From Polyangia bacterium (GTDB lineage Bacteria; Myxococcota_A; Polyangia; Nannocystales; Nannocystaceae): a stretch of DNA of 64,000 nucleotides. Below the pieces are notes generated by a model that ran no database searches, was not told the DNA's origin, and saw only the letters and a program-made list of their open reading frames with translations. How positions within the stretch are numbered: the stretch's first letter is position 1; each line of letters begins with the position of its first letter. Both the position numbers and the translations under genes were made by a program. The stretch is from contig JAUIKS010000013.1 of the NCBI GenBank assembly GCA_030430565.1, forward strand, positions 186,001 to 250,000. The letters are read 5' to 3'. This document shows, piece after piece, positions 1 to 64,000 of the stretch.

Positions 1-134
1 AGATGGTCAACGACCACCGGACCGAGCTGAAGCTCTCGGCGGTGCACAACGTGCTCGACGGCGACCTCGACGCCTTGATGGAGGCCTTCCTGCTCAAGCA
101 GGGCGGTGACGACAGGAGCGCGGACGCCCGGTGA
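1..134 (+). CDS. prfB: Peptide chain release factor 2, C-terminal end (5' truncated)
   Basis: The last 43 codons of a gene that begins before the window. The tail reads NDHRTELKLS, then VLDGDLDALMEAFLLKQ, which matches the C-terminus of class I release factors. A tail of the form VLDGDLD..EAFL is closer to RF2 than to RF1. RF2 releases the peptide at UGA and UAA codons; the GGQ catalytic loop would lie upstream of the window. The stop codon overlaps the GTG start of the next gene by 3 bases, so the two are probably translationally coupled. RF1 cannot be fully excluded from this fragment. Confidence 0.72.
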   Translation, partial: MVNDHRTELKLSAVHNVLDGDLDALMEAFLLKQGGDDRSADAR

Positions 135-2290
135 ACGAGCGCGGGACGACGCGGCTGCACCTGCTGATCGCGTGGCGACACCTTCGCGTCGGGGACACGC
201 CCCCGACCTGGGTGCTGCCGCTGACGATCCTCGCGGTGTACCTCGTTTGCGTCGGCCTCGGCTTCTCGATCTACGCGGGGCAGGTCGGGGCGGCGTCGAT
301 CGAGGAGCTCGGCGCGATGGGCCTCGGCATCGACGCGCTCGCCAACCAGACTGCGGGCAGCGTGACGCCGCGGCAGGCCTACTACGGCATGCTCGGCATG
401 TGCACGCTGTTCGTCGGCGGGATGCTGCTGCTCGGCGCGTTGCTGTCCCGGGTGTTCACGCTGCTAGCGACCGTGATCTCGTTCTCCGTCATGCTCGGCT
501 GCATGGCGCTGGTCGTGGTGCTCAGCCTCATGACCGGTCTCGAGCACGAGCTGCGGGATAAGATCCTCGGCCAGCGCGCGCACATCCTCGTGCAGCGCGC
601 GGACAAGCGCCCGTTCGCCGACTACCTCCAGCTGTCCAAGGACATCGGCGCGGTCGAGGGGGTGCTCGGCGCGAGCCCGTACCTCGAGGGCGAGATCATG
701 GTGCGCTCCGGCGTCAACCGGCAGGGCGGGATCCTGACGGGCATCATCCCCGAGCTGAACAAGGAGGTCTCGGAGCTGCACAAGATCGTCGTCGAGGGCG
801 ACTTCGACTACTTGGCGCACCCCGAGGACATCCCCGAGCCGCAGTTCAACTTCGACCTGATCTCGCGCGGGCCGGGCACGAAGCGCGGCGACAAGAAGCT
901 CAAGAAGAAGAAGACCGGGAAGACCGGGACAAATGGCCTGAAGGGCACCTTGAAGAAGAAGAAGCCGCCCTCGGGGCTCGAACTCAGCCCGACCAAGGCG
1001 GTTCGCCCGATCCTCGATCTCGACCTGTTCCCGGAGTCAGACGAGCCCGACGGCGATGACGGCTGGGAGGACCCCGCGGTCGAGATCCCGAAGCTGCGCG
1101 CCGCCGGTGACCTGCCGCCGGCGCCCGGCTTCGAAACACCCGCAGTCGATGACGGCGCGCCGCCGGGGGCCCGGGACGCGAGCGAGGACGAGGACGGCGG
1201 CTGGGAAGACCCGGCGGTCGAGCTCGAGGACGGGAAGCCGGCGAACGAGGAGCCGAAGCTCGACATCCCGCCGCCCTTCCAGCTGCCCGATGACCCCTTC
1301 GGCGAGGACGACGATTGGGAGGACCCCGAGGTCGAGATCCCGAAGCTGCGCGCCGCCGGGGAGATCCCGGCGAAGCCAGGGGACGACGAAGACCCGGCCG
1401 AGGGCGCGCCGAAACCCGAGGGCCCGGAGGACCCCACGGTCGTGCCGCCCGAGGATGAGCCGGTCTCCACCGGCGGAGCCAAGGGCGACGGGATCATCGT
1501 CGGCAGCCAGAAAGCCCGCGAGCTGATGGTCCACGTCGGCGAGGACGTCCAGCTGATCACGCCGATCGGCCGACTGACGCCGGCGGGCCGGATCCCCGGC
1601 GTCATGTCCGCCCGGATCGCCGGGGTGTTCGACGCCGACCACTACGAGTACGACCGCTGGCTCGTCTATGCCCCGCTGCGTCTCACCCAGGCGTTCCTGC
1701 GCGCGGGCGATCGCGTCTCCGGGATCGAGATCAAGGTCGAGGACGTGGAGCAGGTCAAGGCCTACGCACGCCAGGTACAGGCGGTGGTCGACCAACACGG
1801 GCGCGAGGACCTCGAGGTCCTCGACTGGCAGCAGATCAACAGCAGCCTGTTCTCGGCCATGGCGCTGGAGAAGATCGCGGTGTTCATCGCGCTGCTCTGC
1901 GTCATCCTCGTGGCCTCCTTCGGCATCCTCGGCTCCAACCTCATGAGCGTGCTCGAGAAGGCCAAAGAGATCGCGATCCTCAAGACGATGGGCTTTCGTG
2001 ACAAGGAGATCGAGAAGATCTTCATCACCGAGGGCCTGTGTCTGGGCTTCATCGGCAGCGTCGCCGGGATCGCGGTGGGGATCGCGGTGTGTTTGGCCCT
2101 CGATCGCTACGGGCTCCCGCTGGCCGACGGCATGCCCGGCTTTGAGGAGCTCCCGGTCGCGATCCGGCCGGTGGAGGTGGTGCTCGTCGGCGTCTCGGCC
2201 ATGATCATCGTCTGGCTCTCGAGCCTCTACCCCGCGCGCGTCGCCGCGCGCATGCGGCCCGTGGACGCCATGCGCCAGAACGAGTCCTGA
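131..2290 (+). CDS. LolC/LolE-type lipoprotein-releasing permease with acidic repeat insert
   Basis: Inner-membrane permease of a LolCDE-type ABC exporter, which passes lipoproteins to LolA in the periplasm. The canonical core shows a helix around residues 112-135 followed by ELRDKILGQ, and three C-terminal helices near 580-605, 638-660 and 682-705 (FtsX-like domain, ending [16 protein letters not shown]). Two features are unusual: an N-terminal extension with two extra helices (about 28-50 and 92-110), and a lysine-rich then acidic insert at about 255-460 inside the periplasmic domain. The insert carries three WEDPxVE repeats near residues 311, 357 and 396. At 719 aa it is far longer than the usual 400-415. 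The GTG start overlaps the prfB stop. The next two genes complete the transporter. Confidence 0.88.
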   Translation: MNERGTTRLHLLIAWRHLRVGDTPPTWVLPLTILAVYLVCVGLGFSIYAGQVGAASIEELGAMGLGIDALANQTAGSVTPRQAYYGMLGMCTLFVGGMLLLGALLSRVFTLLATVISFSVMLGCMALVVVLSLMTGLEHELRDKILGQRAHILVQRADKRPFADYLQLSKDIGAVEGVLGASPYLEGEIMVRSGVNRQGGILTGIIPELNKEVSELHKIVVEGDFDYLAHPEDIPEPQFNFDLISRGPGTKRGDKKLKKKKTGKTGTNGLKGTLKKKKPPSGLELSPTKAVRPILDLDLFPESDEPDGDDGWEDPAVEIPKLRAAGDLPPAPGFETPAVDDGAPPGARDASEDEDGGWEDPAVELEDGKPANEEPKLDIPPPFQLPDDPFGEDDDWEDPEVEIPKLRAAGEIPAKPGDDEDPAEGAPKPEGPEDPTVVPPEDEPVSTGGAKGDGIIVGSQKARELMVHVGEDVQLITPIGRLTPAGRIPGVMSARIAGVFDADHYEYDRWLVYAPLRLTQAFLRAGDRVSGIEIKVEDVEQVKAYARQVQAVVDQHGREDLEVLDWQQINSSLFSAMALEKIAVFIALLCVILVASFGILGSNLMSVLEKAKEIAILKTMGFRDKEIEKIFITEGLCLGFIGSVAGIAVGIAVCLALDRYGLPLADGMPGFEELPVAIRPVEVVLVGVSAMIIVWLSSLYPARVAARMRPVDAMRQNES

Positions 2291-2304
2291 GCGAAAAGTC
2301 GCGC

Positions 2305-4245
2305 GTGGAGAAGCCGATCGAATTTTTGATCGCCTGGCGGCACCTGCAGTCCGGGTCTCCGCCGCGCTGGACCCGGTCGCTGCTGGTCATCGGGGCGCTC
2401 GCGGCGTTGCTCGGCGGCGGTCTGGTCGGCCTTGATCTCGGCGGCGTCCTCGGCGGGGGCGGGGTGCCGAGTCCGCCTGACTCCTCGGGCGCGCCGACGC
2501 AGGTCGGCGTGTTCGGGATCATCGGGCTCGTGGCCGCGCTGGCGGGCGCTGGCGGGGTCGGCTTCGCGCTGCTGGCCCGGTATCTCAACCTGCTCTCCTG
2601 CCTGATCACCGTCTCCGTCGGCGTCGGCTGCACGGCGCTGGTGGTCGTCCTCAGCCTCATGGGGGGGCTCGGCGATGAGCTCCAGGACAAGATCCTGGGG
2701 CAGGAGGGGCACATGCGCGTCGCCGATCGCGATGCGCGGAGCTTCGCGGACTACGAGCCCTTGGTCGAAGCGCTGCGGGCGCTCCCCGAGGTCGCGGGCG
2801 CGAGCCCGGTGCTGCACGGCGAGGTCATGGTCCGCAGCGACTTCAACCGTCTCGGCATCAAGCTCGTCGGGATCGAGCCGGGCCTGCACGCGGCGACCAC
2901 AGAGCTCGACGAGCGGATCGAGCAAGGGACCTACGCCGCGCTGACGCACCCCGAGACCGTGCCGGTCTACCGCCCGCTCGTTATCGACTCGCCACGCCCG
3001 CTCCCGAGCGACCCAGAGCCTGTCTCGGCGCGTGAAGCCGACGCTGATGCCGATGTCCCCTCCGACGAGAAGGAGCCGCCAAAGCCGACGCTCGAGGATG
3101 ACAGCTTTGGTGCCGATGAGGACGATGGCGGCGACTGGGAAGATCCCTCGGTCGAGATCCCGAAACTTCGCGCGGAGGGGGCGCTCGAGCCCGTCGAGGC
3201 TCCAGCCGAGCCAACGCCCGCAGCGACGCCGGAGGCTGAAGACGGGTGGGGCGACGAAGCAGATGACGGTTGGGAGGATCCCAGCGTGGAGATCCCGCGG
3301 CTGCGCGAGGCCGGGGAGCTGCCAGCGGCGCTTCCTCCGATGCCGTGGGCGGGAGACGGAGGTGCAGCTCAACCTCCGACGCGACCGCAGCCTGGGAAGA
3401 AGTCATCTTCGTCGATCAAGCGCTCGAAGGCCGAGCCGCCGCTCGATCCCCTGCTCATCGGGCGCGAGCTCGCCGCGGAGCTCGGGGTGCGAATCGGCAT
3501 GCGTGTCCAGCTGATCACCCCGGTCGCCCGGATCACGCCCGCCGGCGCCATCCCCGGGGTCATGGCCGCGCGGGTTGGTGGCGAGTTCTACGCCCGGCAG
3601 TACGAGTACGACAGCCGCTACGCCTACGCGCCGCTCGAGCGCGTCCAGGCGTTGGTCCGGGCGCCGGGTCGCGTCTCGCATATCGAGATTCGCCTCACTG
3701 ACCCGGAGGCGCTCGACGCGGGCTCGGCCGCGGTGCGCGCGGTGCTCGCGGAGCATGGGCGAGACGCGCTCGTGGTCGAGGACTGGCGCTCAATCCACCG
3801 CAACCTGTTCTCGGCCATGTTCATCGAGAAGGCGGCCGTGGCCATCGCCTTGCTGTTCGTGATCCTGGTCGCGGCGTTCGGGATCCTCGCCACGAGCTTG
3901 ATGGCGGTGCTCGAGCGGGCCTCCGAGATCGCCATCCTCAAGGCCATGGGAATCTCCGACGCGCGGGTCGCTCGAGCGTTTGTTCTCGAGGGTCTGATCG
4001 TCGGCGTGATGGGCAGTATCGGCGGTGTTCTCACGGGTCTCGCGGTATGCGCCGTCGGCAGTCGCGTCGGGCTGCCGGTCGACGAAGATATCTACTACAT
4101 CCAGCAGCTCCCGCTGGAGGTCGACCCCGTGGAGGTCGTCTTGGTGGGGCTCTCGGCGATCCTCATCGTCTGGCTCTCGAGCGTGTACCCGGCTCGCGCC
4201 GCCGCCCGGATGCGTCCGGTGGATGCGCTTCGCCTGACGGACTAA
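2305..4245 (+). CDS. Second LolC/LolE-type permease with WEDP repeats
   Basis: Paralogue of the preceding gene and probably the other half of the heterodimeric permease. It shares the opening [10 protein letters not shown] (LHLLIAWRHLR in the neighbour), the two extra N-terminal helices, the [10 protein letters not shown] segment after the core helix, and C-terminal FtsX-like helices near 508-530, 567-590 and 612-632 ending [16 protein letters not shown]. Its 646 residues include an acidic, proline-rich insert with two repeats of the same kind ([15 protein letters not shown] near 276, [15 protein letters not shown] near 323). The GTG start lies 14 bases after the previous stop. Which paralogue is LolC and which LolE cannot be decided from sequence alone. 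Confidence 0.87.
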
Positions 4246-4309
4246 CCGCCCGTCGGCGTTGACACCATCGGGGCCGCATCATAGGGTTGCGCGGCTTTTG
4301 GGACCCCTG

Positions 4310-5034
<725 letters not shown>

Positions 5035-5038
<4 letters not shown>

Positions 5039-7656
5039 GTTCAACTGGTTCAACGCTGTTCGCACCGGTGGCGCAGCGGGCCACGGGCGGCCTTCGACGC
5101 GCGATCCTGCTCATCTGTTGCGTATTCGCGCTCATGGGCGTGTTCACGTCCGCGCCGTCCGAAGCCCGCGCGACGCCCCTGCCGACGCGCGCGATGGAGT
5201 CGATGTTCGACCTCCTCGCGCTCGCCGATGTCCCGCGTGACCTCTACGGCCAGCCGATCGCCGACATCCGCTTCGAGGGCAACCGGCGGGTCGAGTCCGA
5301 GGCCATGCTGCTCGAGCTCGACAGCTCCGTCGGCGAGCTCGTCACCATGCGCAAGCTCGGCAACGACCTCCGCCGCCTGTGGGGGCTCGGCAAGTTCTCC
5401 GACGTCTCGGTCAAGGGCGAGATGGCCGCGGCCGGCGTGGTCCTGACCTACGTCGTCAAAGAGCGCCCGACGATCCGCAAGATCGTCGTCGAGGGTAACG
5501 ACAAGAAGAAGCTCGACGACATCAACGAGGCGCTCGATCTCGAGAAGAACTCGATCCTCGACCTCGGCGACGTCAAGGCCAACGTCGAGAAGATCCGCGA
5601 GCTGTACATCCAGGACGGCTTCTTCCTGGTCGACATCGAGTACGCGATGCGACCGGTCGAGGACTCGCCGGGGCAGATCGACGTCTACTTCATCATCCGT
5701 GAGGGCTCCGAGGTCATCGTCCGCAAGATCACCTTCGTCGGCAACCAGGCGTTCCCCGACGAAGAGCTCGCCAAGTACATGCAGACGCGCGTGGGCGGCT
5801 ACTTCAGCCTGATCTCCAAGCGCGCGGGCGGCGTGTTCAACCGCGAGGCGTTCGCGGCCGACGCCCAGATGCTCAAGGGCTTCTACAACAATCACGGCTA
5901 CTTGGACTTCACCGTCAAAGAGCCGGAGATGAGCCTGAGCGCCGACCGGCGCTTCGTGTACCTGACGATCCCGGTCGAGGAGGGCCCGCAGTACCGCATC
6001 GGTCGCTTGCGCGCCAAGGAGGTGCTGCGGCGGGGCGAGGAGCCGCTGTTCACCGAGGAGGTCCTCGCGGAGTCGATCGACCCGATCCTCCAGCCCGACG
6101 ACGTCGCGGCCATGGGGGACATCCAGAAGATCATCCAGGACATCGAGCGGCGCTACAAAGACAACGGCTACGCCAACGTCAACGTCATCCCCGATGTCCG
6201 CCAGGACAAAGAGAACCTGCTCGTCTACATGACCCTCGAGGTCGGCAAGGGCGACCTGGTCTACATCGAGCGGATCAACATCTTCGGCAACGACAAGACC
6301 GCCGACAAGGTCATCCGCCGCGAGCTGACCCTCAACGAGGGCGACCTGTACTCCGAGACCGGCAAGGAAGTCTCGGAGTTCAACGTCCTGCGCCTCGGCT
6401 ACTTCGCCGACGTCACGATCTCGACCTCACAGGGCTCGGCGCCCGACAAGCTGGTCCTCAACGTCGAGGTCACCGAGCGCCTCACCGGCACCTTCCAGGT
6501 CGGCGCGGGCTTCTCGACCATCGAGAGCTTCGTGCTCCAGGCCCAGGTCCAGTACGACAACTTCCTCGGGCGCGGCTCGACGGTCACGCTCGTCGCCCAG
6601 CTCTCGGCGCTGCGGCGCCTGTTCAACCTGGCCTACTACACGCGCTACTTCCTCGACTCGCGCTGGAACTTCTCGATCAACATCTTCAACTCGCGCGACG
6701 TGTTCCCGGGCTTCGACCGCGGCCGCACGGGCTTCCAGTTCCAGTGGGGCTACCCGATCCCGCGCCTGCCGAACCTCATCCTGTTCGCCGGCTACGCGTT
6801 TGAGTACGTCACCATCGGCTTCGGCACGGCGGGCAACTTCGGCGGCATCTTCTCGCCCGGGTCGCTGACGACGATCCCCGAGCAGGCGCTGATCTCGAAC
6901 CTCTACTCCGACGGCATCACCTCGAAGATCATCACGCGGGCCCGCTACGACACGACCGACAACTTCCTGTTCCCGACCCGCGGCATGCGGCACGAGGTCC
7001 GCGCTGAGTTCGCGAGCAAGTACTTCGGCTCGCAGAACCAGTACAACCGCTATCACTCGATCTTCCGGTTCTACTTCCCGATCATCCGCTCGAAGCAGGC
7101 CTTCCGCGCGTGGATGGTGTTCAAGACCCAGCTGCAGGTCGGCTACATCCACGGCCCGACCGCCTCGGGCGTGCCCATCTTCGAGCGCTACTTCCCGGGC
7201 GGCATCTTCGGCCACGGCATGATCCGCGGCTACCAGCTGCGCAGCCTGGGCCCGCGGATCCTGGTCCAGAGCTCGCCGGATCCGACCTCACCGCTGATCG
7301 CGTACTCGATCGGCGGCAACCTGCTCACCTCCCTGAACCTCGAGCTCGAGTTCATGATGGTCCCGCCCGCCAACATCAAGGGTGTGCTGTTCATGGACAT
7401 CGGCAACGCGTTCAATACCGAGCCGCTGTACTGCCGCGAGCCGAACCCCGACCAGCTGCCGAAGTCCGATCCGTGCGTCGGCTGGAACGTCGGGGATCTG
7501 CGCTACTCGATGGGCTTCGGCTTCCGCTGGCAGTCGCCGATCGGCCCGCTGCGCTTCGAGTGGGGCTTCCCGCTGGATCGCCAGCAGGCGACCGAGTACA
7601 TCCAGCGCGCCGAGGACCCGGTGGTGTTCGAGTTCAACGTTGGCAACTCGTTCTAG
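5035..7656 (+). CDS. bamA: BamA, outer-membrane protein assembly factor
   Basis: Outer-membrane core of the BAM complex, which folds beta-barrel proteins into the outer membrane. An N-terminal signal peptide (hydrophobic stretch about 22-40, Ala-rich cleavage region) precedes several POTRA domains (about 75-430; note [17 protein letters not shown] and [17 protein letters not shown]) and a C-terminal Omp85 barrel. The barrel contains the loop-6 motif [10 protein letters not shown], equivalent to the family VRGF/Y, and ends in phenylalanine (VGNSF), the usual BAM recognition residue. The 873 aa length is typical. The GTG start overlaps lolD by four bases. Two Skp-like chaperone genes follow. 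Confidence 0.95.
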
Positions 7657-7924
7657 AGCCTGGTCAGAGACCCGAGATTTCGAAGGAATCGCGGGGGCAG
7701 GGTGAGGGTTCTCCGCCTGAATGAGGCGGTATTCGAAGGCTCCAGCGTCGCGGTTACCCAGCGCGGGTCGGGCGGCGCTGGCCTGTGCGCCAAAGCACCT
7801 CCACGTGCCCACGCGCCGGTCTCCCTGGAACAAATAACGCCGCTTCTGTGAATCGAGACGTGGTTCTCGCGTCTGTCCGCTAGGTTGCCGCCGCTCGCGG
7901 CGAAAGCTAAGGTGTCGCCCCATC

Positions 7925-8464
7925 ATGCGCCGTATCGCTCGATTCCTGCTCTCCGCCGCGCTGCTGGCCCCGATCGCGCTGTCCGTCACGGACGCCCAGG
8001 CCGCGGATCATTCCATCGACAAGGTCGCGGTTGTGGAGGTCCAGCGCTTGCTGCTGGAGACCACCCAGGGCAGCAAGGCCAAGAAGCAGCTCGAGACGAA
8101 ATTCACCAAGGGCCAGGCCAAGCTCGACAAGAAGAACAAGGACCTTCAGAAGCAGGTCGAGGACCTGCAGGCGAAGGCCGCGATGCTCTCGCAGCCTGAG
8201 CTGATGCGCCGGCAAGAGGCGCTCGGCATCAAGTATCAAGAGGTCCAGCAGCTCTACATGGAGCTCCAGCAGGACATCTCGAACTCCGAGGCGATGCTGA
8301 TCGAGAAGATCTACAAGAACGCCTCCGAGATCGTGACGCAGATAGCGAAGGACGACGGCATCCAGGTCGTCCTCGTCAAGTCGCCGATGAGCATCCTCTA
8401 CGCCAATCCCAAGATCGACATCACCAACCGGGTGATCATCGCCTACGACAAAAAGTTTAAGTAG
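7925..8464 (+). CDS. OmpH/Skp-family periplasmic chaperone (first copy)
   Basis: Skp-like holdase that shields unfolded outer-membrane proteins in the periplasm. The protein of 179 aa has a signal peptide (about 1-27, ending AQA), an N-terminal strand VAVVEVQRLL, a long charged coiled-coil region (about 45-125, rich in K, Q, E and L) and a C-terminal strand region ending NRVIIAYDKKFK. It sits 268 bp downstream of bamA, whose clients it would carry, and only two bases before a second Skp-like gene. The intervening 268 bp contains a small hairpin (CCGCCT/AGGCGG at 7713-7729) and probably the promoter of this pair. Confidence 0.88.
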   Translation: MRRIARFLLSAALLAPIALSVTDAQAADHSIDKVAVVEVQRLLLETTQGSKAKKQLETKFTKGQAKLDKKNKDLQKQVEDLQAKAAMLSQPELMRRQEALGIKYQEVQQLYMELQQDISNSEAMLIEKIYKNASEIVTQIAKDDGIQVVLVKSPMSILYANPKIDITNRVIIAYDKKFK

Positions 8465-8466
8465 TG

Positions 8467-9081
8467 ATGAACCGCTCTCGCTCCCCGCTCCCAATGACGG
8501 CTCCCATGACGCACATGTCCAATAGGTTCAGTCCCACGCGCAGGCTCGGGCGTTGGCTCGGCGCGATGCTCACCGCAGGCACGATCGCCTGCGCGGGCAT
8601 GGTGCTCGCGCCGCCCTCGATCGCCGAGGCTGCGGTCCCCCAGGTCCGCAAGATCGCGACCGTCGACATGCAGCGCGTGCTCAACGAGACCAAGCACGGC
8701 AAGAAGGAGCGCAAGAAGCTCGAGGCCTCCTCGAAGGCCAAGCAGCAGAAGCTCGATCAGAAGCGCCGCACGCTCGAGGCGGACCAGGCCAAGCTCGCCA
8801 AGCTGAAGGGGCAGGAGCTGGCCAAGGCGCAGGAGAAGCTACAGCAGCAGGCGCTCGAGCTGCAGCAGATCTACATGACGATGCAGCAGGAGCTGGCGGA
8901 GTCCGAGGGCCGCGTGCTCGAGGACATCTACAAAAAGAGCCAGGGCATCATCAACAAGCTCGCCACGGAGAAGGGCCTAGACCTGGTGATCGTCGCGGAC
9001 CCGAGCGTGCTCATCTACCAAAAGAAGGGCATCGACATCACCGCCGACCTGGTCAAGCGCTACAACGTGGCGCACCCTTGA
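8467..9081 (+). CDS. OmpH/Skp-family periplasmic chaperone (second copy)
   Basis: Second Skp-like chaperone, 204 aa from the ATG at 8467. An overlapping GTG at 8464 and an in-frame ATG at 8515 are alternatives. The signal region runs to about residue 57 (APPSIAEAA), followed by KIATVDMQRVLNETKHGKKERKKL, in which IATVDMQRVLNET aligns with the first copy's VAVVEVQRLLLET. A strongly charged coiled coil follows. The C-terminal part (IVADPSVLIYQKKGIDIT) also parallels the first copy (VLVKSPMSILYANPKIDIT). Tandem duplication is therefore likely. A hairpin terminator follows at 9122. Confidence 0.86.
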   Translation: MNRSRSPLPMTAPMTHMSNRFSPTRRLGRWLGAMLTAGTIACAGMVLAPPSIAEAAVPQVRKIATVDMQRVLNETKHGKKERKKLEASSKAKQQKLDQKRRTLEADQAKLAKLKGQELAKAQEKLQQQALELQQIYMTMQQELAESEGRVLEDIYKKSQGIINKLATEKGLDLVIVADPSVLIYQKKGIDITADLVKRYNVAHP

Positions 9082-9121
9082 CCGAGTCGATCGAGCGCAA
9101 GCGCTCGAGCCTGCTCGACCC

Positions 9122-9160
9122 CGAGCCCCGCCGGCCGCGCCGCGGGGCTCGTGGCGTTTT
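9122..9160 (+). terminator. Rho-independent terminator after the Skp pair
   Basis: A perfect 10-bp stem (CGAGCCCCGC at 9122-9131 with GCGGGGCTCG at 9142-9151) and a 10-nt loop are followed by TGGCGTTTT. It lies 41 bases after the second ompH stop and before fabZ, so it probably ends the chaperone transcript. Confidence 0.65.
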
Positions 9161-9222
9161 CGCCGGGGCGCCCGCGCTTGCAATCGTCGACGTGATGTCG
9201 TCTATGCTGGGCGCCACGCGTC

Positions 9223-9723
9223 ATGACCAACGAGACTGTCGAGACCACTGAGGCCATGAAGACCATCGAGACGGTTCAGATCCAGGAGATCCTGCCGCAC
9301 CGCTACCCGTTCCTGTTCCTCGATCGGGTCCTCGAGGTGGTGCCCAACGAGCGCATCGTCGCCCGCAAGTGCGTCTCGATCAGCGACCCGATCCTGCAGG
9401 GGCACTTCCCGGGCAACCCGCTCCTGCCCGGCGTGGTCCAGGTCGAGGCGATGGCCCAAGCCGCGGTCGTGCTGGCGAACCTGTCGGGCAAGTTTGATCC
9501 GAAGCTCCACAACTGCCTCTTCATCGGCATCCAGGAGGCGAAGTTCCGCGCGCCGGTGGTGCCCGGCGATGTCCTGGACATCACCGTCGAGGCCAAGCGC
9601 CTTGGTAAGATCGGGAGGTTCGAGGGCTGGATCCGCTGCGGCGAGACCCTCAAGGCCTCCGCGAAGTTCACCGCCATCGTCGAGCCGAAACCACAGGCGG
9701 CTTCCTCCGAGTCGAAGGCGTGA
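9223..9723 (+). CDS. fabZ: FabZ, 3-hydroxyacyl-ACP dehydratase
   Basis: Hot-dog-fold dehydratase removing water from (3R)-hydroxyacyl-ACP in fatty acid elongation. Diagnostic motifs are ILPHRYPFLFLDRV with the catalytic His, GHFPGNPLLPGVVQVEAMAQA with the catalytic Glu, and KFRAPVVPGD. The ATG at 9223 gives 166 aa; a second ATG at 9256 would give a length nearer the usual 145-150. In many Gram-negatives fabZ sits between lpxD and lpxA next to bamA and ompH; here those lipid A genes are absent and a lipoprotein gene overlaps its stop. Lipid A genes must be elsewhere if they exist. Confidence 0.94.
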   Translation: MTNETVETTEAMKTIETVQIQEILPHRYPFLFLDRVLEVVPNERIVARKCVSISDPILQGHFPGNPLLPGVVQVEAMAQAAVVLANLSGKFDPKLHNCLFIGIQEAKFRAPVVPGDVLDITVEAKRLGKIGRFEGWIRCGETLKASAKFTAIVEPKPQAASSESKA

Positions 9724-10445
9724 AGGTGGCCTCGAGCGAGCACGGCGCACGGGATCTTTCCGCGGACCGACCGCGACAACTCCGCGCAGGGGTGCTCGTG
9801 GCGGTTCTCGCGCTGCTGCCGTCACTGCCTGTGCTCTCCGCGGGCTGCGCAACCCGTGACTCGCGCGCGCTGCGGAGGGCCAGCCGCCAAACCGGCAAGG
9901 CGATCCGCAAGGCCGACGCCGAGTCGGTCCGCGAGAGCGTCGTGATCGGCGCGCGAGACCGGGTGGACTACGCGGCGATCCTCTCGGACGCGAGCGCGCG
10001 TTCGCGCTGGTCAGGGGCGCTCGCCAAGCCGGTTGAAGCGCGCGCAGAAGCCACGGTCATGCTGACGCCGGAGCACCCTGTACGGGCCGTTGAGGACGAT
10101 AAGAAGGGCTGGAGCTTCGCCGAGGACCCGACGGTCCTGTACAGCCAAAACACCCCTCGAGAGGCGCTGCGCAGCTTTGTGCGGGCGAGTCGCGTGGCGC
10201 GCTGGGACGTGCTGCTCAACCTCGCGCCGGAGCGTTATCGCATCGACCTGTCCGAAGACGAACTTCGCGCCGCCTGGACCGAGGGTGAGTATTCGAAGGA
10301 TCTCCAGGCTCGGCGGGATCGCCTCGCCGGACATCTCGCTGACCCGATCGTCTCGGATTCGCACATGGCGACGCTCCGGCTTGACGATGGCGAGTTCGCG
10401 CTCCTCGAGCGCGAGGGACACCGCTGGGTCGTCGTGGACTTCTGA
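9720..10445 (+). CDS. Hypothetical lipoprotein, coupled to fabZ
   Basis: A 241-residue protein that I do not recognise. A basic N-terminus and hydrophobic segment lead to a lipobox (LSAGC, Cys near residue 43), so it is probably an acylated envelope protein. The mature part has a basic stretch and then a region (about 120-241) with WDVLLNLAPERYRIDLSEDE and a closing hydrophobic strand RWVVVDF. The GTG start overlaps the fabZ stop by four bases, which makes translation coupling likely. It could simply be a small envelope factor expressed with fatty acid synthesis; no enzyme motif is visible. Confidence 0.6.
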   Translation: MKVASSEHGARDLSADRPRQLRAGVLVAVLALLPSLPVLSAGCATRDSRALRRASRQTGKAIRKADAESVRESVVIGARDRVDYAAILSDASARSRWSGALAKPVEARAEATVMLTPEHPVRAVEDDKKGWSFAEDPTVLYSQNTPREALRSFVRASRVARWDVLLNLAPERYRIDLSEDELRAAWTEGEYSKDLQARRDRLAGHLADPIVSDSHMATLRLDDGEFALLEREGHRWVVVDF

Positions 10446-10846
10446 GTTCACGGTTCGTGACAAGGTTCTGCTCGTTTCCCGCGCTGCGCGTCGACCGAGA
10501 CGAGCCCGCGACGACGCGCCAAGCCGCGCGCGATCGCGGTGGAGAACAGACCTACCGATAGCGAAGGCTCGCACCTTCGGCGCGGGCGTCAGTTCGCGCC
10601 GCGCGAAACACCAGCCTTGCCAGCCCTGGCTTCGCGATTAGGCTGATCGTGTAACCACGCGATCGTCTCGAAATGGCTTTAGGTCGAAAAAGAACGCACT
10701 CCAGGCGGTTTCACGCGGATGTTCGTACACGCGCGTCGGCGCCCCGAGCGGCCGTCGAAACGCTTGTCGACCTGGGCTCGTTGGTGGATCCTGTTGGTGA
10801 GGGTCACGCCAGCGCGCGATCGGAAACTGAAGGCGGTAGGTACTCT
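10446..10846 (+). other. Non-coding gap with weak promoter-like and hairpin signals
   Basis: About 400 bp without a convincing gene. There is a 6-bp hairpin (CGAAGG/CCTTCG, 10562-10579) that could end the fabZ unit. A weak sigma70-like pair follows, TTGCCA at 10617 and TAGGCT at 10639 with a 16-bp spacer, which would give a leader of about 200 nt before the small gene at 10847. I see no conserved RNA family. Confidence 0.3.
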
Positions 10847-11017
10847 ATGCGACGTCACTGGATCATCAAGAATCGAGAGTCGAAGAAGGGCGCGCGGCGC
10901 CCCGAGATGCGACCGGTGCTAGAGCTGCCGCTCATCGCTCCTGAGGAGAAGCGTCCCGTCATCGAGGAGGAACCCGCGAGCGAGCGAGGCGTCGCTGTGA
11001 TCGACTTCTACATCTGA
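10847..11017 (+). CDS. Small hypothetical protein (56 aa) ending in VIDFYI
   Basis: An ATG-started frame of 56 codons directly followed, 30 bases on, by the strongest terminator in the window; this is the main argument that it is expressed. The product has a basic first third (MRRHWIIKNRESKKGARRPE), an acidic Glu-rich middle (APEEKRPVIEEEPASE) and an aromatic tail VIDFYI. The frame stays open upstream to 10673, but that part is Arg-rich and looks non-coding. No signal peptide or membrane helix is seen. I do not recognise it. A short regulatory peptide or a precursor peptide is possible, but no modifying enzyme lies next to it. Confidence 0.42.
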   Translation: MRRHWIIKNRESKKGARRPEMRPVLELPLIAPEEKRPVIEEEPASERGVAVIDFYI

Positions 11018-11047
11018 ATCACCGGCAACGACCGACGCGCTGAGTAA

Positions 11048-11090
11048 AAGAGAGGGATGGCTGTCAAGAGCCATTCCTCTCTTGTTTGGT
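11048..11090 (+). terminator. Strong rho-independent terminator
   Basis: A 15-bp stem with one G-T pair (11048-11062 with 11069-11083) has a 6-nt loop and is followed by GTTTGGTTGT. The stem is AT-richer than its surroundings. It closes the transcript of the small gene ending at 11017 and insulates the regulator gene at 11239. Confidence 0.8.
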
Positions 11091-11238
11091 TGTGCTGCAT
11101 CACAAGTTGTTCATTGGGTCAGGTTCAGGCGGAGAAATGGCTTTGGAACAATCTGTATTCTGGGACACGTTCAAGTCTTGCGGGAAAGGCGCCAGCGATC
11201 GGCTTTCCGTTCCACCCGGTGGTTGGTAGCCTCAGCCC

Positions 11239-12615
<1,377 letters not shown>

Positions 12616-12641
12616 TCGCCGCGCTTCGCTCGCGTGGCGAG

Positions 12642-12667
12642 GGACCGCTTCGACGTCGGAGCGGTCC
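12642..12667 (+). terminator. Hairpin after the FHA regulator gene
   Basis: An 8-bp perfect stem (GGACCGCT at 12642-12649 with AGCGGTCC at 12660-12667) and a 10-nt loop begin 27 bases past the stop. There is no T-tract, so termination is only a suggestion. Confidence 0.35.
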
Positions 12668-12861
12668 TCCGTTCGTTGGTTCGTGCGCGGATGACTCCGA
12701 CGCGCTCCCGCGCCCTTCGAGCGCCGTCGATCGGCACGCAAACGGACGACGGCGCCGATCGATCTACGGGGAAGTGACGGTTCTTCGCGTCGGAGTTCGC
12801 GTCAATAGCGCAAGACGTGCGTCGTGATACGAGGCGCTTGCAAACAGGGCTGGTAGCTGGT

Positions 12862-12890
12862 TTGAAATTCATTGAGGCTCGCGTACGAAT
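12862..12890 (+). promoter_or_regulatory. Candidate sigma70-type promoter of the folP-cdaA block
   Basis: TTGAAA (12862-12867) matches five of six bases of the -35 consensus. TACGAAT begins 16 bases later (12884-12890) as a weak -10. The folP ATG is 15 bases further on. This stretch is locally AT-richer than its surroundings. Only sequence resemblance supports it. Confidence 0.35.
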
Positions 12891-12905
12891 CGCCTGTCCC
12901 ATCGG

Positions 12906-13871
12906 ATGCCCGAAGATGACGAACAATCGTCCGGGATGTCGTCAGTCCGCTGGCGGCACGCGCTCGGATCACTCTCGCTGTCGCGCGCGCGCGTGATGGC
13001 GATCGTGAACGTTACGCCGGACAGCTTCTTCGACGGCGGGCAGTTCCTCGGTGAGCACGACGCGGCGGCCGACGTGCCGGCGGTCCGCTCGCGGTGTCGC
13101 GCGTTCGTTCGTGAAGGCGCGGCGATCCTCGATGTCGGCGGCGAGTCGACGCGGCCAGGCGCGCGCCCGGTTGAGCCGGCGGCCGAGCGGGCGCGGGTCG
13201 AGCCGGTGATCCGCGCGCTCGCCTCGGACCCCGAGCTCGACGGCGCGGTGGTCAGCGTCGACACGCGCAGGGCCTCGGTGGCCCGCGCCGCGCTCGCGGC
13301 CGGCGCGGCGATCATCAACGATGTCTCCGGCCTCGCCGACCCGGCGATGGCGACGGTCGCCGCCGAGGCCGGCGCCGGCCTCGTCATCGGGCATCTTCGA
13401 GGTGTCCCCGAGACCATGCAGGCGCGGATCAGCTTCGCCGCGCTCGTCCGCGAGGTCGGGGACGAGCTGTCGGCCGCGGTCGCGCGCGCGCTCCGTGAAG
13501 GTGTCTCGAAGGACAGGATTATGATCGACCCGGGGATCGGCTTCGGCAAGACGGCGGCGCAGAGCGCCGCGCTCGTCGTCGCCGCGCGGGCGCTGCGGGA
13601 GCGCGTGGGGTGCCCGGTGCTGATCGGCGCGAGCCGGAAGTCGTTCTTAGGCGCGATCACCCGGCGCGCGGCCTCCGAGCGCCTGAGCGGGAGCCTGGCG
13701 GCGGCGCTGCTCGCCGTCCAGCACGGCGCGAGCGTGGTCCGGGTGCACGACGTCGCGGCGACCGTGGACGCGCTGCGCGTCGCGTCGGCGCTGGGCGCCG
13801 CGCACGCTGAGTTCGTCGCGCCGGCCCCCGAGGGGCTTCGCGGCGCGCCCCAGAGAGGAGCGGCGCGGTGA
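12906..13871 (+). CDS. folP: Dihydropteroate synthase
   Basis: TIM-barrel enzyme joining 4-aminobenzoate to hydroxymethyldihydropterin diphosphate in folate synthesis. Family motifs are all present: MAIVNVTPDSFFDGG, ILDVGGESTRPGA, VSVDTRR, IINDVSGL, DPGIGFGKT, and IGASRKSFLG carrying the substrate-binding residues. Its 321 aa are slightly long because of an N-terminal extension; an in-frame ATG at 12936 is an alternative start. The stop overlaps the GTG of cdaA by four bases. folP beside cdaA-cdaR-glmM echoes the order in other bacteria, where folP or ftsH precede glmM. Confidence 0.95.
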   Translation: MPEDDEQSSGMSSVRWRHALGSLSLSRARVMAIVNVTPDSFFDGGQFLGEHDAAADVPAVRSRCRAFVREGAAILDVGGESTRPGARPVEPAAERARVEPVIRALASDPELDGAVVSVDTRRASVARAALAAGAAIINDVSGLADPAMATVAAEAGAGLVIGHLRGVPETMQARISFAALVREVGDELSAAVARALREGVSKDRIMIDPGIGFGKTAAQSAALVVAARALRERVGCPVLIGASRKSFLGAITRRAASERLSGSLAAALLAVQHGASVVRVHDVAATVDALRVASALGAAHAEFVAPAPEGLRGAPQRGAAR

Positions 13872-14770
13872 AGCCCAGCGAGTTTATCGCCGCGCTGGCG
13901 TGGAACGACGCCCTCGACTTCGGGCTGCTCCTGGTCATCTTCTACGGCACGCTGCGGCTGCTGCACGGCACGCGCGCGATCCCGGTGCTGCTCGCGGTCG
14001 CGTTCTTCGGCGCCGTCGCGGCCACGGCCCAGCAGCTCGACCTGGTGGCCGTCGCCGCGCTGATCAAGTTCTTCCTCGAGTACGTGATCATCATCTTGAT
14101 CGTCGTGTTCCACCAGGAGATCCGGCGGCTGCTGCTGCGCGTGGGGCAGCGGCTCGCGCCGCGCGGGCGCAGGCAGGCCGCGCTCTCGGCGGTCGGCGAG
14201 CTCGTGCTGGCGACCGAGCGGCTCAAGCGGGCGAAGATCGGCGCGCTGTTCATCCTGCGCGGGGAGCTCGACGTGCTCGACACGGTCAGCGATCGCGGTC
14301 GAGAGATCGGCGCCGATCTGCACGCGGACACCCTCGTCGCGCTGATGATCCCGCACCCGATCAACCTGGCGCACGACGGCGCGGTGCTGATCCAGGACTT
14401 CCGGATCACGCGGGCCGGCGTGATCTGCCCGCTGACGCACCGCGAGGACCTCGACCCGCAGTTCGGGACGCGGCACCGTGGCGCGATCGGGATGACGGAA
14501 GAGACAGACTCACTCGTGGTCGTCGTCAGCGAGGAGCGCGGCGAGATCCGGGTCGCCGCCCGCGGCGAGCTCTCCGAGTCGCTCAACGCCTCGGAGCTCG
14601 AGCAGCGGATCGGCGCGTGGATCGAGCGCCAGTCCGAGGAGCGCCCGCCCGCGGACGCGAGCGTGAGCGCGAGCGAGCGCACGTCGAGCGACCAGAGCCG
14701 CTCGGGCGCGCGGCGGGTCGAGCCCGAGCTGCGCTCGCAGCAGCCGCAGCCGGCGGAGGAGGTCGCCTAG
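13868..14770 (+). CDS. cdaA: CdaA-type diadenylate cyclase
   Basis: Membrane-bound enzyme making the second messenger c-di-AMP from two ATP. Three N-terminal helices (about 18-33, 38-56 and 60-82) anchor a DAC domain (about 105-255). The catalytic DGA motif (HDGAVLI, Asp near residue 170) and the ATP-binding RHR motif (FGTRHRGAIGMTEETDS, near 202) are both intact. A charged tail of about 50 residues follows. It overlaps folP by four bases and is followed after one base by a YbbR/CdaR-like gene and then glmM. This is the cdaA-cdaR-glmM module known from Firmicutes. Confidence 0.93.
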   Translation: MKPSEFIAALAWNDALDFGLLLVIFYGTLRLLHGTRAIPVLLAVAFFGAVAATAQQLDLVAVAALIKFFLEYVIIILIVVFHQEIRRLLLRVGQRLAPRGRRQAALSAVGELVLATERLKRAKIGALFILRGELDVLDTVSDRGREIGADLHADTLVALMIPHPINLAHDGAVLIQDFRITRAGVICPLTHREDLDPQFGTRHRGAIGMTEETDSLVVVVSEERGEIRVAARGELSESLNASELEQRIGAWIERQSEERPPADASVSASERTSSDQSRSGARRVEPELRSQQPQPAEEVA

Positions 14771-14771
14771 G

Positions 14772-15839
14772 GTGACGCGCTTTCGTCCGCTGCGGTGGCT
14801 CGCGGGGCTGCTGTTTGACCACTGGGGCACCAAGGCGACCGCGCTGCTGCTCGCGTCGGTGTTCTTCATCATCATGCGCGAGGACGTGACGCGGCAGTTC
14901 GCGATCCCGCTGCACGTGATCGACGACCCCGAGCGCGTGCTGATGACGAAGCTGCCGGAGACCGTGACGGTCGAGGTGCACGGCTCGTGGAGCCGGATCA
15001 ACAGGCTGAGCGCGAACGACCTCGGGACGCTCGAGCTGGACATGAAGAAGGTCAAGGAGGGCGCGCTGCACATCGACGAGTCGAAGCTCGTGATGCCCGG
15101 CGGCGTGATCCTGCGATCGCTGATCTACGACGGCGTCGATGTCCGCTTTGATCCGATGATCGAGCGCGAGTTCCCGGTCAAGCCGGTGATCCCCGTGACC
15201 GTGCACGCCGACTACGAGTACGTCGGGCTGACGACGAGCCCAGCGCGCATTACGCTGCGCGGGCCGAAGTCGGTGATCCAGGAGATCAGCTCGCTGGCGA
15301 CCGAGCCCGAGGAGTTCAAGAACATCACGCACAACGTGGAGATCGTGAAGAGCGTGCTGCGGCCGCGCGAGAAGGTCGAGTTCGCGGGCATGGAGAAGGG
15401 CGAGCGCCCGGAGGTGACCATCAAGATCATGGTCCAGCCCAAGCCTGGCGAGCGCGAGGTCATGGTCCCGCTGGGCGCGGTCCCGGAGCTCGTGCCGAAG
15501 ACCATGACGCTGCCGAAGTCGTTCCCGGTGGCGATCCGTGGGCCGCGGCCGGACCTGCGCAAGGTCGACGGGCTCAAGGAGCCGGTGACGGCGACGATCA
15601 AGATCGAGCCGCCGCGACCCGGCGAGGAGGGGTCGATCCGGGGGACCTTGATCGTCGACTTCGCCCTGGGCGCGGGTGTCCCCGAGGACATCGCCGGGAG
15701 CCTCTCGCTGTACCCGGCGCGCCGGCGCTTCCCGATCACCGACGGGGAGGAGCCGATCCCGAGCAAGGCCGGGGCCGCCGCGAAGGGCAGGCCGCCGGCG
15801 GACGGCGCGAACGGGGTCCGGACGCCGAAGCCACGCTGA
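14772..15839 (+). CDS. cdaR: YbbR-domain protein, likely CdaR regulator of CdaA
   Basis: A 355-residue protein with one N-terminal membrane helix (about 21-36, [14 protein letters not shown]) followed by an extracytoplasmic region that can hold three to four YbbR-like repeats of about 80 residues (strands such as [17 protein letters not shown] and [13 protein letters not shown]). In Firmicutes CdaR binds and modulates CdaA. The gene lies one base after cdaA and upstream of glmM, exactly the conserved position. It ends with an Ala/Lys/Pro-rich tail. GTG start. Confidence 0.82.
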
Positions 15840-15906
15840 GCCCGGCGACGAGCGCTGCCAGGATCGCGCTGGCGGTCGACTCGACGCTCGTATTACAACT
15901 GCGTCC

Positions 15907-17331
15907 ATGGCCAATGTGCGCGTTGTGGTCACGGAGCCGGAGCCGAGGTGCGAGGCCGTCGCGAAGTCGAGGCGAACGCGGCGGTTGTTCGGCACGGACG
16001 GGATCCGGGGGCCGGCCAACGTCGCGCCGATGACCCCCGACACCGCGATGCGGCTCGGGATGGCGGTCGCGGCTCACTTCGGTCGCCACGGGCGCGTCAT
16101 CGTCGGCAAGGACACGCGGCTCTCGGGCTACATGTTCGAGAACGCGATCGCGGCGGGCGTGTGCGCGATGGGGGCGGACGTGATGTTGATCGGGCCGATG
16201 CCGACGCCGGCGATCGCGTACATCGCCCAGTCGATGCGCGCGGACGCGGGCATCGTCATCTCGGCGAGCCACAACCCGTTCTCCGACAACGGGATCAAGC
16301 TGTTCGCGTTTGACGGCTTCAAGCTGCCGGACGAGGTCGAGGCCGAGGTCGAGCGCCTGATGGAGCCCGGGGCGCTGGACCGCCGGGTCGCGACCGGTCG
16401 CGAGATCGGGCGGGCGATCCGGATCGACGACGCCGCGGGCCGCTACATCACGCACACGAAGTACGCGTTCCCGGATCACCTCAAGCTGGACGGGATCCGG
16501 ATCGTCGTCGACTGCGCGCACGGAGCCGCCTACAAGGTCGCGCCGACGGTGCTGCGCGAGCTGGGCGCGGAGGTGATCGCGATCGGCGTGCAGCCCAACG
16601 GGACCAACATCAACGAGAAGTGCGGGGCGGTGCACCCCCAGGAGATGTGCGCCCACGTGCAGCGCTACCGCGCCGACGTCGGCATCGCGCTCGACGGCGA
16701 CGCCGATCGGGTGGTGTTCAGCGACAGCCGCGGCGAGCTCATCGACGGCGACGCGATCCTGGCGATCTGCGGGCACGCGATGAAGCGCGCGGGGACGCTT
16801 AAGGGCGACACCGTCGTGGCGACGGTGATGTCGAACCTGGGGCTGCAGCGATCGCTGGAGAAGGCGGGGGCGCGCCTCTTGCGGACGCCGGTCGGCGATC
16901 GATATGTCGTCGAGGCCATGCGCGAGGGCGGCTACATCCTCGGCGGCGAGCAGTCGGGGCACATGGTGTTTCTGGATCACGCGACGACCGGGGACGGCAC
17001 GGTCGCGGCGCTGCAGGTGCTCTCGATCATGCAGCAGACCGGCCGCTCGCTGCGCGACCTGGCGACCGTGATGACGAAGCTGCCGCAGGTCACTCGCTCG
17101 CTGCGGGTCGCGCGGAAGGTGCCGCTGGCCGAGCTGCCGCAGGTGATGAAGGTGGTGCGGGACGTCGAGTCAAAATTGGGCGAGGACGGGCGCGCGCTGA
17201 TCCGCTACTCGGGCACCGAGTCGAAGCTGCGGGTGATGCTCGAGGGACCCGACGAGGCCGAACTCGACGAGCTCGCGGGGCGGATCCTCGAGACGGCGGC
17301 CGCGTCGCTCGCCAGCGCGGAGGGCGAGTAG
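15907..17331 (+). CDS. glmM: Phosphoglucosamine mutase
   Basis: Converts glucosamine-6-phosphate to glucosamine-1-phosphate for UDP-GlcNAc, peptidoglycan and lipopolysaccharide synthesis. It has [11 protein letters not shown], the phosphoserine loop [15 protein letters not shown] (catalytic Ser near residue 121), the metal site LDGDADR, the substrate loop [10 protein letters not shown] and the C-terminal phosphate-binding [12 protein letters not shown]. The frame is open from 15676, but the ATG at 15907 gives 474 aa with about 24 extra residues before the conserved start. A -10-like TATTAC lies 18 bases upstream. It follows cdaR and touches the next gene with no spacer. Confidence 0.96.
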
Positions 17332-18996
17332 ATGGCCACGCGGCGCAGCGCGACCACGCGCGACGCGGCCGCGCTGTGGTCGGCCGCGCGCTCGCTGGCG
17401 AGCGATCGCTACTCGATCGAGGTGCTCGAGATGCCCTCGCCGGTGCTGATGGAGCGCGCGGCGCTGTGCGTTGCGACGGAGGTCGTCTCGCTGATCGAGG
17501 CCTGGCCCGCGCCGATCCGCGGCGTCTTCGTGGTCTGCGGTCCGGGCAACAACGGCGGCGACGGCGTGGCGGTCGCGCGGATCCTCGCCGCCCGCGGGCT
17601 CGGCCTGCGCGTGGCGGGACGAGTGGTGACGACGCGCCACAACGCGTCCGTGGCGGCGCAGCTGCGGCGAGCGTCCACGCAGGGCGTGATCGTGACGACC
17701 GCCGGCGCCGACGCGGATGGCAGCGCGGGCCTCGGCGCGCCGCTCGACGCGGAGTGGTTGATCGTCGACGGCCTGCTCGGGACCGGATCCAAGGGGGCGC
17801 CGCGCGGCGCGGTCGCGGACGCGGTCGAGTGGATCAACCGCTGCGCGGGGCCGCGGGTCGCGATCGATCTGCCGACCGGCGTGGATCCCGATCGCGGTCG
17901 CGTCGCCGGCCTCGCGGCGCGCGTCGATCGTACGGTGTCGTTTCAGCGCAGTAAGCCCGGCCTGCACATCACGCCAGGTCGCGCGTTCGCGGGCGAGGTC
18001 GTGATCGCCGACATCGGCCTGGTCGATCGCGGGCCGCAGGCCGAGCAATTTCCCCTCGGGGTGCGGGCGGCCGCGCTGATCGACCCCGGCGCGGTCGCGG
18101 CGGTGGTGCGCGGGCTCAAGCCGGGTCGACACAAGGGCGAGCGCGGGCACGTGGCGATCGTCGGCGGGAGCGCGGGGACGCCGGGCGCGGCGGTGCTCGC
18201 GGGCGCGGCGGCGCTGCGCGCCGGGGCGGGCCTCGTGACGGTGGTCTCGCGCGAGCCGGAGGTGCAGTCGCAGCTGCTGGCGACGCGCCCCGAGCTGATG
18301 GTGCGCGCGCCCGAGGGCGAAGTGATGCACGCGGGGGCGGGGGCGCTGGTCGTCGGGCCAGGTCTCACGCAGCGCGCACCAAGCGTGTTCGCGCGGCTGT
18401 TTCGTGGCGACACGCGACCGGCGATCTGGGACGCTTCGGCGCTGGATGATGTCCCCGCGCAGACCGACTCTGATTTGGCCGGACCGCGGATCATGACGCC
18501 GCACCCCGGGGAGGCGGCGCGGCTGTTGACGCGCCTCACGGCGCAGGAGTGGAGCGCGAAGGACGTGCAGGCCGACCGGTTCGCGGCGGTCGTCGAGATC
18601 GCGCGGCGCACGGGCGCGGTCGTGGTGCTGAAGGGCGAGGGCACCCTGGTGTCGGACGGGCAGCGCGTCGCGATCTGCGTCAGCGGCGGACCCGGCCTGG
18701 CGACCGCCGGCTCCGGCGATTGCCTGGCGGGGATCATCGGCGCGCTCCTCGCGCGTGGGGCGCGTGCGTGGGAGGCCGCGTGCGCCGGCGTGCATCTTCA
18801 CGGCCTCGCGGGCGAGCGCGCGATCGTGGCCAAGCCGGGCCCCGTGGCCCTCGATATCGCGGACGCGGCGGGCGAGGTCGTGGCGGAACTTGGCCCGGGG
18901 GCTGTTGTCCCTTCGAAGGTCGCCAGCTCCGGAGTGGACCGGGCGCGCGACGTTGGGAGCGACCATGCACGATGGCCACGAGTCCGGCACGGGTAG
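17332..18996 (+). CDS. nnr: Bifunctional NAD(P)H-hydrate epimerase/dehydratase
   Basis: Repairs damaged NADHX and NADPHX. The N-terminal half (about 20-240) is the epimerase (YjeF_N-like, with VVCGPGNNGGDGVAVARIL and AIDLPTGVDPDRG). The C-terminal half (about 255-520) is the ADP- or ATP-dependent dehydratase (GHVAIVGGSAGTPGAAVL, the PHPGEAARLL motif and GSGDCLAGIIGALLARG with the catalytic Asp). The 554 aa length fits the fused Nnr/YjeF enzyme. The ATG follows the glmM stop directly. The last 30 or so residues are low-information and may be a loose tail. Confidence 0.92.
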   Translation: MATRRSATTRDAAALWSAARSLASDRYSIEVLEMPSPVLMERAALCVATEVVSLIEAWPAPIRGVFVVCGPGNNGGDGVAVARILAARGLGLRVAGRVVTTRHNASVAAQLRRASTQGVIVTTAGADADGSAGLGAPLDAEWLIVDGLLGTGSKGAPRGAVADAVEWINRCAGPRVAIDLPTGVDPDRGRVAGLAARVDRTVSFQRSKPGLHITPGRAFAGEVVIADIGLVDRGPQAEQFPLGVRAAALIDPGAVAAVVRGLKPGRHKGERGHVAIVGGSAGTPGAAVLAGAAALRAGAGLVTVVSREPEVQSQLLATRPELMVRAPEGEVMHAGAGALVVGPGLTQRAPSVFARLFRGDTRPAIWDASALDDVPAQTDSDLAGPRIMTPHPGEAARLLTRLTAQEWSAKDVQADRFAAVVEIARRTGAVVVLKGEGTLVSDGQRVAICVSGGPGLATAGSGDCLAGIIGALLARGARAWEAACAGVHLHGLAGERAIVAKPGPVALDIADAAGEVVAELGPGAVVPSKVASSGVDRARDVGSDHARWPRVRHG

Positions 18997-19063
18997 GCAG
19001 CAGCGACAACTTCCGCGCGGGAGACCGCGCGGGGGACCGCAAAAGTGTGGCAAGTTGGGGCCC

Positions 19064-20218
19064 GTGACGAGCGAGAACGGATCTGCCCACAGCAACCGAT
19101 CGCGGGGGCGCTGGCTCCAGCTCTCCTGCGCGCTGCTCGGCCTCGCGCTGGTGGGCGGCGGCTGCGACGGCGGCGACACGCCCCACACGCCCGCGCCGCT
19201 GCAGGCGGTCCCGAAGGTCCAGGACGGTCCGAGCGTCGAGGACGCCAAGGCCGCGGTGGATCCGGCGACCCTGGCGAAGCGCGTGGGCGAGGCCAACCAG
19301 CGGATCTCGGCGCTCGATCGCAAGGACGGCGCCGCGCTCCAGGCCGCGCTGACGGAGCTGTCGCCGGGCCTGCGCGAGGTGGTCGAGAAAGCGGAGGACG
19401 CGAGCGTGCGCGCGGGCGCGAGCCTGCTGCTCGGCAACCTCCACGAGTGGAACGGGGACATGCGCGCCGCGATCTCGTTCTACAGCCAGGCGAAGGATCT
19501 GATCCCCGAGGATCCCGAGGTTCACCAGCTGTTGGCGATCGCGCTGGCGAGCGATCGGCAGTACAGCCGGGCCGCGACCACGCAGAAGTTCTACGTCGAC
19601 AAGACGCCCTACGACCTCGAGGGGCACCTGCTGCACGGGCAGCTGTGGGTCCAGGCCGCGAACAACGACAAGGCGATCGAGGCCTACGCGGCCTACGAGG
19701 TCGCGCGTCAGGTGCTGCTCGACTGCCTGTCGGCGCGCGTGTCCGAGGACGGCGACTACACGAAGCCGGTCGAGGAGCGGCGGATCTGCGCGCTCGCGCT
19801 GGCGCCCGCGCTCGACAACGGCACTGCGGTCGCGCTGGCCTCGGTGCTGCAGGCCGACCCCGATCTGTCGGTGCGTCAGGCGGTGATCGAGACCATGGGC
19901 ACGCAGCGCCTGGCGTCCTACAAAGAGCCGTTGCAGGCGCTCTTGGAGGTCGAGAAAGACGCGGACACCCTCGAGGTCCTCAAGTGGGCGATCGCGGAGA
20001 TCGAGCGCGCGCCGGTGGAGACCAGCCAGGAGCCCGTGCCGAAGGATCTGGCCGAGAAGGTCGTGAAGGCGGCAGCTGAGGGCGACGCCGAGAAGCCGCG
20101 CGGGAGCGTGGCCGAGGGCGCGAAGATCAAGGACGCGAAGGCGCCGGCCGCTCCGGCTGGCGGCGACGCGAAGGCGGCGGACGCGAAGGCGGCGGACGCG
20201 AAGACGCCGGCCAAGTAG
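19064..20218 (+). CDS. TPR/HEAT-like lipoprotein, function unknown
   Basis: About 384 aa from a GTG at 19064. The frame is open upstream, with an ATG at 18965 inside the previous gene, but 19064 places a signal segment and a Cys (GGGCDGGD, near residue 34) in the right order for a lipoprotein. The mature part has helical repeats: a TPR-like unit (ASLLLGNLHEWNGDMRAAIS, EDPEVHQLLAIALASDRQYS) and a HEAT-like stretch (SVRQAVIETMGTQRLASYKE). The tail is Ala/Lys-rich with a tandem AKAAD unit. It probably acts as a protein-protein scaffold in the envelope; I cannot name a pathway. Confidence 0.62.
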   Translation: MTSENGSAHSNRSRGRWLQLSCALLGLALVGGGCDGGDTPHTPAPLQAVPKVQDGPSVEDAKAAVDPATLAKRVGEANQRISALDRKDGAALQAALTELSPGLREVVEKAEDASVRAGASLLLGNLHEWNGDMRAAISFYSQAKDLIPEDPEVHQLLAIALASDRQYSRAATTQKFYVDKTPYDLEGHLLHGQLWVQAANNDKAIEAYAAYEVARQVLLDCLSARVSEDGDYTKPVEERRICALALAPALDNGTAVALASVLQADPDLSVRQAVIETMGTQRLASYKEPLQALLEVEKDADTLEVLKWAIAEIERAPVETSQEPVPKDLAEKVVKAAAEGDAEKPRGSVAEGAKIKDAKAPAAPAGGDAKAADAKAADAKTPAK

Positions 20219-20275
20219 GCGGGCGAGGGCGCGAGCAGGGCGCGAGCGCGAAGACGAGGAGCCACGCAGGACTCG

Positions 20276-21319
20276 ATGATCAACCGGCGACCGCCAGCCT
20301 CGCTCGAGGTCGCAGCGCTCTCCCATCGATACCTCGGCGCGCCCGTCTACGCGCTCGACGACGTGTCGTTCTCGGTGAAGCCGGGCGAGCGCGTCGGGCT
20401 GCTCGGCCCCAACGGAGCCGGTAAGAGCACGCTGATGCGGGTGTTCTGCGGGTTCTTGCCGGTGCAGACGCGCGGCGAGCGACCGCCGGGGGAGACGCGG
20501 GTCGAGGTCGCGGGCATCGACGTCGCGCGTCGCTCGCTGGCGGTGCGCGAGCGAGTCGGCTACTTGCCCGAGCAGGTGCCGCTGTACCACGAGCTGCGCG
20601 TGCGCGAGCACCTGGCGTTTCGCGCGACCGTCAAGCGGATCCGCCGGCGCGCGCGGGCGGAGGAGATCCGCCGCGTCGCCTCGCTCACCGGCCTCGACGG
20701 CATGCTCGAGACGCCGGTCGCCCAGCTCAGCCGCGGCTACCGCCAGCGCGTCGGGATCGCGGACGCGCTGCTCGGGGCGCCGCCGCTGGTGGTGCTCGAC
20801 GAGCCGACGGTCGGCCTCGACCCCAACCAGGTGCTCGAGATCCGCGCGATGCTGAAGGCGCTCGGCGGCAGCCAGACGCTGATCTTCTCGTCGCACATCC
20901 TCGCCGAGGTCGAGGCGCTCTGCGATCGCGTCGTGATCCTCTCGAAGGGCCGGGTGGTCGCGGACGAGACGGTCGCCAACGCGCTCAACCAGCACACGGT
21001 GATCGTCGAGTGGGAGGGGGCGCGCGGGCGCGTCGAGGCGGTGGTGCGGCAGGCGCTGGCGGCGGCGGCGGCGACCTGCAGCGCGGGCGCCGTCGAGGGC
21101 GGCGAGACCCCTGAGCCGGTGATCCACGAGCGCGCGGGGGGGCGGGTGCACGGCGAGCTGGCCTGCGCGGGCGCGGAGGCGGCCGACGCGGTCTCGGCCG
21201 CGATCGGGCGCGCGAGCCTGCGCGAGAACGTCGCGGTGCTCCGCCTCGAGCGCGGACGCCGGCGGCTCGAGGAGCGCTTCGCCCGGGTCACCGGCGCGGC
21301 CGGGGAGGAGGCGCCGTGA
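20276..21319 (+). CDS. ABC transporter ATPase, GldA-like
   Basis: ATP-binding subunit of an ABC-2 exporter, 347 aa. Walker A is GPNGAGKST (near residue 44), the signature is LSRGYRQRVGIADAL, Walker B is LVVLDEPTVGLDPNQ and the switch His is in IFSSHILAE. A C-terminal extension (about 245-347) with no P-loop features is typical of this subfamily. The stop overlaps the start of the permease gene by four bases. With the two following genes it resembles the GldA/GldFG system first described in Bacteroidetes gliding and common in myxobacteria; the substrate is unknown. Confidence 0.85.
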   Translation: MINRRPPASLEVAALSHRYLGAPVYALDDVSFSVKPGERVGLLGPNGAGKSTLMRVFCGFLPVQTRGERPPGETRVEVAGIDVARRSLAVRERVGYLPEQVPLYHELRVREHLAFRATVKRIRRRARAEEIRRVASLTGLDGMLETPVAQLSRGYRQRVGIADALLGAPPLVVLDEPTVGLDPNQVLEIRAMLKALGGSQTLIFSSHILAEVEALCDRVVILSKGRVVADETVANALNQHTVIVEWEGARGRVEAVVRQALAAAAATCSAGAVEGGETPEPVIHERAGGRVHGELACAGAEAADAVSAAIGRASLRENVAVLRLERGRRRLEERFARVTGAAGEEAP

Positions 21320-23579
21320 CGGGAACCTGGCTCTCAGACCAGGCCGCTGAGGCGCGCGCGTGGCTCGTCGGGACCGCCGCGATCGCGCACCGCGAGCTGC
21401 TCTCGCTGTTCGTGACGCCGCTGGCCTACCTCGTCGGCACGCTGTTTCTGCTCAACCAGGGGTGGAACTTCTCGCTGCTGCTGCGCTTCCTCAACGACCC
21501 GCTGGCCGCGCCCGGCCCGGTGATGCAGTTCTACTTCGGCGGCAGCTTCTTCATCTTCTGGCTGCCGGTGATCTTCCTGTGCTCGGCGGTCAGCATGCGG
21601 CTAGTGGCGGAGGAGCGGAAGCAGGGCACGCTCGAGGCGCTGCTGACCGCGCCGCTGTCGCCCTCGTCGATCATCCTCGGCAAATTCGCCGGCGCGCTGC
21701 TCTTCTACGTGGCGTTGTGGCTGCCGACGGGGGTGTTCTACGCGCTGCTGAGCGGCGCCGCGGTGACGCCGGAGGTCGGGCCGATCGCCTCGGGCTACCT
21801 CGGCGTGCTGCTGGTCGGCGCGACGTTCTTGGCGATCGGGCTGCTGGCGAGCGCGCTGGTCCGCAACCAGCTCGCGGCCGCGCTGGCGACCGCGGTGACC
21901 TGCACGATCACGCTGCTCGCCGGCTTGCTCGTGGACCAGGTCGAGTCGGCCGCGGTCGCGCAGGCGCTGCAGTGGACGAGCCTGCTCGTGATGATGCAGG
22001 AGCTCGCGCAGGGCATCGTCGACTACCACTGGGTCTACCTGCACCTGGCCAGCGTCGTCGTGCTGCTGTCGGCGGCGGTCGTCGTGCTCAACCCGCGCCG
22101 CCGCCTCGAGCACATGCTCCAGCTCGCGCTGCTCTCGATCCTCGCGGTCCACCTGGCGGTGTTCGCCTCGCGGCACTCTCGCCGCGCCGACTGGACCGAG
22201 GGACATGTCTATACGCTCAGCGACCGCGCGCGCGATGTCCTGGGCGGGCTCAAGGGGCCCATCGACGTCACCGTGATCGTGCCCTCGACCATCGGCGGCG
22301 GGCGCCCGAACCCGCTCGCCGGCGAGCTGCGCGAGGTCCTGACGCGGATGCGCGGGGCGGCCGGCGACGGGGCGCTGCGGGTGCGCTTCCTCGACCCGGA
22401 CCGCGACCGTCAGCAGTCCGAGGCGATGATCGCCGACTTCGGCCTGGGCGGGCGCGAGCTCGCCGACGGCGTCGTCATGATCCGCGCGGGGCAGGGGGTC
22501 AAGCTGCGCAAGGCCCATCTGCTGCCCCAGGACCTCGTGACCTACGCGACGACCCCCGACGTGCAGGTCAACGGCCCGCGCGTCAAAGAATTCCGCGGCG
22601 AGGAGGCGCTGCTGACCCGCTTCCTCACCGTCAGCGATCCGACGCGCACGGTGGTCTGCTACACGCAGGGGCACGGCGAGCCGGCCTTCGACAGCCTCGA
22701 GCCCTACAACGGCTACGCCCACCTGCGTGACCTGCTGCGCGAGGCCAACCTCGAGGTCCGCCCGGCCGAGCTCGATGGCGCCGACGCGGGGGAAGCCGGC
22801 GCCGAGGGCCTGGCGGAGTGCGACGTGCTGCTGGTCGCCGGCCCTGCGGGCGCCGTGCCGGAGCGTCAGGCCAAGGTGATCACGCGCTACGCCGAGGCGG
22901 GCGGGGACATCCTGATGCTCACGGGCGCGGTGATCATGCGCGGGCGCGACGAGCTCGCGCCCCACGGCCTCGAGGCGCTCGCGGCGAGCTACGGGATCCG
23001 CTTCGGCGCGCGCGTCGTCCTCGACCCGCACCCGATGCCGGGCGCGACGCCGCTGCTGGCCTTCACGCTGCAGGAGGGCTGGGGCGATCACCCGATCGCG
23101 CAGAGCTTGATCGGCCACCCGATCTCGCTGCTCGAGGCCCGCGAGCTCGACCTCGGCGACCCGGCCGTGTCGCTCTTGCAGACCAGCGAGGCGAGCTGGG
23201 CCGAGGCCGACATCGCGGGCTTCGCCCAGGGCGTCCCGCCGGACCTCGACGCGCAGCTCGATCGCGCCGGGCCGATCGCGGTCGCGGCGGCCTCCGAGCG
23301 CGGTGACTCGCGGATGGTCGTGATCGCGTCGCAGGACTTCGCGCTCAACGCCCTCTTGCGGGAGGATGTGGTCTACGACCGCGGGCGCGACCTGATCCTC
23401 AACGCGGTCGGCTGGTTGAGCCAGCGTGAGAGCCTGCTCGGGATCCGCTCGCGCCAGCGCGAGCACGTCAAGCTGCTGCTGCTGCCGGAGCAGCTCGATC
23501 GCATGAACCTGGTCTGCCTCGTCGGTCTCCCTGGCTTCGCGTTCATGCTCGGGATCATGGTGCTGTGGAGGAGGCGACG

Positions 23580-23583
<4 letters not shown>
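21316..23583 (+). CDS. Fused ABC-2 permease (GldF-like) and GldG-like auxiliary protein
   Basis: A 755-residue fusion. The N-terminal third (about 20-260) holds six helices of an ABC-2 permease, including RLVAEERKQGTLEALLTAPLSP, a typical cytoplasmic segment. A seventh helix near 265-290 introduces a large soluble GldG-like domain (about 295-730; note YTLSDRARDVLGGLKGPIDV and VVCYTQGHGEPAFDS). A last helix (VCLVGLPGFAFMLGIMVLW) closes the protein. GldF and GldG are separate proteins in Bacteroidetes; the fusion is seen in other phyla. GTG start overlapping the ATPase gene by four bases; the next gene overlaps likewise. Confidence 0.85.
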
Positions 23584-25820
<2,237 letters not shown>

Positions 25821-26023
25821 GCTCGCGCATGGGCGCCCTGGCGCGCGGCAGCGATGTGGGGACGACTCGCGCGCGCGTAGACGCCCGCGCGCTGAGTGGC
25901 TCGACGCGCGCTGAGCGGACCGAGCGCAGATTCTTGCCCGGCGCCTGAAGAAAAAACCGCCGCGGTCACCACTCTTAGTGTGCAGGTCGAGCGCGACGCC
26001 CCGTCGCTCGAGCCCGGTGAATC

Positions 26024-27211
26024 ATGCTTACGCACCTACGGAACAAACTCAGCGCCCTCCTGTTTGATGAGCTGCTCTGCCGGCGCTACCCGGCGCGCCT
26101 CGCCACGACGGCCGCCGAGCGCGAGGCGATCTATCGCCTGCGCTATCGCGTCTACGCGCAGGAGCAGCGCAACCTCGACCACCCCGAGCTCGACGCCGAG
26201 CGTCAGCGCGTCTGCAGCGAGATCGACGAGGACCCGGCCACGCGGATCTACTACCTCGGCGACCCCGAGCGACCGCTCGGGACCGTGCGCATTCGCGTAT
26301 GGTCTCCGGGTCAGGTGCCAGCCGAGGTCGTCCGGTTCCACTCCCTCGACCGCCTCCCGGGGGTCGAGCGCTTGACCGTCGGCGACATCAAGATGGTGAT
26401 GATCGACCCCCGCCTGCGCGGCACACACGCGGCCGGCGCCATGCTCGTAAACGCGCTCGTCGACACCATGCGCGCGCGGCCCGTCGACGCGTGGTTCGCC
26501 GTCTCCGCGCCCGGGCTGCTGCGCCGCTATCACATGCTCGGCTTCGACGCCCACGGCGGCCGCTTGATCAGCGGCTCACGCGGGCTGGAGGTCTCGATCG
26601 TCGGCTTGCCGGGTGACCTCGTCGAGCTCGAGCGTCGCGGGAGCCCGATCGCGCGGGCGCTGCGGCGCGCGGGCGTCCCGCAGGGGGAGCCGTGGATCGC
26701 GGCGACCCGAGCCCACATGGCCGCCGATCGGACGGTCGCGCACGACTCGGCCGCGGTGCTGGAGGCGCTCGAGCGACTCGCTGCGCGGCCCGGATCCGTC
26801 GTCGAGGGGATCTCGAGACCGGTGCTCCAACAGCTCGCGCGTGAGGGCGCGATCCTCGAGCTCGACGAGGGCGACAAGCTGCTCCACGAGGGCTTCGTAG
26901 CCAAAGAGCTCTACGTCGTCGTCGACGGCCGCGTGCGCTTCACGAGAGGGGGAGAGCTGCTCAGCGAGCGCGGCGCCGGCTGCTGCGCCGGGGAGGCTGG
27001 GGCGCTCGAGACCCGCGGCCGCCACGGCAGCAGCTGCGTAGCGAGCACTCCCGCGCGTGTCATCGCGCTGCGTCCGAGCTGGATGCGGGCGCTCACGAAG
27101 CGCTTGCGCCATGAGCACGGAGTCGAGCTCGAGCGAATCCTCGATCGCCTGCGGGCCGCGCAGGCGGAGCACGGGCGTCATGCTCCTCTCGCCATCCGCC
27201 GCGTCGCGTGA
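26024..27211 (+). CDS. GNAT acyltransferase fused to a cyclic-nucleotide-binding-like domain
   Basis: 395 aa. The N-terminal 190 residues resemble the GNAT/autoinducer-synthase-like fold (REAIYRLRYRVYAQEQ, then LGTVRIRVWSPGQ, IKMVMIDPRLRGTHAAGAML and LLRRYHMLGFDAHGG). After a linker, residues of about 265-365 resemble a cNMP-binding domain (LELDEGDKLLHEGFVAKELYVVVDGRVRF), with a phosphate-binding region (GEAGALETRGRHGSSCVA) that only loosely matches the RxA pattern. The substrate and ligand are unknown. It stands alone on its strand. An unlinked acyltransferase and a decayed ligand site are both possible. Confidence 0.72.
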   Translation: MLTHLRNKLSALLFDELLCRRYPARLATTAAEREAIYRLRYRVYAQEQRNLDHPELDAERQRVCSEIDEDPATRIYYLGDPERPLGTVRIRVWSPGQVPAEVVRFHSLDRLPGVERLTVGDIKMVMIDPRLRGTHAAGAMLVNALVDTMRARPVDAWFAVSAPGLLRRYHMLGFDAHGGRLISGSRGLEVSIVGLPGDLVELERRGSPIARALRRAGVPQGEPWIAATRAHMAADRTVAHDSAAVLEALERLAARPGSVVEGISRPVLQQLAREGAILELDEGDKLLHEGFVAKELYVVVDGRVRFTRGGELLSERGAGCCAGEAGALETRGRHGSSCVASTPARVIALRPSWMRALTKRLRHEHGVELERILDRLRAAQAEHGRHAPLAIRRVA

Positions 27212-27267
27212 CGGCTCGCCAGCCCAGGTGAGCCCGCTCAGGGGTTGTACGGCTTCGAAACGCGAAA

Positions 27268-27294
27268 GCACCCCGGCGAGCTTCGCCGAGGTGC
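27268..27294. terminator. Hairpin between converging genes
   Basis: A 12-bp stem with one mismatch (27268-27279 with 27283-27294) is placed between the GNAT gene (ends 27211) and the minus-strand lipoprotein gene (ends 27317). Read on the minus strand it is followed by CTTTCGCGTTTCG. It could serve both directions. Confidence 0.45.
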
Positions 27295-27316
27295 CTGGTT
27301 CGTGTCGGTCGCAGGC

Positions 27317-28045
27317 TTAGCCGCGCTTCTTCGCGGCGTCCTTGTTGACCTTCTCGATCAACTTCTTCTGCTGCTCCTCTTGGAGCGCGAGGGTGCGCGG
27401 GTGCCAGGCGGCGCCGGGCGGGGCGACCCAGAGCTCGGCGCCCGACTCCTCGTCGACGACCTTGTAGAAGCGGAAGTCGAGGAGACCGCGGGCGTCGGCG
27501 AAGCCGGTGTCTGAGAAGCGCTTGAAGACGCCCTTGAAGGTGTAGCGCTTGCCCTTCTCAAACTGCACGTCGGGGGCGTCTTTCCACTGCTCGGCCTCCC
27601 ACTCGGGGATCGAGAACTGGTAGCCGACGACCATCATCGCCCGCTTCTTGCCCTTCTCCTCTTCCTTGTCGGCGATCCAGATGTGCGGCTGCTTCGCCGG
27701 CGGACAGCTCTCGCCCTCCGGGCACTCCGGCGGCTCGTAGATGTCCTGGACGTAGCCCTTGACGGTGATCTCGGTGCCCTTGTCTCCAGCCTTGACGTTC
27801 TCCTCGAGGGACTTGCGCAGGCCGTAGATGGAGTAGGCGCCATCTTCCCACTTGTCGGCGACCTTGCCCTCGTCGAAGTCCGGCGACGGAGGCAGCTCGA
27901 CCTTGATGGCCGCGTCCTCGGCGCTGGCCTCGTCTTCGCTCGGCTTGTCCGCCTCTGACTTTTTACCGCTGTCGCATCCACCGAGCGTCAGAGGAAGAAA
28001 CAGCACGGCGGGGAGAAGTGGGATCAACAGAGCGCGCTTCATCAT
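27317..28045 (-). CDS. Hypothetical lipoprotein with possible OB-like domain
   Basis: About 242 aa from the ATG at 28045, with a second ATG directly after it at 28042; GGAGGA lies 11 bases upstream of the first. The leader MKRALLIPLLPAVLFLPL ends in a good lipobox (LGGC). An acidic, disordered stretch is followed by about 180 residues containing ITVKGYVQDIYEPPECPEG, a Cys pair (PPECPEGESCPP) and KRYTFKGVFKRFSDTGFADA, which resembles strands of an OB-like or DUF4131-like fold. The end is Lys/Glu-rich. I do not recognise a function. It diverges from the solute-binding gene by about 115 bp. Confidence 0.66.
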   Translation of the reverse strand: MMKRALLIPLLPAVLFLPLTLGGCDSGKKSEADKPSEDEASAEDAAIKVELPPSPDFDEGKVADKWEDGAYSIYGLRKSLEENVKAGDKGTEITVKGYVQDIYEPPECPEGESCPPAKQPHIWIADKEEEKGKKRAMMVVGYQFSIPEWEAEQWKDAPDVQFEKGKRYTFKGVFKRFSDTGFADARGLLDFRFYKVVDEESGAELWVAPPGAAWHPRTLALQEEQQKKLIEKVNKDAAKKRG

Positions 28046-28161
28046 CGAGGCAACTTCCTCCGTCCTCCAGACGAGGAGCAAAGAGCTTGCGAGTCTGTAT
28101 CATGCGCGCATACGGCTTTTCAAGCGTTCCCAAAACGCGCCAGGCCAGGTACTTCACGGTG

Positions 28162-30018
28162 ATGAGCGGCTTCGCCAGACCTCGGAACCGCACGTCGCGA
28201 CGCCGCGTGCGGCTCGCGGACTGGGCGAGGTCATCGCGCGTCGCCGCGGCCATCGCGTTCGCACAGGCCGCGTGCTCGAGTCAGGCCCCGGGCGAGACGA
28301 GCGACGGTGCCGAGCGCTCCGGAGACGCGGCGGCGGTGCAGGGGCTGCTCGACGACGGCCCCAGGGAGCGGGTCGTCGTGGCCGTACGAAGCCTCCCGGC
28401 CGCGTTTGACCCGTTCTCACCGCTCGACCCCTGGTCGCGCCGCATCGCCGACGACCTGCTGTTCGAAGGCTTGACGCGGCGCAGCTCGAGCGGCGCGCCG
28501 TGGCACACGCTCGCGCTGGCCGAGGAGTGTCATACGGATCTTCAGTCGAAGAGCACCGTCGTGCACTGCCGACTACGGACGGGGCGGATGTTCCACGACG
28601 GCGCACCCGTGACGCCCGAAGACGCGCTCTACAGCATCGCGCGGTGGACGCGGTCCAACGCCCACGCGTTGCGTGCGCGAAATGGCCTGTCCTCGCTGCG
28701 TGAGGTTACGCTGGTCGAGCGGATCCCCGCGCCTGCGGGCGCGAAAACGAGCCCTGAAGCCGATTCGACGGGAGCGGAGGACGGGGCGTCGGCCGACGCC
28801 GCGCGTGAGCAGCTCGAGGGGCCGTGGTTGCGGCTTCGCTTTGATCGCGCCGAGCCGCTCGCGCTCGAGCGAATCGCCGCGATCAAGATCGTCCCCAAGG
28901 CCTCGTACGCCGGTCACGTCAGCGAATTCGCGCGCGCGCCCGTGGGCAGCGGCCCGATGAAGCTCGCCTTCCTCGGCGACGGCCGACTCGTGCTCGAGGC
29001 CGCCCAGGCGCCCAGCGATCCGCGGCGGCCGGATCGCGTCGTGTTCCGCGCGATCGCCGATGGCGCCCAGGCGCTCACGCTCGCGCGTCGCGGGGAGGTG
29101 CACATCGTCGCCTCGCTCGCGCCGCTGCACGTCCCGGATGAGCTGGCCAAGCCGGGCATGGCCGCGCGCTTTCACGCCCTCGTGCTGAGCCCGTCCCGCT
29201 ACGACCTGGTCATCTACAACACGCGGCGCGGCGCGACCGCCGATGGAGAGTTACGCGCGGCCCTCGACGGGGTGCTCCCGCGCGAGACGGTGGCCAGCGA
29301 GCTGTACCGTCGCCCGGCGCTCGAGACCGGGGCGCCCGTCGATCTGCTGACGCCGATCGAGCTCGATCTAGCGGCGCTCGCCGGCGGCGATCTCGAGGCC
29401 GCGCGGCTGGTCCCGCCGTGGACCGTGGAGCGACCGTCCGTCGCGGCGCTCGAGCAGCGCGCGGCCGCCCGACGCGAGGCCGCGAACGCGGCGCTCGACG
29501 CCGTGGGCTGGCCGCTCGATCGCGGCCTGCGGCGACGCGGCTCGAACGGGCTGCGCATCCCCTTGATGTGGGACGGCGCGAAAGGGCACGGCGCCGCGAT
29601 CACCAGCGCGGTCCGGAGCGCGTGGCGTGAGGTCGGCGTGCAGGCGCCCAACGTGACCGCGAGCTGGGGCTACCTGCGACAGAAGCCGATCCGCGAGGGC
29701 AGCTTTGACGCGGTCCTCGCCCGCCTGGCGACGGCCAGCGACGCCGACCTCTACCCGTACTTCCACAGCCACGGTCGACTCAACTTCGCCGGCGTCCGCG
29801 ACGACGCGCTCGACCAGGCGCTCACGGACTACCGCGACGCGACGACGCCGGCCCAGCGAGACGCGGCCCGACAGACCATCGCCGAGCGGATCGAGGCGCT
29901 GCGCGTCGTCTCGGTCCTGTACGCGCCGCTGGAGGTCATGCTGCTGACCCGCGCGCTCGAGCCCCCCGCGTTCATCGACGATCTCCCGCGTCTCGACCGT
30001 CTCCGCTTCCGCGGCTGA
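28162..30018 (+). CDS. Family 5 extracellular solute-binding protein
   Basis: About 618 aa from the ATG at 28162; the frame is open from 28018 with another ATG at 28102 just past a TATCAT. A leader ends near AFAQAACSSQ, a poor lipobox, so it may be lipid-anchored or only secreted. The body matches the oligopeptide/nickel binding family SBP_bac_5: FDPFSPLDPWSRRIADDLLFEGL, then FHDGAPVTPEDALYSIARW, and a C-terminal part with NFAGVRDDALDQAL and ERIEALRVVSVLYAPLE. No permease or ATPase genes lie nearby, so it is an orphan binding protein or a sensor. Confidence 0.78.
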   Translation: MSGFARPRNRTSRRRVRLADWARSSRVAAAIAFAQAACSSQAPGETSDGAERSGDAAAVQGLLDDGPRERVVVAVRSLPAAFDPFSPLDPWSRRIADDLLFEGLTRRSSSGAPWHTLALAEECHTDLQSKSTVVHCRLRTGRMFHDGAPVTPEDALYSIARWTRSNAHALRARNGLSSLREVTLVERIPAPAGAKTSPEADSTGAEDGASADAAREQLEGPWLRLRFDRAEPLALERIAAIKIVPKASYAGHVSEFARAPVGSGPMKLAFLGDGRLVLEAAQAPSDPRRPDRVVFRAIADGAQALTLARRGEVHIVASLAPLHVPDELAKPGMAARFHALVLSPSRYDLVIYNTRRGATADGELRAALDGVLPRETVASELYRRPALETGAPVDLLTPIELDLAALAGGDLEAARLVPPWTVERPSVAALEQRAAARREAANAALDAVGWPLDRGLRRRGSNGLRIPLMWDGAKGHGAAITSAVRSAWREVGVQAPNVTASWGYLRQKPIREGSFDAVLARLATASDADLYPYFHSHGRLNFAGVRDDALDQALTDYRDATTPAQRDAARQTIAERIEALRVVSVLYAPLEVMLLTRALEPPAFIDDLPRLDRLRFRG

Positions 30019-30091
30019 CGTCACGAACGCGCGGAGAATTTGGGAACGTGTAGGCGAACCTGATACCCCCGAGGTCAGTCAGGAGATCGCC

Positions 30092-30280
30092 ATGCCCACG
30101 TTGATGTTGATCGTGCAACTCGTACTGCCGGGAATCGCGGACCGCGACATCGCATCAGAGCTCGCGCTCGAAGCCCGCGAGCCCGCCGTCAGCGAGGTCC
30201 AGCCCGAAGTCGCCGGCACCCTCCGCTACCGCGGGATCGAGGCGATGTTCGCCAAGTTCCAGCGCGAGCACACCGCCTAG
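30092..30280 (+). CDS. Small hypothetical protein (62 aa)
   Basis: ATG start with GGAG seven bases upstream. The product opens with a short hydrophobic stretch (MPTLMLIVQLVLPGIADRD), continues as an acidic segment and ends FAKFQREHTA. It lies 73 bases after the solute-binding gene on the same strand and may share its transcript. No recognised domain. The good ribosome binding site is the main support; spurious translation of GC-rich DNA remains possible. Confidence 0.42.
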   Translation: MPTLMLIVQLVLPGIADRDIASELALEAREPAVSEVQPEVAGTLRYRGIEAMFAKFQREHTA

Positions 30281-30360
30281 CCGGTTCGAAGCAGCGAAGC
30301 TCGGACACGCCCGAGCGACATGTCCGAAAGGTCATGAACGCTCGGCCCGTCGGATCCCGA

Positions 30361-30492
30361 GCGCGCCGCGTCGAAGCTCAAGGGACGCGCGCGAGCCAGG
30401 GAGGGGCCGCCTGAGGACGGCGAGCGCGGAGACAATCGTCCGCTTGTCCCGCCCAGACGCTCGCCGCCCCCCTGGCGTTAAGCAGCGGCCCG
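30361..30492 (+). repeat. Dispersed structured element, copy A (132 bp, short form)
   Basis: Nearly identical to copy B, which begins 195 bp downstream, but lacks a 15-bp block (equivalent to the 3' side of the middle stem) between CTCGCCGCCC and CCCTGGCG. It keeps the outer pair GCCAGGG/CCCTGGC, the inner pair GGCGAGCG/CGCTCGCC and the conserved end GTTAAGCAGCGGCCCG. It lies downstream of the small gene ending at 30280, between converging genes. Confidence 0.85.
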
Positions 30493-30555
30493 CTGCCTGT
30501 ATGCCGTGAACGCCCGAGACCAAGGCTCTTGGCGTATCCCAAGAAGAGCGGTACG

Positions 30556-30702
30556 GCGCGCCGCGTCGAAGCTCAAGGGACGCGCGCGAGCCAGGGAGGG
30601 GCCGCCTGAGGACGGCGAGCGCGGAGACGACCGTCCGCTTGTCCCGCCCAGACGCTCGCCGCCCGGAAGGTGGAAGGTCCCCTGGCGTTAAGCAGCGGCC
30701 CG
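30556..30702 (+). repeat. Dispersed structured element, copy B (147 bp)
   Basis: Full-length copy. Its start and body match copy A at almost every base until the 15-bp indel, and it ends in the same GTTAAGCAGCGGCCCG. Three nested pairings are visible: GCCAGGG/CCCTGGC, CCGCCT/AGGTGG (one G-T pair) and GGCGAGCG/CGCTCGCC. It lies 67 bases before the 3' end of the minus-strand gene at 30770. Confidence 0.87.
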
Positions 30703-30769
30703 GTGCCCGCGTAGCGGATGCGCCCCAGGAGGGCAATTCATACGCGGATCTGTTGTACGGAACTCAGGT

Positions 30770-31588
30770 CTAAAACCGGTAGGCCAGTCCAAGCGAGCCG
30801 GCCAGGAAGGTCTGAAAGGTCGAGACCGGCGCGAACCTCTGCGCCTCGCTCACGCCCTCGAAGATCGCCCCGCGGGCGACGACCCGCGCGCGGTCCGTGA
30901 CGACCCCGTAGGAGCGAAACGAGAACACCAGCGCCACCCGCTGCAGCAGGATCTCGACCTCGATCCCCAACCGGATCAGCCCCGAGCCGTAGTGCTGGAT
31001 CCCCTCGCGCCCCGGGCCGTGCTCATACTGGATCCGGTTGTAGATCCCGCCCCAGCCCGCGCCGATGGCGAGCTGCCCGAACTCGCCGCGCGCGGCGAAC
31101 AGCGCCACGCCGAGCTCGCCGAGCACGAGGTCCTGCGAGGTCGTCTCGTTGTTGTCCTCTGACAGGAAGCGCAGCGAGCCCGAGCGCGCGTTGAAGTCGA
31201 GCGCGAGCACCGGCGTCACGCGGTAGCGGGCCAACAAGCCGGCGCCCCCGAGCGTCGTCGTATTGCCCAGGTAGCGCGAGTCAAAGCGGACGACGGTCGG
31301 CCGGATCGGCGGCGTCTGGATCGCCACGCCCTCGAGCCCCAGCAAGAATTTTCGCGGACGAGGGCGCGGGCGCGGCTTCGGAGGATCGGGCTCCTCCCGC
31401 GCGACCTTCAATTCGGCTTCTGGGCTGGCGGCCTGGTCCGCGCCCACTGCGGCCTTGGGCTCGGCGGCCCAGATCGCGCGCGGCGTGAGCACGAGCGGCA
31501 CGCACAGCGCCGCCACCGCGGTCCAGCGTCGCCGCAGAGGCGCCGCGGAGTCCCCGCGCGCGCGCGCTTGCTCGGAGCCGACGGCCAC
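30770..31588 (-). CDS. Predicted outer-membrane beta-barrel protein
   Basis: 272 aa, GTG start. A signal peptide (basic start, hydrophobic core about 22-36, ending AIWAA) is followed by a Pro/Arg-rich linker (PPKPRPRPRPRKF) and then alternating strands (FLLGLEGVAIQ, LLARYRVTPVLALDFNARSG, LGELGVALFAARGEFGQLAIGAGWG) finishing in LGLAYRF. A C-terminal phenylalanine after aromatic/hydrophobic alternation is the usual end of BAM-inserted barrels. The size would suit a small barrel of 8-10 strands. The family is not recognised. It diverges from yicC across 64 bp. Confidence 0.68.
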   Translation of the reverse strand: MAVGSEQARARGDSAAPLRRRWTAVAALCVPLVLTPRAIWAAEPKAAVGADQAASPEAELKVAREEPDPPKPRPRPRPRKFLLGLEGVAIQTPPIRPTVVRFDSRYLGNTTTLGGAGLLARYRVTPVLALDFNARSGSLRFLSEDNNETTSQDLVLGELGVALFAARGEFGQLAIGAGWGGIYNRIQYEHGPGREGIQHYGSGLIRLGIEVEILLQRVALVFSFRSYGVVTDRARVVARGAIFEGVSEAQRFAPVSTFQTFLAGSLGLAYRF

Positions 31589-31652
31589 CGCGGCGAGAAT
31601 AGAACCGCGCGCCCCCTTGCGGTAGCCCCACGGCGCGCGCTACGTCCCCTTC

Positions 31653-32612
31653 GTGTCGCTCAGGAGCATGACAGGATTCGGGGCGGCGTCGCGTCCCCTC
31701 GGCGCGGCCTTTGGAGCCGGGGGATCGCGGCCGACGCAGACGCTCTCGGTCGAGCTCCGCTCGGTCAACCTCCGCTTCCTCGAGATCAAGGTTCGCCAGC
31801 CCTTCGGGACCCCCTGCGAGGAGCGGATCCGCAAGCAGATCAAGCGGCGCCGCAGCGAGCTCGGGCGCGGGCGCGTCGATGTCCTTGTGCACATCCAGCG
31901 CGTGAGCCCGAGCGACGACGAAGCGGCGCTCGGGATCGACGAGCCGCGGCTCCGGCAGACCCTCGCCGCGAGCCGTCGCGCGGCCGAGTTAGCGCATGAA
32001 CTAGGTGTTGAGGTCCGTGCGCCTAGCACCCTTGAACTATTGAAGTATTCGCAGTTTCAGTCGCAGTCCCACCGCGGCGGAGACGGCGACCGCGCGACCG
32101 CGATCCCGGACGTTTTGGAGCCCTGTCTCAACGAGGCCCTCGACGCGCTCTGCCAGATGCGCGCGCGGGAGGGCGCGGCCCTGGCGGAGGAGATCCTGGA
32201 GCACGCCCGCCAGCTCGAGCAGCGCGTCGCGGCGATCGAGGTCTCGCTGACGGGCGAGGCCGAGCGGCTGCAGGGCCGGCTCCGCGAGCGCGTGCACGCC
32301 CTGCTCGCGCGGGTCGACGCCGAGAAGCCGACCGAGGATCGGATCGCGCAAGAGGTCGCGATCCTGGTCCAAAAAGGCGACGTGACCGAGGAGTTCGCGC
32401 GGATCGCCAGCCATCTCGCCCAGCTGCGCGGGGTCGTCGGCGCCGAGCACAAGGCGGGGCAGGGCAAAACGCTCGATTTTCTGTGCCAAGAGCTGTTTCG
32501 CGAGGTCACGACCATCGGCAGCAAGATCACGAGCCACCGCGGCAGCGGCCTGATGATCGAGGCCAAGAGCTGTGTCGAGCGGCTCCGCGAGCAGGTTCAA
32601 AATGTTGAGTAG
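31653..32612 (+). CDS. yicC: YicC/YloC-family endoribonuclease
   Basis: 319 aa with the family opening SMTGFG and the C-terminal signature FLCQELFREVTTIGSKITSH. YicC proteins cleave RNA endonucleolytically and in E. coli affect sRNA decay. The GTG at 31653 yields MSLRSMTGFG, matching the usual spacing before the motif. The gene comes 135 bp before gmk, a pairing (yicC-gmk) conserved in many bacteria, which supports both assignments. The coiled middle (about 160-230) is as in the family. Confidence 0.93.
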   Translation: MSLRSMTGFGAASRPLGAAFGAGGSRPTQTLSVELRSVNLRFLEIKVRQPFGTPCEERIRKQIKRRRSELGRGRVDVLVHIQRVSPSDDEAALGIDEPRLRQTLAASRRAAELAHELGVEVRAPSTLELLKYSQFQSQSHRGGDGDRATAIPDVLEPCLNEALDALCQMRAREGAALAEEILEHARQLEQRVAAIEVSLTGEAERLQGRLRERVHALLARVDAEKPTEDRIAQEVAILVQKGDVTEEFARIASHLAQLRGVVGAEHKAGQGKTLDFLCQELFREVTTIGSKITSHRGSGLMIEAKSCVERLREQVQNVE

Positions 32613-32747
32613 TGGACAGTCGGCGGACGCCGTGGGATGCCGGTTTCACGCGCCGGCGACGGATTGCTGGCGTCCGCGAGCCCACGCGGCTCAATCCACG
32701 GCCCAAGGAACGGCCCAACAAGCGGGCCGCGCAGGGAAGCGAACACC

Positions 32748-33470
32748 ATGACGAACGTCGCTGGTCATCGAGGCCTGCTGCTGGTCGTGTCCTCGCCGTC
32801 GGGCGCGGGCAAGACCACGCTCTGTAACCGCCTGCGCGCCGCGTTCCCGCGGCTCGGCTTCAGCGTCTCCTACACGACGCGAAAGCCGCGCAAGGGCGAG
32901 ATCGACGGGGTGCACTACCACTTCGTCGACAAGGCGACCTTCGCCGAGATGGCCGCCGCCGACGAATTCGCCGAGTACGCCTGCGTACACGGCAACAACT
33001 ACGGGACCTCCGCGAAGCTCGTCAACGCCGCGTTGTCCGCCGGGCGCGACCTCCTGTTCGATATCGATTTCCAGGGCGGGCGACATCTCAAGCGCAAATT
33101 CGCGGACGACATCATCCTCGTCTTCATCTTGCCGCCCTCGCTCGTCGAGCTCGAGCGGCGGCTGCGAAGTCGCGCCACCGATGTGGAGGAGGTCATCGCG
33201 CGGCGGCTTCGCGTGGCGCGCGAGGAGCTGCGACACTACGATGAGTACGACTACGTCATCGTGAACGACAACCTCGATCGAGCGTTTGACGCGCTCCGCG
33301 CCGTCTATGTCTCCGCGCTGCACCGCCGCGCGCGCCAGCGAGTCGCGGCCCAAGCCGTGCTCTCGGGACAACAAGTCCTGCTGATCGGGACCATGGGGGA
33401 GGGCTACCGCGTCGCGCCGGCGGCCTCCTTCAGCGTCGAGCCGAGGGACGGTGGCCAGGAGGAGCGATGA
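32748..33470 (+). CDS. gmk: Guanylate kinase
   Basis: Phosphorylates GMP to GDP. P-loop VSSPSGAGKTTLCNRL (near residue 14), the GMP-binding segment SVSYTTRKPRKGEIDGVHYHF, VHGNNYGTS and LLFDIDFQGG are all present. The frame is open from 32637; the ATG at 32748, preceded by CAGGGA, gives 240 aa, longer than the usual 205 because of a 30-residue C-terminal tail. One point differs from many homologues: the lid-region Arg series is present, but the Q-G-A of DIQGA is FQGG. The stop overlaps the next ATG (ATGA). Confidence 0.95.
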   Translation: MTNVAGHRGLLLVVSSPSGAGKTTLCNRLRAAFPRLGFSVSYTTRKPRKGEIDGVHYHFVDKATFAEMAAADEFAEYACVHGNNYGTSAKLVNAALSAGRDLLFDIDFQGGRHLKRKFADDIILVFILPPSLVELERRLRSRATDVEEVIARRLRVAREELRHYDEYDYVIVNDNLDRAFDALRAVYVSALHRRARQRVAAQAVLSGQQVLLIGTMGEGYRVAPAASFSVEPRDGGQEER

Positions 33471-35977
33471 GCCCCGGGCTTGAGGCCGCCAGCAGCGCGG
33501 CCGCCACCACAACTTCGACGACGAGCGTGGACAGCTCGTCGGCCGCGACGAGCGTCACGAGCGGTCGCGCGGACGACTCGAGCCGACCGCACCGCGATCT
33601 GCAGTCGCTGTTCGACGAGGTGCTCGCCGAGCTGCACAACCAGACACGTCCCGAGCCGCCCGACGTGGGTCTGGTCGACCGCGCGTTCAACCTCGCCACC
33701 AAGGCCCACGCCGGCCAGGTGCGCCGCAGCGGCGAGCCGTACCTGATCCACCCGGTCCGGGTCGCGCGGACCATCGCGCGCCTCGGCCTCGGCGCGTGCA
33801 GCGTGGCCGCCGGGCTGCTGCACGACTCTGTCGAGGACTCCGAGCTGACGGTCCCCGACGTCGCCGAGCTCGTCGGCCCCGATGTCGCGATCATCGTCGA
33901 CGGCGTCACCAAGATGGGCAAGGTCCCGTACCTCTCCCGTCAGGAGCAGCAGGCCGAGAGCTTCCGCAAGATGCTGCTGGCGATGAGTCAGGACATCCGC
34001 GTCCTGCTCGTCAAGCTCGCCGACCGGCTCGACAACATGCAGACCCTCGAGCACATGCCGCTGCGCAAGCGCGTGCGGATCAGCCGCGAGACCATGGAGA
34101 TCTACGCGCCGCTGGCCCATCAGCTCGGCCTGCAAGAGCTCCGCTCCGAGCTCGAGAACCTCAGCTTCAACTACCTCGAGCCGGCCGAGTACGAGAACGT
34201 CACCGGCAAGGTCGAGTCCCTGCTCGCGGCCGCGCCTCGCTTCATCCAAAACGGCGTCGAGGAGTTCGTCAAAGCCTTCGCGGTCGGGGAAGAGCACGGC
34301 GCGCGCGGGATGTTCCGCGATGACGACGTGCGCTGGGAGGCCGAGCGCTTTGGCGAGATCACCATCAAGCCGCGCGTCCGTACCACCTACGAGATGTACC
34401 GGGCCCAAAACGCCCGCGACAAGTCGATCGACCACGCCTCGGACATCGTCCAGTACGAGATCATCGTCTCCGACCGCACCGCCTGCTACGTCGCGCTCGG
34501 CGTCGTGCACAGCCTGTTCAAGCCGGTCCCCGGCTCGTTCCGCGACCACATCGCGCTCCCGCGCCCCAACCACTACCAGGCCCTGCACACCACCGTCGTC
34601 AACCGCAGCGGCGTGCGCCGCAGGGTTCACATCCGTTCGCGGGCGATGGACGCGGTGGCGTCACGGGGGATCGTCGCCGAGTGGGAGCGCGACTCGACCG
34701 CGGTCGCCGAGCAGAGTCAAAACGGCGCCTGGCGGCGACCGATGTGGCTCAAGGAGGTCCTCGACTGGCAAGAGGAGGTCTCGGATCCGCACGAGTTCAT
34801 CGCCGCGGTCAAGGCCGACCTGTTCGCCGACGAGGTCTACGTGTTCACGCCCCAGGGCGACATTCGCACGTTTCGCAAGGGCGCCACGCCCATCGACTTC
34901 GCCTTCGCGATCCACACCGACGTTGGCTCGCGGGCGTCCGGCGCGCGCGTCAACGGTCAGCTGGTCCCGCTGCGGTACCAACTCCGGCAGGGCGACACCG
35001 TCGAGATCATCACGAGCCCCAAGGCGCGCCCGCGCCGCGAGTGGCTGAAGATGTGTCGCAGCGCCCGGGCTCGCGCGCGCATCAAGCACTTCCTCCGCGC
35101 CGAGGAGCGCACGCGGCTGCGCTCGATCGGCCGCAGCCTCATCGAGCAGGCGCTCGGCCTGCAGGGTCGCGCGCTCAGCGAGCTGGAGGAGCAGGGCGTG
35201 GTCGCCGAGAAAGCCGACACGTTCCATCTCGGCCGCGACCTCAAGGGTGTAGACGGCCTCTACGAGGCGGCGGGCGCCGGTCTGCTCACGGTCGAGAAGA
35301 TCATGGACGTGCTGCTGCCGCGTGAGCGCAGCGAGCCGGAGCCCCGCGCGTCGCGCTCAGAGGCCAACCTGTTCACGCGGATGCTCCGCTCGCTCTCGGG
35401 TCGCAAAGATCGAAACGCGGCCCCGCAGGACGCGACGGCCGCCGGGCGAGGGCTCGACGCCACCGAGCACGAGGGCGCGCCCGAGACCCCGATTCAGATC
35501 ACCCGCAGCTCGATCGACAGCCTCGGATCCGGCGGCCCGATGATCCAGCTGGCCAGCTGCTGTAACCCGGTCCCCGGCGATCCCTTGTTCGGCTTCTTCG
35601 TGCCCAACAAGGGCATCATCGCCCACGTAGAGACCTGTCCTGACGCGCTGGAGCTGATCGGCGAGCGCCGCGTCTACCTCGCGTGGGAACCGGGGCTCGA
35701 GCTCTCGCGCGCGGTGACCGTCGAGGTCCGGACCACCAACACCGTCGGGCTGCTCGCCGAGATGAGCCGCGTGTTCTCCCACCACGGCGTCAACATCAAG
35801 CAGGCCAACTGCCGCACCTACGACTCCGGGCAGCGGGCGATCAACACCTTCCACGCCACCGTCGGCGCGCTCGAGCAGCTCCACTCGCTGATGCAGGCGC
35901 TCCAGGAGATCGACGGCGTGCTCGCGGTTCGCCGCGTCTTCGGTCGCAGCGCGGGCTACGGGTACGGGCGTTCTTGA
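33467..35977 (+). CDS. RelA/SpoT homologue with degraded synthetase site
   Basis: 836 aa in the long Rel order: HD hydrolase (about 70-220; AAGLLHDSVEDSE, VDGVTKMGKV, KLADRLDNMQTL), synthetase (about 290-410), TGS (EVYVFTPQGDIRTFRKGATP), a Cys-containing zinc-finger-like region (LASCCNPVPGD) and a C-terminal ACT domain. The hydrolase HD and ED residues and the DRLxN Asn are present. In the synthetase half GRxKxxYS is PRVRTTYE, the usual ExQIRT is RVHIRS (catalytic Glu absent), and D(I/L)YAxR is DIVQYE. YQALHT and FRDHIA persist. It may therefore be hydrolase-biased, regulating (p)ppGpp mainly by degradation. Overlaps gmk by four bases. Confidence 0.88.
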   Translation: MSPGLEAASSAAATTTSTTSVDSSSAATSVTSGRADDSSRPHRDLQSLFDEVLAELHNQTRPEPPDVGLVDRAFNLATKAHAGQVRRSGEPYLIHPVRVARTIARLGLGACSVAAGLLHDSVEDSELTVPDVAELVGPDVAIIVDGVTKMGKVPYLSRQEQQAESFRKMLLAMSQDIRVLLVKLADRLDNMQTLEHMPLRKRVRISRETMEIYAPLAHQLGLQELRSELENLSFNYLEPAEYENVTGKVESLLAAAPRFIQNGVEEFVKAFAVGEEHGARGMFRDDDVRWEAERFGEITIKPRVRTTYEMYRAQNARDKSIDHASDIVQYEIIVSDRTACYVALGVVHSLFKPVPGSFRDHIALPRPNHYQALHTTVVNRSGVRRRVHIRSRAMDAVASRGIVAEWERDSTAVAEQSQNGAWRRPMWLKEVLDWQEEVSDPHEFIAAVKADLFADEVYVFTPQGDIRTFRKGATPIDFAFAIHTDVGSRASGARVNGQLVPLRYQLRQGDTVEIITSPKARPRREWLKMCRSARARARIKHFLRAEERTRLRSIGRSLIEQALGLQGRALSELEEQGVVAEKADTFHLGRDLKGVDGLYEAAGAGLLTVEKIMDVLLPRERSEPEPRASRSEANLFTRMLRSLSGRKDRNAAPQDATAAGRGLDATEHEGAPETPIQITRSSIDSLGSGGPMIQLASCCNPVPGDPLFGFFVPNKGIIAHVETCPDALELIGERRVYLAWEPGLELSRAVTVEVRTTNTVGLLAEMSRVFSHHGVNIKQANCRTYDSGQRAINTFHATVGALEQLHSLMQALQEIDGVLAVRRVFGRSAGYGYGRS

Positions 35978-36077
35978 GCCTCAAAACGGTGATCCGCGCG
36001 GTTCTCGACGGCCGGTTGACAAGCGCTCAGGGGCCCGCTATCCCTCCCGCTCCCGACGCACCACACGCGAGCGACCG

Positions 36078-36248
36078 ATGGCATCCTTCACGAAGATCAC
36101 CAAGAAGAAGCGCGCCCGCCGGCGCAAGAACATGGGCCACGCCCGCAAGATGAAGCAGGGGCGCCGCAGCACCGTCTCCTACGACGAGCTGTTCGCCGAC
36201 TGCGGCGAGCCCGGCAAGCCCGCGCCGAAGAAGCCCGACAACAAGTAG
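36078..36248 (+). CDS. Small basic protein (56 aa), conserved type
   Basis: A 57-codon frame 100 bp downstream of the Rel gene. The N-terminal half is extremely basic (KITKKKRARRRKNMGHARK), then STVSYDELFADCGEPGKP and a Lys/Pro tail. The compact shape, Met-Ala start and lack of a signal peptide suggest a nucleic-acid or ribosome-associated protein. I have a recollection of similar short proteins in other deltaproteobacteria but cannot verify it. A weak hairpin (TGGGAC/GTCCCA, 36251-36269) starts two bases after the stop and might terminate it. Confidence 0.58.
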   Translation: MASFTKITKKKRARRRKNMGHARKMKQGRRSTVSYDELFADCGEPGKPAPKKPDNK

Positions 36249-36570
36249 TTTGGGACAGGTTACGTCCCACCGTGCACCGCGCGTTGATCCTCGCTGATCG
36301 ACGACGCGGTGCGTGCAATTTCGAAACTCACCGCGGCGCGATATTGCGCGGCGTGTGCGTAAAGCGCTCGCTAGACCCTCTACGGGCGCAGACGGTGTCG
36401 ATGGATCGAGGCGCGCCCGCGTCGATCACCGCGGCGTGAACGGGTCCCGCGCGGGCTCGTCAGCGGACGGATCGAAGCGCGCCGTGGGACGTTTACGCGA
36501 CCAGGCCTCGGCTTGATCAAGCACAGCGCTGTGCGTAGTCTCGGAACGCGCTTGTATTATTGGAGACCCG
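36249..36570 (+). promoter_or_regulatory. Gap upstream of the pseudokinase gene, with palindromes and a -10 element
   Basis: About 320 bp with no gene. It begins with the TGGGAC/GTCCCA hairpin. Near its end the palindrome TTGATCAA (36513-36520) directly adjoins the perfect 14-bp palindrome GCACAGCGCTGTGC (36521-36534). TATTAT (36555-36560) is a good -10 candidate, placing the second palindrome across the -35 position; TGGAG precedes the ATG at 36571. This layout suits a repressor or activator site. Confidence 0.45.
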
Positions 36571-38955
36571 ATGACCGAAGCGACGACGGCTGCCCGCGAC
36601 CTATCCCCTGGAACGGTTCTGGACGGCATGTACACGACCGGGCTGGTGGTCCGCAGGCGCCAGGGCGCGACCACCTACCAGGCCATCGGTCCGAGCGAGG
36701 AGCCGCTCGCGGTCACCGTCTACGACGCGGGCTGCTTCGCAAACGCGGACACGCGTGATGACTCGCTGCAGGCGATTCGCACCCTCGAGTCCGTCGACTC
36801 GCCGGCGGTCTTAGAGGTCGTCGACTCTGGCCGGCTCGACGACGGCGGGATCTACGAGGTCCACGAGCGCTTCGACGGGGCGCCGCTGAGCGAGTCATCC
36901 ACGCTCAACAACACGGACGCGCAGGCGATCCTCGGCGCGGTGATCGACGGGCTCATCGCTGGGAGCGGAGAGGGCGTGATTCACCGCAACCTCGGCCCCG
37001 AGGTCGTGTTTCGCGGCGCGGACGGAGCGATCAAGCTCGGCGGCTTCGCCGTCGGCGAGCCCCGTGAGCGGGGTACAGGCGCGCTCTCCACGATCGCGCC
37101 GGAGCAGATTCAGGGCGATCGAGCGCCCGACGAGGCGACGCTCGTCTACAACGTCGCGGCGCTCGCGATCCGACTCGTCGCTGGACGGTCGCTGTTTCTC
37201 GGCTCCGAGGCTGCGCAGCTGCGTCAGCACGAGCAGGGCGAGGTCCCCGCGTCTCTGCCCGCGGTGCTGCGCAGCGCCCTCGCAAAACAACCGGAGCAGC
37301 GTGGCGCCACGCTCGAGCAGCTCCGAGGGCAGCTCGCCGAGCTCGCGCGCGGTCCCCACGAGCTGCCCGAGGCGCCGCCAGAGGCGGATTCGCCCACAGT
37401 CGAAGATCGCCTCGAGGTCACGCTCACGCCGGTCGAACAATCTGCGCCTGCGGACGGAAATTCTGCATCCGAGAAGCCCGTGGCGGCTCAACTTGCGAAA
37501 ACGCCCGAATCCGCGTCAAGTGCGGCTGCGGACGCCCCGCCGGCGGCGGAGAAAACCGCGCCGGCGCCAAAGGAATCGTCCCCCGACGGCTCGAAGCCGA
37601 GTACAGTCGGACCCACGAACACGGCCAAGGCGGCGGCGTCCACCGCGGCTCCCGATCGAGTTCAACAGGGAACAGACGTGGCGAAGAAGTCGGACAAACC
37701 CAGCGCGCCCAAGAAGCCCGCAGCCAGGGCCCCGCAGCTCGCTCCTCCTCCGACGCTCGGCGAGGCCAAGCCGGCTACACCGCCGAGCATCGGAGGTGCC
37801 CCAAAGGTCACTCCACCGACGGCGCCGAAACTCGGCGCGCCGAGCATCAGCGTCCCCTCGATCTCGCCGCCGGCAGTGACCGCGCCGAAGATCGGGGCGC
37901 CGAATATCACCGCGCCGTCCCTGAGCCCGCCGACGCTCGGGGCTCCGAAGCCGCCGAGCGCGACCAAGAAGCGGGACAACGACGCGCCCAAGCCTCGCAC
38001 GCGCGGGTGGACCATGTTCATGGAGGCGACGGACGAGGACGACGAGGCCGCGGTGATCGCCGCGACGCCGACGCCCACGCCGACGCCGACGCCGACGCCA
38101 ACGCCGACACCGACACCGACGAAGAGCCCAAGTCCGGCGCCGTCCGTGCCGCCGGTCGCGGGGGGGGGCACCAAGCCGAGCACGCGTGGGTGGACCATGA
38201 TCATGGACGACGCCGACGAGGCGGAGGTCGCGGCCGCGACCCCCGGCGGCGTCACCCCGCCTGCCGCTGTGGCGGCGAACCCGAACATCACCACCCGCGG
38301 GTGGACGATGCTCGACGAGCTCAACGAGGACGACTCCTCACCGCACAGCGCCCCGATGGCCCCGGCGAAGCCGGCCGCCAAGCCGCGCCCTCCAGGCAAG
38401 CCCAGCTCCCGCGGGTGGACCATGTTCATGGAGGCCGAGCTCGAGGCCTCGCGCAGCAACGAGGCCGTCGCGGAGGACGACCTCGTCGACCACGATCCCG
38501 ACTTCTACGAGGGACCGGTCTACACGGACACCGGCACCGTCGTCTCGATGGCGCCGACCGCTGACAACCCCAACGTCGGCGGCGGCCCGCCGATCTCGCG
38601 GATGCCCGCCGAGGCCGAGCCGCTGACCTCCTTCGCGTCGCGCTTGCACGGCGACTCACAGCCCGAGCCCGCGCCGGCGCTCGAGCCCGAGCCCGATCCA
38701 GAGCCCGAGTTCCCGACCTTCGCCCAAGGCAGCGGCTTCGGGGGCGGGCTGACGCCGCCGCCCACGAACTTCGACCAGCGCGAGCCGGCGCTCGAGGCGA
38801 AGGCGCAGGAGAACGAGTCAGCCGTCTCCGGGCCTGGCCGCGCCGCGCCGGTCAGCGTCGAGAAGCCGTCGAACACGACCCACACGCTGCTGATCGTGCT
38901 GCTGCTGCTGGTCGTGATCCTGGCGATCTACCTGGCGATCAACCCGCAGCCCTAG
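36571..38955 (+). CDS. Tail-anchored pseudokinase with RGWTM repeats
   Basis: 794 aa. Residues of about 15-250 have the fold of a bacterial Ser/Thr kinase, but the catalytic residues are gone: the VAIK Lys position reads LAVTVYD, HRDLKPEN reads HRNLGPEV (near 134) and DFG reads GGF (near 155). APE is kept (IAPEQIQG). A long disordered region follows, with Ala/Pro/Lys stretches, a GAP-type repeat (APKIGAPNITAPSL) and a PT run. Four copies of RGWTM lie near residues 477, 538, 576 and 613, each followed by acidic residues. A single helix near the C-terminus (TLLIVLLLLVVILAIYLAI) would leave the body in the cytoplasm. Likely a signalling scaffold. Confidence 0.8.
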   Translation: MTEATTAARDLSPGTVLDGMYTTGLVVRRRQGATTYQAIGPSEEPLAVTVYDAGCFANADTRDDSLQAIRTLESVDSPAVLEVVDSGRLDDGGIYEVHERFDGAPLSESSTLNNTDAQAILGAVIDGLIAGSGEGVIHRNLGPEVVFRGADGAIKLGGFAVGEPRERGTGALSTIAPEQIQGDRAPDEATLVYNVAALAIRLVAGRSLFLGSEAAQLRQHEQGEVPASLPAVLRSALAKQPEQRGATLEQLRGQLAELARGPHELPEAPPEADSPTVEDRLEVTLTPVEQSAPADGNSASEKPVAAQLAKTPESASSAAADAPPAAEKTAPAPKESSPDGSKPSTVGPTNTAKAAASTAAPDRVQQGTDVAKKSDKPSAPKKPAARAPQLAPPPTLGEAKPATPPSIGGAPKVTPPTAPKLGAPSISVPSISPPAVTAPKIGAPNITAPSLSPPTLGAPKPPSATKKRDNDAPKPRTRGWTMFMEATDEDDEAAVIAATPTPTPTPTPTPTPTPTPTKSPSPAPSVPPVAGGGTKPSTRGWTMIMDDADEAEVAAATPGGVTPPAAVAANPNITTRGWTMLDELNEDDSSPHSAPMAPAKPAAKPRPPGKPSSRGWTMFMEAELEASRSNEAVAEDDLVDHDPDFYEGPVYTDTGTVVSMAPTADNPNVGGGPPISRMPAEAEPLTSFASRLHGDSQPEPAPALEPEPDPEPEFPTFAQGSGFGGGLTPPPTNFDQREPALEAKAQENESAVSGPGRAAPVSVEKPSNTTHTLLIVLLLLVVILAIYLAINPQP

Positions 38956-38979
38956 CGCGACGCGAAGGCGCGACGCGAA

Positions 38980-39008
38980 CGCGCGACGCTGGTTAGCAGC
39001 GTCGCGCG
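38980..39008. terminator. Hairpin after the pseudokinase gene
   Basis: A perfect 11-bp stem (CGCGCGACGCT at 38980-38990 with AGCGTCGCGCG at 38998-39008) and a 7-nt loop lie between this gene and the converging small gene. There is no T-tract on either side, so it is a likely but unproven bidirectional terminator. Confidence 0.5.
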
Positions 39009-39072
39009 TCGTCGTGTTGAGCTCGTCGAGTGATCCCGTCTCGGCGCGGGCCCGCCTGCCGTCGCGCCCGCG

Positions 39073-39246
39073 CTACTCGACGTCCATCATCTCGGAGGCG
39101 TCGAAGACCATGGTGCGGTCCTCCTGCGCCGGGCCGTCGTCGTGGCCGTGGTGACCGGCGTGGTCGCGGGTTTCGGACAGCGCGCTCGGCCGCCGTCCTG
39201 CCTTCCAGTCCTCGATGGTCCTGCAGAGGATGTCGTAGTCGATCAT
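39073..39246 (-). CDS. Small acidic protein (57 aa) with His run
   Basis: ATG at 39246 with AGGTGA five bases upstream on its strand. The product reads MIDYDILCRTIEDWKAGRRP, then a His/Asp cluster (DHAGHHGHDDGP), and ends RTMVFDASEMMDVE. The TMVFDAS piece is reminiscent of the TMFMEAT that follows the first RGWTM repeat in the converging pseudokinase gene. The frame is open further upstream, but that part is Arg-rich without family shape. No domain is recognised; the His/Asp cluster could bind a metal. Confidence 0.5.
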   Translation of the reverse strand: MIDYDILCRTIEDWKAGRRPSALSETRDHAGHHGHDDGPAQEDRTMVFDASEMMDVE

Positions 39247-39766
39247 TGCGTCACCTGTTTGTGGGGTCAGGTTGAATCCTAGCCCGCGAGCCCGCGGCGT
39301 CGCAACGGGTGAGCTCGCGCGCCGCTGATGGAACCGCTCGTTGCATGTCCAAATGAGCATGTCCCATGAGACGGGCGAAGTCTCCCGCGCGCGTGCGCCT
39401 CCGCCCGCGCGGCGCGGCCCGTCGCGAGCGCCGCGCCGCGCCCCTGCACCGCCCTCGATCGACGCCAGGGCGCGCCTCGCCCGGCGCGCTGACTCACGCG
39501 CCGGACGTCGCGAATCGTCCCGATATGGCTCAAGAGCCCTCTCGCGGCTGATTGCGAGGCTCCCCGCGACGTGTTATCTCGCTCGCGGCTGCTCCGCGTA
39601 CCGGCAGCCGGGGCGGCGCGTGGCGCATATCCGTACATGTCTCTTAGCGCTTGTCGATCGAGCGCGCGCCGGAGGGCGCCCGCTCGCGGGTCAGCGCGCG
39701 CGCGCGCGACATCACGCGCCGCGTGGTAACGTCCAGGCCCGTCGCCGCGTTGACGGGGGTGAAGCC
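39247..39766. other. Long intergenic gap (520 bp)
   Basis: I see no convincing gene. The stretch is CG-rich with several overlapping frames that look like shadows. AT-rich spots near 39340-39370 (two GCATGTCC-like words) and near 39625-39650 (ATATCCGTACATGTCTCTTAG) probably hold the diverging promoters of the small minus-strand gene and the lipoprotein gene at 39767. Confidence 0.3.
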
Positions 39767-40294
39767 ATGCGCACGATCTCATCTCGGACGCGCGCCCGCG
39801 AGCGCGCGGCGCTCCTCGGTCTGCTCACGATCACGCTCGCCAGCCCGGCGCTCGCCTGCGGCGGCGAGGTCCCGGCGCCTCGAGCCGCCGCGCCGTCGCC
39901 CGCGCCGCTCGTCGACGCGGTCGTCGAGGAGGAGAGCGAGCACTACAGCTTCACGCTCGAGAGCCCCAAGGTGGCGCGCGTCGGCCAAGAGGCGATCGCG
40001 CGGCTCGGCGTGACGACCCTCGACCCGTGGCACATGAACCTCGAGTTCCCCGCGGTCTTGACCGTCGACGAGCTCGCGGGCGTCGGCATCGCCCAGACCA
40101 AGCAGAGCAAGCAGGACGCGGTGCACTTCGCCGAGGACGGCGCCGCCTTCGAGATCCGCTTCACGCCCGACGCGACGGGCCGACGCGAGGTCGAGGGCAC
40201 GCTGCGCTTCGCCGTCTGCCAGTCCGACGCCTGCGTCCCCTCGCAGGAGAAGTTCGCCTTCGTCGTCGAGGTCCAGGACGCCGCGAAGGGCTGA
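39767..40294 (+). CDS. Lipoprotein resembling the DsbD N-terminal domain
   Basis: 175 aa from the ATG at 39767; the open frame further upstream is Arg-rich and has no leader. The signal peptide ends at ASPALAC, a lipobox-like site. After a Pro/Ala linker, residues of about 60-170 form a beta-rich domain with FAVCQSDACVPSQEKFAFVVEV. A C-x5-C pair (VCQSDACV) near the C-terminus recalls the redox pair of the DsbD alpha domain, which carries electrons to periplasmic partners. No membrane DsbD domain follows; the next gene converges 7 bp away. Confidence 0.6.
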   Translation: MRTISSRTRARERAALLGLLTITLASPALACGGEVPAPRAAAPSPAPLVDAVVEEESEHYSFTLESPKVARVGQEAIARLGVTTLDPWHMNLEFPAVLTVDELAGVGIAQTKQSKQDAVHFAEDGAAFEIRFTPDATGRREVEGTLRFAVCQSDACVPSQEKFAFVVEVQDAAKG

Positions 40295-40301
40295 CGCGGC
40301 G

Positions 40302-40967
40302 TCAGAGCCCGCGCGCCTCGCAGCGCTCGATGAGCGCGCGCGTGACCGCCTCGGGCGCCTGGGTCCCGTCGACGCGTACGCACTCGCCGAGGGTCCCACG
40401 CCCGTCGTCTGGGTTCTGCTGGGCCCACGAGATCAGCGCGTCGTAATTGGCCGCGACCCGTCGCTGCAGCGCGGGGACATCAAAGCGCTCCTCGACGGCG
40501 CCGGTGAGGCCGCGGCGGCGCTGGACCCGGGCGAACGCGACCTCGGCCGGGACGTCGAGAAATAGGCACAGATCGGGGGCCGCGGCGTGCCGGTTGATGG
40601 CGCGGACCCACTCGAGCTCGCAGTCGAGGCTCTGGTAGGCGAGTGAGGAGAGGACGTAGCGGTCGGAGAGGACGATCGTGCCGGACTCGACCGCCGGGCG
40701 GATCCGCCGGACCATGTGGTCGATTCGGTCGGCCGCGAACAGCAGCGCGAGCGCGCGGGGATCGAGCGGTTGGCCGTCGAGCTGGGCCGAGGTCGCGAGT
40801 GACTCGCGGATCAGCGGCCCGATGAACATGTCGCCCGTGGGCTCGCGGGTCTCGACCACCTGATGTCCGCGAGCGCGCAGCGCCGTAGCGAGCGCGCGGG
40901 TCTGCAGGGTGGTGCCGCTGCCGTCGATCCCTTCGATGGCGATAAAGCGTCCGCGAGTTCCGGCCAT
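40302..40967 (-). CDS. tmk: Thymidylate kinase
   Basis: Phosphorylates dTMP to dTDP. 221 aa with FIAIEGIDGSGTTLQTRAL at the P-loop, the substrate segment TREPTGDMFIGPLIRE, LFAADRIDHM, the DRY motif (LSDRYVLSSLAYQ) and FLDVPAEVAFARVQRRRG. The P-loop is notable: GSGTT places Thr where the usual GSGKT has Lys. DR(Y) and the Arg-rich lid are intact, so it is probably active. ATG start; 311 bp upstream to the next gene on the other strand. Confidence 0.92.
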   Translation of the reverse strand: MAGTRGRFIAIEGIDGSGTTLQTRALATALRARGHQVVETREPTGDMFIGPLIRESLATSAQLDGQPLDPRALALLFAADRIDHMVRRIRPAVESGTIVLSDRYVLSSLAYQSLDCELEWVRAINRHAAAPDLCLFLDVPAEVAFARVQRRRGLTGAVEERFDVPALQRRVAANYDALISWAQQNPDDGRGTLGECVRVDGTQAPEAVTRALIERCEARGL

Positions 40968-41278
40968 GGGGCGGCGACTGTAGCCCGCCGCGCGCGTGTG
41001 CGTGATTGCGCGTTCACACGCCGTTTACGAATCAAACGCCGCGCGACCGCGTTCAACCATGACGTGAGCCTGCAGGAGCCACGAACGGACACAAGTCAGG
41101 CGCCGCGCGCTCCCCGTGCCGCCGCGGGCGCTGGCTCGTCGGCCGGGGCGATCCCCTCGGTATGTCTGTGGGTTCATGCCAGCCCGTTCCTCGCCCAGGG
41201 CGGCGGGCCGTGGCACACTACGAGCCGGCCTGTCGACGACGAGCGCTCCGTCGGCGTGGCCACGCTAAGGAGAGAGCT
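40968..41278. other. Divergent promoter region between tmk and the His/Pro-rich gene
   Basis: 311 bp without a gene. It contains an inverted word pair GTGTG/CACAC (40996-41019) and CGTTT/AAACG around 41022-41038. A TGGCACA-N4-GAGCC arrangement at 41211-41226 keeps the GG to GC spacing of a -24/-12 sigma54 promoter, though the -12 half is poor. AAGGAG sits six bases before the GTG at 41279. Confidence 0.3.
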
Positions 41279-42343
41279 GTGAACCATCCGCAATCGCCGT
41301 CTCCTCACGGCCCCCCTCAAGGTCCGGCGGCAACCCCGGGCGGAACCGTGATTCAGGGCTCCGGCCCCGGTGTTGTGCAGGTCCAGCCTGGCGCGTTCCA
41401 CGGGCATGGGCCACAGGCGCAGCCGCACCCCGCGCAGCCGCACCCCGGACACGCCCAGCACGCCGCGCCTCGTTACGTCGCCGCCCAGCCCCCGGGCGTC
41501 GCCGTGAGCCTGCCGGGGACCCAGCAGCACCCCGGCCATCCCCAGGCCTACGCGCAGCAGGCTCATCCGCATCCGCATCCACACCCGCATCCGCAACCAC
41601 ACGCGCAACCACACGCGCAGCCCTACGCGCAGCCGCAGCCGCAGGCGCACGCCGCCCCAGGGCGCGGCGATGAGCTGCAGAAGAACGTCGGCAACACCGT
41701 GTACCAATTCACCGGATCCGCGGCGCCGTCCGTCGATCGCGGGCGCAAGGGGACCTTCGTCGGCGACCTCAACAGCGTCCCCGTCATCGACGACGCCCAG
41801 GAGGCGCGGACCCGGTCGAGCAACCTGCAGCGCAGCAGCATGCCGATGTGGGTCGTCGGCGTGCTCGGCGTCCTCATCATCGGCGGCGGCGTCGCGATCT
41901 TCGCGTCGGGCGGCGGCGCCGCTGAGCAGGAGACCGAAGACCCGGTGAACGAAGCCGCAGACGTCGCGGACCCAGCAGCGGAGGCCGCTGCAGACGCGAA
42001 GGCGGCGGCGGACGCGAAGGCAGCCGCGGACGCGAAGGCGGCCGAGGACGCGAAGGCGACCGAGGACGCGAAGGCGGCGGACGCGAAGGCCGAAGAGACG
42101 CCGGCGGAGAAGAGCGAAGAGAAGGCTGAAGAGAAGGCCGAAGAGAAGGCTGAAGAGAAAACCGAAGAGAAGGCCGAAGAGAAGACGCCGACGAAGAAGA
42201 CGCCGACGAAGAAGTCGACGAAGAAGTCGACGAAGAAGCCCGCGAAGAAGAAAGTCACGAAGCTCGAGCCGAAGAAGCCGCCGAAGCTCGAGCCGAAGAA
42301 GCCGCCGCGTCAGAACCTCGACAACCTGCCGAAGCCCCCCTGA
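41279..42343 (+). CDS. Low-complexity single-pass membrane protein (His/Pro/Gln, Ala/Lys, Lys tail)
   Basis: 354 aa from a GTG at 41279 chosen for the AAGGAG upstream. The N-terminal 145 residues are His/Pro/Gln/Ala-rich with HPHPHPHPHPQPH. Then come a short conserved-looking segment (ELQKNVGNTVYQFTGSAAP), one helix (about 191-212, MWVVGVLGVLIIGGGVAIF), Ala/Asp/Lys repeats (AKAAADAKAAADAKAAEDAK), Glu/Lys repeats, and a Lys/Pro/Thr tail reminiscent of histone H1. With the tail outside, it could contact cell wall or DNA. No known family. Such runs evolve rapidly by slippage. Confidence 0.68.
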   Translation: MNHPQSPSPHGPPQGPAATPGGTVIQGSGPGVVQVQPGAFHGHGPQAQPHPAQPHPGHAQHAAPRYVAAQPPGVAVSLPGTQQHPGHPQAYAQQAHPHPHPHPHPQPHAQPHAQPYAQPQPQAHAAPGRGDELQKNVGNTVYQFTGSAAPSVDRGRKGTFVGDLNSVPVIDDAQEARTRSSNLQRSSMPMWVVGVLGVLIIGGGVAIFASGGGAAEQETEDPVNEAADVADPAAEAAADAKAAADAKAAADAKAAEDAKATEDAKAADAKAEETPAEKSEEKAEEKAEEKAEEKTEEKAEEKTPTKKTPTKKSTKKSTKKPAKKKVTKLEPKKPPKLEPKKPPRQNLDNLPKPP

Positions 42344-42388
42344 TACGGGATCGATTCGGCCAGCGACGGCGGCGCTCAGGCTCTCGGG

Positions 42389-42411
42389 CTCGAGCGCCGC
42401 GCTCGCTCGAG
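42389..42411. terminator. Hairpin between converging genes
   Basis: CTCGAGCG (42389-42396) pairs perfectly with CGCTCGAG (42404-42411) across a 7-nt loop, between the end of the gene at 42343 and the end of the minus-strand gene at 42416. No T-tract is visible. Confidence 0.4.
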
Positions 42412-42415
42412 GGGG

Positions 42416-44266
42416 CTAGCGTTGTCGCGCCCGGCGAGCGCCGAGCCGTCCGAGGCCGAGCAGGAGCAGACACAGGCCGCCGAGGCCCGACGCGAGCCAC
42501 GTCGCGCGCGCGCGGTCGAGCCCGAGGCCGGCGCGTGGCGTCTCCTCCAGCGCGGTGATCCGACGCTGGACCGCCGGGTTGTCCGGGGAGACCGCCGCAG
42601 CGGTAGCGAGCAGCATGCGCTTCCCTGCGCTCGGGAGCGCGGGCGTCTCGGCCTCGGCGAGCAGCGCCTCCCGCTGCAGCGCCTGGCTGCGGACGGGGTC
42701 GACGGCTCGCGTGAGCACCGAGAGCTTGCGGAGCGTCCGCGCGGCCTTCACCCAGTCGCCCTCGGCCTTCGCGGCGGCCGCAGCCGCCTCGTAGACCGGC
42801 GCGATCGCGTCGACGCGCTCCGGGACCTCCGTGGCGAAGGCCGGGTTCGCGGCCAGCAGTCGATCGATCTGCTCCACCGTGTCGGTCAGCGCCTCGCTCT
42901 CGAGCGCCGCGCGCAGCTGCGTTTGCTCGCGGGCGCTGCGGCGGCTGTCGAGCAGCGCGATGTACTCCCGGGCCATGCGCTCCGGCTGTCGCTCACAGTC
43001 TGGGTCGATCGCGCCGCGCTCATCCAGCAGCTCACACTCGGGCGGGAGCAGCTCGGCCGCGTCCTCGCCGAGACGCGCGCGCAGGGCGAGGCGGGCGGCG
43101 TCGCGATACGAGCGCTCCGCCTTCGCGCGGGTGGTCTGTCCCCCCAGCAGCCGAAGGGTCTTGCGGCGGGTCTTTGGCGCGGGACCTGTGACAAAGGCCA
43201 GCAGCGCGCCGCGGGCCGAGGCGCGCACCCGCGGCAGCTCGGCGTCGATAAACTCGAGCAGCGGCGCCGCCGCCTGGGACGGGCGCCGCTCGCCGTAGGC
43301 CGCGAGCAGATCGCTGAGCTGGGCGGGGTCCTCGCGGACCGCCCCGATCGCGCGGTGAGGTAGCAGCCGGTCCATGCGATCGAGCTGGAACTCGGCGTAC
43401 TCCGACTGCCGTACCTCCACGCTGTCGTCAAAGGCGGCGCGCTGCTTCTCGCTCAGGCCCTCCGGCGTCGGCGGCCGGATCGAGCGGCGCACGAGCGACG
43501 GCACCGCCGGATCGCCGATCCGACGGATCGCGCGCCCGACCTCATCGCGGAACGTGCCCTTGTGGACATACGCGGCGGCGAGCAGCGCGTCGACGACGAC
43601 CGGCGCGCGGGCCGGCGCGCGGCCGATCTCGGACGCGGCCTGCAAGAGCGCCGCCTCGAGCACGCAGTCGCGGTAGATGTCGTGGAAGATCGGCTGGACC
43701 CGCGCCTGATCGAGCGCCAGCAGGTCTTCGAACCAGTCCTCGGACAGCTTGATCTTGTGCCCGTGCGCGCGCTTCCACGCGCGCGCGAAGTGACCGTAGC
43801 GGTTGGGCACGTCGCCGCCGATGAGCGACAGCAGCACGCGGTAGTCCTGCTTGCGGTGGGTCCGCTCAGCGAGCATCAGCTCGCGCAGCTGCGGCCACAG
43901 GTGGGCCGGCGTTCGGGCGAGCGCGCGCGCCGGCAGCTCGAGGTTCTCCAGCGGCGTCGTCCGCAGCTGCGTGACGCGATCGTGCAGATCCTCCAGCGTA
44001 CGCGGGGGCGAGATCAGCGTCGCCACGTCCACGTCCTCCGCGCCGTCCCGCGCGCGCGCGGTGTGCAGCGCCGCGCGTACGCCGTCACGCCGGCTCGTCT
44101 CCCACAGCAGCGACGCTCGGTCGCGCAGCTCCGCGAGCGAGCGCTCCAGCGCCGCCGCGTCCCCGTCATCGCCGACCCGCGTCTCGACGTCGACCTCCGC
44201 CGAGCCGCTACAGGCGGCGGTCAAGAGGGCGGCCAGAGCGAGGGAGCGACGAGCAAAACGCGGCAC
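42416..44266 (-). CDS. Hypothetical lipoprotein with HEAT-like repeats and C-terminal helix
   Basis: 616 aa, GTG start. Leader MPRFARRSLALAALLTAAC provides a lipobox-type Cys. The body is almost all helical and Arg/Ala/Leu-rich, with units such as VEQIDRLLAANPAFATEVPE, EIGRAPARAPVVVDALLAAA and DEVGRAIRRIGDPAVPSLV; the last is HEAT-like. A hydrophobic segment near the end (WLASGLGGLCLLLLGLG) followed by Arg residues would be a membrane anchor. No catalytic motif. It follows the PilZ gene by 65 bases on the same strand. A perfect palindrome ACGACTCGAGTCGT (44265-44278) overlaps its start. Confidence 0.62.
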   Translation of the reverse strand: MPRFARRSLALAALLTAACSGSAEVDVETRVGDDGDAAALERSLAELRDRASLLWETSRRDGVRAALHTARARDGAEDVDVATLISPPRTLEDLHDRVTQLRTTPLENLELPARALARTPAHLWPQLRELMLAERTHRKQDYRVLLSLIGGDVPNRYGHFARAWKRAHGHKIKLSEDWFEDLLALDQARVQPIFHDIYRDCVLEAALLQAASEIGRAPARAPVVVDALLAAAYVHKGTFRDEVGRAIRRIGDPAVPSLVRRSIRPPTPEGLSEKQRAAFDDSVEVRQSEYAEFQLDRMDRLLPHRAIGAVREDPAQLSDLLAAYGERRPSQAAAPLLEFIDAELPRVRASARGALLAFVTGPAPKTRRKTLRLLGGQTTRAKAERSYRDAARLALRARLGEDAAELLPPECELLDERGAIDPDCERQPERMAREYIALLDSRRSAREQTQLRAALESEALTDTVEQIDRLLAANPAFATEVPERVDAIAPVYEAAAAAAKAEGDWVKAARTLRKLSVLTRAVDPVRSQALQREALLAEAETPALPSAGKRMLLATAAAVSPDNPAVQRRITALEETPRAGLGLDRARATWLASGLGGLCLLLLGLGRLGARRARQR

Positions 44267-44331
44267 GACTCGAGTCGTACCGCGCGACGTGCACCGGGCA
44301 AGAAATCGGCGAACTCGGGCCGAGCTCGGCT

Positions 44332-44682
44332 TCAGTTAAGGCGCTCGGCCGGGACCGGGGCGCCGACCTCGGGGATGAACCGGAGGAAGCGGAGCCCGAC
44401 GCCCGAGAGCGCGCGCAAGCCGCCATCGTCGCCCGCGTACTGAAAGTAGTAGTGATTCTGGATGCGCGCGATCGCGCAGATCGCGGCCTCGTCGCCGGGG
44501 AACTGAAAGCGGACGATCGCCTTGCTGCGCAGGGGCAGGGGGTCGGGCATCTCGACGAACATGCCCGTCGTCGAGATGTTGCGGGCCACGTACCACTGGT
44601 CGCCGACGTCCTCGGTCGAGATCAGCACGCGGAACACCTTGTCGATTCGGGCAGCGGAGCGACGCTCGACGATCGCGGTCAT
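44332..44682 (-). CDS. PilZ-domain protein
   Basis: 116 aa from the ATG at 44682. It shows the RxxxR c-di-GMP-binding element near the start (ERRSAARIDK) and the D/NxSxxG element (RNISTTGMFVEM), with the barrel strands in between. Single-domain PilZ proteins bind c-di-GMP and alter motility or polysaccharide export. The open frame runs up to 45129, but that is on top of era in the opposite direction and is not coding. A perfect 14-bp palindrome (TCCTACATGTAGGA) lies 39 bp upstream. Confidence 0.78.
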   Translation of the reverse strand: MTAIVERRSAARIDKVFRVLISTEDVGDQWYVARNISTTGMFVEMPDPLPLRSKAIVRFQFPGDEAAICAIARIQNHYYFQYAGDDGGLRALSGVGLRFLRFIPEVGAPVPAERLN

Positions 44683-44720
44683 GCGCGGATTTTTGCAAGG
44701 TGGGAAGATGAGGTCAAATA

Positions 44721-44734
44721 TCCTACATGTAGGA
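44721..44734. promoter_or_regulatory. Palindromic candidate operator TCCTACATGTAGGA
   Basis: A perfect 14-bp palindrome in the 118-bp divergent gap between the PilZ gene (minus, start 44682) and era (start 44801). The surrounding 30 bp are AT-rich for this genome (GGTCAAATATCC). It could be a dimer-binding site for a shared regulator. No TF is identified. Confidence 0.4.
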
Positions 44735-44800
44735 GTTGTCGAATTTGCCTCCGCCCACGGTTTCGCCAATAACCCCCGCTCGAGACTGAGCGGAGCAGCG

Positions 44801-45853
44801 ATGGAACCTGGCGTTGAGCACGAAAAAAGCGCGAATGGCGCGAGTCGCGACACGAGCGCGCCGCCGACCCCCGTTGACGGTGCCGACGTCGAGACCGCGC
44901 CGCCCGCAGTGATCGGCCCGGATTTTCGCGCGGGCTTCGTCGCCCTCTGCGGACGACCCAACGTCGGCAAGTCGACGCTGCTCAACGCGCTGCTCGGCAC
45001 CGACCTCGCGGTCGCGTCCAAGCTCCCGCAGACCACCCGCGAGCGCATGCTCGGCGTGTGGACCACCGACAGCTTCCAGGCGGTCCTCGTCGACACGCCC
45101 GGGATCCACCGCGCACGCTCGGCGCTCAACAGCTACATGGTCGACGAGGCGCTCCGCGGCGCGCGGGATGTCGACCTCATCCTGATGCTCGCCGAGATCC
45201 CGATCGTCACGGACGAGGAGACCGCGAGCAAGTGGAAGCCGGGGCCGGGCGCGCTCGCGGTGCTCGACGCGTTGAGCAAAACCGGTCGACCGATCGGCCT
45301 CGTGTTGACCAAGCTCGACCGCCTACCGAGCGCGGACCTGCTGCTCCCGATCATTCACGCCTGGGTCGAGCGCGCGCCCTTCGCCTTCGTGGTCCCGACG
45401 AGCGCGCGCGAGCGAGTCGGCCTCGAGCGGCTGTCGTCGGAGCTGCTTAAGTTCCTGCCCCAGAGCCCGCCGCTCTACGACGACGATCAGCTCAGCGATC
45501 GCGCGATGCGCTGGCACGCGGGCGAGCGCGTGCGCGCGGCGATCTTCGCCACCCTGTCGCAAGAGCTGCCCTACAGCTGCGCCGTCACCATCGAGTCATT
45601 TAAAGAGCGACCCGACAAAGACGTCATCAAGGCGGCGATCCACGTCGAGCGCGAGAGTCAGAAGCCGATCTTGATCGGGCGCAAGGGCAAGACCGTGAAG
45701 ACCATCTCGACCCGCGCCAGGGCCGACATCGCGCGCTTCACCGGGCGACCCTGCGATCTGTTCGTGACCATCAAGGTCACGCGGAACTGGACCAAGAAGC
45801 CCGAGCTGCTCGAGAAGCTCGGCTATCACGAGCCCGTTGGAGGCGAGTCATGA
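44801..45853 (+). CDS. era: GTPase Era
   Basis: Ribosome-assembly GTPase that binds 16S rRNA. 350 aa with an acidic N-terminal extension of about 45 residues. G1 is GRPNVGKST (near residue 51), G2 lies at TTRERM, G3 is DTPGIH and G4 is TKLD. The C-terminal KH domain has KPILIGRKGKTVKTISTRAR and ends KKPELLEKLGYHEP. The frame is open upstream to 44522, but the ATG at 44801 gives the right family boundary. It overlaps der by four bases (ATGA), making an era-der pair. Confidence 0.95.
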   Translation: MEPGVEHEKSANGASRDTSAPPTPVDGADVETAPPAVIGPDFRAGFVALCGRPNVGKSTLLNALLGTDLAVASKLPQTTRERMLGVWTTDSFQAVLVDTPGIHRARSALNSYMVDEALRGARDVDLILMLAEIPIVTDEETASKWKPGPGALAVLDALSKTGRPIGLVLTKLDRLPSADLLLPIIHAWVERAPFAFVVPTSARERVGLERLSSELLKFLPQSPPLYDDDQLSDRAMRWHAGERVRAAIFATLSQELPYSCAVTIESFKERPDKDVIKAAIHVERESQKPILIGRKGKTVKTISTRARADIARFTGRPCDLFVTIKVTRNWTKKPELLEKLGYHEPVGGES

Positions 45854-47430
45854 GCGCGGAGGATGAGCGCGAGACGGAGCCCGTCGACAACGACGCGGGC
45901 GAGGGCGCGGCGCGAGTCGACGGCTATGACGGCCTCGACGGCTTCGACGAGGAGCTCGACGACGAGGAGCTCGCGGCGCTGCTCGAGGAGGAGGAGCAGG
46001 CCAACCGCAGCCACGGGCTCGTGGCGATCGTCGGGCGCCCCAACGTCGGCAAGTCGACGCTGTTCAACCGCCTCGTCGGCGCGCGCAAGGCCATCGTCGA
46101 GGATCGGCCCGGCGTCACCCGCGACCGGCTCTACGGCGTGAGCACCTGGGAGGGCCGCAGCTACATGGTCGTCGATACAGGTGGCCTCGATCCCTCGCTC
46201 GACGACGGCCTGCCGAAGCACATCCGCGCCCAGGCCGACGTCGCGATCGAGGAGGCCGACCTGATCCTGTTCGTCGTCGACGCCAGCGCCGACCCGACCA
46301 CGATCGACTTCGAGATCGCCGAGATCCTGCGGCGCTCCGATCGCGACACGATCGTCGTCGCCAACAAGGTCGACAACCCCGCGCGCGAGCTGACGGCGCA
46401 GGCCTTCCACGAGCTCGGCCTCGGCGACGTCATCGCCGTCTCGGCGGCCCACGGGCGAAACAGCCACGAGCTCTGTGACACGGTGATCGAGCGCCTGCCG
46501 CCCGTGCCCAAGCGCGACACGCTGGTGCAGCCCAGCGGCACGCGCATCGCCTTTATGGGTCGCCCCAACGCCGGCAAGTCGACCCTGGTCAACGCGCTGT
46601 TTAAGGACGCCCGCGTGATCGTTGACCCGACCGCCGGCACGACCCGCGATCCGATCGAGCTGCCCTTCGAACACAACGGCGAGGAGCTGGTCCTCATCGA
46701 CACCGCCGGCCTGCGGCGGCGCAAACAGATCGCGCGCGCGATGGAGAAGCTCGCCGCGATCAAGGCGATCCGCGTCATGGAGCGCACGCAGATCGTCGTC
46801 TTGGTGATCGACGCCACCGCCGGGGTCACCGATCAGGATCAGCGGCTCGCGCGGATGGCCTTCACGCGCGGCAAGGGCGTCGTCGTCCTGCTGCACAAGT
46901 GGGACCTGCTCGTGAAGGACAAGGGCGCTGCGGTCGCGCGCATGCGCGACACCGAGGAGCGGCTCGGCTTCCTCGAGCGCCCGCACATCCTCAAGACCTC
47001 GGTGCTCGGGGACGCCGACGCCCGCGGCCTGGGCAAGGGCAAGCCCGTCGGGATAAAGGATGCGCTCGACGCCTGTCTCAAGACCGCGAGCGCGCTGCGC
47101 CGTCGACTCCCGACCGCCGCGCTCAACGAGGAGCTGGCCACGGCGGTCGCCGAGCACCCGCCGCCGATGCTCAGCGGCAAGCCGGTGCGCTTGCTCTACG
47201 CGACCCAGGCCGAGCGCGAGCCGCCGCTGATCGTGATCTCCGCGAACCGCGGCCGATCGCTCCAGCCGTCCTACGAGCGCTACCTGCTGCGGCGGATCCG
47301 ACGGCGCTGGGGCCTGCGAGGGATCCCTGTGCGGATTGTCGTGCGCGCCCGTGGCAAGGGGAATCGCGCGCGCGCGAAGTCGCCCACGAAGCCCGGGCAG
47401 AAACGCAAGCGATCGAGCCCGCGCCGATAA
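45850..47430 (+). CDS. der: GTPase Der (EngA)
   Basis: Double-domain GTPase needed for 50S ribosome assembly. 526 aa, longer than the usual 440-490 because of an acidic N-terminal extension (about 1-55; DELDDEELAALLEEEEQ). It has G1 boxes IVGRPNVGKSTLFNRL and MGRPNAGKSTLVNALF, G3 motifs VDTGGL and IDTAGL, and the C-terminal KH-like domain (PPLIVISANRGRSLQPSYER, RRWGLRGIPVRIVVRARG) with a basic tail. ATG overlaps era by four bases. The acidic extension resembles that of Era next door and may be a lineage feature. Confidence 0.95.
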   Translation: MSAEDERETEPVDNDAGEGAARVDGYDGLDGFDEELDDEELAALLEEEEQANRSHGLVAIVGRPNVGKSTLFNRLVGARKAIVEDRPGVTRDRLYGVSTWEGRSYMVVDTGGLDPSLDDGLPKHIRAQADVAIEEADLILFVVDASADPTTIDFEIAEILRRSDRDTIVVANKVDNPARELTAQAFHELGLGDVIAVSAAHGRNSHELCDTVIERLPPVPKRDTLVQPSGTRIAFMGRPNAGKSTLVNALFKDARVIVDPTAGTTRDPIELPFEHNGEELVLIDTAGLRRRKQIARAMEKLAAIKAIRVMERTQIVVLVIDATAGVTDQDQRLARMAFTRGKGVVVLLHKWDLLVKDKGAAVARMRDTEERLGFLERPHILKTSVLGDADARGLGKGKPVGIKDALDACLKTASALRRRLPTAALNEELATAVAEHPPPMLSGKPVRLLYATQAEREPPLIVISANRGRSLQPSYERYLLRRIRRRWGLRGIPVRIVVRARGKGNRARAKSPTKPGQKRKRSSPRR

Positions 47431-47717
47431 CCCAGATGGCTCAAAACCCGCGATAATTGGGTCAAGACTCGAATTCTCCCGAGGTTGACCGGGGCCGTGT
47501 TCGGCGGGCGCGCGCTCGCGCGGGCCCGTCGCGCCTAGGGGGAGAGTCCAAAGTCCGCCAACTCTGTTGGCAAAAAATCGCGAATTCGCCAACGTGCGTG
47601 CCATTACACCCCGTTCAAGGGCCCTTTACACGCTCGAATTCCTTTGCGATTGTGTTGGCCCCGAGCTTGCTTGGTAAGGGGATGAGGGTTCGGACCGTCC
47701 CCTGGAGGATCCCAGAC
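47431..47717 (+). other. Leader region of the VWA lipoprotein gene
   Basis: 287 bp, AT-richer than its surroundings. The inverted pair GCCAAC/GTTGGC encloses TCT and precedes AAAAAA. TTTACA (47625-47630) with GATTGT 17 bases later is a weak promoter candidate. GGAGG lies about nine bases before the ATG at 47718. Confidence 0.3.
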
Positions 47718-49484
47718 ATGCGTGCTTCCATTTTGTCTCGAGTCGCCATCCTGGCAGGTTTCGCGGTTGCCTTGCCGCACCTGTTCGCCTGCCTCGCGCA
47801 CCCGGTCAAGCCGGTGCAGTACGACCAGAGCGCTGCCATTGAGGAAGGCATCGCTATCGCCATCAACAAGGACGTCGACATCCTCTTCGTCATCGATAAC
47901 TCCGGTTCGATGGGCGCGGAGCAGCAGCGACTGTCCGGCAACTTCGGCGCGTTCATCGACGTGCTCGAGGCTGACGACGTGAAGGCGAACTACCGCATGG
48001 CGGTCACCACGACCGACTACGGTAACCCGCGCTGCACCCCGGCGAATTTCCCGCGCCCGGCCAATCAGGGTCGCTTCGCGCTCTCCAGCTGTCGCAGCCG
48101 CATCGGTGACGGCGGTCAGAACGCGGGCAACGACTTCTACTTCGTGCCCGAGATGATCGACGCGACCACCGCGTGCACGGACTTCTGTGACCAGGGTGTT
48201 CACGACGCGCTCCAGGGCGAGTGGCGTCCGACCACCATCGAGCAGGACTCCTCCGAGGAGGCCCGCTTCTGGATCGAGAACATCGAGGGGCAGAGCAACC
48301 TCCCCGCAGGCGTCGAGGCGGCTGCCTCGGGCCTCGGGATCTCGGCCGCAAACGCGGCGTTCCGCTGCATCGGTCCGCAGGGCATCAACGGCTGCGGCTT
48401 CGAGTCGCAGCTCGAGTCGATGTACTGGGCGCTGGCCCGCGCCGAGGAGCCGGGCGAGGTCAACTACGGCTTCCTGCGTGACGCCGCGATCCTCTCGATC
48501 GTCCACGTCACGGACGAGGCGGACTGCTCGTTCAACCCGGCGCAGCAGAACATCTTCCTCGACCTCAACGACACCTGGTCCTGGGAGGAAGGCGCGTCCT
48601 CGCCGACCAGCGCCGTGTGCTGGAACGCCGGCGTCGAGTGCCAGGGCGCCGCGCCCGGCCCGTACACCTCGTGTGATGTCGTCGACAAGGACATCACCGG
48701 CAAGCTCATCCCCGACGAGAACGCCGACGCCACCGCCGAGAACGACGCGGTCCTCATCCCGATCGAGAAGTACGTCAAGCAGCTCAACGACATTGAGATC
48801 GAGAAGAAGATGATCGACCAGAACCAGGAGGTTCTGGTGTCCATCATCGGCGGCGTGCCCTCGGGCTACGACACGCAGATGGCCGAGATCCAGTACATGG
48901 ACAACACCGACGACGTCGGTGAGCAGGTGAAGTTCGGCATCGGGCCGGGCTGTGTCTCGGCGGGCGACGGCGGCAGCGCCATCCCGCCGGTGCGTATGCG
49001 TGACTTCGCCGAGCAGTTCACCATTGACGGTGAGCGCAACATGTTCTCGATCTGCGACGCGGACTACTCGAACGCGCTCAACGCGATCGCCAACCGAATC
49101 CGCGACCAGATCAAGCCGGCGTGCTTCAAGTCCTGCGTCGCGGACCTCAACCCGGAGACGCCGGAGCTCGACCCGAACTGCACGCTCGTCGAGGAGAACA
49201 CCGCGACCGGCGATCAGACCGACATCCCCGAGTGCGGCTTCGATCAGGACACCGCCGAGATCGTGCCGCCGCCCGGCGCGACCGCTTGCTTCCTCTACCT
49301 GTTCGACAAGAACGGCACCGAGACGCCGAGCGAGGCCGACAACATGTCGCCGGAGTGTGTCGACGACGGTTGGAACCTCGAGTTCGCGCTCGTCCGCACC
49401 GCGGCCGCGAAGGCGGGCTCCACGGTCAAGGCGACCTGCGAGCTGTCTGACCTGGTCGAGCGCGACTGCCCCGGACTTCTCTAA
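47718..49484 (+). CDS. VWA-domain surface lipoprotein
   Basis: 588 aa from the ATG at 47718 (GGAGG upstream); the open frame further upstream is not coding-like. The leader ends in LPHLFAC, a good lipobox. The VWA domain begins near residue 50 (DILFVIDNSGSMGAEQQRL; the MIDAS DxSGS is intact) and runs to about 330. Many Cys residues follow (CFKSCVADLNPETPELDPNC), suggesting disulphide-stabilised surface modules. Myxobacteria carry many such lipoproteins, often used in adhesion. A hairpin terminator follows. Confidence 0.85.
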   Translation: MRASILSRVAILAGFAVALPHLFACLAHPVKPVQYDQSAAIEEGIAIAINKDVDILFVIDNSGSMGAEQQRLSGNFGAFIDVLEADDVKANYRMAVTTTDYGNPRCTPANFPRPANQGRFALSSCRSRIGDGGQNAGNDFYFVPEMIDATTACTDFCDQGVHDALQGEWRPTTIEQDSSEEARFWIENIEGQSNLPAGVEAAASGLGISAANAAFRCIGPQGINGCGFESQLESMYWALARAEEPGEVNYGFLRDAAILSIVHVTDEADCSFNPAQQNIFLDLNDTWSWEEGASSPTSAVCWNAGVECQGAAPGPYTSCDVVDKDITGKLIPDENADATAENDAVLIPIEKYVKQLNDIEIEKKMIDQNQEVLVSIIGGVPSGYDTQMAEIQYMDNTDDVGEQVKFGIGPGCVSAGDGGSAIPPVRMRDFAEQFTIDGERNMFSICDADYSNALNAIANRIRDQIKPACFKSCVADLNPETPELDPNCTLVEENTATGDQTDIPECGFDQDTAEIVPPPGATACFLYLFDKNGTETPSEADNMSPECVDDGWNLEFALVRTAAAKAGSTVKATCELSDLVERDCPGLL

Positions 49485-49519
49485 GTTCGACACGAGCTTC
49501 GCGTCAGGAACTCACGCGA

Positions 49520-49557
49520 CAGGGCTCCCGCCGTTGGTGGGGGCCCTGCCTGCTTTT
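49520..49557 (+). terminator. Rho-independent terminator of the VWA lipoprotein gene
   Basis: A 10-bp stem with one G-T pair (CAGGGCTCCC at 49520-49529 with GGGGGCCCTG at 49539-49548) and a 9-nt loop are followed by CCTGCTTTT. It lies 36 bases past the stop. Confidence 0.7.
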
Positions 49558-49602
49558 CGTTCGTGGGTTTCGGACTTTCGAACTACCGCGCTGTGCGGGC
49601 TT

Positions 49603-49745
49603 CGGGCCGCTGCTTAACGCCAGGGAACCCTCCGTCTTCCGGGCGGTGAGCGCCTGACCACGTGAAGCGAATGGGCGCCGACGCGCTCACCGTCCTCAGA
49701 CGGCCCCTCCCTGGCTCGCGCGCGGCCCTTGAGCTCCGGCGAGAC
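49603..49745 (-). repeat. Dispersed structured element, copy C (about 143 bp, inverted)
   Basis: Reverse-complement of the elements at 30361 and 30556, with the conserved end CGGGCCGCTGCTTAAC at 49603. It differs from copy B at many sites, yet keeps three nested stems: GCCAGGGA/TCCCTGGC, CCGTCT/AGACGG and GGTGAGCGC/GCGCTCACC. Two sites show compensatory pair changes relative to copy B. Like the other copies it lies between converging genes. Confidence 0.82.
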
Positions 49746-49803
49746 AGGCTTGCGCCGCGCGAACGGCCTGTCACGAACGTCGTAGACAGAGGGACGAGAG
49801 CAC

Positions 49804-49847
49804 GAGCGAAGGACGAGCGAAGGACGAGCGAAGGACGGGCGAAGGAC
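49804..49847 (+). repeat. Tandem 11-bp repeat, four copies
   Basis: GAGCGAAGGAC occurs three times identically and once as GGGCGAAGGAC, head to tail, just upstream of the 3' end of the minus-strand prenyltransferase gene. It lies in the same 370-bp convergent gap as repeat copy C. The unit is not a multiple of three and no gene crosses it. Confidence 0.85.
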
Positions 49848-49854
49848 GATCGGC

Positions 49855-50739
49855 TCAGATCCAGCCGTAGAGGATCGCGGCGAGGGAGACGAGCCAGAGC
49901 ACGAAGGTGCCCATGAAGATCGGGTCGCGCAGCATCTCCTCGGTCGGGCTCTCGGCGTCGGGGCGGGTGACCGCGAGCTGGATGAAGCGCGGGATGGCGA
50001 TCAACGGGAGGACCGTCGTGAAGGGCAGCTTGACGGCGGCGTCCGGGCTGAACATCTGCGCGACGTGGCCGGACATCGTGTACGCGATGTAGACGCCGAC
50101 GCTGGCGGCGCCCAAGAGGTAGAGCAGCGCGGTGACGAGCTTCGCGTTGTAGCGCGCGAGCACGGCGCGCTGCTTCTTGGCCTGCTCGGCGCCGGCCGAG
50201 AGCTCGTGGGCGCGCTTGCCGAAGCCGAGGAACATGGCCAAAAGGCCAGTGCATGACAGGAGCCAGATCGAGGGGTCGACGCGCAGCGCGAAGGCGCCGG
50301 CGAGCACGCGCAGGATGAAGCCGAGCGCGATGGAGAGCACGTCGAGGTAGGGGACGTGCTTGACCTTAAAGCTGTAGGCGAGGTTATTGACGAAGTAGCC
50401 GCCCAGGATCGCGGCGTAGAGCGGCTCGAGGAAGTAGCCGAGCGCGAGCGCGACCGGGACCGCGCCGATCACGAAGTTGCGCGCGAGGGTCTCTGAGAGC
50501 TGACCGGAGGGCAGCGGGCGCTTGCACTTCTTCGGGTGCGCGCGGTCCTTCTCGATGTCGACGAGGTCGTTGAGGACGTAGACGCTGCCCGACACCAGGC
50601 AGAACAGCCCGACCGCGCCGGCGGTGATCAGCAAGCTCGTGGGATCCGTGAGCTTCTGGCCGAACATCAGCGGCACGGCCACGAACAGGTTCTTGATCCA
50701 CTGCTTGGGTCGGAGCGTCTTAATCAGAGGGAACATCAT
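49855..50739 (-). CDS. UbiA-family prenyltransferase, DPPR-synthase type
   Basis: About 294 aa with eight or nine helices. The first Asp-rich motif NDLVDIEKDRAHPKKCKRPL matches the form found in decaprenyl-phosphate phosphoribosyltransferase (Rv3806c type), where it binds the Mg-PRPP or prenyl phosphate. The second Asp-containing region is YSFKVKHVPYLDVLSIA. Such enzymes start the decaprenyl-phosphoryl-arabinose/ribose route. A UbiA enzyme of quinone or heme synthesis is less likely, because its HP-spacing differs. Start: ATG at 50739, with TTG at 50742 also in frame. Confidence 0.82.
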   Translation of the reverse strand: MMFPLIKTLRPKQWIKNLFVAVPLMFGQKLTDPTSLLITAGAVGLFCLVSGSVYVLNDLVDIEKDRAHPKKCKRPLPSGQLSETLARNFVIGAVPVALALGYFLEPLYAAILGGYFVNNLAYSFKVKHVPYLDVLSIALGFILRVLAGAFALRVDPSIWLLSCTGLLAMFLGFGKRAHELSAGAEQAKKQRAVLARYNAKLVTALLYLLGAASVGVYIAYTMSGHVAQMFSPDAAVKLPFTTVLPLIAIPRFIQLAVTRPDAESPTEEMLRDPIFMGTFVLWLVSLAAILYGWI

Positions 50740-51061
50740 CAAAGCCGCGCTCAGGCGTAGGTCAGTTCGGGTACAGGGAGGCGAGGCGCGCTAGGAGGGC
50801 GGCCCAATATGGCACGGGCCCGAGGCATCTTCCACGGACCGCCTGGGCGGGCGCGTCGAGTGCGCCACCTGACTCGAGTCGCGGATCGGAGTCTTCGGTG
50901 AGGGGCGTGGTATTGCTCGACAGCAGGCGCTGACAGGCGCTGGTGAAGGTCGCGCGGCCGGCTGCGCGCGGATGAAGAACGACGGTTGCCGACGCGTACA
51001 CGAGCGCGAGGGCGAGGCGCTCGAGGACCAGGAGCGAGAGGGAGCGCGGGGGAGCAGGGAC
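50740..51061. other. Divergent gap between the prenyltransferase and murJ genes
   Basis: 322 bp. I see no gene I would support, although the murJ frame is open back to an ATG at 50972. It contains a direct repeat CAGGCGCTG (two copies near 50932) and an AATATGGCACGG word near 50808. Purine-rich GGGAGC and GGGGGAGCAGGGAC words precede the murJ GTG at 51062. Confidence 0.3.
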
Positions 51062-52675
51062 GTGTCCGAGACGCTTCGATCATCTGGGAAGGTCGGCCTG
51101 GCCGTCGCGCTCTCGCGGGTGCTCGGGCTGTTTCGCGTCTCGATCCTGTCGCGGCTCATCGGCGCTGGCGCGCTCGCGGACGCGTTCTCCGTCGCGTTCC
51201 GGATCCCCAATCTGCTGCGCGACCTGCTCGCGGAGGGGGCGCTGTCCAGCGCGTTCGTGCCGACCTTCACGGCCGCGCTGAAGCGCGAGGGCGACGACGC
51301 GGCGCGGCAGCTCGCCAACCTCGCGCTCGGCGGCCTGCTGGTCTTGACGGGGATCCTGACGGCGCTCGGGATCGTGTTCGCGGAGCAGGTCGTCCGCGTG
51401 ATCACCTCGGGCTGGTCCGATGACAAGGTCGCGCTCACGGCCCAGCTGACGCGCGTCATGATGCCGATCCTCGCGCTCGTCAGCCTGGGCGCGGTCTGGA
51501 TGGGCATCCTCAACGCCCAGCGGCGCTTCATCGTGCCCGCAGTCGCGCCGGCGCTGTTCAACGTCGTCAGCATCATCGTCGGCGTCGCGCTGCTCTTGTC
51601 CGGCGTGGAGGGCGAGCGCGCGCTGCTGGTGTGGAGCGTCGGGACGCTGTGCGCGGGCGTGGTGCAGGCGGGCAGTCAGCTGCCGGCGCTGTGGCGGATG
51701 GGCTACCGCCCGTGGCCGCGGCTCGCGGGCTTTCGCGCGCACCCGGGCGTGCGTCGCATCCTCCGCTTGATGCTGCCCGCGGTCGTCGGCGTCGCCGCAG
51801 TGCAGCTCAACGTCTTCGTCAACACGCGCTTCGCCGCGAGCCTGGGGGACGGCCCCGTCGCCCAGCTCGAGTACGCGTTTCGGATCTTCTTTCTGCCGAT
51901 CGGGATGTTCGGCGTCGCGCTGGCCACCGTCACGACCACGATCGTCTCCGAGGAGGCCGCGCGCGGCGATCGTGACGGCTTGATCGCGCGCGCGCGCGAG
52001 TCCGTCGACGCGGTCTGGCTGCTCACCGCGGCCAGCGCGGTCGGCCTCGCGGTGCTCGCGGAGCCCGTCGTCTCGCTGCTCTACGAGGGCGGGCGCTTCA
52101 CGCCCGAGGACACGCGCGCGGTCGCGTTCGTGCTCCAGGCCTACATGCTCGGCCTCGTCCCGTACAGCATGGTGAAGGTGGTCGCGCCGGCCTTCTACAG
52201 CGTCGATCGCCCGCGCGTCCCGCTGCTCGCGTCGGCGAGCGCGGTCGCGATCAACATCACCTTTAACGCGCTGACCTATCGCACGCTCGGCGCGCCAGGT
52301 CTGGCTCTTGGGACATCTATCGCCGCGCTCGTCAACGTCGTGATCCTGCGGCTCTCGTTCCGGCGGGTGATCGGCGCGATGACGGCGGCGCGCCGGCGCG
52401 GGCGGCTCGCGTGGCTCGTGCTGGCGAGCGCGCTGCTCGGTGTCAGTGTGTGGGGCGCGCGGGAACTCTGCGAGCTCGGGATCGAGCGGCTCAGGGGCGG
52501 CCTCTCGGCCCCTGGGGCGTTTTGGGTCACGCTCGACGCGGGCGCGCTGCTGCTCGAGATCACGGTCGGCTTCGTGGTCTACACGGCGCTCCTGCGCGCG
52601 GTCGACTTCCCGGGCGCGGCGCAGCTGTGGCGGCTGCCCGGCGCGCTCGCGCGGCGGCTGCGGCGGCGCGCGTAG
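51062..52675 (+). CDS. murJ: Lipid II flippase MurJ
   Basis: Multi-helix MATE-like protein moving lipid II across the inner membrane for peptidoglycan synthesis. It opens with the family pattern ALSRVLGLFRVSILSRLIGA and FRIPNLLRDLLAEGALSSAFVP, and about 14 helices follow, including a conserved middle (VAQLEYAFRIFFLPIGMFGVALATV). The GTG at 51062 gives 537 aa, close to typical; the ATG at 50972 would add an unconserved, Arg/Glu-rich 30 residues. It runs toward the VWA gene at 52803 with a 127-bp gap. Confidence 0.93.
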   Translation: MSETLRSSGKVGLAVALSRVLGLFRVSILSRLIGAGALADAFSVAFRIPNLLRDLLAEGALSSAFVPTFTAALKREGDDAARQLANLALGGLLVLTGILTALGIVFAEQVVRVITSGWSDDKVALTAQLTRVMMPILALVSLGAVWMGILNAQRRFIVPAVAPALFNVVSIIVGVALLLSGVEGERALLVWSVGTLCAGVVQAGSQLPALWRMGYRPWPRLAGFRAHPGVRRILRLMLPAVVGVAAVQLNVFVNTRFAASLGDGPVAQLEYAFRIFFLPIGMFGVALATVTTTIVSEEAARGDRDGLIARARESVDAVWLLTAASAVGLAVLAEPVVSLLYEGGRFTPEDTRAVAFVLQAYMLGLVPYSMVKVVAPAFYSVDRPRVPLLASASAVAINITFNALTYRTLGAPGLALGTSIAALVNVVILRLSFRRVIGAMTAARRRGRLAWLVLASALLGVSVWGARELCELGIERLRGGLSAPGAFWVTLDAGALLLEITVGFVVYTALLRAVDFPGAAQLWRLPGALARRLRRRA

Positions 52676-52802
52676 GCGATCTATTCATATGTAGGATGAG
52701 ACATGTCTTTCGGGCGATGTCGCGCCTCGAGTTCGCGTGACTCCTCGCGGGGGCGCGCGGTACCATCTGCAAAGGTTGCTGACTGGCTCCGGGGTGTTTG
52801 AC

Positions 52803-54146
<1,344 letters not shown>

Positions 54147-54162
54147 GCTGAGCGAGCGCGAC

Positions 54163-54186
54163 GCTCGGCGCGCTCGCGCGCCGAGC
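54163..54186 (+). terminator. Hairpin after the second VWA gene
   Basis: A perfect 10-bp stem (GCTCGGCGCG with CGCGCCGAGC) closed by CTCG lies 16 bases after the stop. No T-run follows immediately. Confidence 0.5.
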
Positions 54187-54374
54187 CGGCGGGGCGGCGG
54201 GCTCGCGCGAACGCGCGCGGGTCCGCTGTATGTCTTTTTGGTACTTGAAGGTGGGACATGTACTAGTGGTCATGTCTGTGCCGGCCCGAGAATGTGACAC
54301 CTGGGGCCTCGATCGCGTTTTCTGACAGCGTTTATAGGCCCGCGCGCGCGGCGGTCGGATAAAATGAGCATGCA

Positions 54375-56435
54375 ATGCAGCGTGTAGCGTCGATCACTGG
54401 TCTAGCACTGTTGGCAGCAACCCTCGTCGCGTGCGGCGACAGCGGGGTCGGGTCGACGAACGACACGACCGGCGCGTCCGTCGCGACGCTCGGCACCACC
54501 GCGGGGACGGCGGGGACCGGCGCGACGACGGGCGGGATGACGGACCCGACGATGACCGGCGCCTCCGAGTCTGGCATGGGCACGAGCACGAGCGCGGGCC
54601 CCACGAGCTCGACGACGACCGACGACATGACCTCGGGCACGACGCAGGGGGTCAGCGACACCGACGATCCCCCGCCGGTGTGCGCGCCCGAGGACTGCGA
54701 GCTCGGGCAGTACTGCGACATGGACTCGGGCGAGTGCACGCCGGGCTGCGACGACGACGAGGACTGCCAGGGCGAGACGGTCTGTGACCTCGACGCCAAC
54801 GTCTGCACGGGCTGCGTCTCGGACGGCGACTGCGCGCTCGGGACCGTGTGCCTCGGCGGGACCTGCGAGCCGGGCTGCAACGACCAGCAGCCGTGCCAGG
54901 ACGGCTTCACCTGCTGCGCCGAGACCTGCGTCGACGCGCTCAACGATCCGCTGAACTGCGGCGCCTGCGACAACGCCTGCCCCGATCCGGGCAACACCGA
55001 CCCGACCTGCACGGACGGCATGTGCGGCTTTGACTGCGCGGACGGCTTTGACAACTGCGACGGCGATCCGGGCAACGGCTGCGAGAACCAAGGCTCGTGC
55101 CTGTGCTCGCCCGGCGAGACCCAGGACTGCTACACGGGCCTGCCGCAGACCGAGGGCGTGGGCGAGTGCCAGTCGGGCACGCAGACCTGCAACCAAGACG
55201 GGACCGGCTGGGGCCCGTGCGAGGGCGAGGTGCTGCCGCTCGCGGAGGACATCTGCGGCAACAACGCGGACGACAACTGCGACGGCACGGTCGACGAGGA
55301 TCCCGACAGCGACAACGACGGCTACACGGTCTGCGGCGGTGACTGCTGCGACGCGGTGGGCCCGAACTGTCAGAACCCTGACCTCGTGAACCCCGGCGCG
55401 TTTGAGGTCGACGGCAACGACGTCGACGACGACTGCGACGGGACCAAGGACAACCCGGTGCCGGTCTGCGACAACGGCATCGCCTCGAACACGCAGAGCG
55501 CCGACGACTACGCCCGCGCCATCGACCTGTGCCAGTTCACGACCGAGAACGCCATGGGCCAGGACAAGATCTGGGGCGTCATCTCGAGCGGCGGCGGCCT
55601 CCTGCAGCCCTCCGGCAACAACGGCGAGTCGAACAACGGACACTCCGTCCGCAACGGCTTCGGCGCCAACATCACCAACTCCAAGGGCCAGCGCCTCGCG
55701 GTGCTGTCCTCCGGGCACGCGGCCGACAACATCAACGACAACAACCCCAACTTCGCGCCCTTCGAGAGCGGCGTGAACACCGGGCCTGACCAGACCGCGC
55801 CGCCGGACTGGCTCGCGGCCAACGGCGGCAGCTTCCCGAACGCGCCGGGCTGCCCGATCTCGGGGAACACCAACGCCAACGACGGGCAGATGCTGCGGCT
55901 GCGCGTGCGCGTGCCGACCAACGCGAACTCGTTCACGGTCAAGTTCTTCTTCTTCTCGGCCGAGTACCCCGAGTACGTGTGCACGAGCTTCAACGACTTC
56001 TTCGTCACGCTGGTGGACTCCACCGACAACGAGAACCCCAACGACAAGAACATCGCGATCTACGCCGAGGGGAATAACCAGTGGCCGGTCGGCGTGAACC
56101 TGGTCTCGGCCGCGCCGAACCTGTTCGCGGTCTGCGACAACGGCAACATCGGCTGCGCCGGCGGTCCGAACGTGCCCTACAACGGCTGCAACCAGGGCGA
56201 GAACCTGCTCACGGGGACAGGCTTCGACATCACCGCTTCGGCTTGTAGCGGCAACAACGATGTCGGCGGCGGCACCGGCTGGCTGATCATGAGCGGCAAC
56301 GTGACGCCCGGCGAGACCATGGAGATCCGCTTCGCGATCTGGGACACGGGCGACTCGGTGTGGGACTCGCTGGTGCTGCTCGACCACTGGGAGTGGTCGG
56401 TGCAGGCCTCGGAGCCCGGTATTCAGCCCGGTTGA
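54375..56435 (+). CDS. Cys-rich surface lipoprotein with MopE-like and choice-of-anchor L features (copy 1)
   Basis: 686 aa. The leader ends in LAATLVAC (lipobox). A Thr/Ser/Gly-rich linker leads to a Cys-rich region (CAPEDCELGQYCDMDSGEC and more, about 95-225) and the metal-binding motif type (NNADDNCDGTVDEDPDSDND, CNNxAxxDDNCDG pattern). A C-terminal choice-of-anchor L-like domain (about 360-686) includes VKFFFFSAEYPEYVCTSFND and ends HWEWSVQASEPGIQPG. The whole structure suggests an adhesin or Cu/Ca-binding surface protein. There is no clear Shine-Dalgarno; GGATAAAAT ends ten bases before the ATG, hinting at a leaderless message. Tandem with copy 2. Confidence 0.85.
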   Translation: MQRVASITGLALLAATLVACGDSGVGSTNDTTGASVATLGTTAGTAGTGATTGGMTDPTMTGASESGMGTSTSAGPTSSTTTDDMTSGTTQGVSDTDDPPPVCAPEDCELGQYCDMDSGECTPGCDDDEDCQGETVCDLDANVCTGCVSDGDCALGTVCLGGTCEPGCNDQQPCQDGFTCCAETCVDALNDPLNCGACDNACPDPGNTDPTCTDGMCGFDCADGFDNCDGDPGNGCENQGSCLCSPGETQDCYTGLPQTEGVGECQSGTQTCNQDGTGWGPCEGEVLPLAEDICGNNADDNCDGTVDEDPDSDNDGYTVCGGDCCDAVGPNCQNPDLVNPGAFEVDGNDVDDDCDGTKDNPVPVCDNGIASNTQSADDYARAIDLCQFTTENAMGQDKIWGVISSGGGLLQPSGNNGESNNGHSVRNGFGANITNSKGQRLAVLSSGHAADNINDNNPNFAPFESGVNTGPDQTAPPDWLAANGGSFPNAPGCPISGNTNANDGQMLRLRVRVPTNANSFTVKFFFFSAEYPEYVCTSFNDFFVTLVDSTDNENPNDKNIAIYAEGNNQWPVGVNLVSAAPNLFAVCDNGNIGCAGGPNVPYNGCNQGENLLTGTGFDITASACSGNNDVGGGTGWLIMSGNVTPGETMEIRFAIWDTGDSVWDSLVLLDHWEWSVQASEPGIQPG

Positions 56436-56472
56436 TCGACCGCGCGCGGAGGCGCGCGAGACCGTGACTGCG

Positions 56473-56500
56473 GCGGGTCGCTCGATATCGAGCGGCCCGC
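56473..56500 (+). terminator. Hairpin between the tandem Cys-rich genes
   Basis: A 12-bp stem with one G-T pair (GCGGGTCGCTCG at 56473-56484, CGAGCGGCCCGC at 56489-56500) and an ATAT loop, followed by TCGTCGTTTG, lies 37 bases after the copy 1 stop. Confidence 0.6.
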
Positions 56501-56563
56501 TCGTCGTTTGCGGTCGCGGCGTGATTGCGCCGCGCGGCGCCGCGGTCGTAGCATAGGCACACA

Positions 56564-58618
56564 ATGACTCGTGTAGGTACAACGGCTGGTCTGTGTGTTT
56601 GTGTTCTCGCGGTCGCGTGCGGCGACAGCGGCGACCCGACGACGACGGACGCGCAGCCGACCCTCACGACGACGCCGACCACGCTGCAGCCGACCGCGAG
56701 CGCGTCTGGGACCGACGCGACCTCCGGCGCCATGACCGACCCGACGATGACGGGCGCGACCGACTCGGGCGTGGGCACCACCAACGGCCCCGGCGGCAGC
56801 TCGACCTCGCTCGATCCCACGACCGGCGCGCCGACCGAGACTGACTCTGACACCACCGATCCGTCGACCTGCGCGCCGGAGGACTGTGAGGTCGGCGAGT
56901 TCTGCAACATGGAGTCGGGCGCGTGTGAGCCGGGCTGCGACGCGGAGGAGGACTGTCAGGGCGAGACCGTCTGCGACCTCGACGCCAACGTCTGCACGGG
57001 CTGCGTCTCGGACGGCGACTGCTCGCTCGGGACCGTGTGTGACGCCGGCGCGTGCGTGCCGGGCTGCAACGATCAGCAGCCGTGTCAGGACGGGCTCTCG
57101 TGCTGCGCGGGGACCTGCGTCGACGCGCTCACCGATCCGCTGAACTGCGGCGGCTGCGACGACGCCTGCCCGGATCCGGGGAACACGATCCCGACCTGCG
57201 CGGACGGGATGTGCGGCTTCGACTGCGCGGACAACTTCGACAACTGCGACGGCGACCCGGGCAACGGCTGCGAGAACCAGGGCGCGTGCCTGTGTACGCC
57301 CGGGGAGACCCAGGACTGCTACACGGGCCTGCCGCAGACCCAGGGCGTGGGCGAGTGCAAGGCGGGCACGCAGACCTGCAACCAAGACGGGACCGGCTGG
57401 GGCGCGTGCGAGGGCGAGGTGCTGCCGCTCGCGGAGGACATCTGCAACAACAACGCGGACGACAATTGCGACGGCGCGGTCGACGAGGACCCCGACGGAG
57501 ACAACGACGGCTACACGGTCTGCGGCGGCGATTGCTGCGACGCGGTGGGCCCGAACTGTCAAAACCCCGACCTGGTGAACCCGGGCGCGTTCGAGGTCGA
57601 CGGCAACGACGTCGACGACGACTGCGACGGGACCAAGGACAACCCGCTGCCGCTGTGTGATCAGGGCATCGCGTCGAACACCGGCAACCCGCTGGACTAC
57701 GCGAAGGCCATCGACCTGTGTCAGTTCACGACCGAGAACGCCCAGGGCCAGGACAAGATCTGGGGCGTCATCTCGGGCGGGCTGCACCTCGCGAGCGGGG
57801 CCGGGGCGCCCAACGCGAATTCACGCTCGGTGCGGCCGGGCTTCGGCAGCAACATCTCGCCCTCGCTGGGGCAGCGGATCGCGGTCATGTCGACGGGGCA
57901 CGCGGCCGACAGCAACGACAGCAACCCGAGCTTCGCGCAGTACCAGGACGGGCAGACGATGGGCACGACCTCGACCTTCCCGGCCGACTGGTACTCGCTC
58001 AACGGCAACCAGCTGCCCAACGCGCCAGGTTGCCCGAACGTCGCGGGCAACCAGGCCAACGACCCGGTGCTGCTGAAGCTGCGGATCCGCGTGCCGACCA
58101 ACGCGAACTCGTTCTCGGCCAAGATGTTCTTCTTCTCGGCCGAGTACCCGGAGTACGTCTGCACGGCCTTCAACGATTTCTTCGTGACGCTGGTCGACTC
58201 CAGCGACAACGAGAACCCGAGCGACAAGAACATCGCGATCTACACGCAGGGCAACAACAACTACCCGGTCGGCGTGAACATCCTGAAGGCCGCCAACGGC
58301 CTGTTCACGCAGTGCTCGAACGGTCAGATTACGCAGTGCGGGGTGCCGGCGAATTACAACGGCTGTCAGGGCACCTCGCTGCTCAACGGCACCGGCTTCG
58401 ACATCACGGGCTCGACGCTGTTCTCGTGCAGCTACAGCGGCCGCCACGGGGGCGGGACCGGCTGGCTGACGATGAGCGGCAACGTCACGCCGGGCGAGAC
58501 GATGGAGGTTCGCTTCGCGATCTGGGACTCGTCGGACGGCCTGTTCGACTCGACGGTGCTGCTCGATCACTGGGAGTGGTCGGTGCAGGCCTCGGAGCCA
58601 GGCATCGAGCCGGGCTGA
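56564..58618 (+). CDS. Cys-rich surface lipoprotein, tandem paralogue (copy 2)
   Basis: 684 aa and collinear with copy 1 across its whole length. The middle segments, such as the metal-motif block (EDICNNNADDNCDGAVDED) and NPDLVNPGAFEVDGNDVDDD, are almost identical, while the N-terminal linker and parts of the C-terminal domain differ. Leader ends in LAVAC. TAGCAT lies nine to fifteen bases before the ATG and no Shine-Dalgarno is visible, as for copy 1. Tandem duplication with later divergence explains the pair; gene conversion could have kept the middle alike. Confidence 0.85.
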   Translation: MTRVGTTAGLCVCVLAVACGDSGDPTTTDAQPTLTTTPTTLQPTASASGTDATSGAMTDPTMTGATDSGVGTTNGPGGSSTSLDPTTGAPTETDSDTTDPSTCAPEDCEVGEFCNMESGACEPGCDAEEDCQGETVCDLDANVCTGCVSDGDCSLGTVCDAGACVPGCNDQQPCQDGLSCCAGTCVDALTDPLNCGGCDDACPDPGNTIPTCADGMCGFDCADNFDNCDGDPGNGCENQGACLCTPGETQDCYTGLPQTQGVGECKAGTQTCNQDGTGWGACEGEVLPLAEDICNNNADDNCDGAVDEDPDGDNDGYTVCGGDCCDAVGPNCQNPDLVNPGAFEVDGNDVDDDCDGTKDNPLPLCDQGIASNTGNPLDYAKAIDLCQFTTENAQGQDKIWGVISGGLHLASGAGAPNANSRSVRPGFGSNISPSLGQRIAVMSTGHAADSNDSNPSFAQYQDGQTMGTTSTFPADWYSLNGNQLPNAPGCPNVAGNQANDPVLLKLRIRVPTNANSFSAKMFFFSAEYPEYVCTAFNDFFVTLVDSSDNENPSDKNIAIYTQGNNNYPVGVNILKAANGLFTQCSNGQITQCGVPANYNGCQGTSLLNGTGFDITGSTLFSCSYSGRHGGGTGWLTMSGNVTPGETMEVRFAIWDSSDGLFDSTVLLDHWEWSVQASEPGIEPG

Positions 58619-58630
58619 GCGCGGGCGCGC

Positions 58631-59641
58631 TCAGGCGCTCGTGGGGCGCCGGCGCGCGGCGCCGCGGTATTGCCGTGGAGACAGGCCGGCGTGGCGCCGG
58701 AAGGCGCGCGAGAAGCTGGCGTGATCGGTGAAGCCGCTGGCGCGGGCGACCTCGGCGATCGGGTCGCGGGTCGTCCGCAGCAGGCGGGCGGCTCGGCACA
58801 TCCGCAGGCTGCGGAGGTAGGCGCCGGGGGTCATGCCGACGACGCGCGAGAACTGGCGCAGGAAGTGGTACTTCGACAGCCCGGCGATGGTCGCGAGCTC
58901 GTCGAGCGAGGTGCCGCGCGCGCTCGAGCGCGGATCGAGCTCGTGCTCGCGGAGGTACTCGACGACGCGGGCGATCGGGCGCTGCGCGACGCGGTTGGTC
59001 GAGCGCAGCCGCGGGTCGTGGAGGTTGGAGAAGCGGGTGAGCGCGTGGGCGATGACGCTCGTGATCGCGGCGTCGCGCTCGAGCGCGTGATCGGTGCCGG
59101 CGCCCGCGGCCTCGGGCTCGTCGCCGTCGCGTGCCTGCGCGCTGAGGAGCGCGCGGACGCGGCGGGTCAGCGCGGGCGCGCAGGCGACCTTGATGGAGGT
59201 GAACTCGGGGTCGCGGTCTTCGCCGGTGCGCTCTTTGGCGATCGCGCGCACCAGGTCACGCTCGACGTAGAGGCTGATGTACTCGATGTCTTCGCTGCCG
59301 CGGGTGTTGCCGGTGTGGACCTGGTGGGGGTTGATCAGGACCAGCTCGCCGGCGTCGAATTCGTAGAGCTTGCCGGCGACGTGGCAGGCCTCGTGCCCGC
59401 TGAGCTGCACGCAGATCACGTACTCGTCGTGGAAGTGCGGGACCAGCGGGACCGCGCTCTGTGCACCGCGGGCGTGGAACAGGCGAAAGCCGCGGGGGCC
59501 GCTGGGCGGCGAACGACGCTCGCTCCTCGGACGCCCGTCGACGCGCTCGCTGGTGGTGGAGCTGCGCGAGGGAGGTCGTGTGGAGTCGACGCGGACGGGC
59601 CCGTGGGCGGCCGTCCGTGAGCGTTCACCGGTGGCCACCAC
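58631..59641 (-). CDS. AraC-family transcription regulator
   Basis: 336 aa with GTG start. The N-terminal AraC-binding cupin part (about 60-180; PHFHDEYVICVQLSGHEACH, FDAGELVLINPHQVHTG) senses a small ligand. The C-terminal double HTH (about 235-325) has LDELATIAGLSKYHFLRQFS and IAEVARASGFTDHASFSRAFRRHAGLSPRQYR, the family signature. The first 55 residues are Arg/Ser-rich and may not be translated. It diverges from the aminotransferase fusion gene across 88 bp, making that gene the natural target. Confidence 0.9.
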   Translation of the reverse strand: MVATGERSRTAAHGPVRVDSTRPPSRSSTTSERVDGRPRSERRSPPSGPRGFRLFHARGAQSAVPLVPHFHDEYVICVQLSGHEACHVAGKLYEFDAGELVLINPHQVHTGNTRGSEDIEYISLYVERDLVRAIAKERTGEDRDPEFTSIKVACAPALTRRVRALLSAQARDGDEPEAAGAGTDHALERDAAITSVIAHALTRFSNLHDPRLRSTNRVAQRPIARVVEYLREHELDPRSSARGTSLDELATIAGLSKYHFLRQFSRVVGMTPGAYLRSLRMCRAARLLRTTRDPIAEVARASGFTDHASFSRAFRRHAGLSPRQYRGAARRRPTSA

Positions 59642-59729
59642 ATCAGCCTAGCGGGGCGGACCCCCACGGTCGAGGGGGCGCTTGTGAGTCGAGACATGCG
59701 CGCGCGCTCGGGACTCCGGTGGGCGGCGC

Positions 59730-62700
59730 GTGTATGCTCCGCGCGTGTCTGGCCCAGCGCCACTACCACAGCGCGAGACCCGAGCGCAGGCGCTCGCCGA
59801 GCTCGAGGCACGGCAGCGCGCTGAGCTGCCCGCCCCAGGCGGGGGCCGCCTGCTGGAGCGTGAGACCTCGCGTGTGCGTGTGCCGGAGGGCGGGATCCTG
59901 CCGGCCTCCGAGGCGTGGCTCGAGCGGCTCTACGCCGGCGAACTCGTCCCGCGGGAGAAGAAGCCGCTGGTCGTCGACACCCGTCGCTCCTGGGGTCCGC
60001 TGATGGTCTCGGTGGACGAGCGCCCGCTGGTCGTGCTCGACGCGTGCTCACAGATCGCGACGTTGACGCACGGCTTCGCCCACCCCGGGATGCTCGCGGC
60101 CGTCGACGGCGGTCGCTTCGACGGCTGCCTGTGGAGCAACCCCGACACCCGCGTTCGCAGGGTCAAGGAGCTCGAGGACTTCGTCGACGCGCTCAAGCGG
60201 CGCGCGCCGCCCGGGCTCGAGCACGTCAGCGTGGTCGGGGCAGGGGGCGCCGAGGCCAATGAGAAGGCGCTGCGGATCGCCCGGCTGCACGCGCCGCCCG
60301 CGAGCGAAGGCCCGCGCACGCGCGTGCTCGCGTTTCGCGGGGCGTTCCACGGGCGGACCTGGGTCTCGCTCGGGTCGACCTGGAACCCCAAAAAACGCGG
60401 CCCCTTCGAACTCGAGGGCTACGAGGCCGTGTTCTGTGAGCCGACCCTCGAGGCCGCGACCGCGGCGCTCAGCGGGCCGCAGGCGCACGAGCTGTACGCG
60501 ATCATCGTCGAGCCGATGATGTCAGAGGGCGGCGAGCGCTATCTCGCGCGCGAGTTCTTCGTCGGTCTGCTCACGCTCGCGCGGCGCCACGGGCTGCCGC
60601 TGATCGTCGATGAGGTCCAGACGGGCTTCGGCACCGGCGGGCCGTTTCTGTGGTGGCAGCGGCTCGGGCTCGGCGAGGATGAGGAGACGACCCCCGACCT
60701 GATCACGCTGGCGAAGAAGGCCAACGTCGGCGTGGTTCTGTCGCGCTGGCCCGACCCCGAGCGAGCGCACACACAGGCGCCGGTGGTCTCGGTGGTGCGT
60801 GGGCACATTCAGCTCGAGACCGCCGATGAGCCGGCTGAGGCGTTGACCGCCGCCGGCCTGGCCGCGCGCGTCGAGGCCCTGGCGGCGGCGTTCCCGAGCC
60901 AGGTCGAGAACGCGCGGGTCGCCGGGACGACCTTCGCCTTCGAGCTGCCGGACGAGGACGCGCGCGCGGCCTTCTTGGCGCAGCGGCTGCACCGCGGGCT
61001 GATGCTCTACGGCGGCGGCGCGCGGACGCTGCGGTTTCGCCTGAACGCGCGCTGGGACGCGCGCCTGCTCGACGACCTGTTCGAACGCATCGCGGGCGTC
61101 CTGCGCGACCTGGCCCAAGCGCCCGCCGCCGCGCCGCAGTGGCGCGCCGAGGGCTACGAGGAGGTCTGCCCCGAGGAGCCCGAGGCCGCCGCGCTTCGCT
61201 ATCAGCTGCGCCCGATCGAGGAGGGGGACTGGCGCCAGGTTATGGCGCTGGAGCGCGAGGCCTACGAGACCGAGCGCCAGGGCAGCGAGCAGTTTTTGCG
61301 GCGGATCCGCGACGGCGGCTTCGGCCTGGTCGCGGTCGAGCTGCCGCCCGAGCCGGCGCCAGCGACGGAGGGCGAGCCGGCGGAGGTGTCCGAGGGGGCA
61401 GGGGGGGCGGTGCTCGGCTTCTGCCTCGGCGGTCCGCTCGAGAACTACCGCGACGTCGCCGGCCCCGATCGGGATCCCGCGCTCAAGCGGCGGCCCGGCG
61501 AGGTGTTCTACTCGGCCGACGTGACGGTCGCTGAGCGGGCCCGCGGCTGCGGGCTCGGGCGCGAGCTCAAGCGCGCGCAGATCGAGTGGGCGCGCGCGCA
61601 GGGCTTCCGGATCGTCTCGGGGCGCAACCGCGTCGGCGACGCGATGGTGGCGCTCAACCGATCGTTCGGCGCGTTCCCGGTCGTGACCTTCGACGGCCTC
61701 TACAAAGACGGAGACGGCGGCCTGCTCGCGGCCGAGTACTATCACATCCCGCTCGACGTGCCCTTCCAGCTGCTGCCGCCGCTCGAGGAGGATGTCTCTC
61801 CAGCCAGCTCGGTGGTCGGCGCGCTCGTCTCGGACGAAGAGGTCGATCTCGCCAGCGGCCTGCAGCAGCCCTTCGGCGAGGCGCCCGCGTTCATGGCGAG
61901 CCGCGAGCTTATCGGGCCGCTGACCAGCCGAATCAACCTCAGCAACTACACGACGCCCGACGTGGTGCAGTACGCCGAGCACCTGCGCCTGATGCTCCCG
62001 CGGGGTACGCGGCACATGTACTTCACGACATCTCGCGACGAGGCCGTCGACAAGGGCCTGCGCTGCCTCCGGCTCTCGCGCCCCGCCGCCCAGATCGCGC
62101 TGAGCCTCGAGGGCGGCTACGTCGGCCACGTCACCGCGGCCGCGCGGGGGCTCTCGGATCCGCGCGGTTTCGGCTCGGAGTTCTCGCTGCTGCGCTGGCC
62201 GCGGCTCCCACACCCGGCCGCGTCGACCAGCGCCCGGGGCGTCGAGGCGACGGTCGCGGCGCTCGACGCGATCGTGCAGGAGCACGGCGCGGCGTCGATC
62301 CTCGGCCTCGTGGTCGAGCTGGTCGGCGAGCGCTCGGGGCTCCGTCTCGACGGCGACTGCTCCGCGCTGCTGGCGGCCGCGTGCCGTCGACACGACATCC
62401 CGCTCGTGCTCGTCGAGACCGCCAGCGGCGGCTACCGCAACGGGCTCGGGGCGTGGGCCGTCGACGCCATGCCGCCGGGCGTCGTCCCCGACATGGTGCT
62501 CTGGTACCCCGGGGGCCAGCTCGGGCACGTCTTCGTCGGCGACCGGTATTGGGTCGACGAGCCGCTCACGCTGATCTCGACCTGGGACGGCGACGAGGTC
62601 TCGGTGATCCGCGCGCACGAGCACCTCCGCGCGGCCGGCAAGCTCGAGACGCTCGCCGAGGCCAGTGAGTCCCTGGGCGCGCTGCTCGAGATGCTCGTGC

Positions 62701-62948
62701 CCGCGCACTTCGCCGGCACCGTGGTCGGCGGCCTCGGGCTCTACCGCACGCTGACCTTTGAGGACGCCGCCGACGCCGAGGCCGTGCGGGCCGCCTGCCG
62801 CAAGCGCGGCCTGGTCCTCGGGACCGGTCTCCCTGGTACGCTGGTGGTCGCGCCGCCGCTGTCGATCGACGGCGCGACGATTCAGGGGCTCCGACGGCGA
62901 CTCAACGGGGCCCTGGCGGCCGCGGCCGGCCGCGAGCGCGCGAGCTGA
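59730..62948 (+). CDS. Aminotransferase - GNAT acetyltransferase - pseudo-aminotransferase fusion
   Basis: 1072 aa. Domain 1 (about 45-460) is a class III PLP aminotransferase, most like lysine or omega-amino acid types: VDEVQTGFGTGGPF, PLP lysine in DLITLAKKANVG (K329 or K330). Domain 2 (about 488-690) is GNAT-like, with the acetyl-CoA loop RGCGLGRELK near 600. Domain 3 (about 715-1070) is again class III-like (YFTTSRDEAVDKGLR, ALSLEGGYVGHVTAAARG), but the lysine position reads DMVLWYPGGQLGH and the Asp loop reads VETASGGYRNG, so it is probably inactive. A GTG at 59745 after TATGCT is an alternative start. Likely makes an N-acetylated amine or amino acid; the substrate is unknown. Confidence 0.8.
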   Translation: MYAPRVSGPAPLPQRETRAQALAELEARQRAELPAPGGGRLLERETSRVRVPEGGILPASEAWLERLYAGELVPREKKPLVVDTRRSWGPLMVSVDERPLVVLDACSQIATLTHGFAHPGMLAAVDGGRFDGCLWSNPDTRVRRVKELEDFVDALKRRAPPGLEHVSVVGAGGAEANEKALRIARLHAPPASEGPRTRVLAFRGAFHGRTWVSLGSTWNPKKRGPFELEGYEAVFCEPTLEAATAALSGPQAHELYAIIVEPMMSEGGERYLAREFFVGLLTLARRHGLPLIVDEVQTGFGTGGPFLWWQRLGLGEDEETTPDLITLAKKANVGVVLSRWPDPERAHTQAPVVSVVRGHIQLETADEPAEALTAAGLAARVEALAAAFPSQVENARVAGTTFAFELPDEDARAAFLAQRLHRGLMLYGGGARTLRFRLNARWDARLLDDLFERIAGVLRDLAQAPAAAPQWRAEGYEEVCPEEPEAAALRYQLRPIEEGDWRQVMALEREAYETERQGSEQFLRRIRDGGFGLVAVELPPEPAPATEGEPAEVSEGAGGAVLGFCLGGPLENYRDVAGPDRDPALKRRPGEVFYSADVTVAERARGCGLGRELKRAQIEWARAQGFRIVSGRNRVGDAMVALNRSFGAFPVVTFDGLYKDGDGGLLAAEYYHIPLDVPFQLLPPLEEDVSPASSVVGALVSDEEVDLASGLQQPFGEAPAFMASRELIGPLTSRINLSNYTTPDVVQYAEHLRLMLPRGTRHMYFTTSRDEAVDKGLRCLRLSRPAAQIALSLEGGYVGHVTAAARGLSDPRGFGSEFSLLRWPRLPHPAASTSARGVEATVAALDAIVQEHGAASILGLVVELVGERSGLRLDGDCSALLAAACRRHDIPLVLVETASGGYRNGLGAWAVDAMPPGVVPDMVLWYPGGQLGHVFVGDRYWVDEPLTLISTWDGDEVSVIRAHEHLRAAGKLETLAEASESLGALLEMLVPAHFAGTVVGGLGLYRTLTFEDAADAEAVRAACRKRGLVLGTGLPGTLVVAPPLSIDGATIQGLRRRLNGALAAAAGRERAS

Positions 62949-62985
62949 GGCGCGCGGGACAATTGCGACGCGAGAGCGAGGGCGG

Positions 62986-64000
62986 ATGGGCGAGAGTCAC
63001 GACGGGGCCGACACGACGCTGTTCGAGCGCCAGCGCGAGCACCTGTTCTTCACCTGGTCGGCGCAGCGCGACGTCCAGCCCCTGACGATCGTCGAGGCCG
63101 CCGGCCCGCGGTTTCGCACCCTCGAGGACGGGTGGCTGTGGGACCTCGAGAGCCAGGTCTACAACGTCAACGTCGGGCACCGGCACGCGCACCTCCAGGC
63201 CCGGATGACCGCACAGATCCAGGAGCTGCCGGCGGCGGCGCCCAACGCCGCGCTGCCGATCCGCGCCGAGCTCGGCGAGCTGCTGCGACGGCACACGGGG
63301 CTGCACCGGGCGTTCCTGACGACCGGCGGCTCCGAGGCGACCGAGAACGCGATCAAGATCGCGCGCCTGGTGACCGGGCGCAGCAAGATCGTGACGCGGC
63401 GCAGCTCCTACCACGGCGCGACCTTGGCGGTGCTCGGTGTCGCCGGCGACGCGCGCAAGGAGCCCTACGCGCGCCACCTCGCGCCGGCGTTTCACATCGA
63501 CGACCCATACCCGTGGACGCCCGAGACGCCGTCGAGCTGGGTCCGCAGCCTCGAGGCGCTGATCGAGCGCGAGGGCCCCGAGACCATCGCGGCCGTGCTG
63601 CTCGAGGGCTTCACGGGGACCAACGGCATGCAGCTCCCGCCGCAAGACTTCTGGCCGCGCGCGCGCGCGCTGTGTGACGCCCACGGGATCCTGCTGATCG
63701 ACGACGAGATCTTCAGCGGCTTCGGGCGCACCGGTCGCTGGTTCGCGCACGAGCATTTTCTCGGGGGCCACACGCCCGACATGATGATCGTCGGCAAGGG
63801 CCTGACCTCCGGCTACGCGCCGCTGGCCGGCGTCGTCGTCGCCGAGCACGTCGCCGCGCACTTCGACACCAACAAGCTGTGGTGCGGGCTCACGACCTAC
63901 GCGCACCCGGTCTCGTGCGCGGCCGCGGTCGGCTCGATCGAGGTCTTGGAGCGCGAGCAGCTCATCGCGAACGCGCGCGACCGCGGCGAGACGCTGCGCG
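62986..64000 (+). CDS. Class III aminotransferase, 3' truncated by the window
   Basis: 338 codons are visible from the ATG at 62986, 37 bases after the fusion gene, so probably the same operon. PLP-fold motifs: LTTGGSEATENAIKIARL, YHGATLAVLGVAGD, IDDEIFSGFGRTGRWFAHEH and the lysine in MIVGKGLTSGYAPLAG. Unlike the third domain of the neighbour, the Asp and Lys are intact. It is similar to omega-amino acid:pyruvate and GABA-type aminotransferases; substrate unknown. The C-terminal small domain lies outside the window. Confidence 0.88.
   Translation, partial: MGESHDGADTTLFERQREHLFFTWSAQRDVQPLTIVEAAGPRFRTLEDGWLWDLESQVYNVNVGHRHAHLQARMTAQIQELPAAAPNAALPIRAELGELLRRHTGLHRAFLTTGGSEATENAIKIARLVTGRSKIVTRRSSYHGATLAVLGVAGDARKEPYARHLAPAFHIDDPYPWTPETPSSWVRSLEALIEREGPETIAAVLLEGFTGTNGMQLPPQDFWPRARALCDAHGILLIDDEIFSGFGRTGRWFAHEHFLGGHTPDMMIVGKGLTSGYAPLAGVVVAEHVAAHFDTNKLWCGLTTYAHPVSCAAAVGSIEVLEREQLIANARDRGETLR

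Follow-up and report, generated by a model that had tools for sequence, protein, structure and literature searches.

A hairpin repeat dispersed between genes in a Nannocystaceae genome: fold, gene context and possible origin

Copies of the repeat in the window

We analysed a window of 64,000 nt, the whole stretch JAUIKS010000013.1:186,001-250,000 of the Polyangia bacterium (Nannocystaceae) assembly GCA_030430565.1; window numbering is used throughout. The repeat is found at two loci, with the following features.

28207-30018, + strand: gene to the left of copies A and B (own gene call)
30104-30280: small predicted ORF between that gene and copy A (own gene call)
30361-30526, + strand: copy A, with its core at 30370-30504 (cmsearch, 106.8 bits, E 8e-23)
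30556-30736, + strand: copy B, full unit including the conserved 5' and 3' edges (from edge conservation)
30565-30714, + strand: modelled core of copy B (cmsearch with model R1, 159.7 bits, E 1.9e-35)
30770-31588, - strand: convergent gene to the right of copy B (gene call)
47772-49484, + strand: convergent gene flanking the 3' end of copy C (gene call)
49569-49750, - strand: copy C, complete, with its core at 49591-49740 (cmsearch, 161.5 bits, E 6.6e-36)
49855-50739, - strand: gene flanking the 5' end of copy C, convergent with 47772-49484 (gene call)

A first-pass annotation, made from the letters alone, had placed three copies here, with copy C inverted, and both the sequence and the covariance-model coordinates agree. 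Copy A is the tandem neighbour of copy B on its upstream side and, as that annotation had described, lacks a 15-nt block, GGAAGGTGGAAGGTC, which carries the 3' arm of helix P3. According to our own gene calls, the B/A pair and copy C both lie in convergent gaps, as had been noted. The TAG stop of the gene at 30770-31588 (-) is located 56 nt past the modelled end of copy B. Copy C lies 107 nt from the end of the gene at 47772-49484 (+) and 115 nt from the gene at 49855-50739 (-), whose product we take, by eye, to be a UbiA-like protein.

Fold of the hairpin and covariation

The repeat unit comprises ~180 bases, and its + strand, read as RNA, forms one long hairpin with four stacked helices and two internal loops conserved in sequence. 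The conserved unit extends ~10 nt on the 5' side and ~22 nt on the 3' side beyond the modelled 150 nt. Beyond the three stems previously recognised, a fourth, outermost helix (GGGNCGCGC/GCAGCGNCCC) was found. The elements of copy B, all on the + strand, are listed below.

30577-30585: 5' arm of helix P1, GGGACGCGC; partner at 30692-30701, GCAGCGGCCC, with one A bulged
30586-30589: 5' side of internal loop 1, GCGA, opposite GTTAA at 30687-30691; conserved
30590-30596: 5' arm of helix P2, GCCAGGG; partner at 30680-30686, CCCTGGC
30602-30607: 5' arm of helix P3, CCGCCT; partner at 30668-30673, AGGTGG
30608-30609: 5' side of internal loop 2, GA in CCTGAGGACGG, opposite GGA at 30665-30667 in CCGCCCGGAAGG; conserved
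30610-30621: 5' arm of helix P4, GGACGGCGAGCG; partner at 30653-30664, CGCTCGCCGCCC
30622-30652: apical loop; hypervariable in part, whereas its core, CGTCCGCTT, shows moderate conservation

Between copies B and C, the middle stem changes from CCGCCT/AGGTGG to CCGTCT/AGACGG and the inner stem from GGCGAGCG/CGCTCGCC to GGTGAGCG/CGCTCACC, exactly as first read. The outer stem P2, GCCAGGG/CCCTGGC, had been called constant; this holds for the copies in the window but not across the family, where it alternates with GCGTGGG/CCCACGC and others, and double changes of the types C-G/G-C and A-U/U-A/G-C were observed. In P1, 94.6% of the cells are paired, and its N-N' pair is U-A in 15 copies, C-G in 13 and non-standard in 16. 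Pairing reaches 99.2% in P3, where one pair shows four standard pair types, and 99.6% in P4, with double changes at three pairs.

The alignment of 44 copies, the number used to build the covariance model, contains an excess of compensatory changes and upholds the proposal of the first-pass annotation, made from two swaps, that pairing is under selection. Overall, 96% of the stem cells are paired, compared with 92.4% in shuffles, and 52 double-change cells were observed against 7.6 in shuffles; in slid controls, at most 47% of the cells are paired. On the tree of copies, 29 double-change events (18 on terminal branches) were counted versus 15 single-side breaks, and no broken pair is present in 44 of the 62 best copies. 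G-U pairs outnumber A-C pairs in the stems by 33 to 2, which fixes the + strand as the RNA strand, while the folding stability of the reverse complement is about equal to that of the + strand.

Internal loop 1 shows 0.17-0.25 changes per site and internal loop 2 shows 0.29, compared with 7.35 in the apical loop, whose variable positions reach 20 changes per site; the internal loops thus change 25-40 times less often. No covariation was detected for a pseudoknot, for extra pairs or for apical-loop pairing. In some single-sequence folds the apical CGUCC pairs with GGACG, with neither arm compensated, and in some single copies the minimum free energy structure differs from the model in the upper half.

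Distribution, gene context and search for a mobiliser

The covariance-model search suggested by the first-pass annotation, covering this genome and related myxobacteria, identified 88 copies or remnants scoring at least 35 bits, which are distributed over 75 sites of the 11.6-Mb genome and, with E-values reaching 1e-36, go far beyond chance expectation. In Myxococcales bacterium FL481 it found a single diverged copy, which retains both internal loops. Among the 88, ~60 are intact and ~28 decayed. The identity of a copy to its nearest neighbour at another site has a median of 90.4%, and no dispersed pair exceeds 95.3%, except for contig ends sharing an array. Arrays of the repeat interrupt the assembly at the contig pairs C5/C10, C11/C47 and C30/C56. 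Among 318 genomes of the class, no copies were found beyond this genome and FL481, and model R1 at E<0.01 gave no match in the family genomes besides G000 and G002. A pattern scan of genome contigs returned seven stretches, of which FL481 alone is real by model score; the weak, 22-bit matches in Nannocystis-like genomes were read as coding sequence. Furthermore, a pattern scan of IMG/VR gave no copies, and blastn against phages and plasmids gave no matches. The earlier reader had recognised no named family, and likewise Rfam returned none for the window at the gathering threshold and nothing credible up to E=10.

Rather than lying mostly inside genes, 77 of the 78 assessable copies are intergenic. 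Mapping against gene orientation, which had also been suggested, gave 36 convergent, 29 tandem and 2 divergent gaps, corresponding to a convergent excess (p=5e-11) and a divergent depletion (p=1.7e-5); the repeat thus stays away from divergent gaps, which bear promoters. Between the 3' end of the element and the stop codon of a convergent gene there are typically 22-60 nt. On the 5' side, the neighbouring gene is oriented away from the element in 16 of 78 cases, and the element therefore cannot simply be the 3' UTR of that gene. No T-tract of the kind seen in Rho-independent terminators or SPRITE was found in the 3' flanks, and no conserved promoter-like block was found upstream, where conservation ends ~10 nt before the 5' end. 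Several of the decayed copies occupy ordinary positions, so an intact copy is not required at any one site.

The rplC-rlmE gap is empty in four relatives (G001, G002, G010 and G020) and the serS-glpQ gap in one (G002), which shows that the copies were gained. The repeat is thus short, multicopy, non-coding, intergenic, dispersed and gained by insertion, the general attributes of small interspersed repeats. The repeat does not fit the definition of a MITE, as the elements show no inverted-repeat excess at their termini and no target-site duplication at single-copy sites (p=0.12); the flanking direct-repeat signal vanishes once tandem sites are removed. Among known mobilisers, the Y1_Tnp transposase of REP/RAYT systems (PF01797) is absent from the genome (assembly 88% complete), with matches obtained in control genomes, and the same absence was observed for TnpB (PF07282) of IS605-type omega RNA and for the recombinase (PF01548) of IS110 bridge RNA; these three readings were rejected. 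A genome-wide search with the 5' and 3' end motifs found no pair of them enclosing an ORF, as an autonomous version would. The reverse transcriptases (RTs) of the genome comprise two of retron type XIII and one of a group II intron. No element lies beside an RT gene, the sequence upstream of the retron RTs is unlike the repeat, and the vicinity of the two type XIII RTs gave no match. The repeat does not fit a retron ncRNA (msr-msd), being neither adjacent to nor like the retron RT template and having no Rfam match.

Possible origin and role

Several known repeats resemble this one in part. SPRITE, BOX and RUP of Streptococcus pneumoniae are mostly <200 bp and highly structured, occur in dozens to >100 copies nearly confined to one lineage, and are enriched in convergent gaps; SPRITE is found near gene 3' ends, with proposed co-option as a terminator, and BOX and RUP have terminal inverted repeats and target duplications (PMC3049150). 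By description rather than by sequence, the present repeat is likewise short, structured, multicopy, lineage-bound and enriched in convergent gaps, but it is GC-rich, has no terminal inverted repeats or T-tract, carries two sequence-conserved internal loops, and covaries strongly in a strand-specific way. REP/REPIN elements with RAYT are non-coding, dispersed extragenic hairpins thought to be mobilised in trans, whose older copies decay (PMC3116915, PMC2817692). Our repeat shares the dispersed extragenic hairpins without coding capacity, but is ~180 nt long, is always head-to-tail in tandem and has no GTAG-type palindrome doublets in inverted pairs. Enterobacterial RU-1 (127 bp, equivalent to ERIC) and RU-2 (168 bp), likened to MITEs, are comparable, again by description and not by sequence, in being intergenic, multicopy and of similar length (PMC2759123).

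Taken together, we consider, with a probability of about two in three for the reading as a whole, that the repeat represents a family of small interspersed repeats, not described before, that spread non-autonomously, has its fold kept in place and acts as a 3' boundary or stabiliser. It would have spread through a trans-acting enzyme, and the importance of the RNA fold would now keep most copies intact where they are. This in-place maintenance is suggested by the lack of near-identical dispersed copies, whose stems nonetheless have hardly a broken pair and show compensation on terminal branches. The likeliest role, and the least certain step, would be that a transcript running into the element is halted there or shortened until the stable hairpin is reached, so that, between genes that face each other, the repeat may set a 3' boundary or act as a stabiliser for transcripts in a strand-specific manner. 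Both conserved internal loops are probably bound by a protein. The first-pass annotation had offered a structured RNA, a REP-like or mobilised element, or a transcription boundary; these readings are not exclusive and their combination is favoured, except that a strictly REP-like element does not agree with the finding of no Y1 transposase.

A purely parasitic, non-autonomous element of MITE or SINE type is possible, though we lean against it. The hairpin would be selected only in replicating lineages, as an RNA or single-stranded DNA transposition intermediate, and the gene-end position would reflect tolerated insertion. Parasitic repeats are known to be enriched in convergent gaps (PMC3049150), and the decayed copies, empty sites and favoured strand are consistent with this; however, the absence of near-identical dispersed copies indicates no recent burst, compensation is found on terminal branches, terminal inverted repeats and target duplication are missing, and the distances from the 3' end to stop codons fall in a narrower range than tolerance by itself would predict. 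Independent small-RNA genes with their own promoters, acting in trans via the variable apical loop, are doubtful. A hypervariable loop on a conserved scaffold and copies that are intact although old fit such genes, whereas the missing upstream promoter-like block, the strict link to gene 3' ends and the expansion in a single genome do not.

In 1997, Lampson and Rice reportedly proposed, for repeats in Nannocystis exedens, an RT-driven spread of msDNA-like sequences, and msDNA-like repeats of this species are said to be the subject of Lampson et al. 2002. Titles cited in PMC6868368 report dispersed msDNA-like repeats for Nannocystis and, as far as these titles go, the likeness lies in dispersed hairpins in myxobacteria, possibly in related organisms; the present repeat differs in being unlike its own genome's retrons and, in relatives, in being found in FL481 only. 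A retroposed retron-like RNA is a quite unlikely origin even with these reports and three RTs in the genome, given that the element is a single hairpin rather than msr plus msd, is unconnected with RT genes or the sequence upstream of retron RTs, leaves truncated pieces that retain the 5' rather than the 3' end, and has so few R1 matches in the family. Similarly, a SINE-like retroelement, that is, a gene-less structured RNA that a host RT, from a retron or a group II intron, copied into the genome and that was then put to work as an RNA module at the ends of dozens of genes, held by a dedicated binding protein, would be a long shot. Integron attC-like recombination sites are highly improbable: the hairpin, the position after genes and the 3' motif GCGTTAAGC recall them, but of the complementary ends only GTTAAGC fits (to GTTRRRY), its mate at the other end, outside P1, is not RYYYAAC in the right register, and the copies are dispersed over 75 sites rather than clustered in one array.

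Bacterial interspersed repeats are usually viewed as parasites that decay after insertion. Here, ~60 old dispersed copies in one genome have preserved an RNA fold in detail; compensating mutations arose on individual copies, and two internal loops are conserved to another genus. The family thus offers a testable case either of a mobile repeat that has become an RNA module at gene ends throughout the genome, as in the reading that we prefer, or of a structured RNA as transposition intermediate, and the covariance model and the empty-site pairs are direct handles for testing both.

Additionally, the tandem copies always share one orientation, and tandem fragments were located upstream in 21 cases and downstream in 2. 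Replication slippage at the hairpin accounts best for the 5' fragments.

Structure of the element

The element, a dispersed intergenic repeat of approximately 180 bp, folds as one long hairpin with four stacked helices (P1–P4, from the outermost to the one next to the apical loop). Reading of the sequence showed the stems in the three window copies exactly as the first-pass annotation had described them and, as it had also reported, copy A (30361-30526, +) lacks a 15-nt block (GGAAGGTGGAAGGTC). Likewise, gene calling with a codon-usage model trained on the window's own genome placed both sites, that of copies A and B (30556-30736, +) and that of copy C (49569-49750, -), between convergent genes. 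A 134-aa minus-strand ORF (window 30332-30736) covers copies A and B; it consists of repeat sequence and is unlikely to be a genuine gene.

Helices and conserved internal loops of the element
P1: GGGNCGCGC/GCAGCGNCCC
Conserved internal loop between P1 and P2: GCGA/GTTAA
P2: GCCAGGG/CCCTGGC
P3: CCGNCT/AGNCGG
Conserved internal loop between P3 and P4: GA/GGA
P4: GGACGGCGAGCG/CGCTCGCCGCCC

Under the hairpin model, 96.0% of cells were paired, compared with 92.4% in shuffles, and pairing fell to 34-47% when the partner arm was slid as a control. Double-change cells numbered 52, against 7.6 in shuffles. Parsimony on the tree gave 29 double changes that replaced one pair by another, of which 18 fell on terminal branches, versus 15 single changes breaking a pair; the internal loops accumulated 0.2-0.3 changes per site, while variable positions of the mostly variable apical loop reached up to 20. 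When all column pairs were scanned freely, those of P2 and P3 ranked highest and no extra helix emerged. G-U cells outnumbered A-C cells 33 to 2, and the folding strand is therefore the + strand. Oddly, the N-N' pair of P1 occurs as U-A, as C-G or as the non-standard A.G (mutual information 0.92). Folded singly, some copies favour another upper half that pairs the apical CGUCC with GGACG; the long hairpin has the support of covariation, and the RNA may be bistable. The conserved region extends from ~10 nt before to ~22 nt after the 150-nt modelled core.

Distribution, age and genomic position

Searched as DNA, the window's own genome (11.6 Mb in 68 contigs) yielded ~45 near full-length copies plus fragments, and the covariance model R1, built from 44 copies (alignment A1), detected 88 copies or remnants over 75 sites. 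Beyond this genome, the only clear match came from Myxococcales bacterium FL481 (QKPP01000150.1, E 6.5e-12), whose copy is diverged, with altered stems yet retaining GCGCGCGAG, CCTGAGGACGG, CCGCCCGGAAGG and CGTTAAGCAGCGACC. The element is absent from G001, the sole other genome of the genus compared; 318 genomes from the class, screened with strict filters, yielded no further element, nor was it found in viral contigs, phages or plasmids, and Rfam contains no matching family.

The median identity of a copy to its nearest relative at another site is 90.4%, with a maximum of 95.3% between dispersed copies, save for contig ends sharing an array. Among the 62 best copies by model score, 44 have no broken pairs and none has more than 2, whereas ~28 other copies are decayed, many by deletions. 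Because the copies are old, dispersed, still intact and compensated on terminal branches, this pattern argues for selection on most of them, with the caveats that the best copies were picked by model score and that slowly evolving active lineages could produce the same picture.

Nearly all copies with both neighbours callable (77/78) are intergenic. Element-bearing gaps lie between convergent genes in 36 cases, tandem genes in 29 and divergent genes in 2; relative to the remaining gene pairs at the same loci, there is an excess of convergent gaps (p=5e-11) and a deficit of divergent ones (p=1.7e-5). A distance of 22-60 nt is typical between the model end and the facing gene's stop codon. Genes facing the 3' end of the element use TAG in 31/47 cases (e.g. 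window 30770), against 38/115 control genes with a long downstream gap, an approximately twofold, post hoc excess (p=2e-4).

Arrays and gain of copies

Multicopy sites are always head-to-tail (11 sites, 0 mixed). Fragments lie upstream in 21/23 cases and derive mostly from the element 5' end, a polarity that we infer to be the expected trace of replication slippage at the hairpin. Three contig pairs end in arrays of a subtype common to each pair; longer unassembled arrays are therefore likely, and the arrays probably broke the assembly there.

Contig ends within arrays (contig pairs C5/C10, C11/C47, C30/C56)
L121:3054-3308
L038:3526-3833
L099:3005-3545
L054
L103:1-327
L118:1-130

The small 3' hairpin (GCCC GAAA GGGC type) is tandemly repeated ~5x past the element at two loci (L061 ~2600-2700, L047 ~2750-2830). 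A short tandem repeat (CGTCCTTCGCT) adjoins copy C (window 49790-49860), and similar simple repeats (TTCGTTCTTCGTTC) occur upstream of the copy in locus L056.

The rplC-rlmE adjacency is kept in four relatives (G001, G002, G010, G020), where the gap is short and element-free, that of G001 being hardly more than a terminator; the 475-bp gap of the window's genome holds a terminator followed by one old remnant and one intact copy. The serS-glpQ gap measures 12 bp in G002 versus 684 bp with an element array in the window's genome. Copies were therefore gained in the window's lineage. Neither a terminal inverted repeat nor a target duplication was detectable at the element, and the assembly contained no internal-ORF version.

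Related repeats and candidate enzymes

The element comes closest to the small interspersed repeats, among which we class it as a new family and a variant that stands out by its RNA-like constraint. It shares a convergent bias with SPRITE, BOX and RUP of pneumococcus and, with SPRITE, closeness to gene ends (PMC3049150). REPINs (PMC3116915, PMC2817692) represent a functional parallel, but the REPIN transposase was not found in this assembly. A historical parallel, at the level of description, is offered by the Nannocystis exedens repeats reported as "similar to msDNA" (Lampson and Rice 1997, as cited in PMC6868368).

The analysis demonstrates how the element folds and on which strand, where it sits, that it was gained and that it has been under long-term constraint. 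A trans-acting enzyme probably spread it, and it may serve as an RNA boundary specific to one strand or as a stabiliser of 3' ends, probably with a protein bound at its internal loops. The assembly (88% complete) yielded no Y1 (IS200/RAYT), TnpB or IS110 domain. The genome encodes three reverse transcriptases (RTs), and the element neither adjoins them nor resembles their surroundings.

Reverse transcriptases of the window's own genome
L151:5058-6692 (contig C11): retron type XIII RT, VTG motif
L152:4547-5848 (contig C25): retron type XIII RT, VTG motif
L150:5522-6862 (contig C4): group II intron reverse transcriptase/maturase

By eye, a SWIM-like partner gene was observed upstream of each retron RT. 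At the C11 locus, the RT is also preceded by a clear long hairpin (L151 ~4880-4950). The group II intron enzyme on C4 is located ~9 kb from two element copies.

Follow-up and report, generated by a model that had tools for sequence, protein, structure and literature searches.

A myxobacterial class III aminotransferase fused to an acetyltransferase and to a pseudo-aminotransferase that probably completes its active site

The 64,000-nucleotide stretch of DNA analysed here (the window) carries one open reading frame encoding a class III aminotransferase (AT1), a GNAT acetyltransferase and a class III pseudo-aminotransferase (AT2), in this order (Table 1). Pfam identified AT1 (Aminotran_3) and the GNAT domain (Acetyltransf_1) and profiles identified AT2, confirming the three-domain fusion proposed in an earlier sequence-only reading. 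The two aminotransferase halves have lost active-site residues reciprocally, and the explanation that we consider probable as a whole is that they would form a pseudo-heterodimer with the acetyltransferase between them, AT1 being the catalytic half and AT2 the donor of a threonine.

Table 1. Positions of the fusion gene, its domains, diagnostic residues and flanking genes in the window
Feature	Position	Strand	Details
Divergent AraC-family regulator	58631..59641	-	PF12833 6.4e-26, PF02311 1.5e-17
AT1-GNAT-pseudoAT2 fusion, whole gene	59730..62948	+	1072 aa, GTG start
AT1, residues 30-478, catalytic class III aminotransferase domain, LAT/GABA-AT-like	59817..61163	+	Pfam PF00202
AT1 Asp294-Glu-Val-Gln297 (LAT Asp271-Gln274, pyridine-ring contacts)	60609..60620	+	43/43 sequences
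AT1 Lys329 codon (LAT Lys300, Schiff-base lysine)	60714..60716	+	43/43 sequences
AT1 residues 353-358, expected place of the STW(G)G loop with LAT Thr330	60786..60803	+	Thr 0/43
GNAT, residues 485-690	61182..61799	+	Pfam PF00583, family alignment
AT2, residues 700-1068, class III pseudo-aminotransferase	61827..62933	+	profiles, AT2 model
AT2 Glu896, at LAT Asp271 position	62415..62417	+	Glu 43/43
AT2 Pro927, at LAT Lys300 position	62508..62510	+	Lys 0/43
AT2 Ser950-Thr951-Trp952-Asp953-Gly954-Asp955, partner-donated loop (LAT Ser329/Thr330)	62577..62594	+	aligned to LAT STWGG
Second class III aminotransferase, PRK06062 subfamily like	62986..64000	+	runs past window end

The start codon of the fusion is putative, an alternative GTG lying at 59745, and no promoter or terminator was found in a scan of positions 59500-59900. 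As 8 of the other 11 genomes in the window's family retain the full architecture, with identities of 54-60%, the fusion is real and not due to chance. A frameshift or assembly artefact joining separate genes might be suspected in GC-rich DNA where spurious long frames abound, but this is refuted by the single open frame, free of stops, in the window genome and by the same uninterrupted order in most matching genomes, including named Nannocystis isolates; its probability is negligible. The full-length AlphaFold2 model was too poor to use (pLDDT 51.5, pTM 0.33) because it drew on only 9 alignment rows, and Foldseek gave TM values of 0.12-0.15 on this low-confidence model.

The Pfam Aminotran_3 profile (PF00202) matched AT1 at residues 74-456 (7.4e-52, two stretches in total). 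When the AT1 profile was searched against the PDB, the top match was L-lysine 6-transaminase (LAT; 2jjf/2cin, 4.1e-52), and GABA-AT and acetylornithine aminotransferase were also among the matches. Against the LAT family TIGR03251 the fusion protein scored 132.9 bits, below the cut-off of 520.8. LAT (Rv3290c; PDB 2cin, 2cjd) is the nearest solved relative, and residue numbering and the residue set were taken from it, positions being transferred through HMMER alignments. PMC9780415 describes LAT as a single-domain homodimer in which both subunits build each site, and assigns the roles of its residues, including that of Thr330, which the partner subunit gives to the PLP phosphate.

All counts over 43 sequences include the window protein; they come from a 44-row alignment from which one degenerate relative (L092, genome G211) was set apart and is described below. 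That alignment excludes L082, whose contig begins within the gene, and L084 and L085, which occupy the same places as L015 and L018. The 39-row sets differ from the 43 sequences by four further, near-identical Nannocystis rows; 11 of the 50 fusion genomes are absent from the 44-row alignment.

The comparison covered twelve LAT residues that contact PLP or substrate from their own subunit (G128, A129, F167, H168, R170, E238, E243, D271, V273, Q274, K300 and R422). The window AT1 keeps all of them, including the lysine (Lys329) and the Asp (Asp294) already noted in the first domain by the earlier reading, and in the 43 sequences ten positions are invariant, with F167 in 42 and A129 in 40. Named by their class III roles, the Schiff-base Lys, pyridine Asp, F-H-G-R motif, Glu switch and C-terminal Arg were found in 43/43 (the Phe in 42). 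Unlike in homodimer-type class III enzymes, the partner-donated phosphate Thr is missing from AT1: S-x-x-R-G replaces the STW(G)G loop, and S354 and R357 are conserved there.

AT2 is a class III aminotransferase fold with full-length homology. Its 39-row profile gave a best PDB match of 5.2e-22 and matched LAT at 9.8e-21 over almost the entire length, while profile-profile comparison with AT1 returned 99.4% probability. Compared with class III structures, the AT2 model, built on 19 rows (ten of them from single-domain class III enzymes), gave Z scores of 22.6-24.1 (4.0-4.9 Å over 308-327 residues). Only the equivalent of E238 is present in 43/43 AT2 sequences; the other eleven residues of the LAT set occur in 0-4 of 43, and the lysine site is occupied by P, G, A, T or C. 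The earlier claim of a third domain with the class III fold and no lysine at the expected site was therefore borne out by Pro927, and neither a lysine at this site nor an unrelated fold was found. The Thr330 equivalent, present in 0/43 AT1 sequences, is present in 43/43 AT2 sequences, as are the Ser, the Trp and G954 of the same loop; S950, T951, W952, D953 and G954 were identical in 39/39 rows and D955 in 38. Asn328, the third partner-donated residue of LAT, is found in neither half (0/43 each). Mean column majority is 0.57 in AT2 versus 0.62 in AT1, the AT2 maximum (0.89) falls in the STW loop, and a second, putative interface loop reaches 0.61 in AT2 versus 0.39 in AT1.

As a control, Lys and Thr were present in the same chain in 26/26 single-domain LAT-family enzymes of the phylum; a separate alignment of 12 single-domain class III enzymes had Lys in all 12, with Thr in 11 and Ser in one. 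In the degenerate relative L092 the two residues have disappeared together, Lys from AT1 and Thr from AT2, a correlated loss that favours a shared site. Because the losses in the fusion are reciprocal while single-domain LAT enzymes keep both residues, AT1 and AT2 most likely pair as a fused pseudo-heterodimer that has a single composite active site. The earlier suggestion that an inactive partner replaces one protomer is well supported: AT2 has lost the lysine and ten of the eleven other residues and kept Ser-Thr-Trp-Asp-Gly, and AT1 has lost the Thr. AT2 appears to have been retained since it supplies AT1 with the residue that AT1 lost. AT1 would carry PLP on Lys329, its Arg209 would hold the substrate carboxylate and its Glu266/Arg435 switch would handle 2-oxoglutarate, while AT2, devoid of an active site of its own, would stand where an ordinary homodimer has its second subunit and give Ser950/Thr951 to the PLP phosphate of AT1. 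Each chain would then have one composite transaminase site rather than two, and the two halves would pair either within a chain or swapped between chains.

The companion suggestion, AT2 as a substrate-sensing unit, found no support here. According to this alternative, AT1 would pair with AT1 of another chain and AT2 would be a regulatory domain binding a ligand, sensing substrate or product. AT2 does have conserved residues of its own away from the STW loop (E896, R903, H762, D774, K775 and R778), and the former pocket may bind something. However, AT1 is without the partner Thr in 43/43 sequences, which would leave the phosphate sites of an AT1-AT1 dimer incomplete, AT2 keeps it in all of them, and a loop serving a neighbouring active site would be of no use to a sensor; we consider this arrangement improbable. 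It is still less likely that the fusion has ceased to be a transaminase and works as an acetyltransferase, both aminotransferase domains being decayed scaffolds. L092, the sole degenerate relative, would fit, its GNAT motif being retained despite the losses in AT1 and AT2, but the catalytic positions of AT1 hardly vary in the other 43 sequences, the window protein among them.

The GNAT loop had been described as intact, and the family alignment agrees: R605-x-x-G608-x-G610 conforms to R/Q-x-x-G-x-G/A, the GNAT acetyl-CoA motif. The Acetyltransf_1 profile (PF00583) matched residues 558-629 with 22.9 bits against a gathering score of 20.7. A scan of 39 members gave no convincing NCBIfam match to a function-specific family (best 2.4e-4); the best PDB match was 0.0021, and a thialysine acetyltransferase was matched at 0.0044.

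The AT1-GNAT-AT2 architecture is ancient. A phylogenetic profile, proposed earlier as a check, placed it in 50 of 377 Myxococcota genomes, and many relatives have an extra N-terminal AstD-type aldehyde dehydrogenase in the same reading frame, a domain that the window protein does not have. Eight full-length loci, all with Nannocystis or Polyangia titles, were matched in genome_contigs with patterns derived from the window protein, which distant relatives would escape; no relatives were found among viral_contigs, nor any match in plasmid records at E 1e-30. AT1 and AT2 are each monophyletic in the tree (100/100). Because AT2 forms a long branch of unsettled position, the tree does not establish that AT2 arose from AT1 by duplication.

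The flanking genes are as the sequence-only reading had them, a divergent AraC regulator and a second aminotransferase, whose full length of 417 aa lies within the contig and which has both Lys and phosphate Thr. Among 41 loci, the AraC gene adjoins the fusion in 11, every one from the window's family, and relatives of the second aminotransferase stand beside it in 28. Fusion loci of relatives adjoin a C45 deacylase-like hydrolase, the second aminotransferase and a CoA-transferase of the PcaIJ/ScoAB kind. No AstD-type dehydrogenase gene adjoining the fusion was found in the window's family, no close C45 copy in the window genome, and no AstA, AstB or AstE among the scanned genes neighbouring the fusion.

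This gene context suggests that a basic amino acid is degraded in N-acyl-protected form. The N-acetylated diamino compound proposed earlier is plausible in that setting, but its role as an osmolyte or signal is not favoured because the AstD-type dehydrogenase, C45 hydrolase, second aminotransferase and CoA-transferase look catabolic. Among the 12 genomes of the window's family, 9 carry the fusion, and LAT occurs in precisely the remaining 3, an exclusion (P 0.005) weakened by the relatedness of the genomes. Lysine is therefore indicated as the substrate, at somewhat less than even probability. Across the phylum, the fusion (50 genomes) and LAT (18) did not overlap, with 2.4 expected, which is not significant (P = 0.07). 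Near the LAT genes of the three family members, none of the dehydrogenase, C45, CoA-transferase, AraC, GNAT or AT2 queries matched, so these neighbourhoods add nothing on the pathway. On the lysine reading, the GNAT domain would N-acylate lysine or a close relative, preventing cyclisation of the product; AT1 would take off the terminal amine; the AstD-type dehydrogenase, fused in many relatives, would oxidise the semialdehyde; the C45 hydrolase would strip the acyl group; and the second aminotransferase and CoA-transferase would complete the route. The fusion would then take over the role of LAT.

A different substrate, which bears on the pathway part only, has close to an even chance: the composite enzyme may act on beta-lysine, ornithine, putrescine, cadaverine or 5-aminovalerate, with the GNAT domain acylating substrate or product. 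The AT1 residues suit any omega-amino acid:2-oxoglutarate aminotransferase, as do the GABA-AT and acetylornithine aminotransferase matches, and the CoA-transferase would fit 3-oxoadipate from beta-lysine; against this stands the inverse tracking of LAT and fusion within the family. The beta-lysine pathway was rejected as a candidate: although the PcaIJ-type CoA-transferase would suit it, the distribution of lysine 2,3-aminomutase-type genes does not follow that of the fusion. They were found in 268/377 genomes (5 above cut-off), far above the fusion count, and the fusion genome G216 lacks one at threshold. No matching gene set for it was found in the literature searched. The combined proposal, a half-of-sites class III transaminase that keeps AT2 for its cross-interface Thr loop, is linked to the acyltransferase of a lysine route and replaces LAT in the family, is put forward tentatively.

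AT1 shares the catalytic residues of LAT and AT2 its STW-type loop; unlike LAT, the fusion has Lys and Thr on separate domains of one chain, with the GNAT domain between. The P-protein of glycine decarboxylase is also a long chain, one half of which holds PLP while the other lacks the lysine; it catalyses another reaction, belongs to another PLP family and is not known to have a GNAT or aldehyde dehydrogenase fusion. The arginine succinyltransferase (AST) pathway, with AstC and AstD, likewise places N-acylation before omega-transamination and semialdehyde oxidation, on separate enzymes. The likeness extends to the dehydrogenase fused in relatives, whose best equivalog match was AstD, though at 357.7 bits it stays below the cut-off of 579.3. 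Serine palmitoyltransferase belongs to the alpha-oxoamine synthase family of PLP enzymes. One of its LCB1/LCB2 partners is without the lysine, and PMC3794620 gives as a working hypothesis that the heterodimer has only one active site. At the sequence level the fusion shows a similar pattern, AT1 retaining the cofactor residues and AT2 only cross-interface ones, but serine palmitoyltransferase has separate subunits and no GNAT domain.

No description of an AT1-GNAT-AT2 fusion was found in the open literature searched, and the reciprocal losses between the two aminotransferase halves appear to be new. They provide a clean natural experiment on the passage from a two-site homodimer to a one-site pseudo-heterodimer, the losses following which active site the residues serve. 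Single-residue predictions follow and are testable in one construct: Thr951 should be essential despite lying in a "dead" domain, and AT1 alone should be impaired. If the combined proposal holds, acylation, transamination and, through the dehydrogenase fused in relatives, oxidation would be joined on one polypeptide; if the pathway reading is right, myxobacteria would have an additional multifunctional route for the breakdown of basic amino acids.

The single-frame fusion ORF encodes an aminotransferase, a GNAT and a second aminotransferase-like domain. Pfam detected a class III aminotransferase at residues 74-456 (AT1, 7.4e-52) and GNAT at residues 558-629, while the third domain (AT2) obtained no row of its own in the same scan. 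Searched against the PDB as a single sequence, AT2 retrieved class III aminotransferases (3i5t, 2.6e-6); a 39-row profile reached 5.2e-22, with L-lysine 6-transaminase (LAT) aligned over nearly its full length, and the AT1 and AT2 profiles matched each other over 347 columns (99.4% probability). A model of AT2 alone (pLDDT 68.5, pTM 0.71) resembled class III structures with Z of 22.6-24.1, an agreement that is partly built in because 10 of the 19 rows of its alignment were single-domain class III enzymes. The model is weak at its residues 101-121 and 229-259, which include the old active site.

Coordinates of the features discussed
Feature	Coordinates	Strand	Remarks
Fusion ORF	59730-62948	+	1072 aa
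Secreted Cys-rich gene, first copy	54375-56435	+	686 aa
Secreted Cys-rich gene, second copy	56564-58618	+	684 aa
Glutamate-semialdehyde-type aldehyde dehydrogenase	L009:9409-10992	+	about 4.5 kb downstream of the fusion, same contig, past the window end
Acetylornithine/ornithine-type aminotransferase	L009:11061-12401	+	adjoins the dehydrogenase
Fusion relative in genome G211	L092:6670-10995		GNAT motif kept

The published LAT description (PMC9780415) includes Arg170, Glu243 and Arg422 in the substrate site and has Asn328, like Thr330, supplied by the other subunit. LAT positions were placed through HMMER alignments to LAT and counted in a 44-row family alignment from which one relative, L092, was set apart (n=43). 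AT1 keeps the set of 12 own-subunit cofactor and substrate residues in 43/43 sequences at ten positions, Phe167 in 42 and Ala129 in 40. In AT2 only Glu238 is kept (43/43), the remaining positions being matched in 0 to 4 sequences, and the lysine site holds Pro, Gly, Ala, Thr or Cys. At the partner-donated Thr330 the pattern is reversed (AT1 0/43, AT2 43/43). Ser329 is matched in all 43 sequences of both halves and Asn328 in neither half. One HMMER alignment to LAT shows an eight-residue deletion at the AT1 Thr330 site; elsewhere the site holds Ala, Leu, Met, Val or Ile (family alignment) or a gap, and Thr in none of the alignments made.

Lysine and Thr were both present in all 26 single-domain LAT-family enzymes of the same phylum. 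A second alignment of single-domain class III enzymes gave lysine in 12/12 and Thr in 11/12 (Ser in one), both residues being present in the window's neighbouring aminotransferase. In L092, AT1 lysine and AT2 Thr are both gone, which is what a shared site would predict. At this locus catalytic residues have disappeared from both aminotransferase halves, but the adjacent second aminotransferase and the CoA-transferase genes are still present; its function may have changed. Judged by mean column majority (AT2 0.57, AT1 0.62, GNAT 0.60), AT2 is not drifting. Its loop Ser950-Asp955, the candidate partner-donated loop, is the most conserved of the stretches compared (0.89), and AT2 735-747, which comparison with other class III enzymes suggests is an interface loop, scores 0.61 versus 0.39 for its AT1 counterpart.

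Most simply, AT1 and AT2 would pair as the two protomers of a class III homodimer do, around one shared active site. AT1 would provide the cofactor lysine and substrate residues and AT2 the phosphate Thr loop, the residues of the second, dead site having been lost from both halves. Pairing could occur within one chain or be swapped between two, and we infer the geometry at the shared site. Separately, adjoining LAT-like aminotransferase genes were observed (L120/L133, L124/L134, L126/L135, L129/L136 and L123/L137); one member of each pair carries an unusual QTRNGD replacing STWGG-type residues and retains its lysine. These pairs possibly form a separate heterodimer.

AT1 and AT2 each formed a fully supported clade in a 68-row tree, and the two clades subdivide in largely the same way, which a single ancient fusion would predict. 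The AT1 clade falls with the LAT family (support 88/91); AT2 lies on a long branch of uncertain placement.

The whole-protein query matched 50 of 377 Myxococcota genomes (cut-off 1e-40 or better), including 9 of the 12 in the window's family. In a wider genome collection, eight loci from Nannocystis species and two Polyangia assemblies encode the full-length fusion. Many relatives in other families are longer (open frames of about 1530-1740 aa) and begin with an aldehyde dehydrogenase, seen by Pfam in L066, L096 and L100. The family that it matches best is succinylglutamate-semialdehyde dehydrogenase (AstD), at a score below the AstD cut-off. This dehydrogenase lies within the fusion ORF at 19 of 41 compared loci and is a separate upstream gene at three (L083, L093 and L094).

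True LAT, defined by a score over the TIGR03251 cut-off, occurs in precisely the three family genomes that lack a fusion match. Treating genomes as independent, the chance of this split is 1 in 220; counted by genus it is 1 in 21. Phylum-wide, overlap with LAT (18/377) was 0 versus 2.4 expected (P = 0.07). These figures give moderate evidence that the fusion takes over the role of LAT, which makes lysine the leading candidate substrate; the case is weakened by kinship among the genomes and by their incompleteness (87.7% complete for the window's).

Across the 41 loci, the fusion adjoins a PRK06062-like aminotransferase in at least 28, a C45 autoproteolytic acyltransferase/hydrolase in at least 24, CoA-transferase subunits A and B in at least 21 and 12, and an AraC gene in at least 11, all from the window's family; these are lower bounds because some contigs end early. 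These neighbours suggest a route that resembles the AST pathway in its logic: acylation, then transamination, oxidation and deacylation, followed by a second transamination and CoA transfer. The window genome differs: no C45 gene adjoins the fusion and only a distant one occurs elsewhere in the genome, the CoA-transferase genes are located elsewhere, and the dehydrogenase that lies with an aminotransferase 4-8 kb downstream, beyond the window, is of the glutamate-semialdehyde type. Also in the window, the two paralogous Cys-rich genes adjoin as a tandem duplication with near-identical motif order directly upstream of the AraC gene, and their products are probably lipoproteins. Ser/Thr protein kinase genes were noted near the fusion at three loci of the family (L086, L087 and L088), the Pfam check covering two genes of L087.

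Glycine decarboxylase P-protein offers a precedent for a fused pair. In serine palmitoyltransferase, LCB1 is without the lysine and a single active site with LCB2 is the working hypothesis (PMC3794620), a likeness in both the lysine-less partner and the hypothesised single site. No published description of such a class III transaminase-GNAT fusion was found in the open literature searched. Given these precedents the kind of solution is already known; the new part is that a class III transaminase adopts it, with a GNAT domain inserted.
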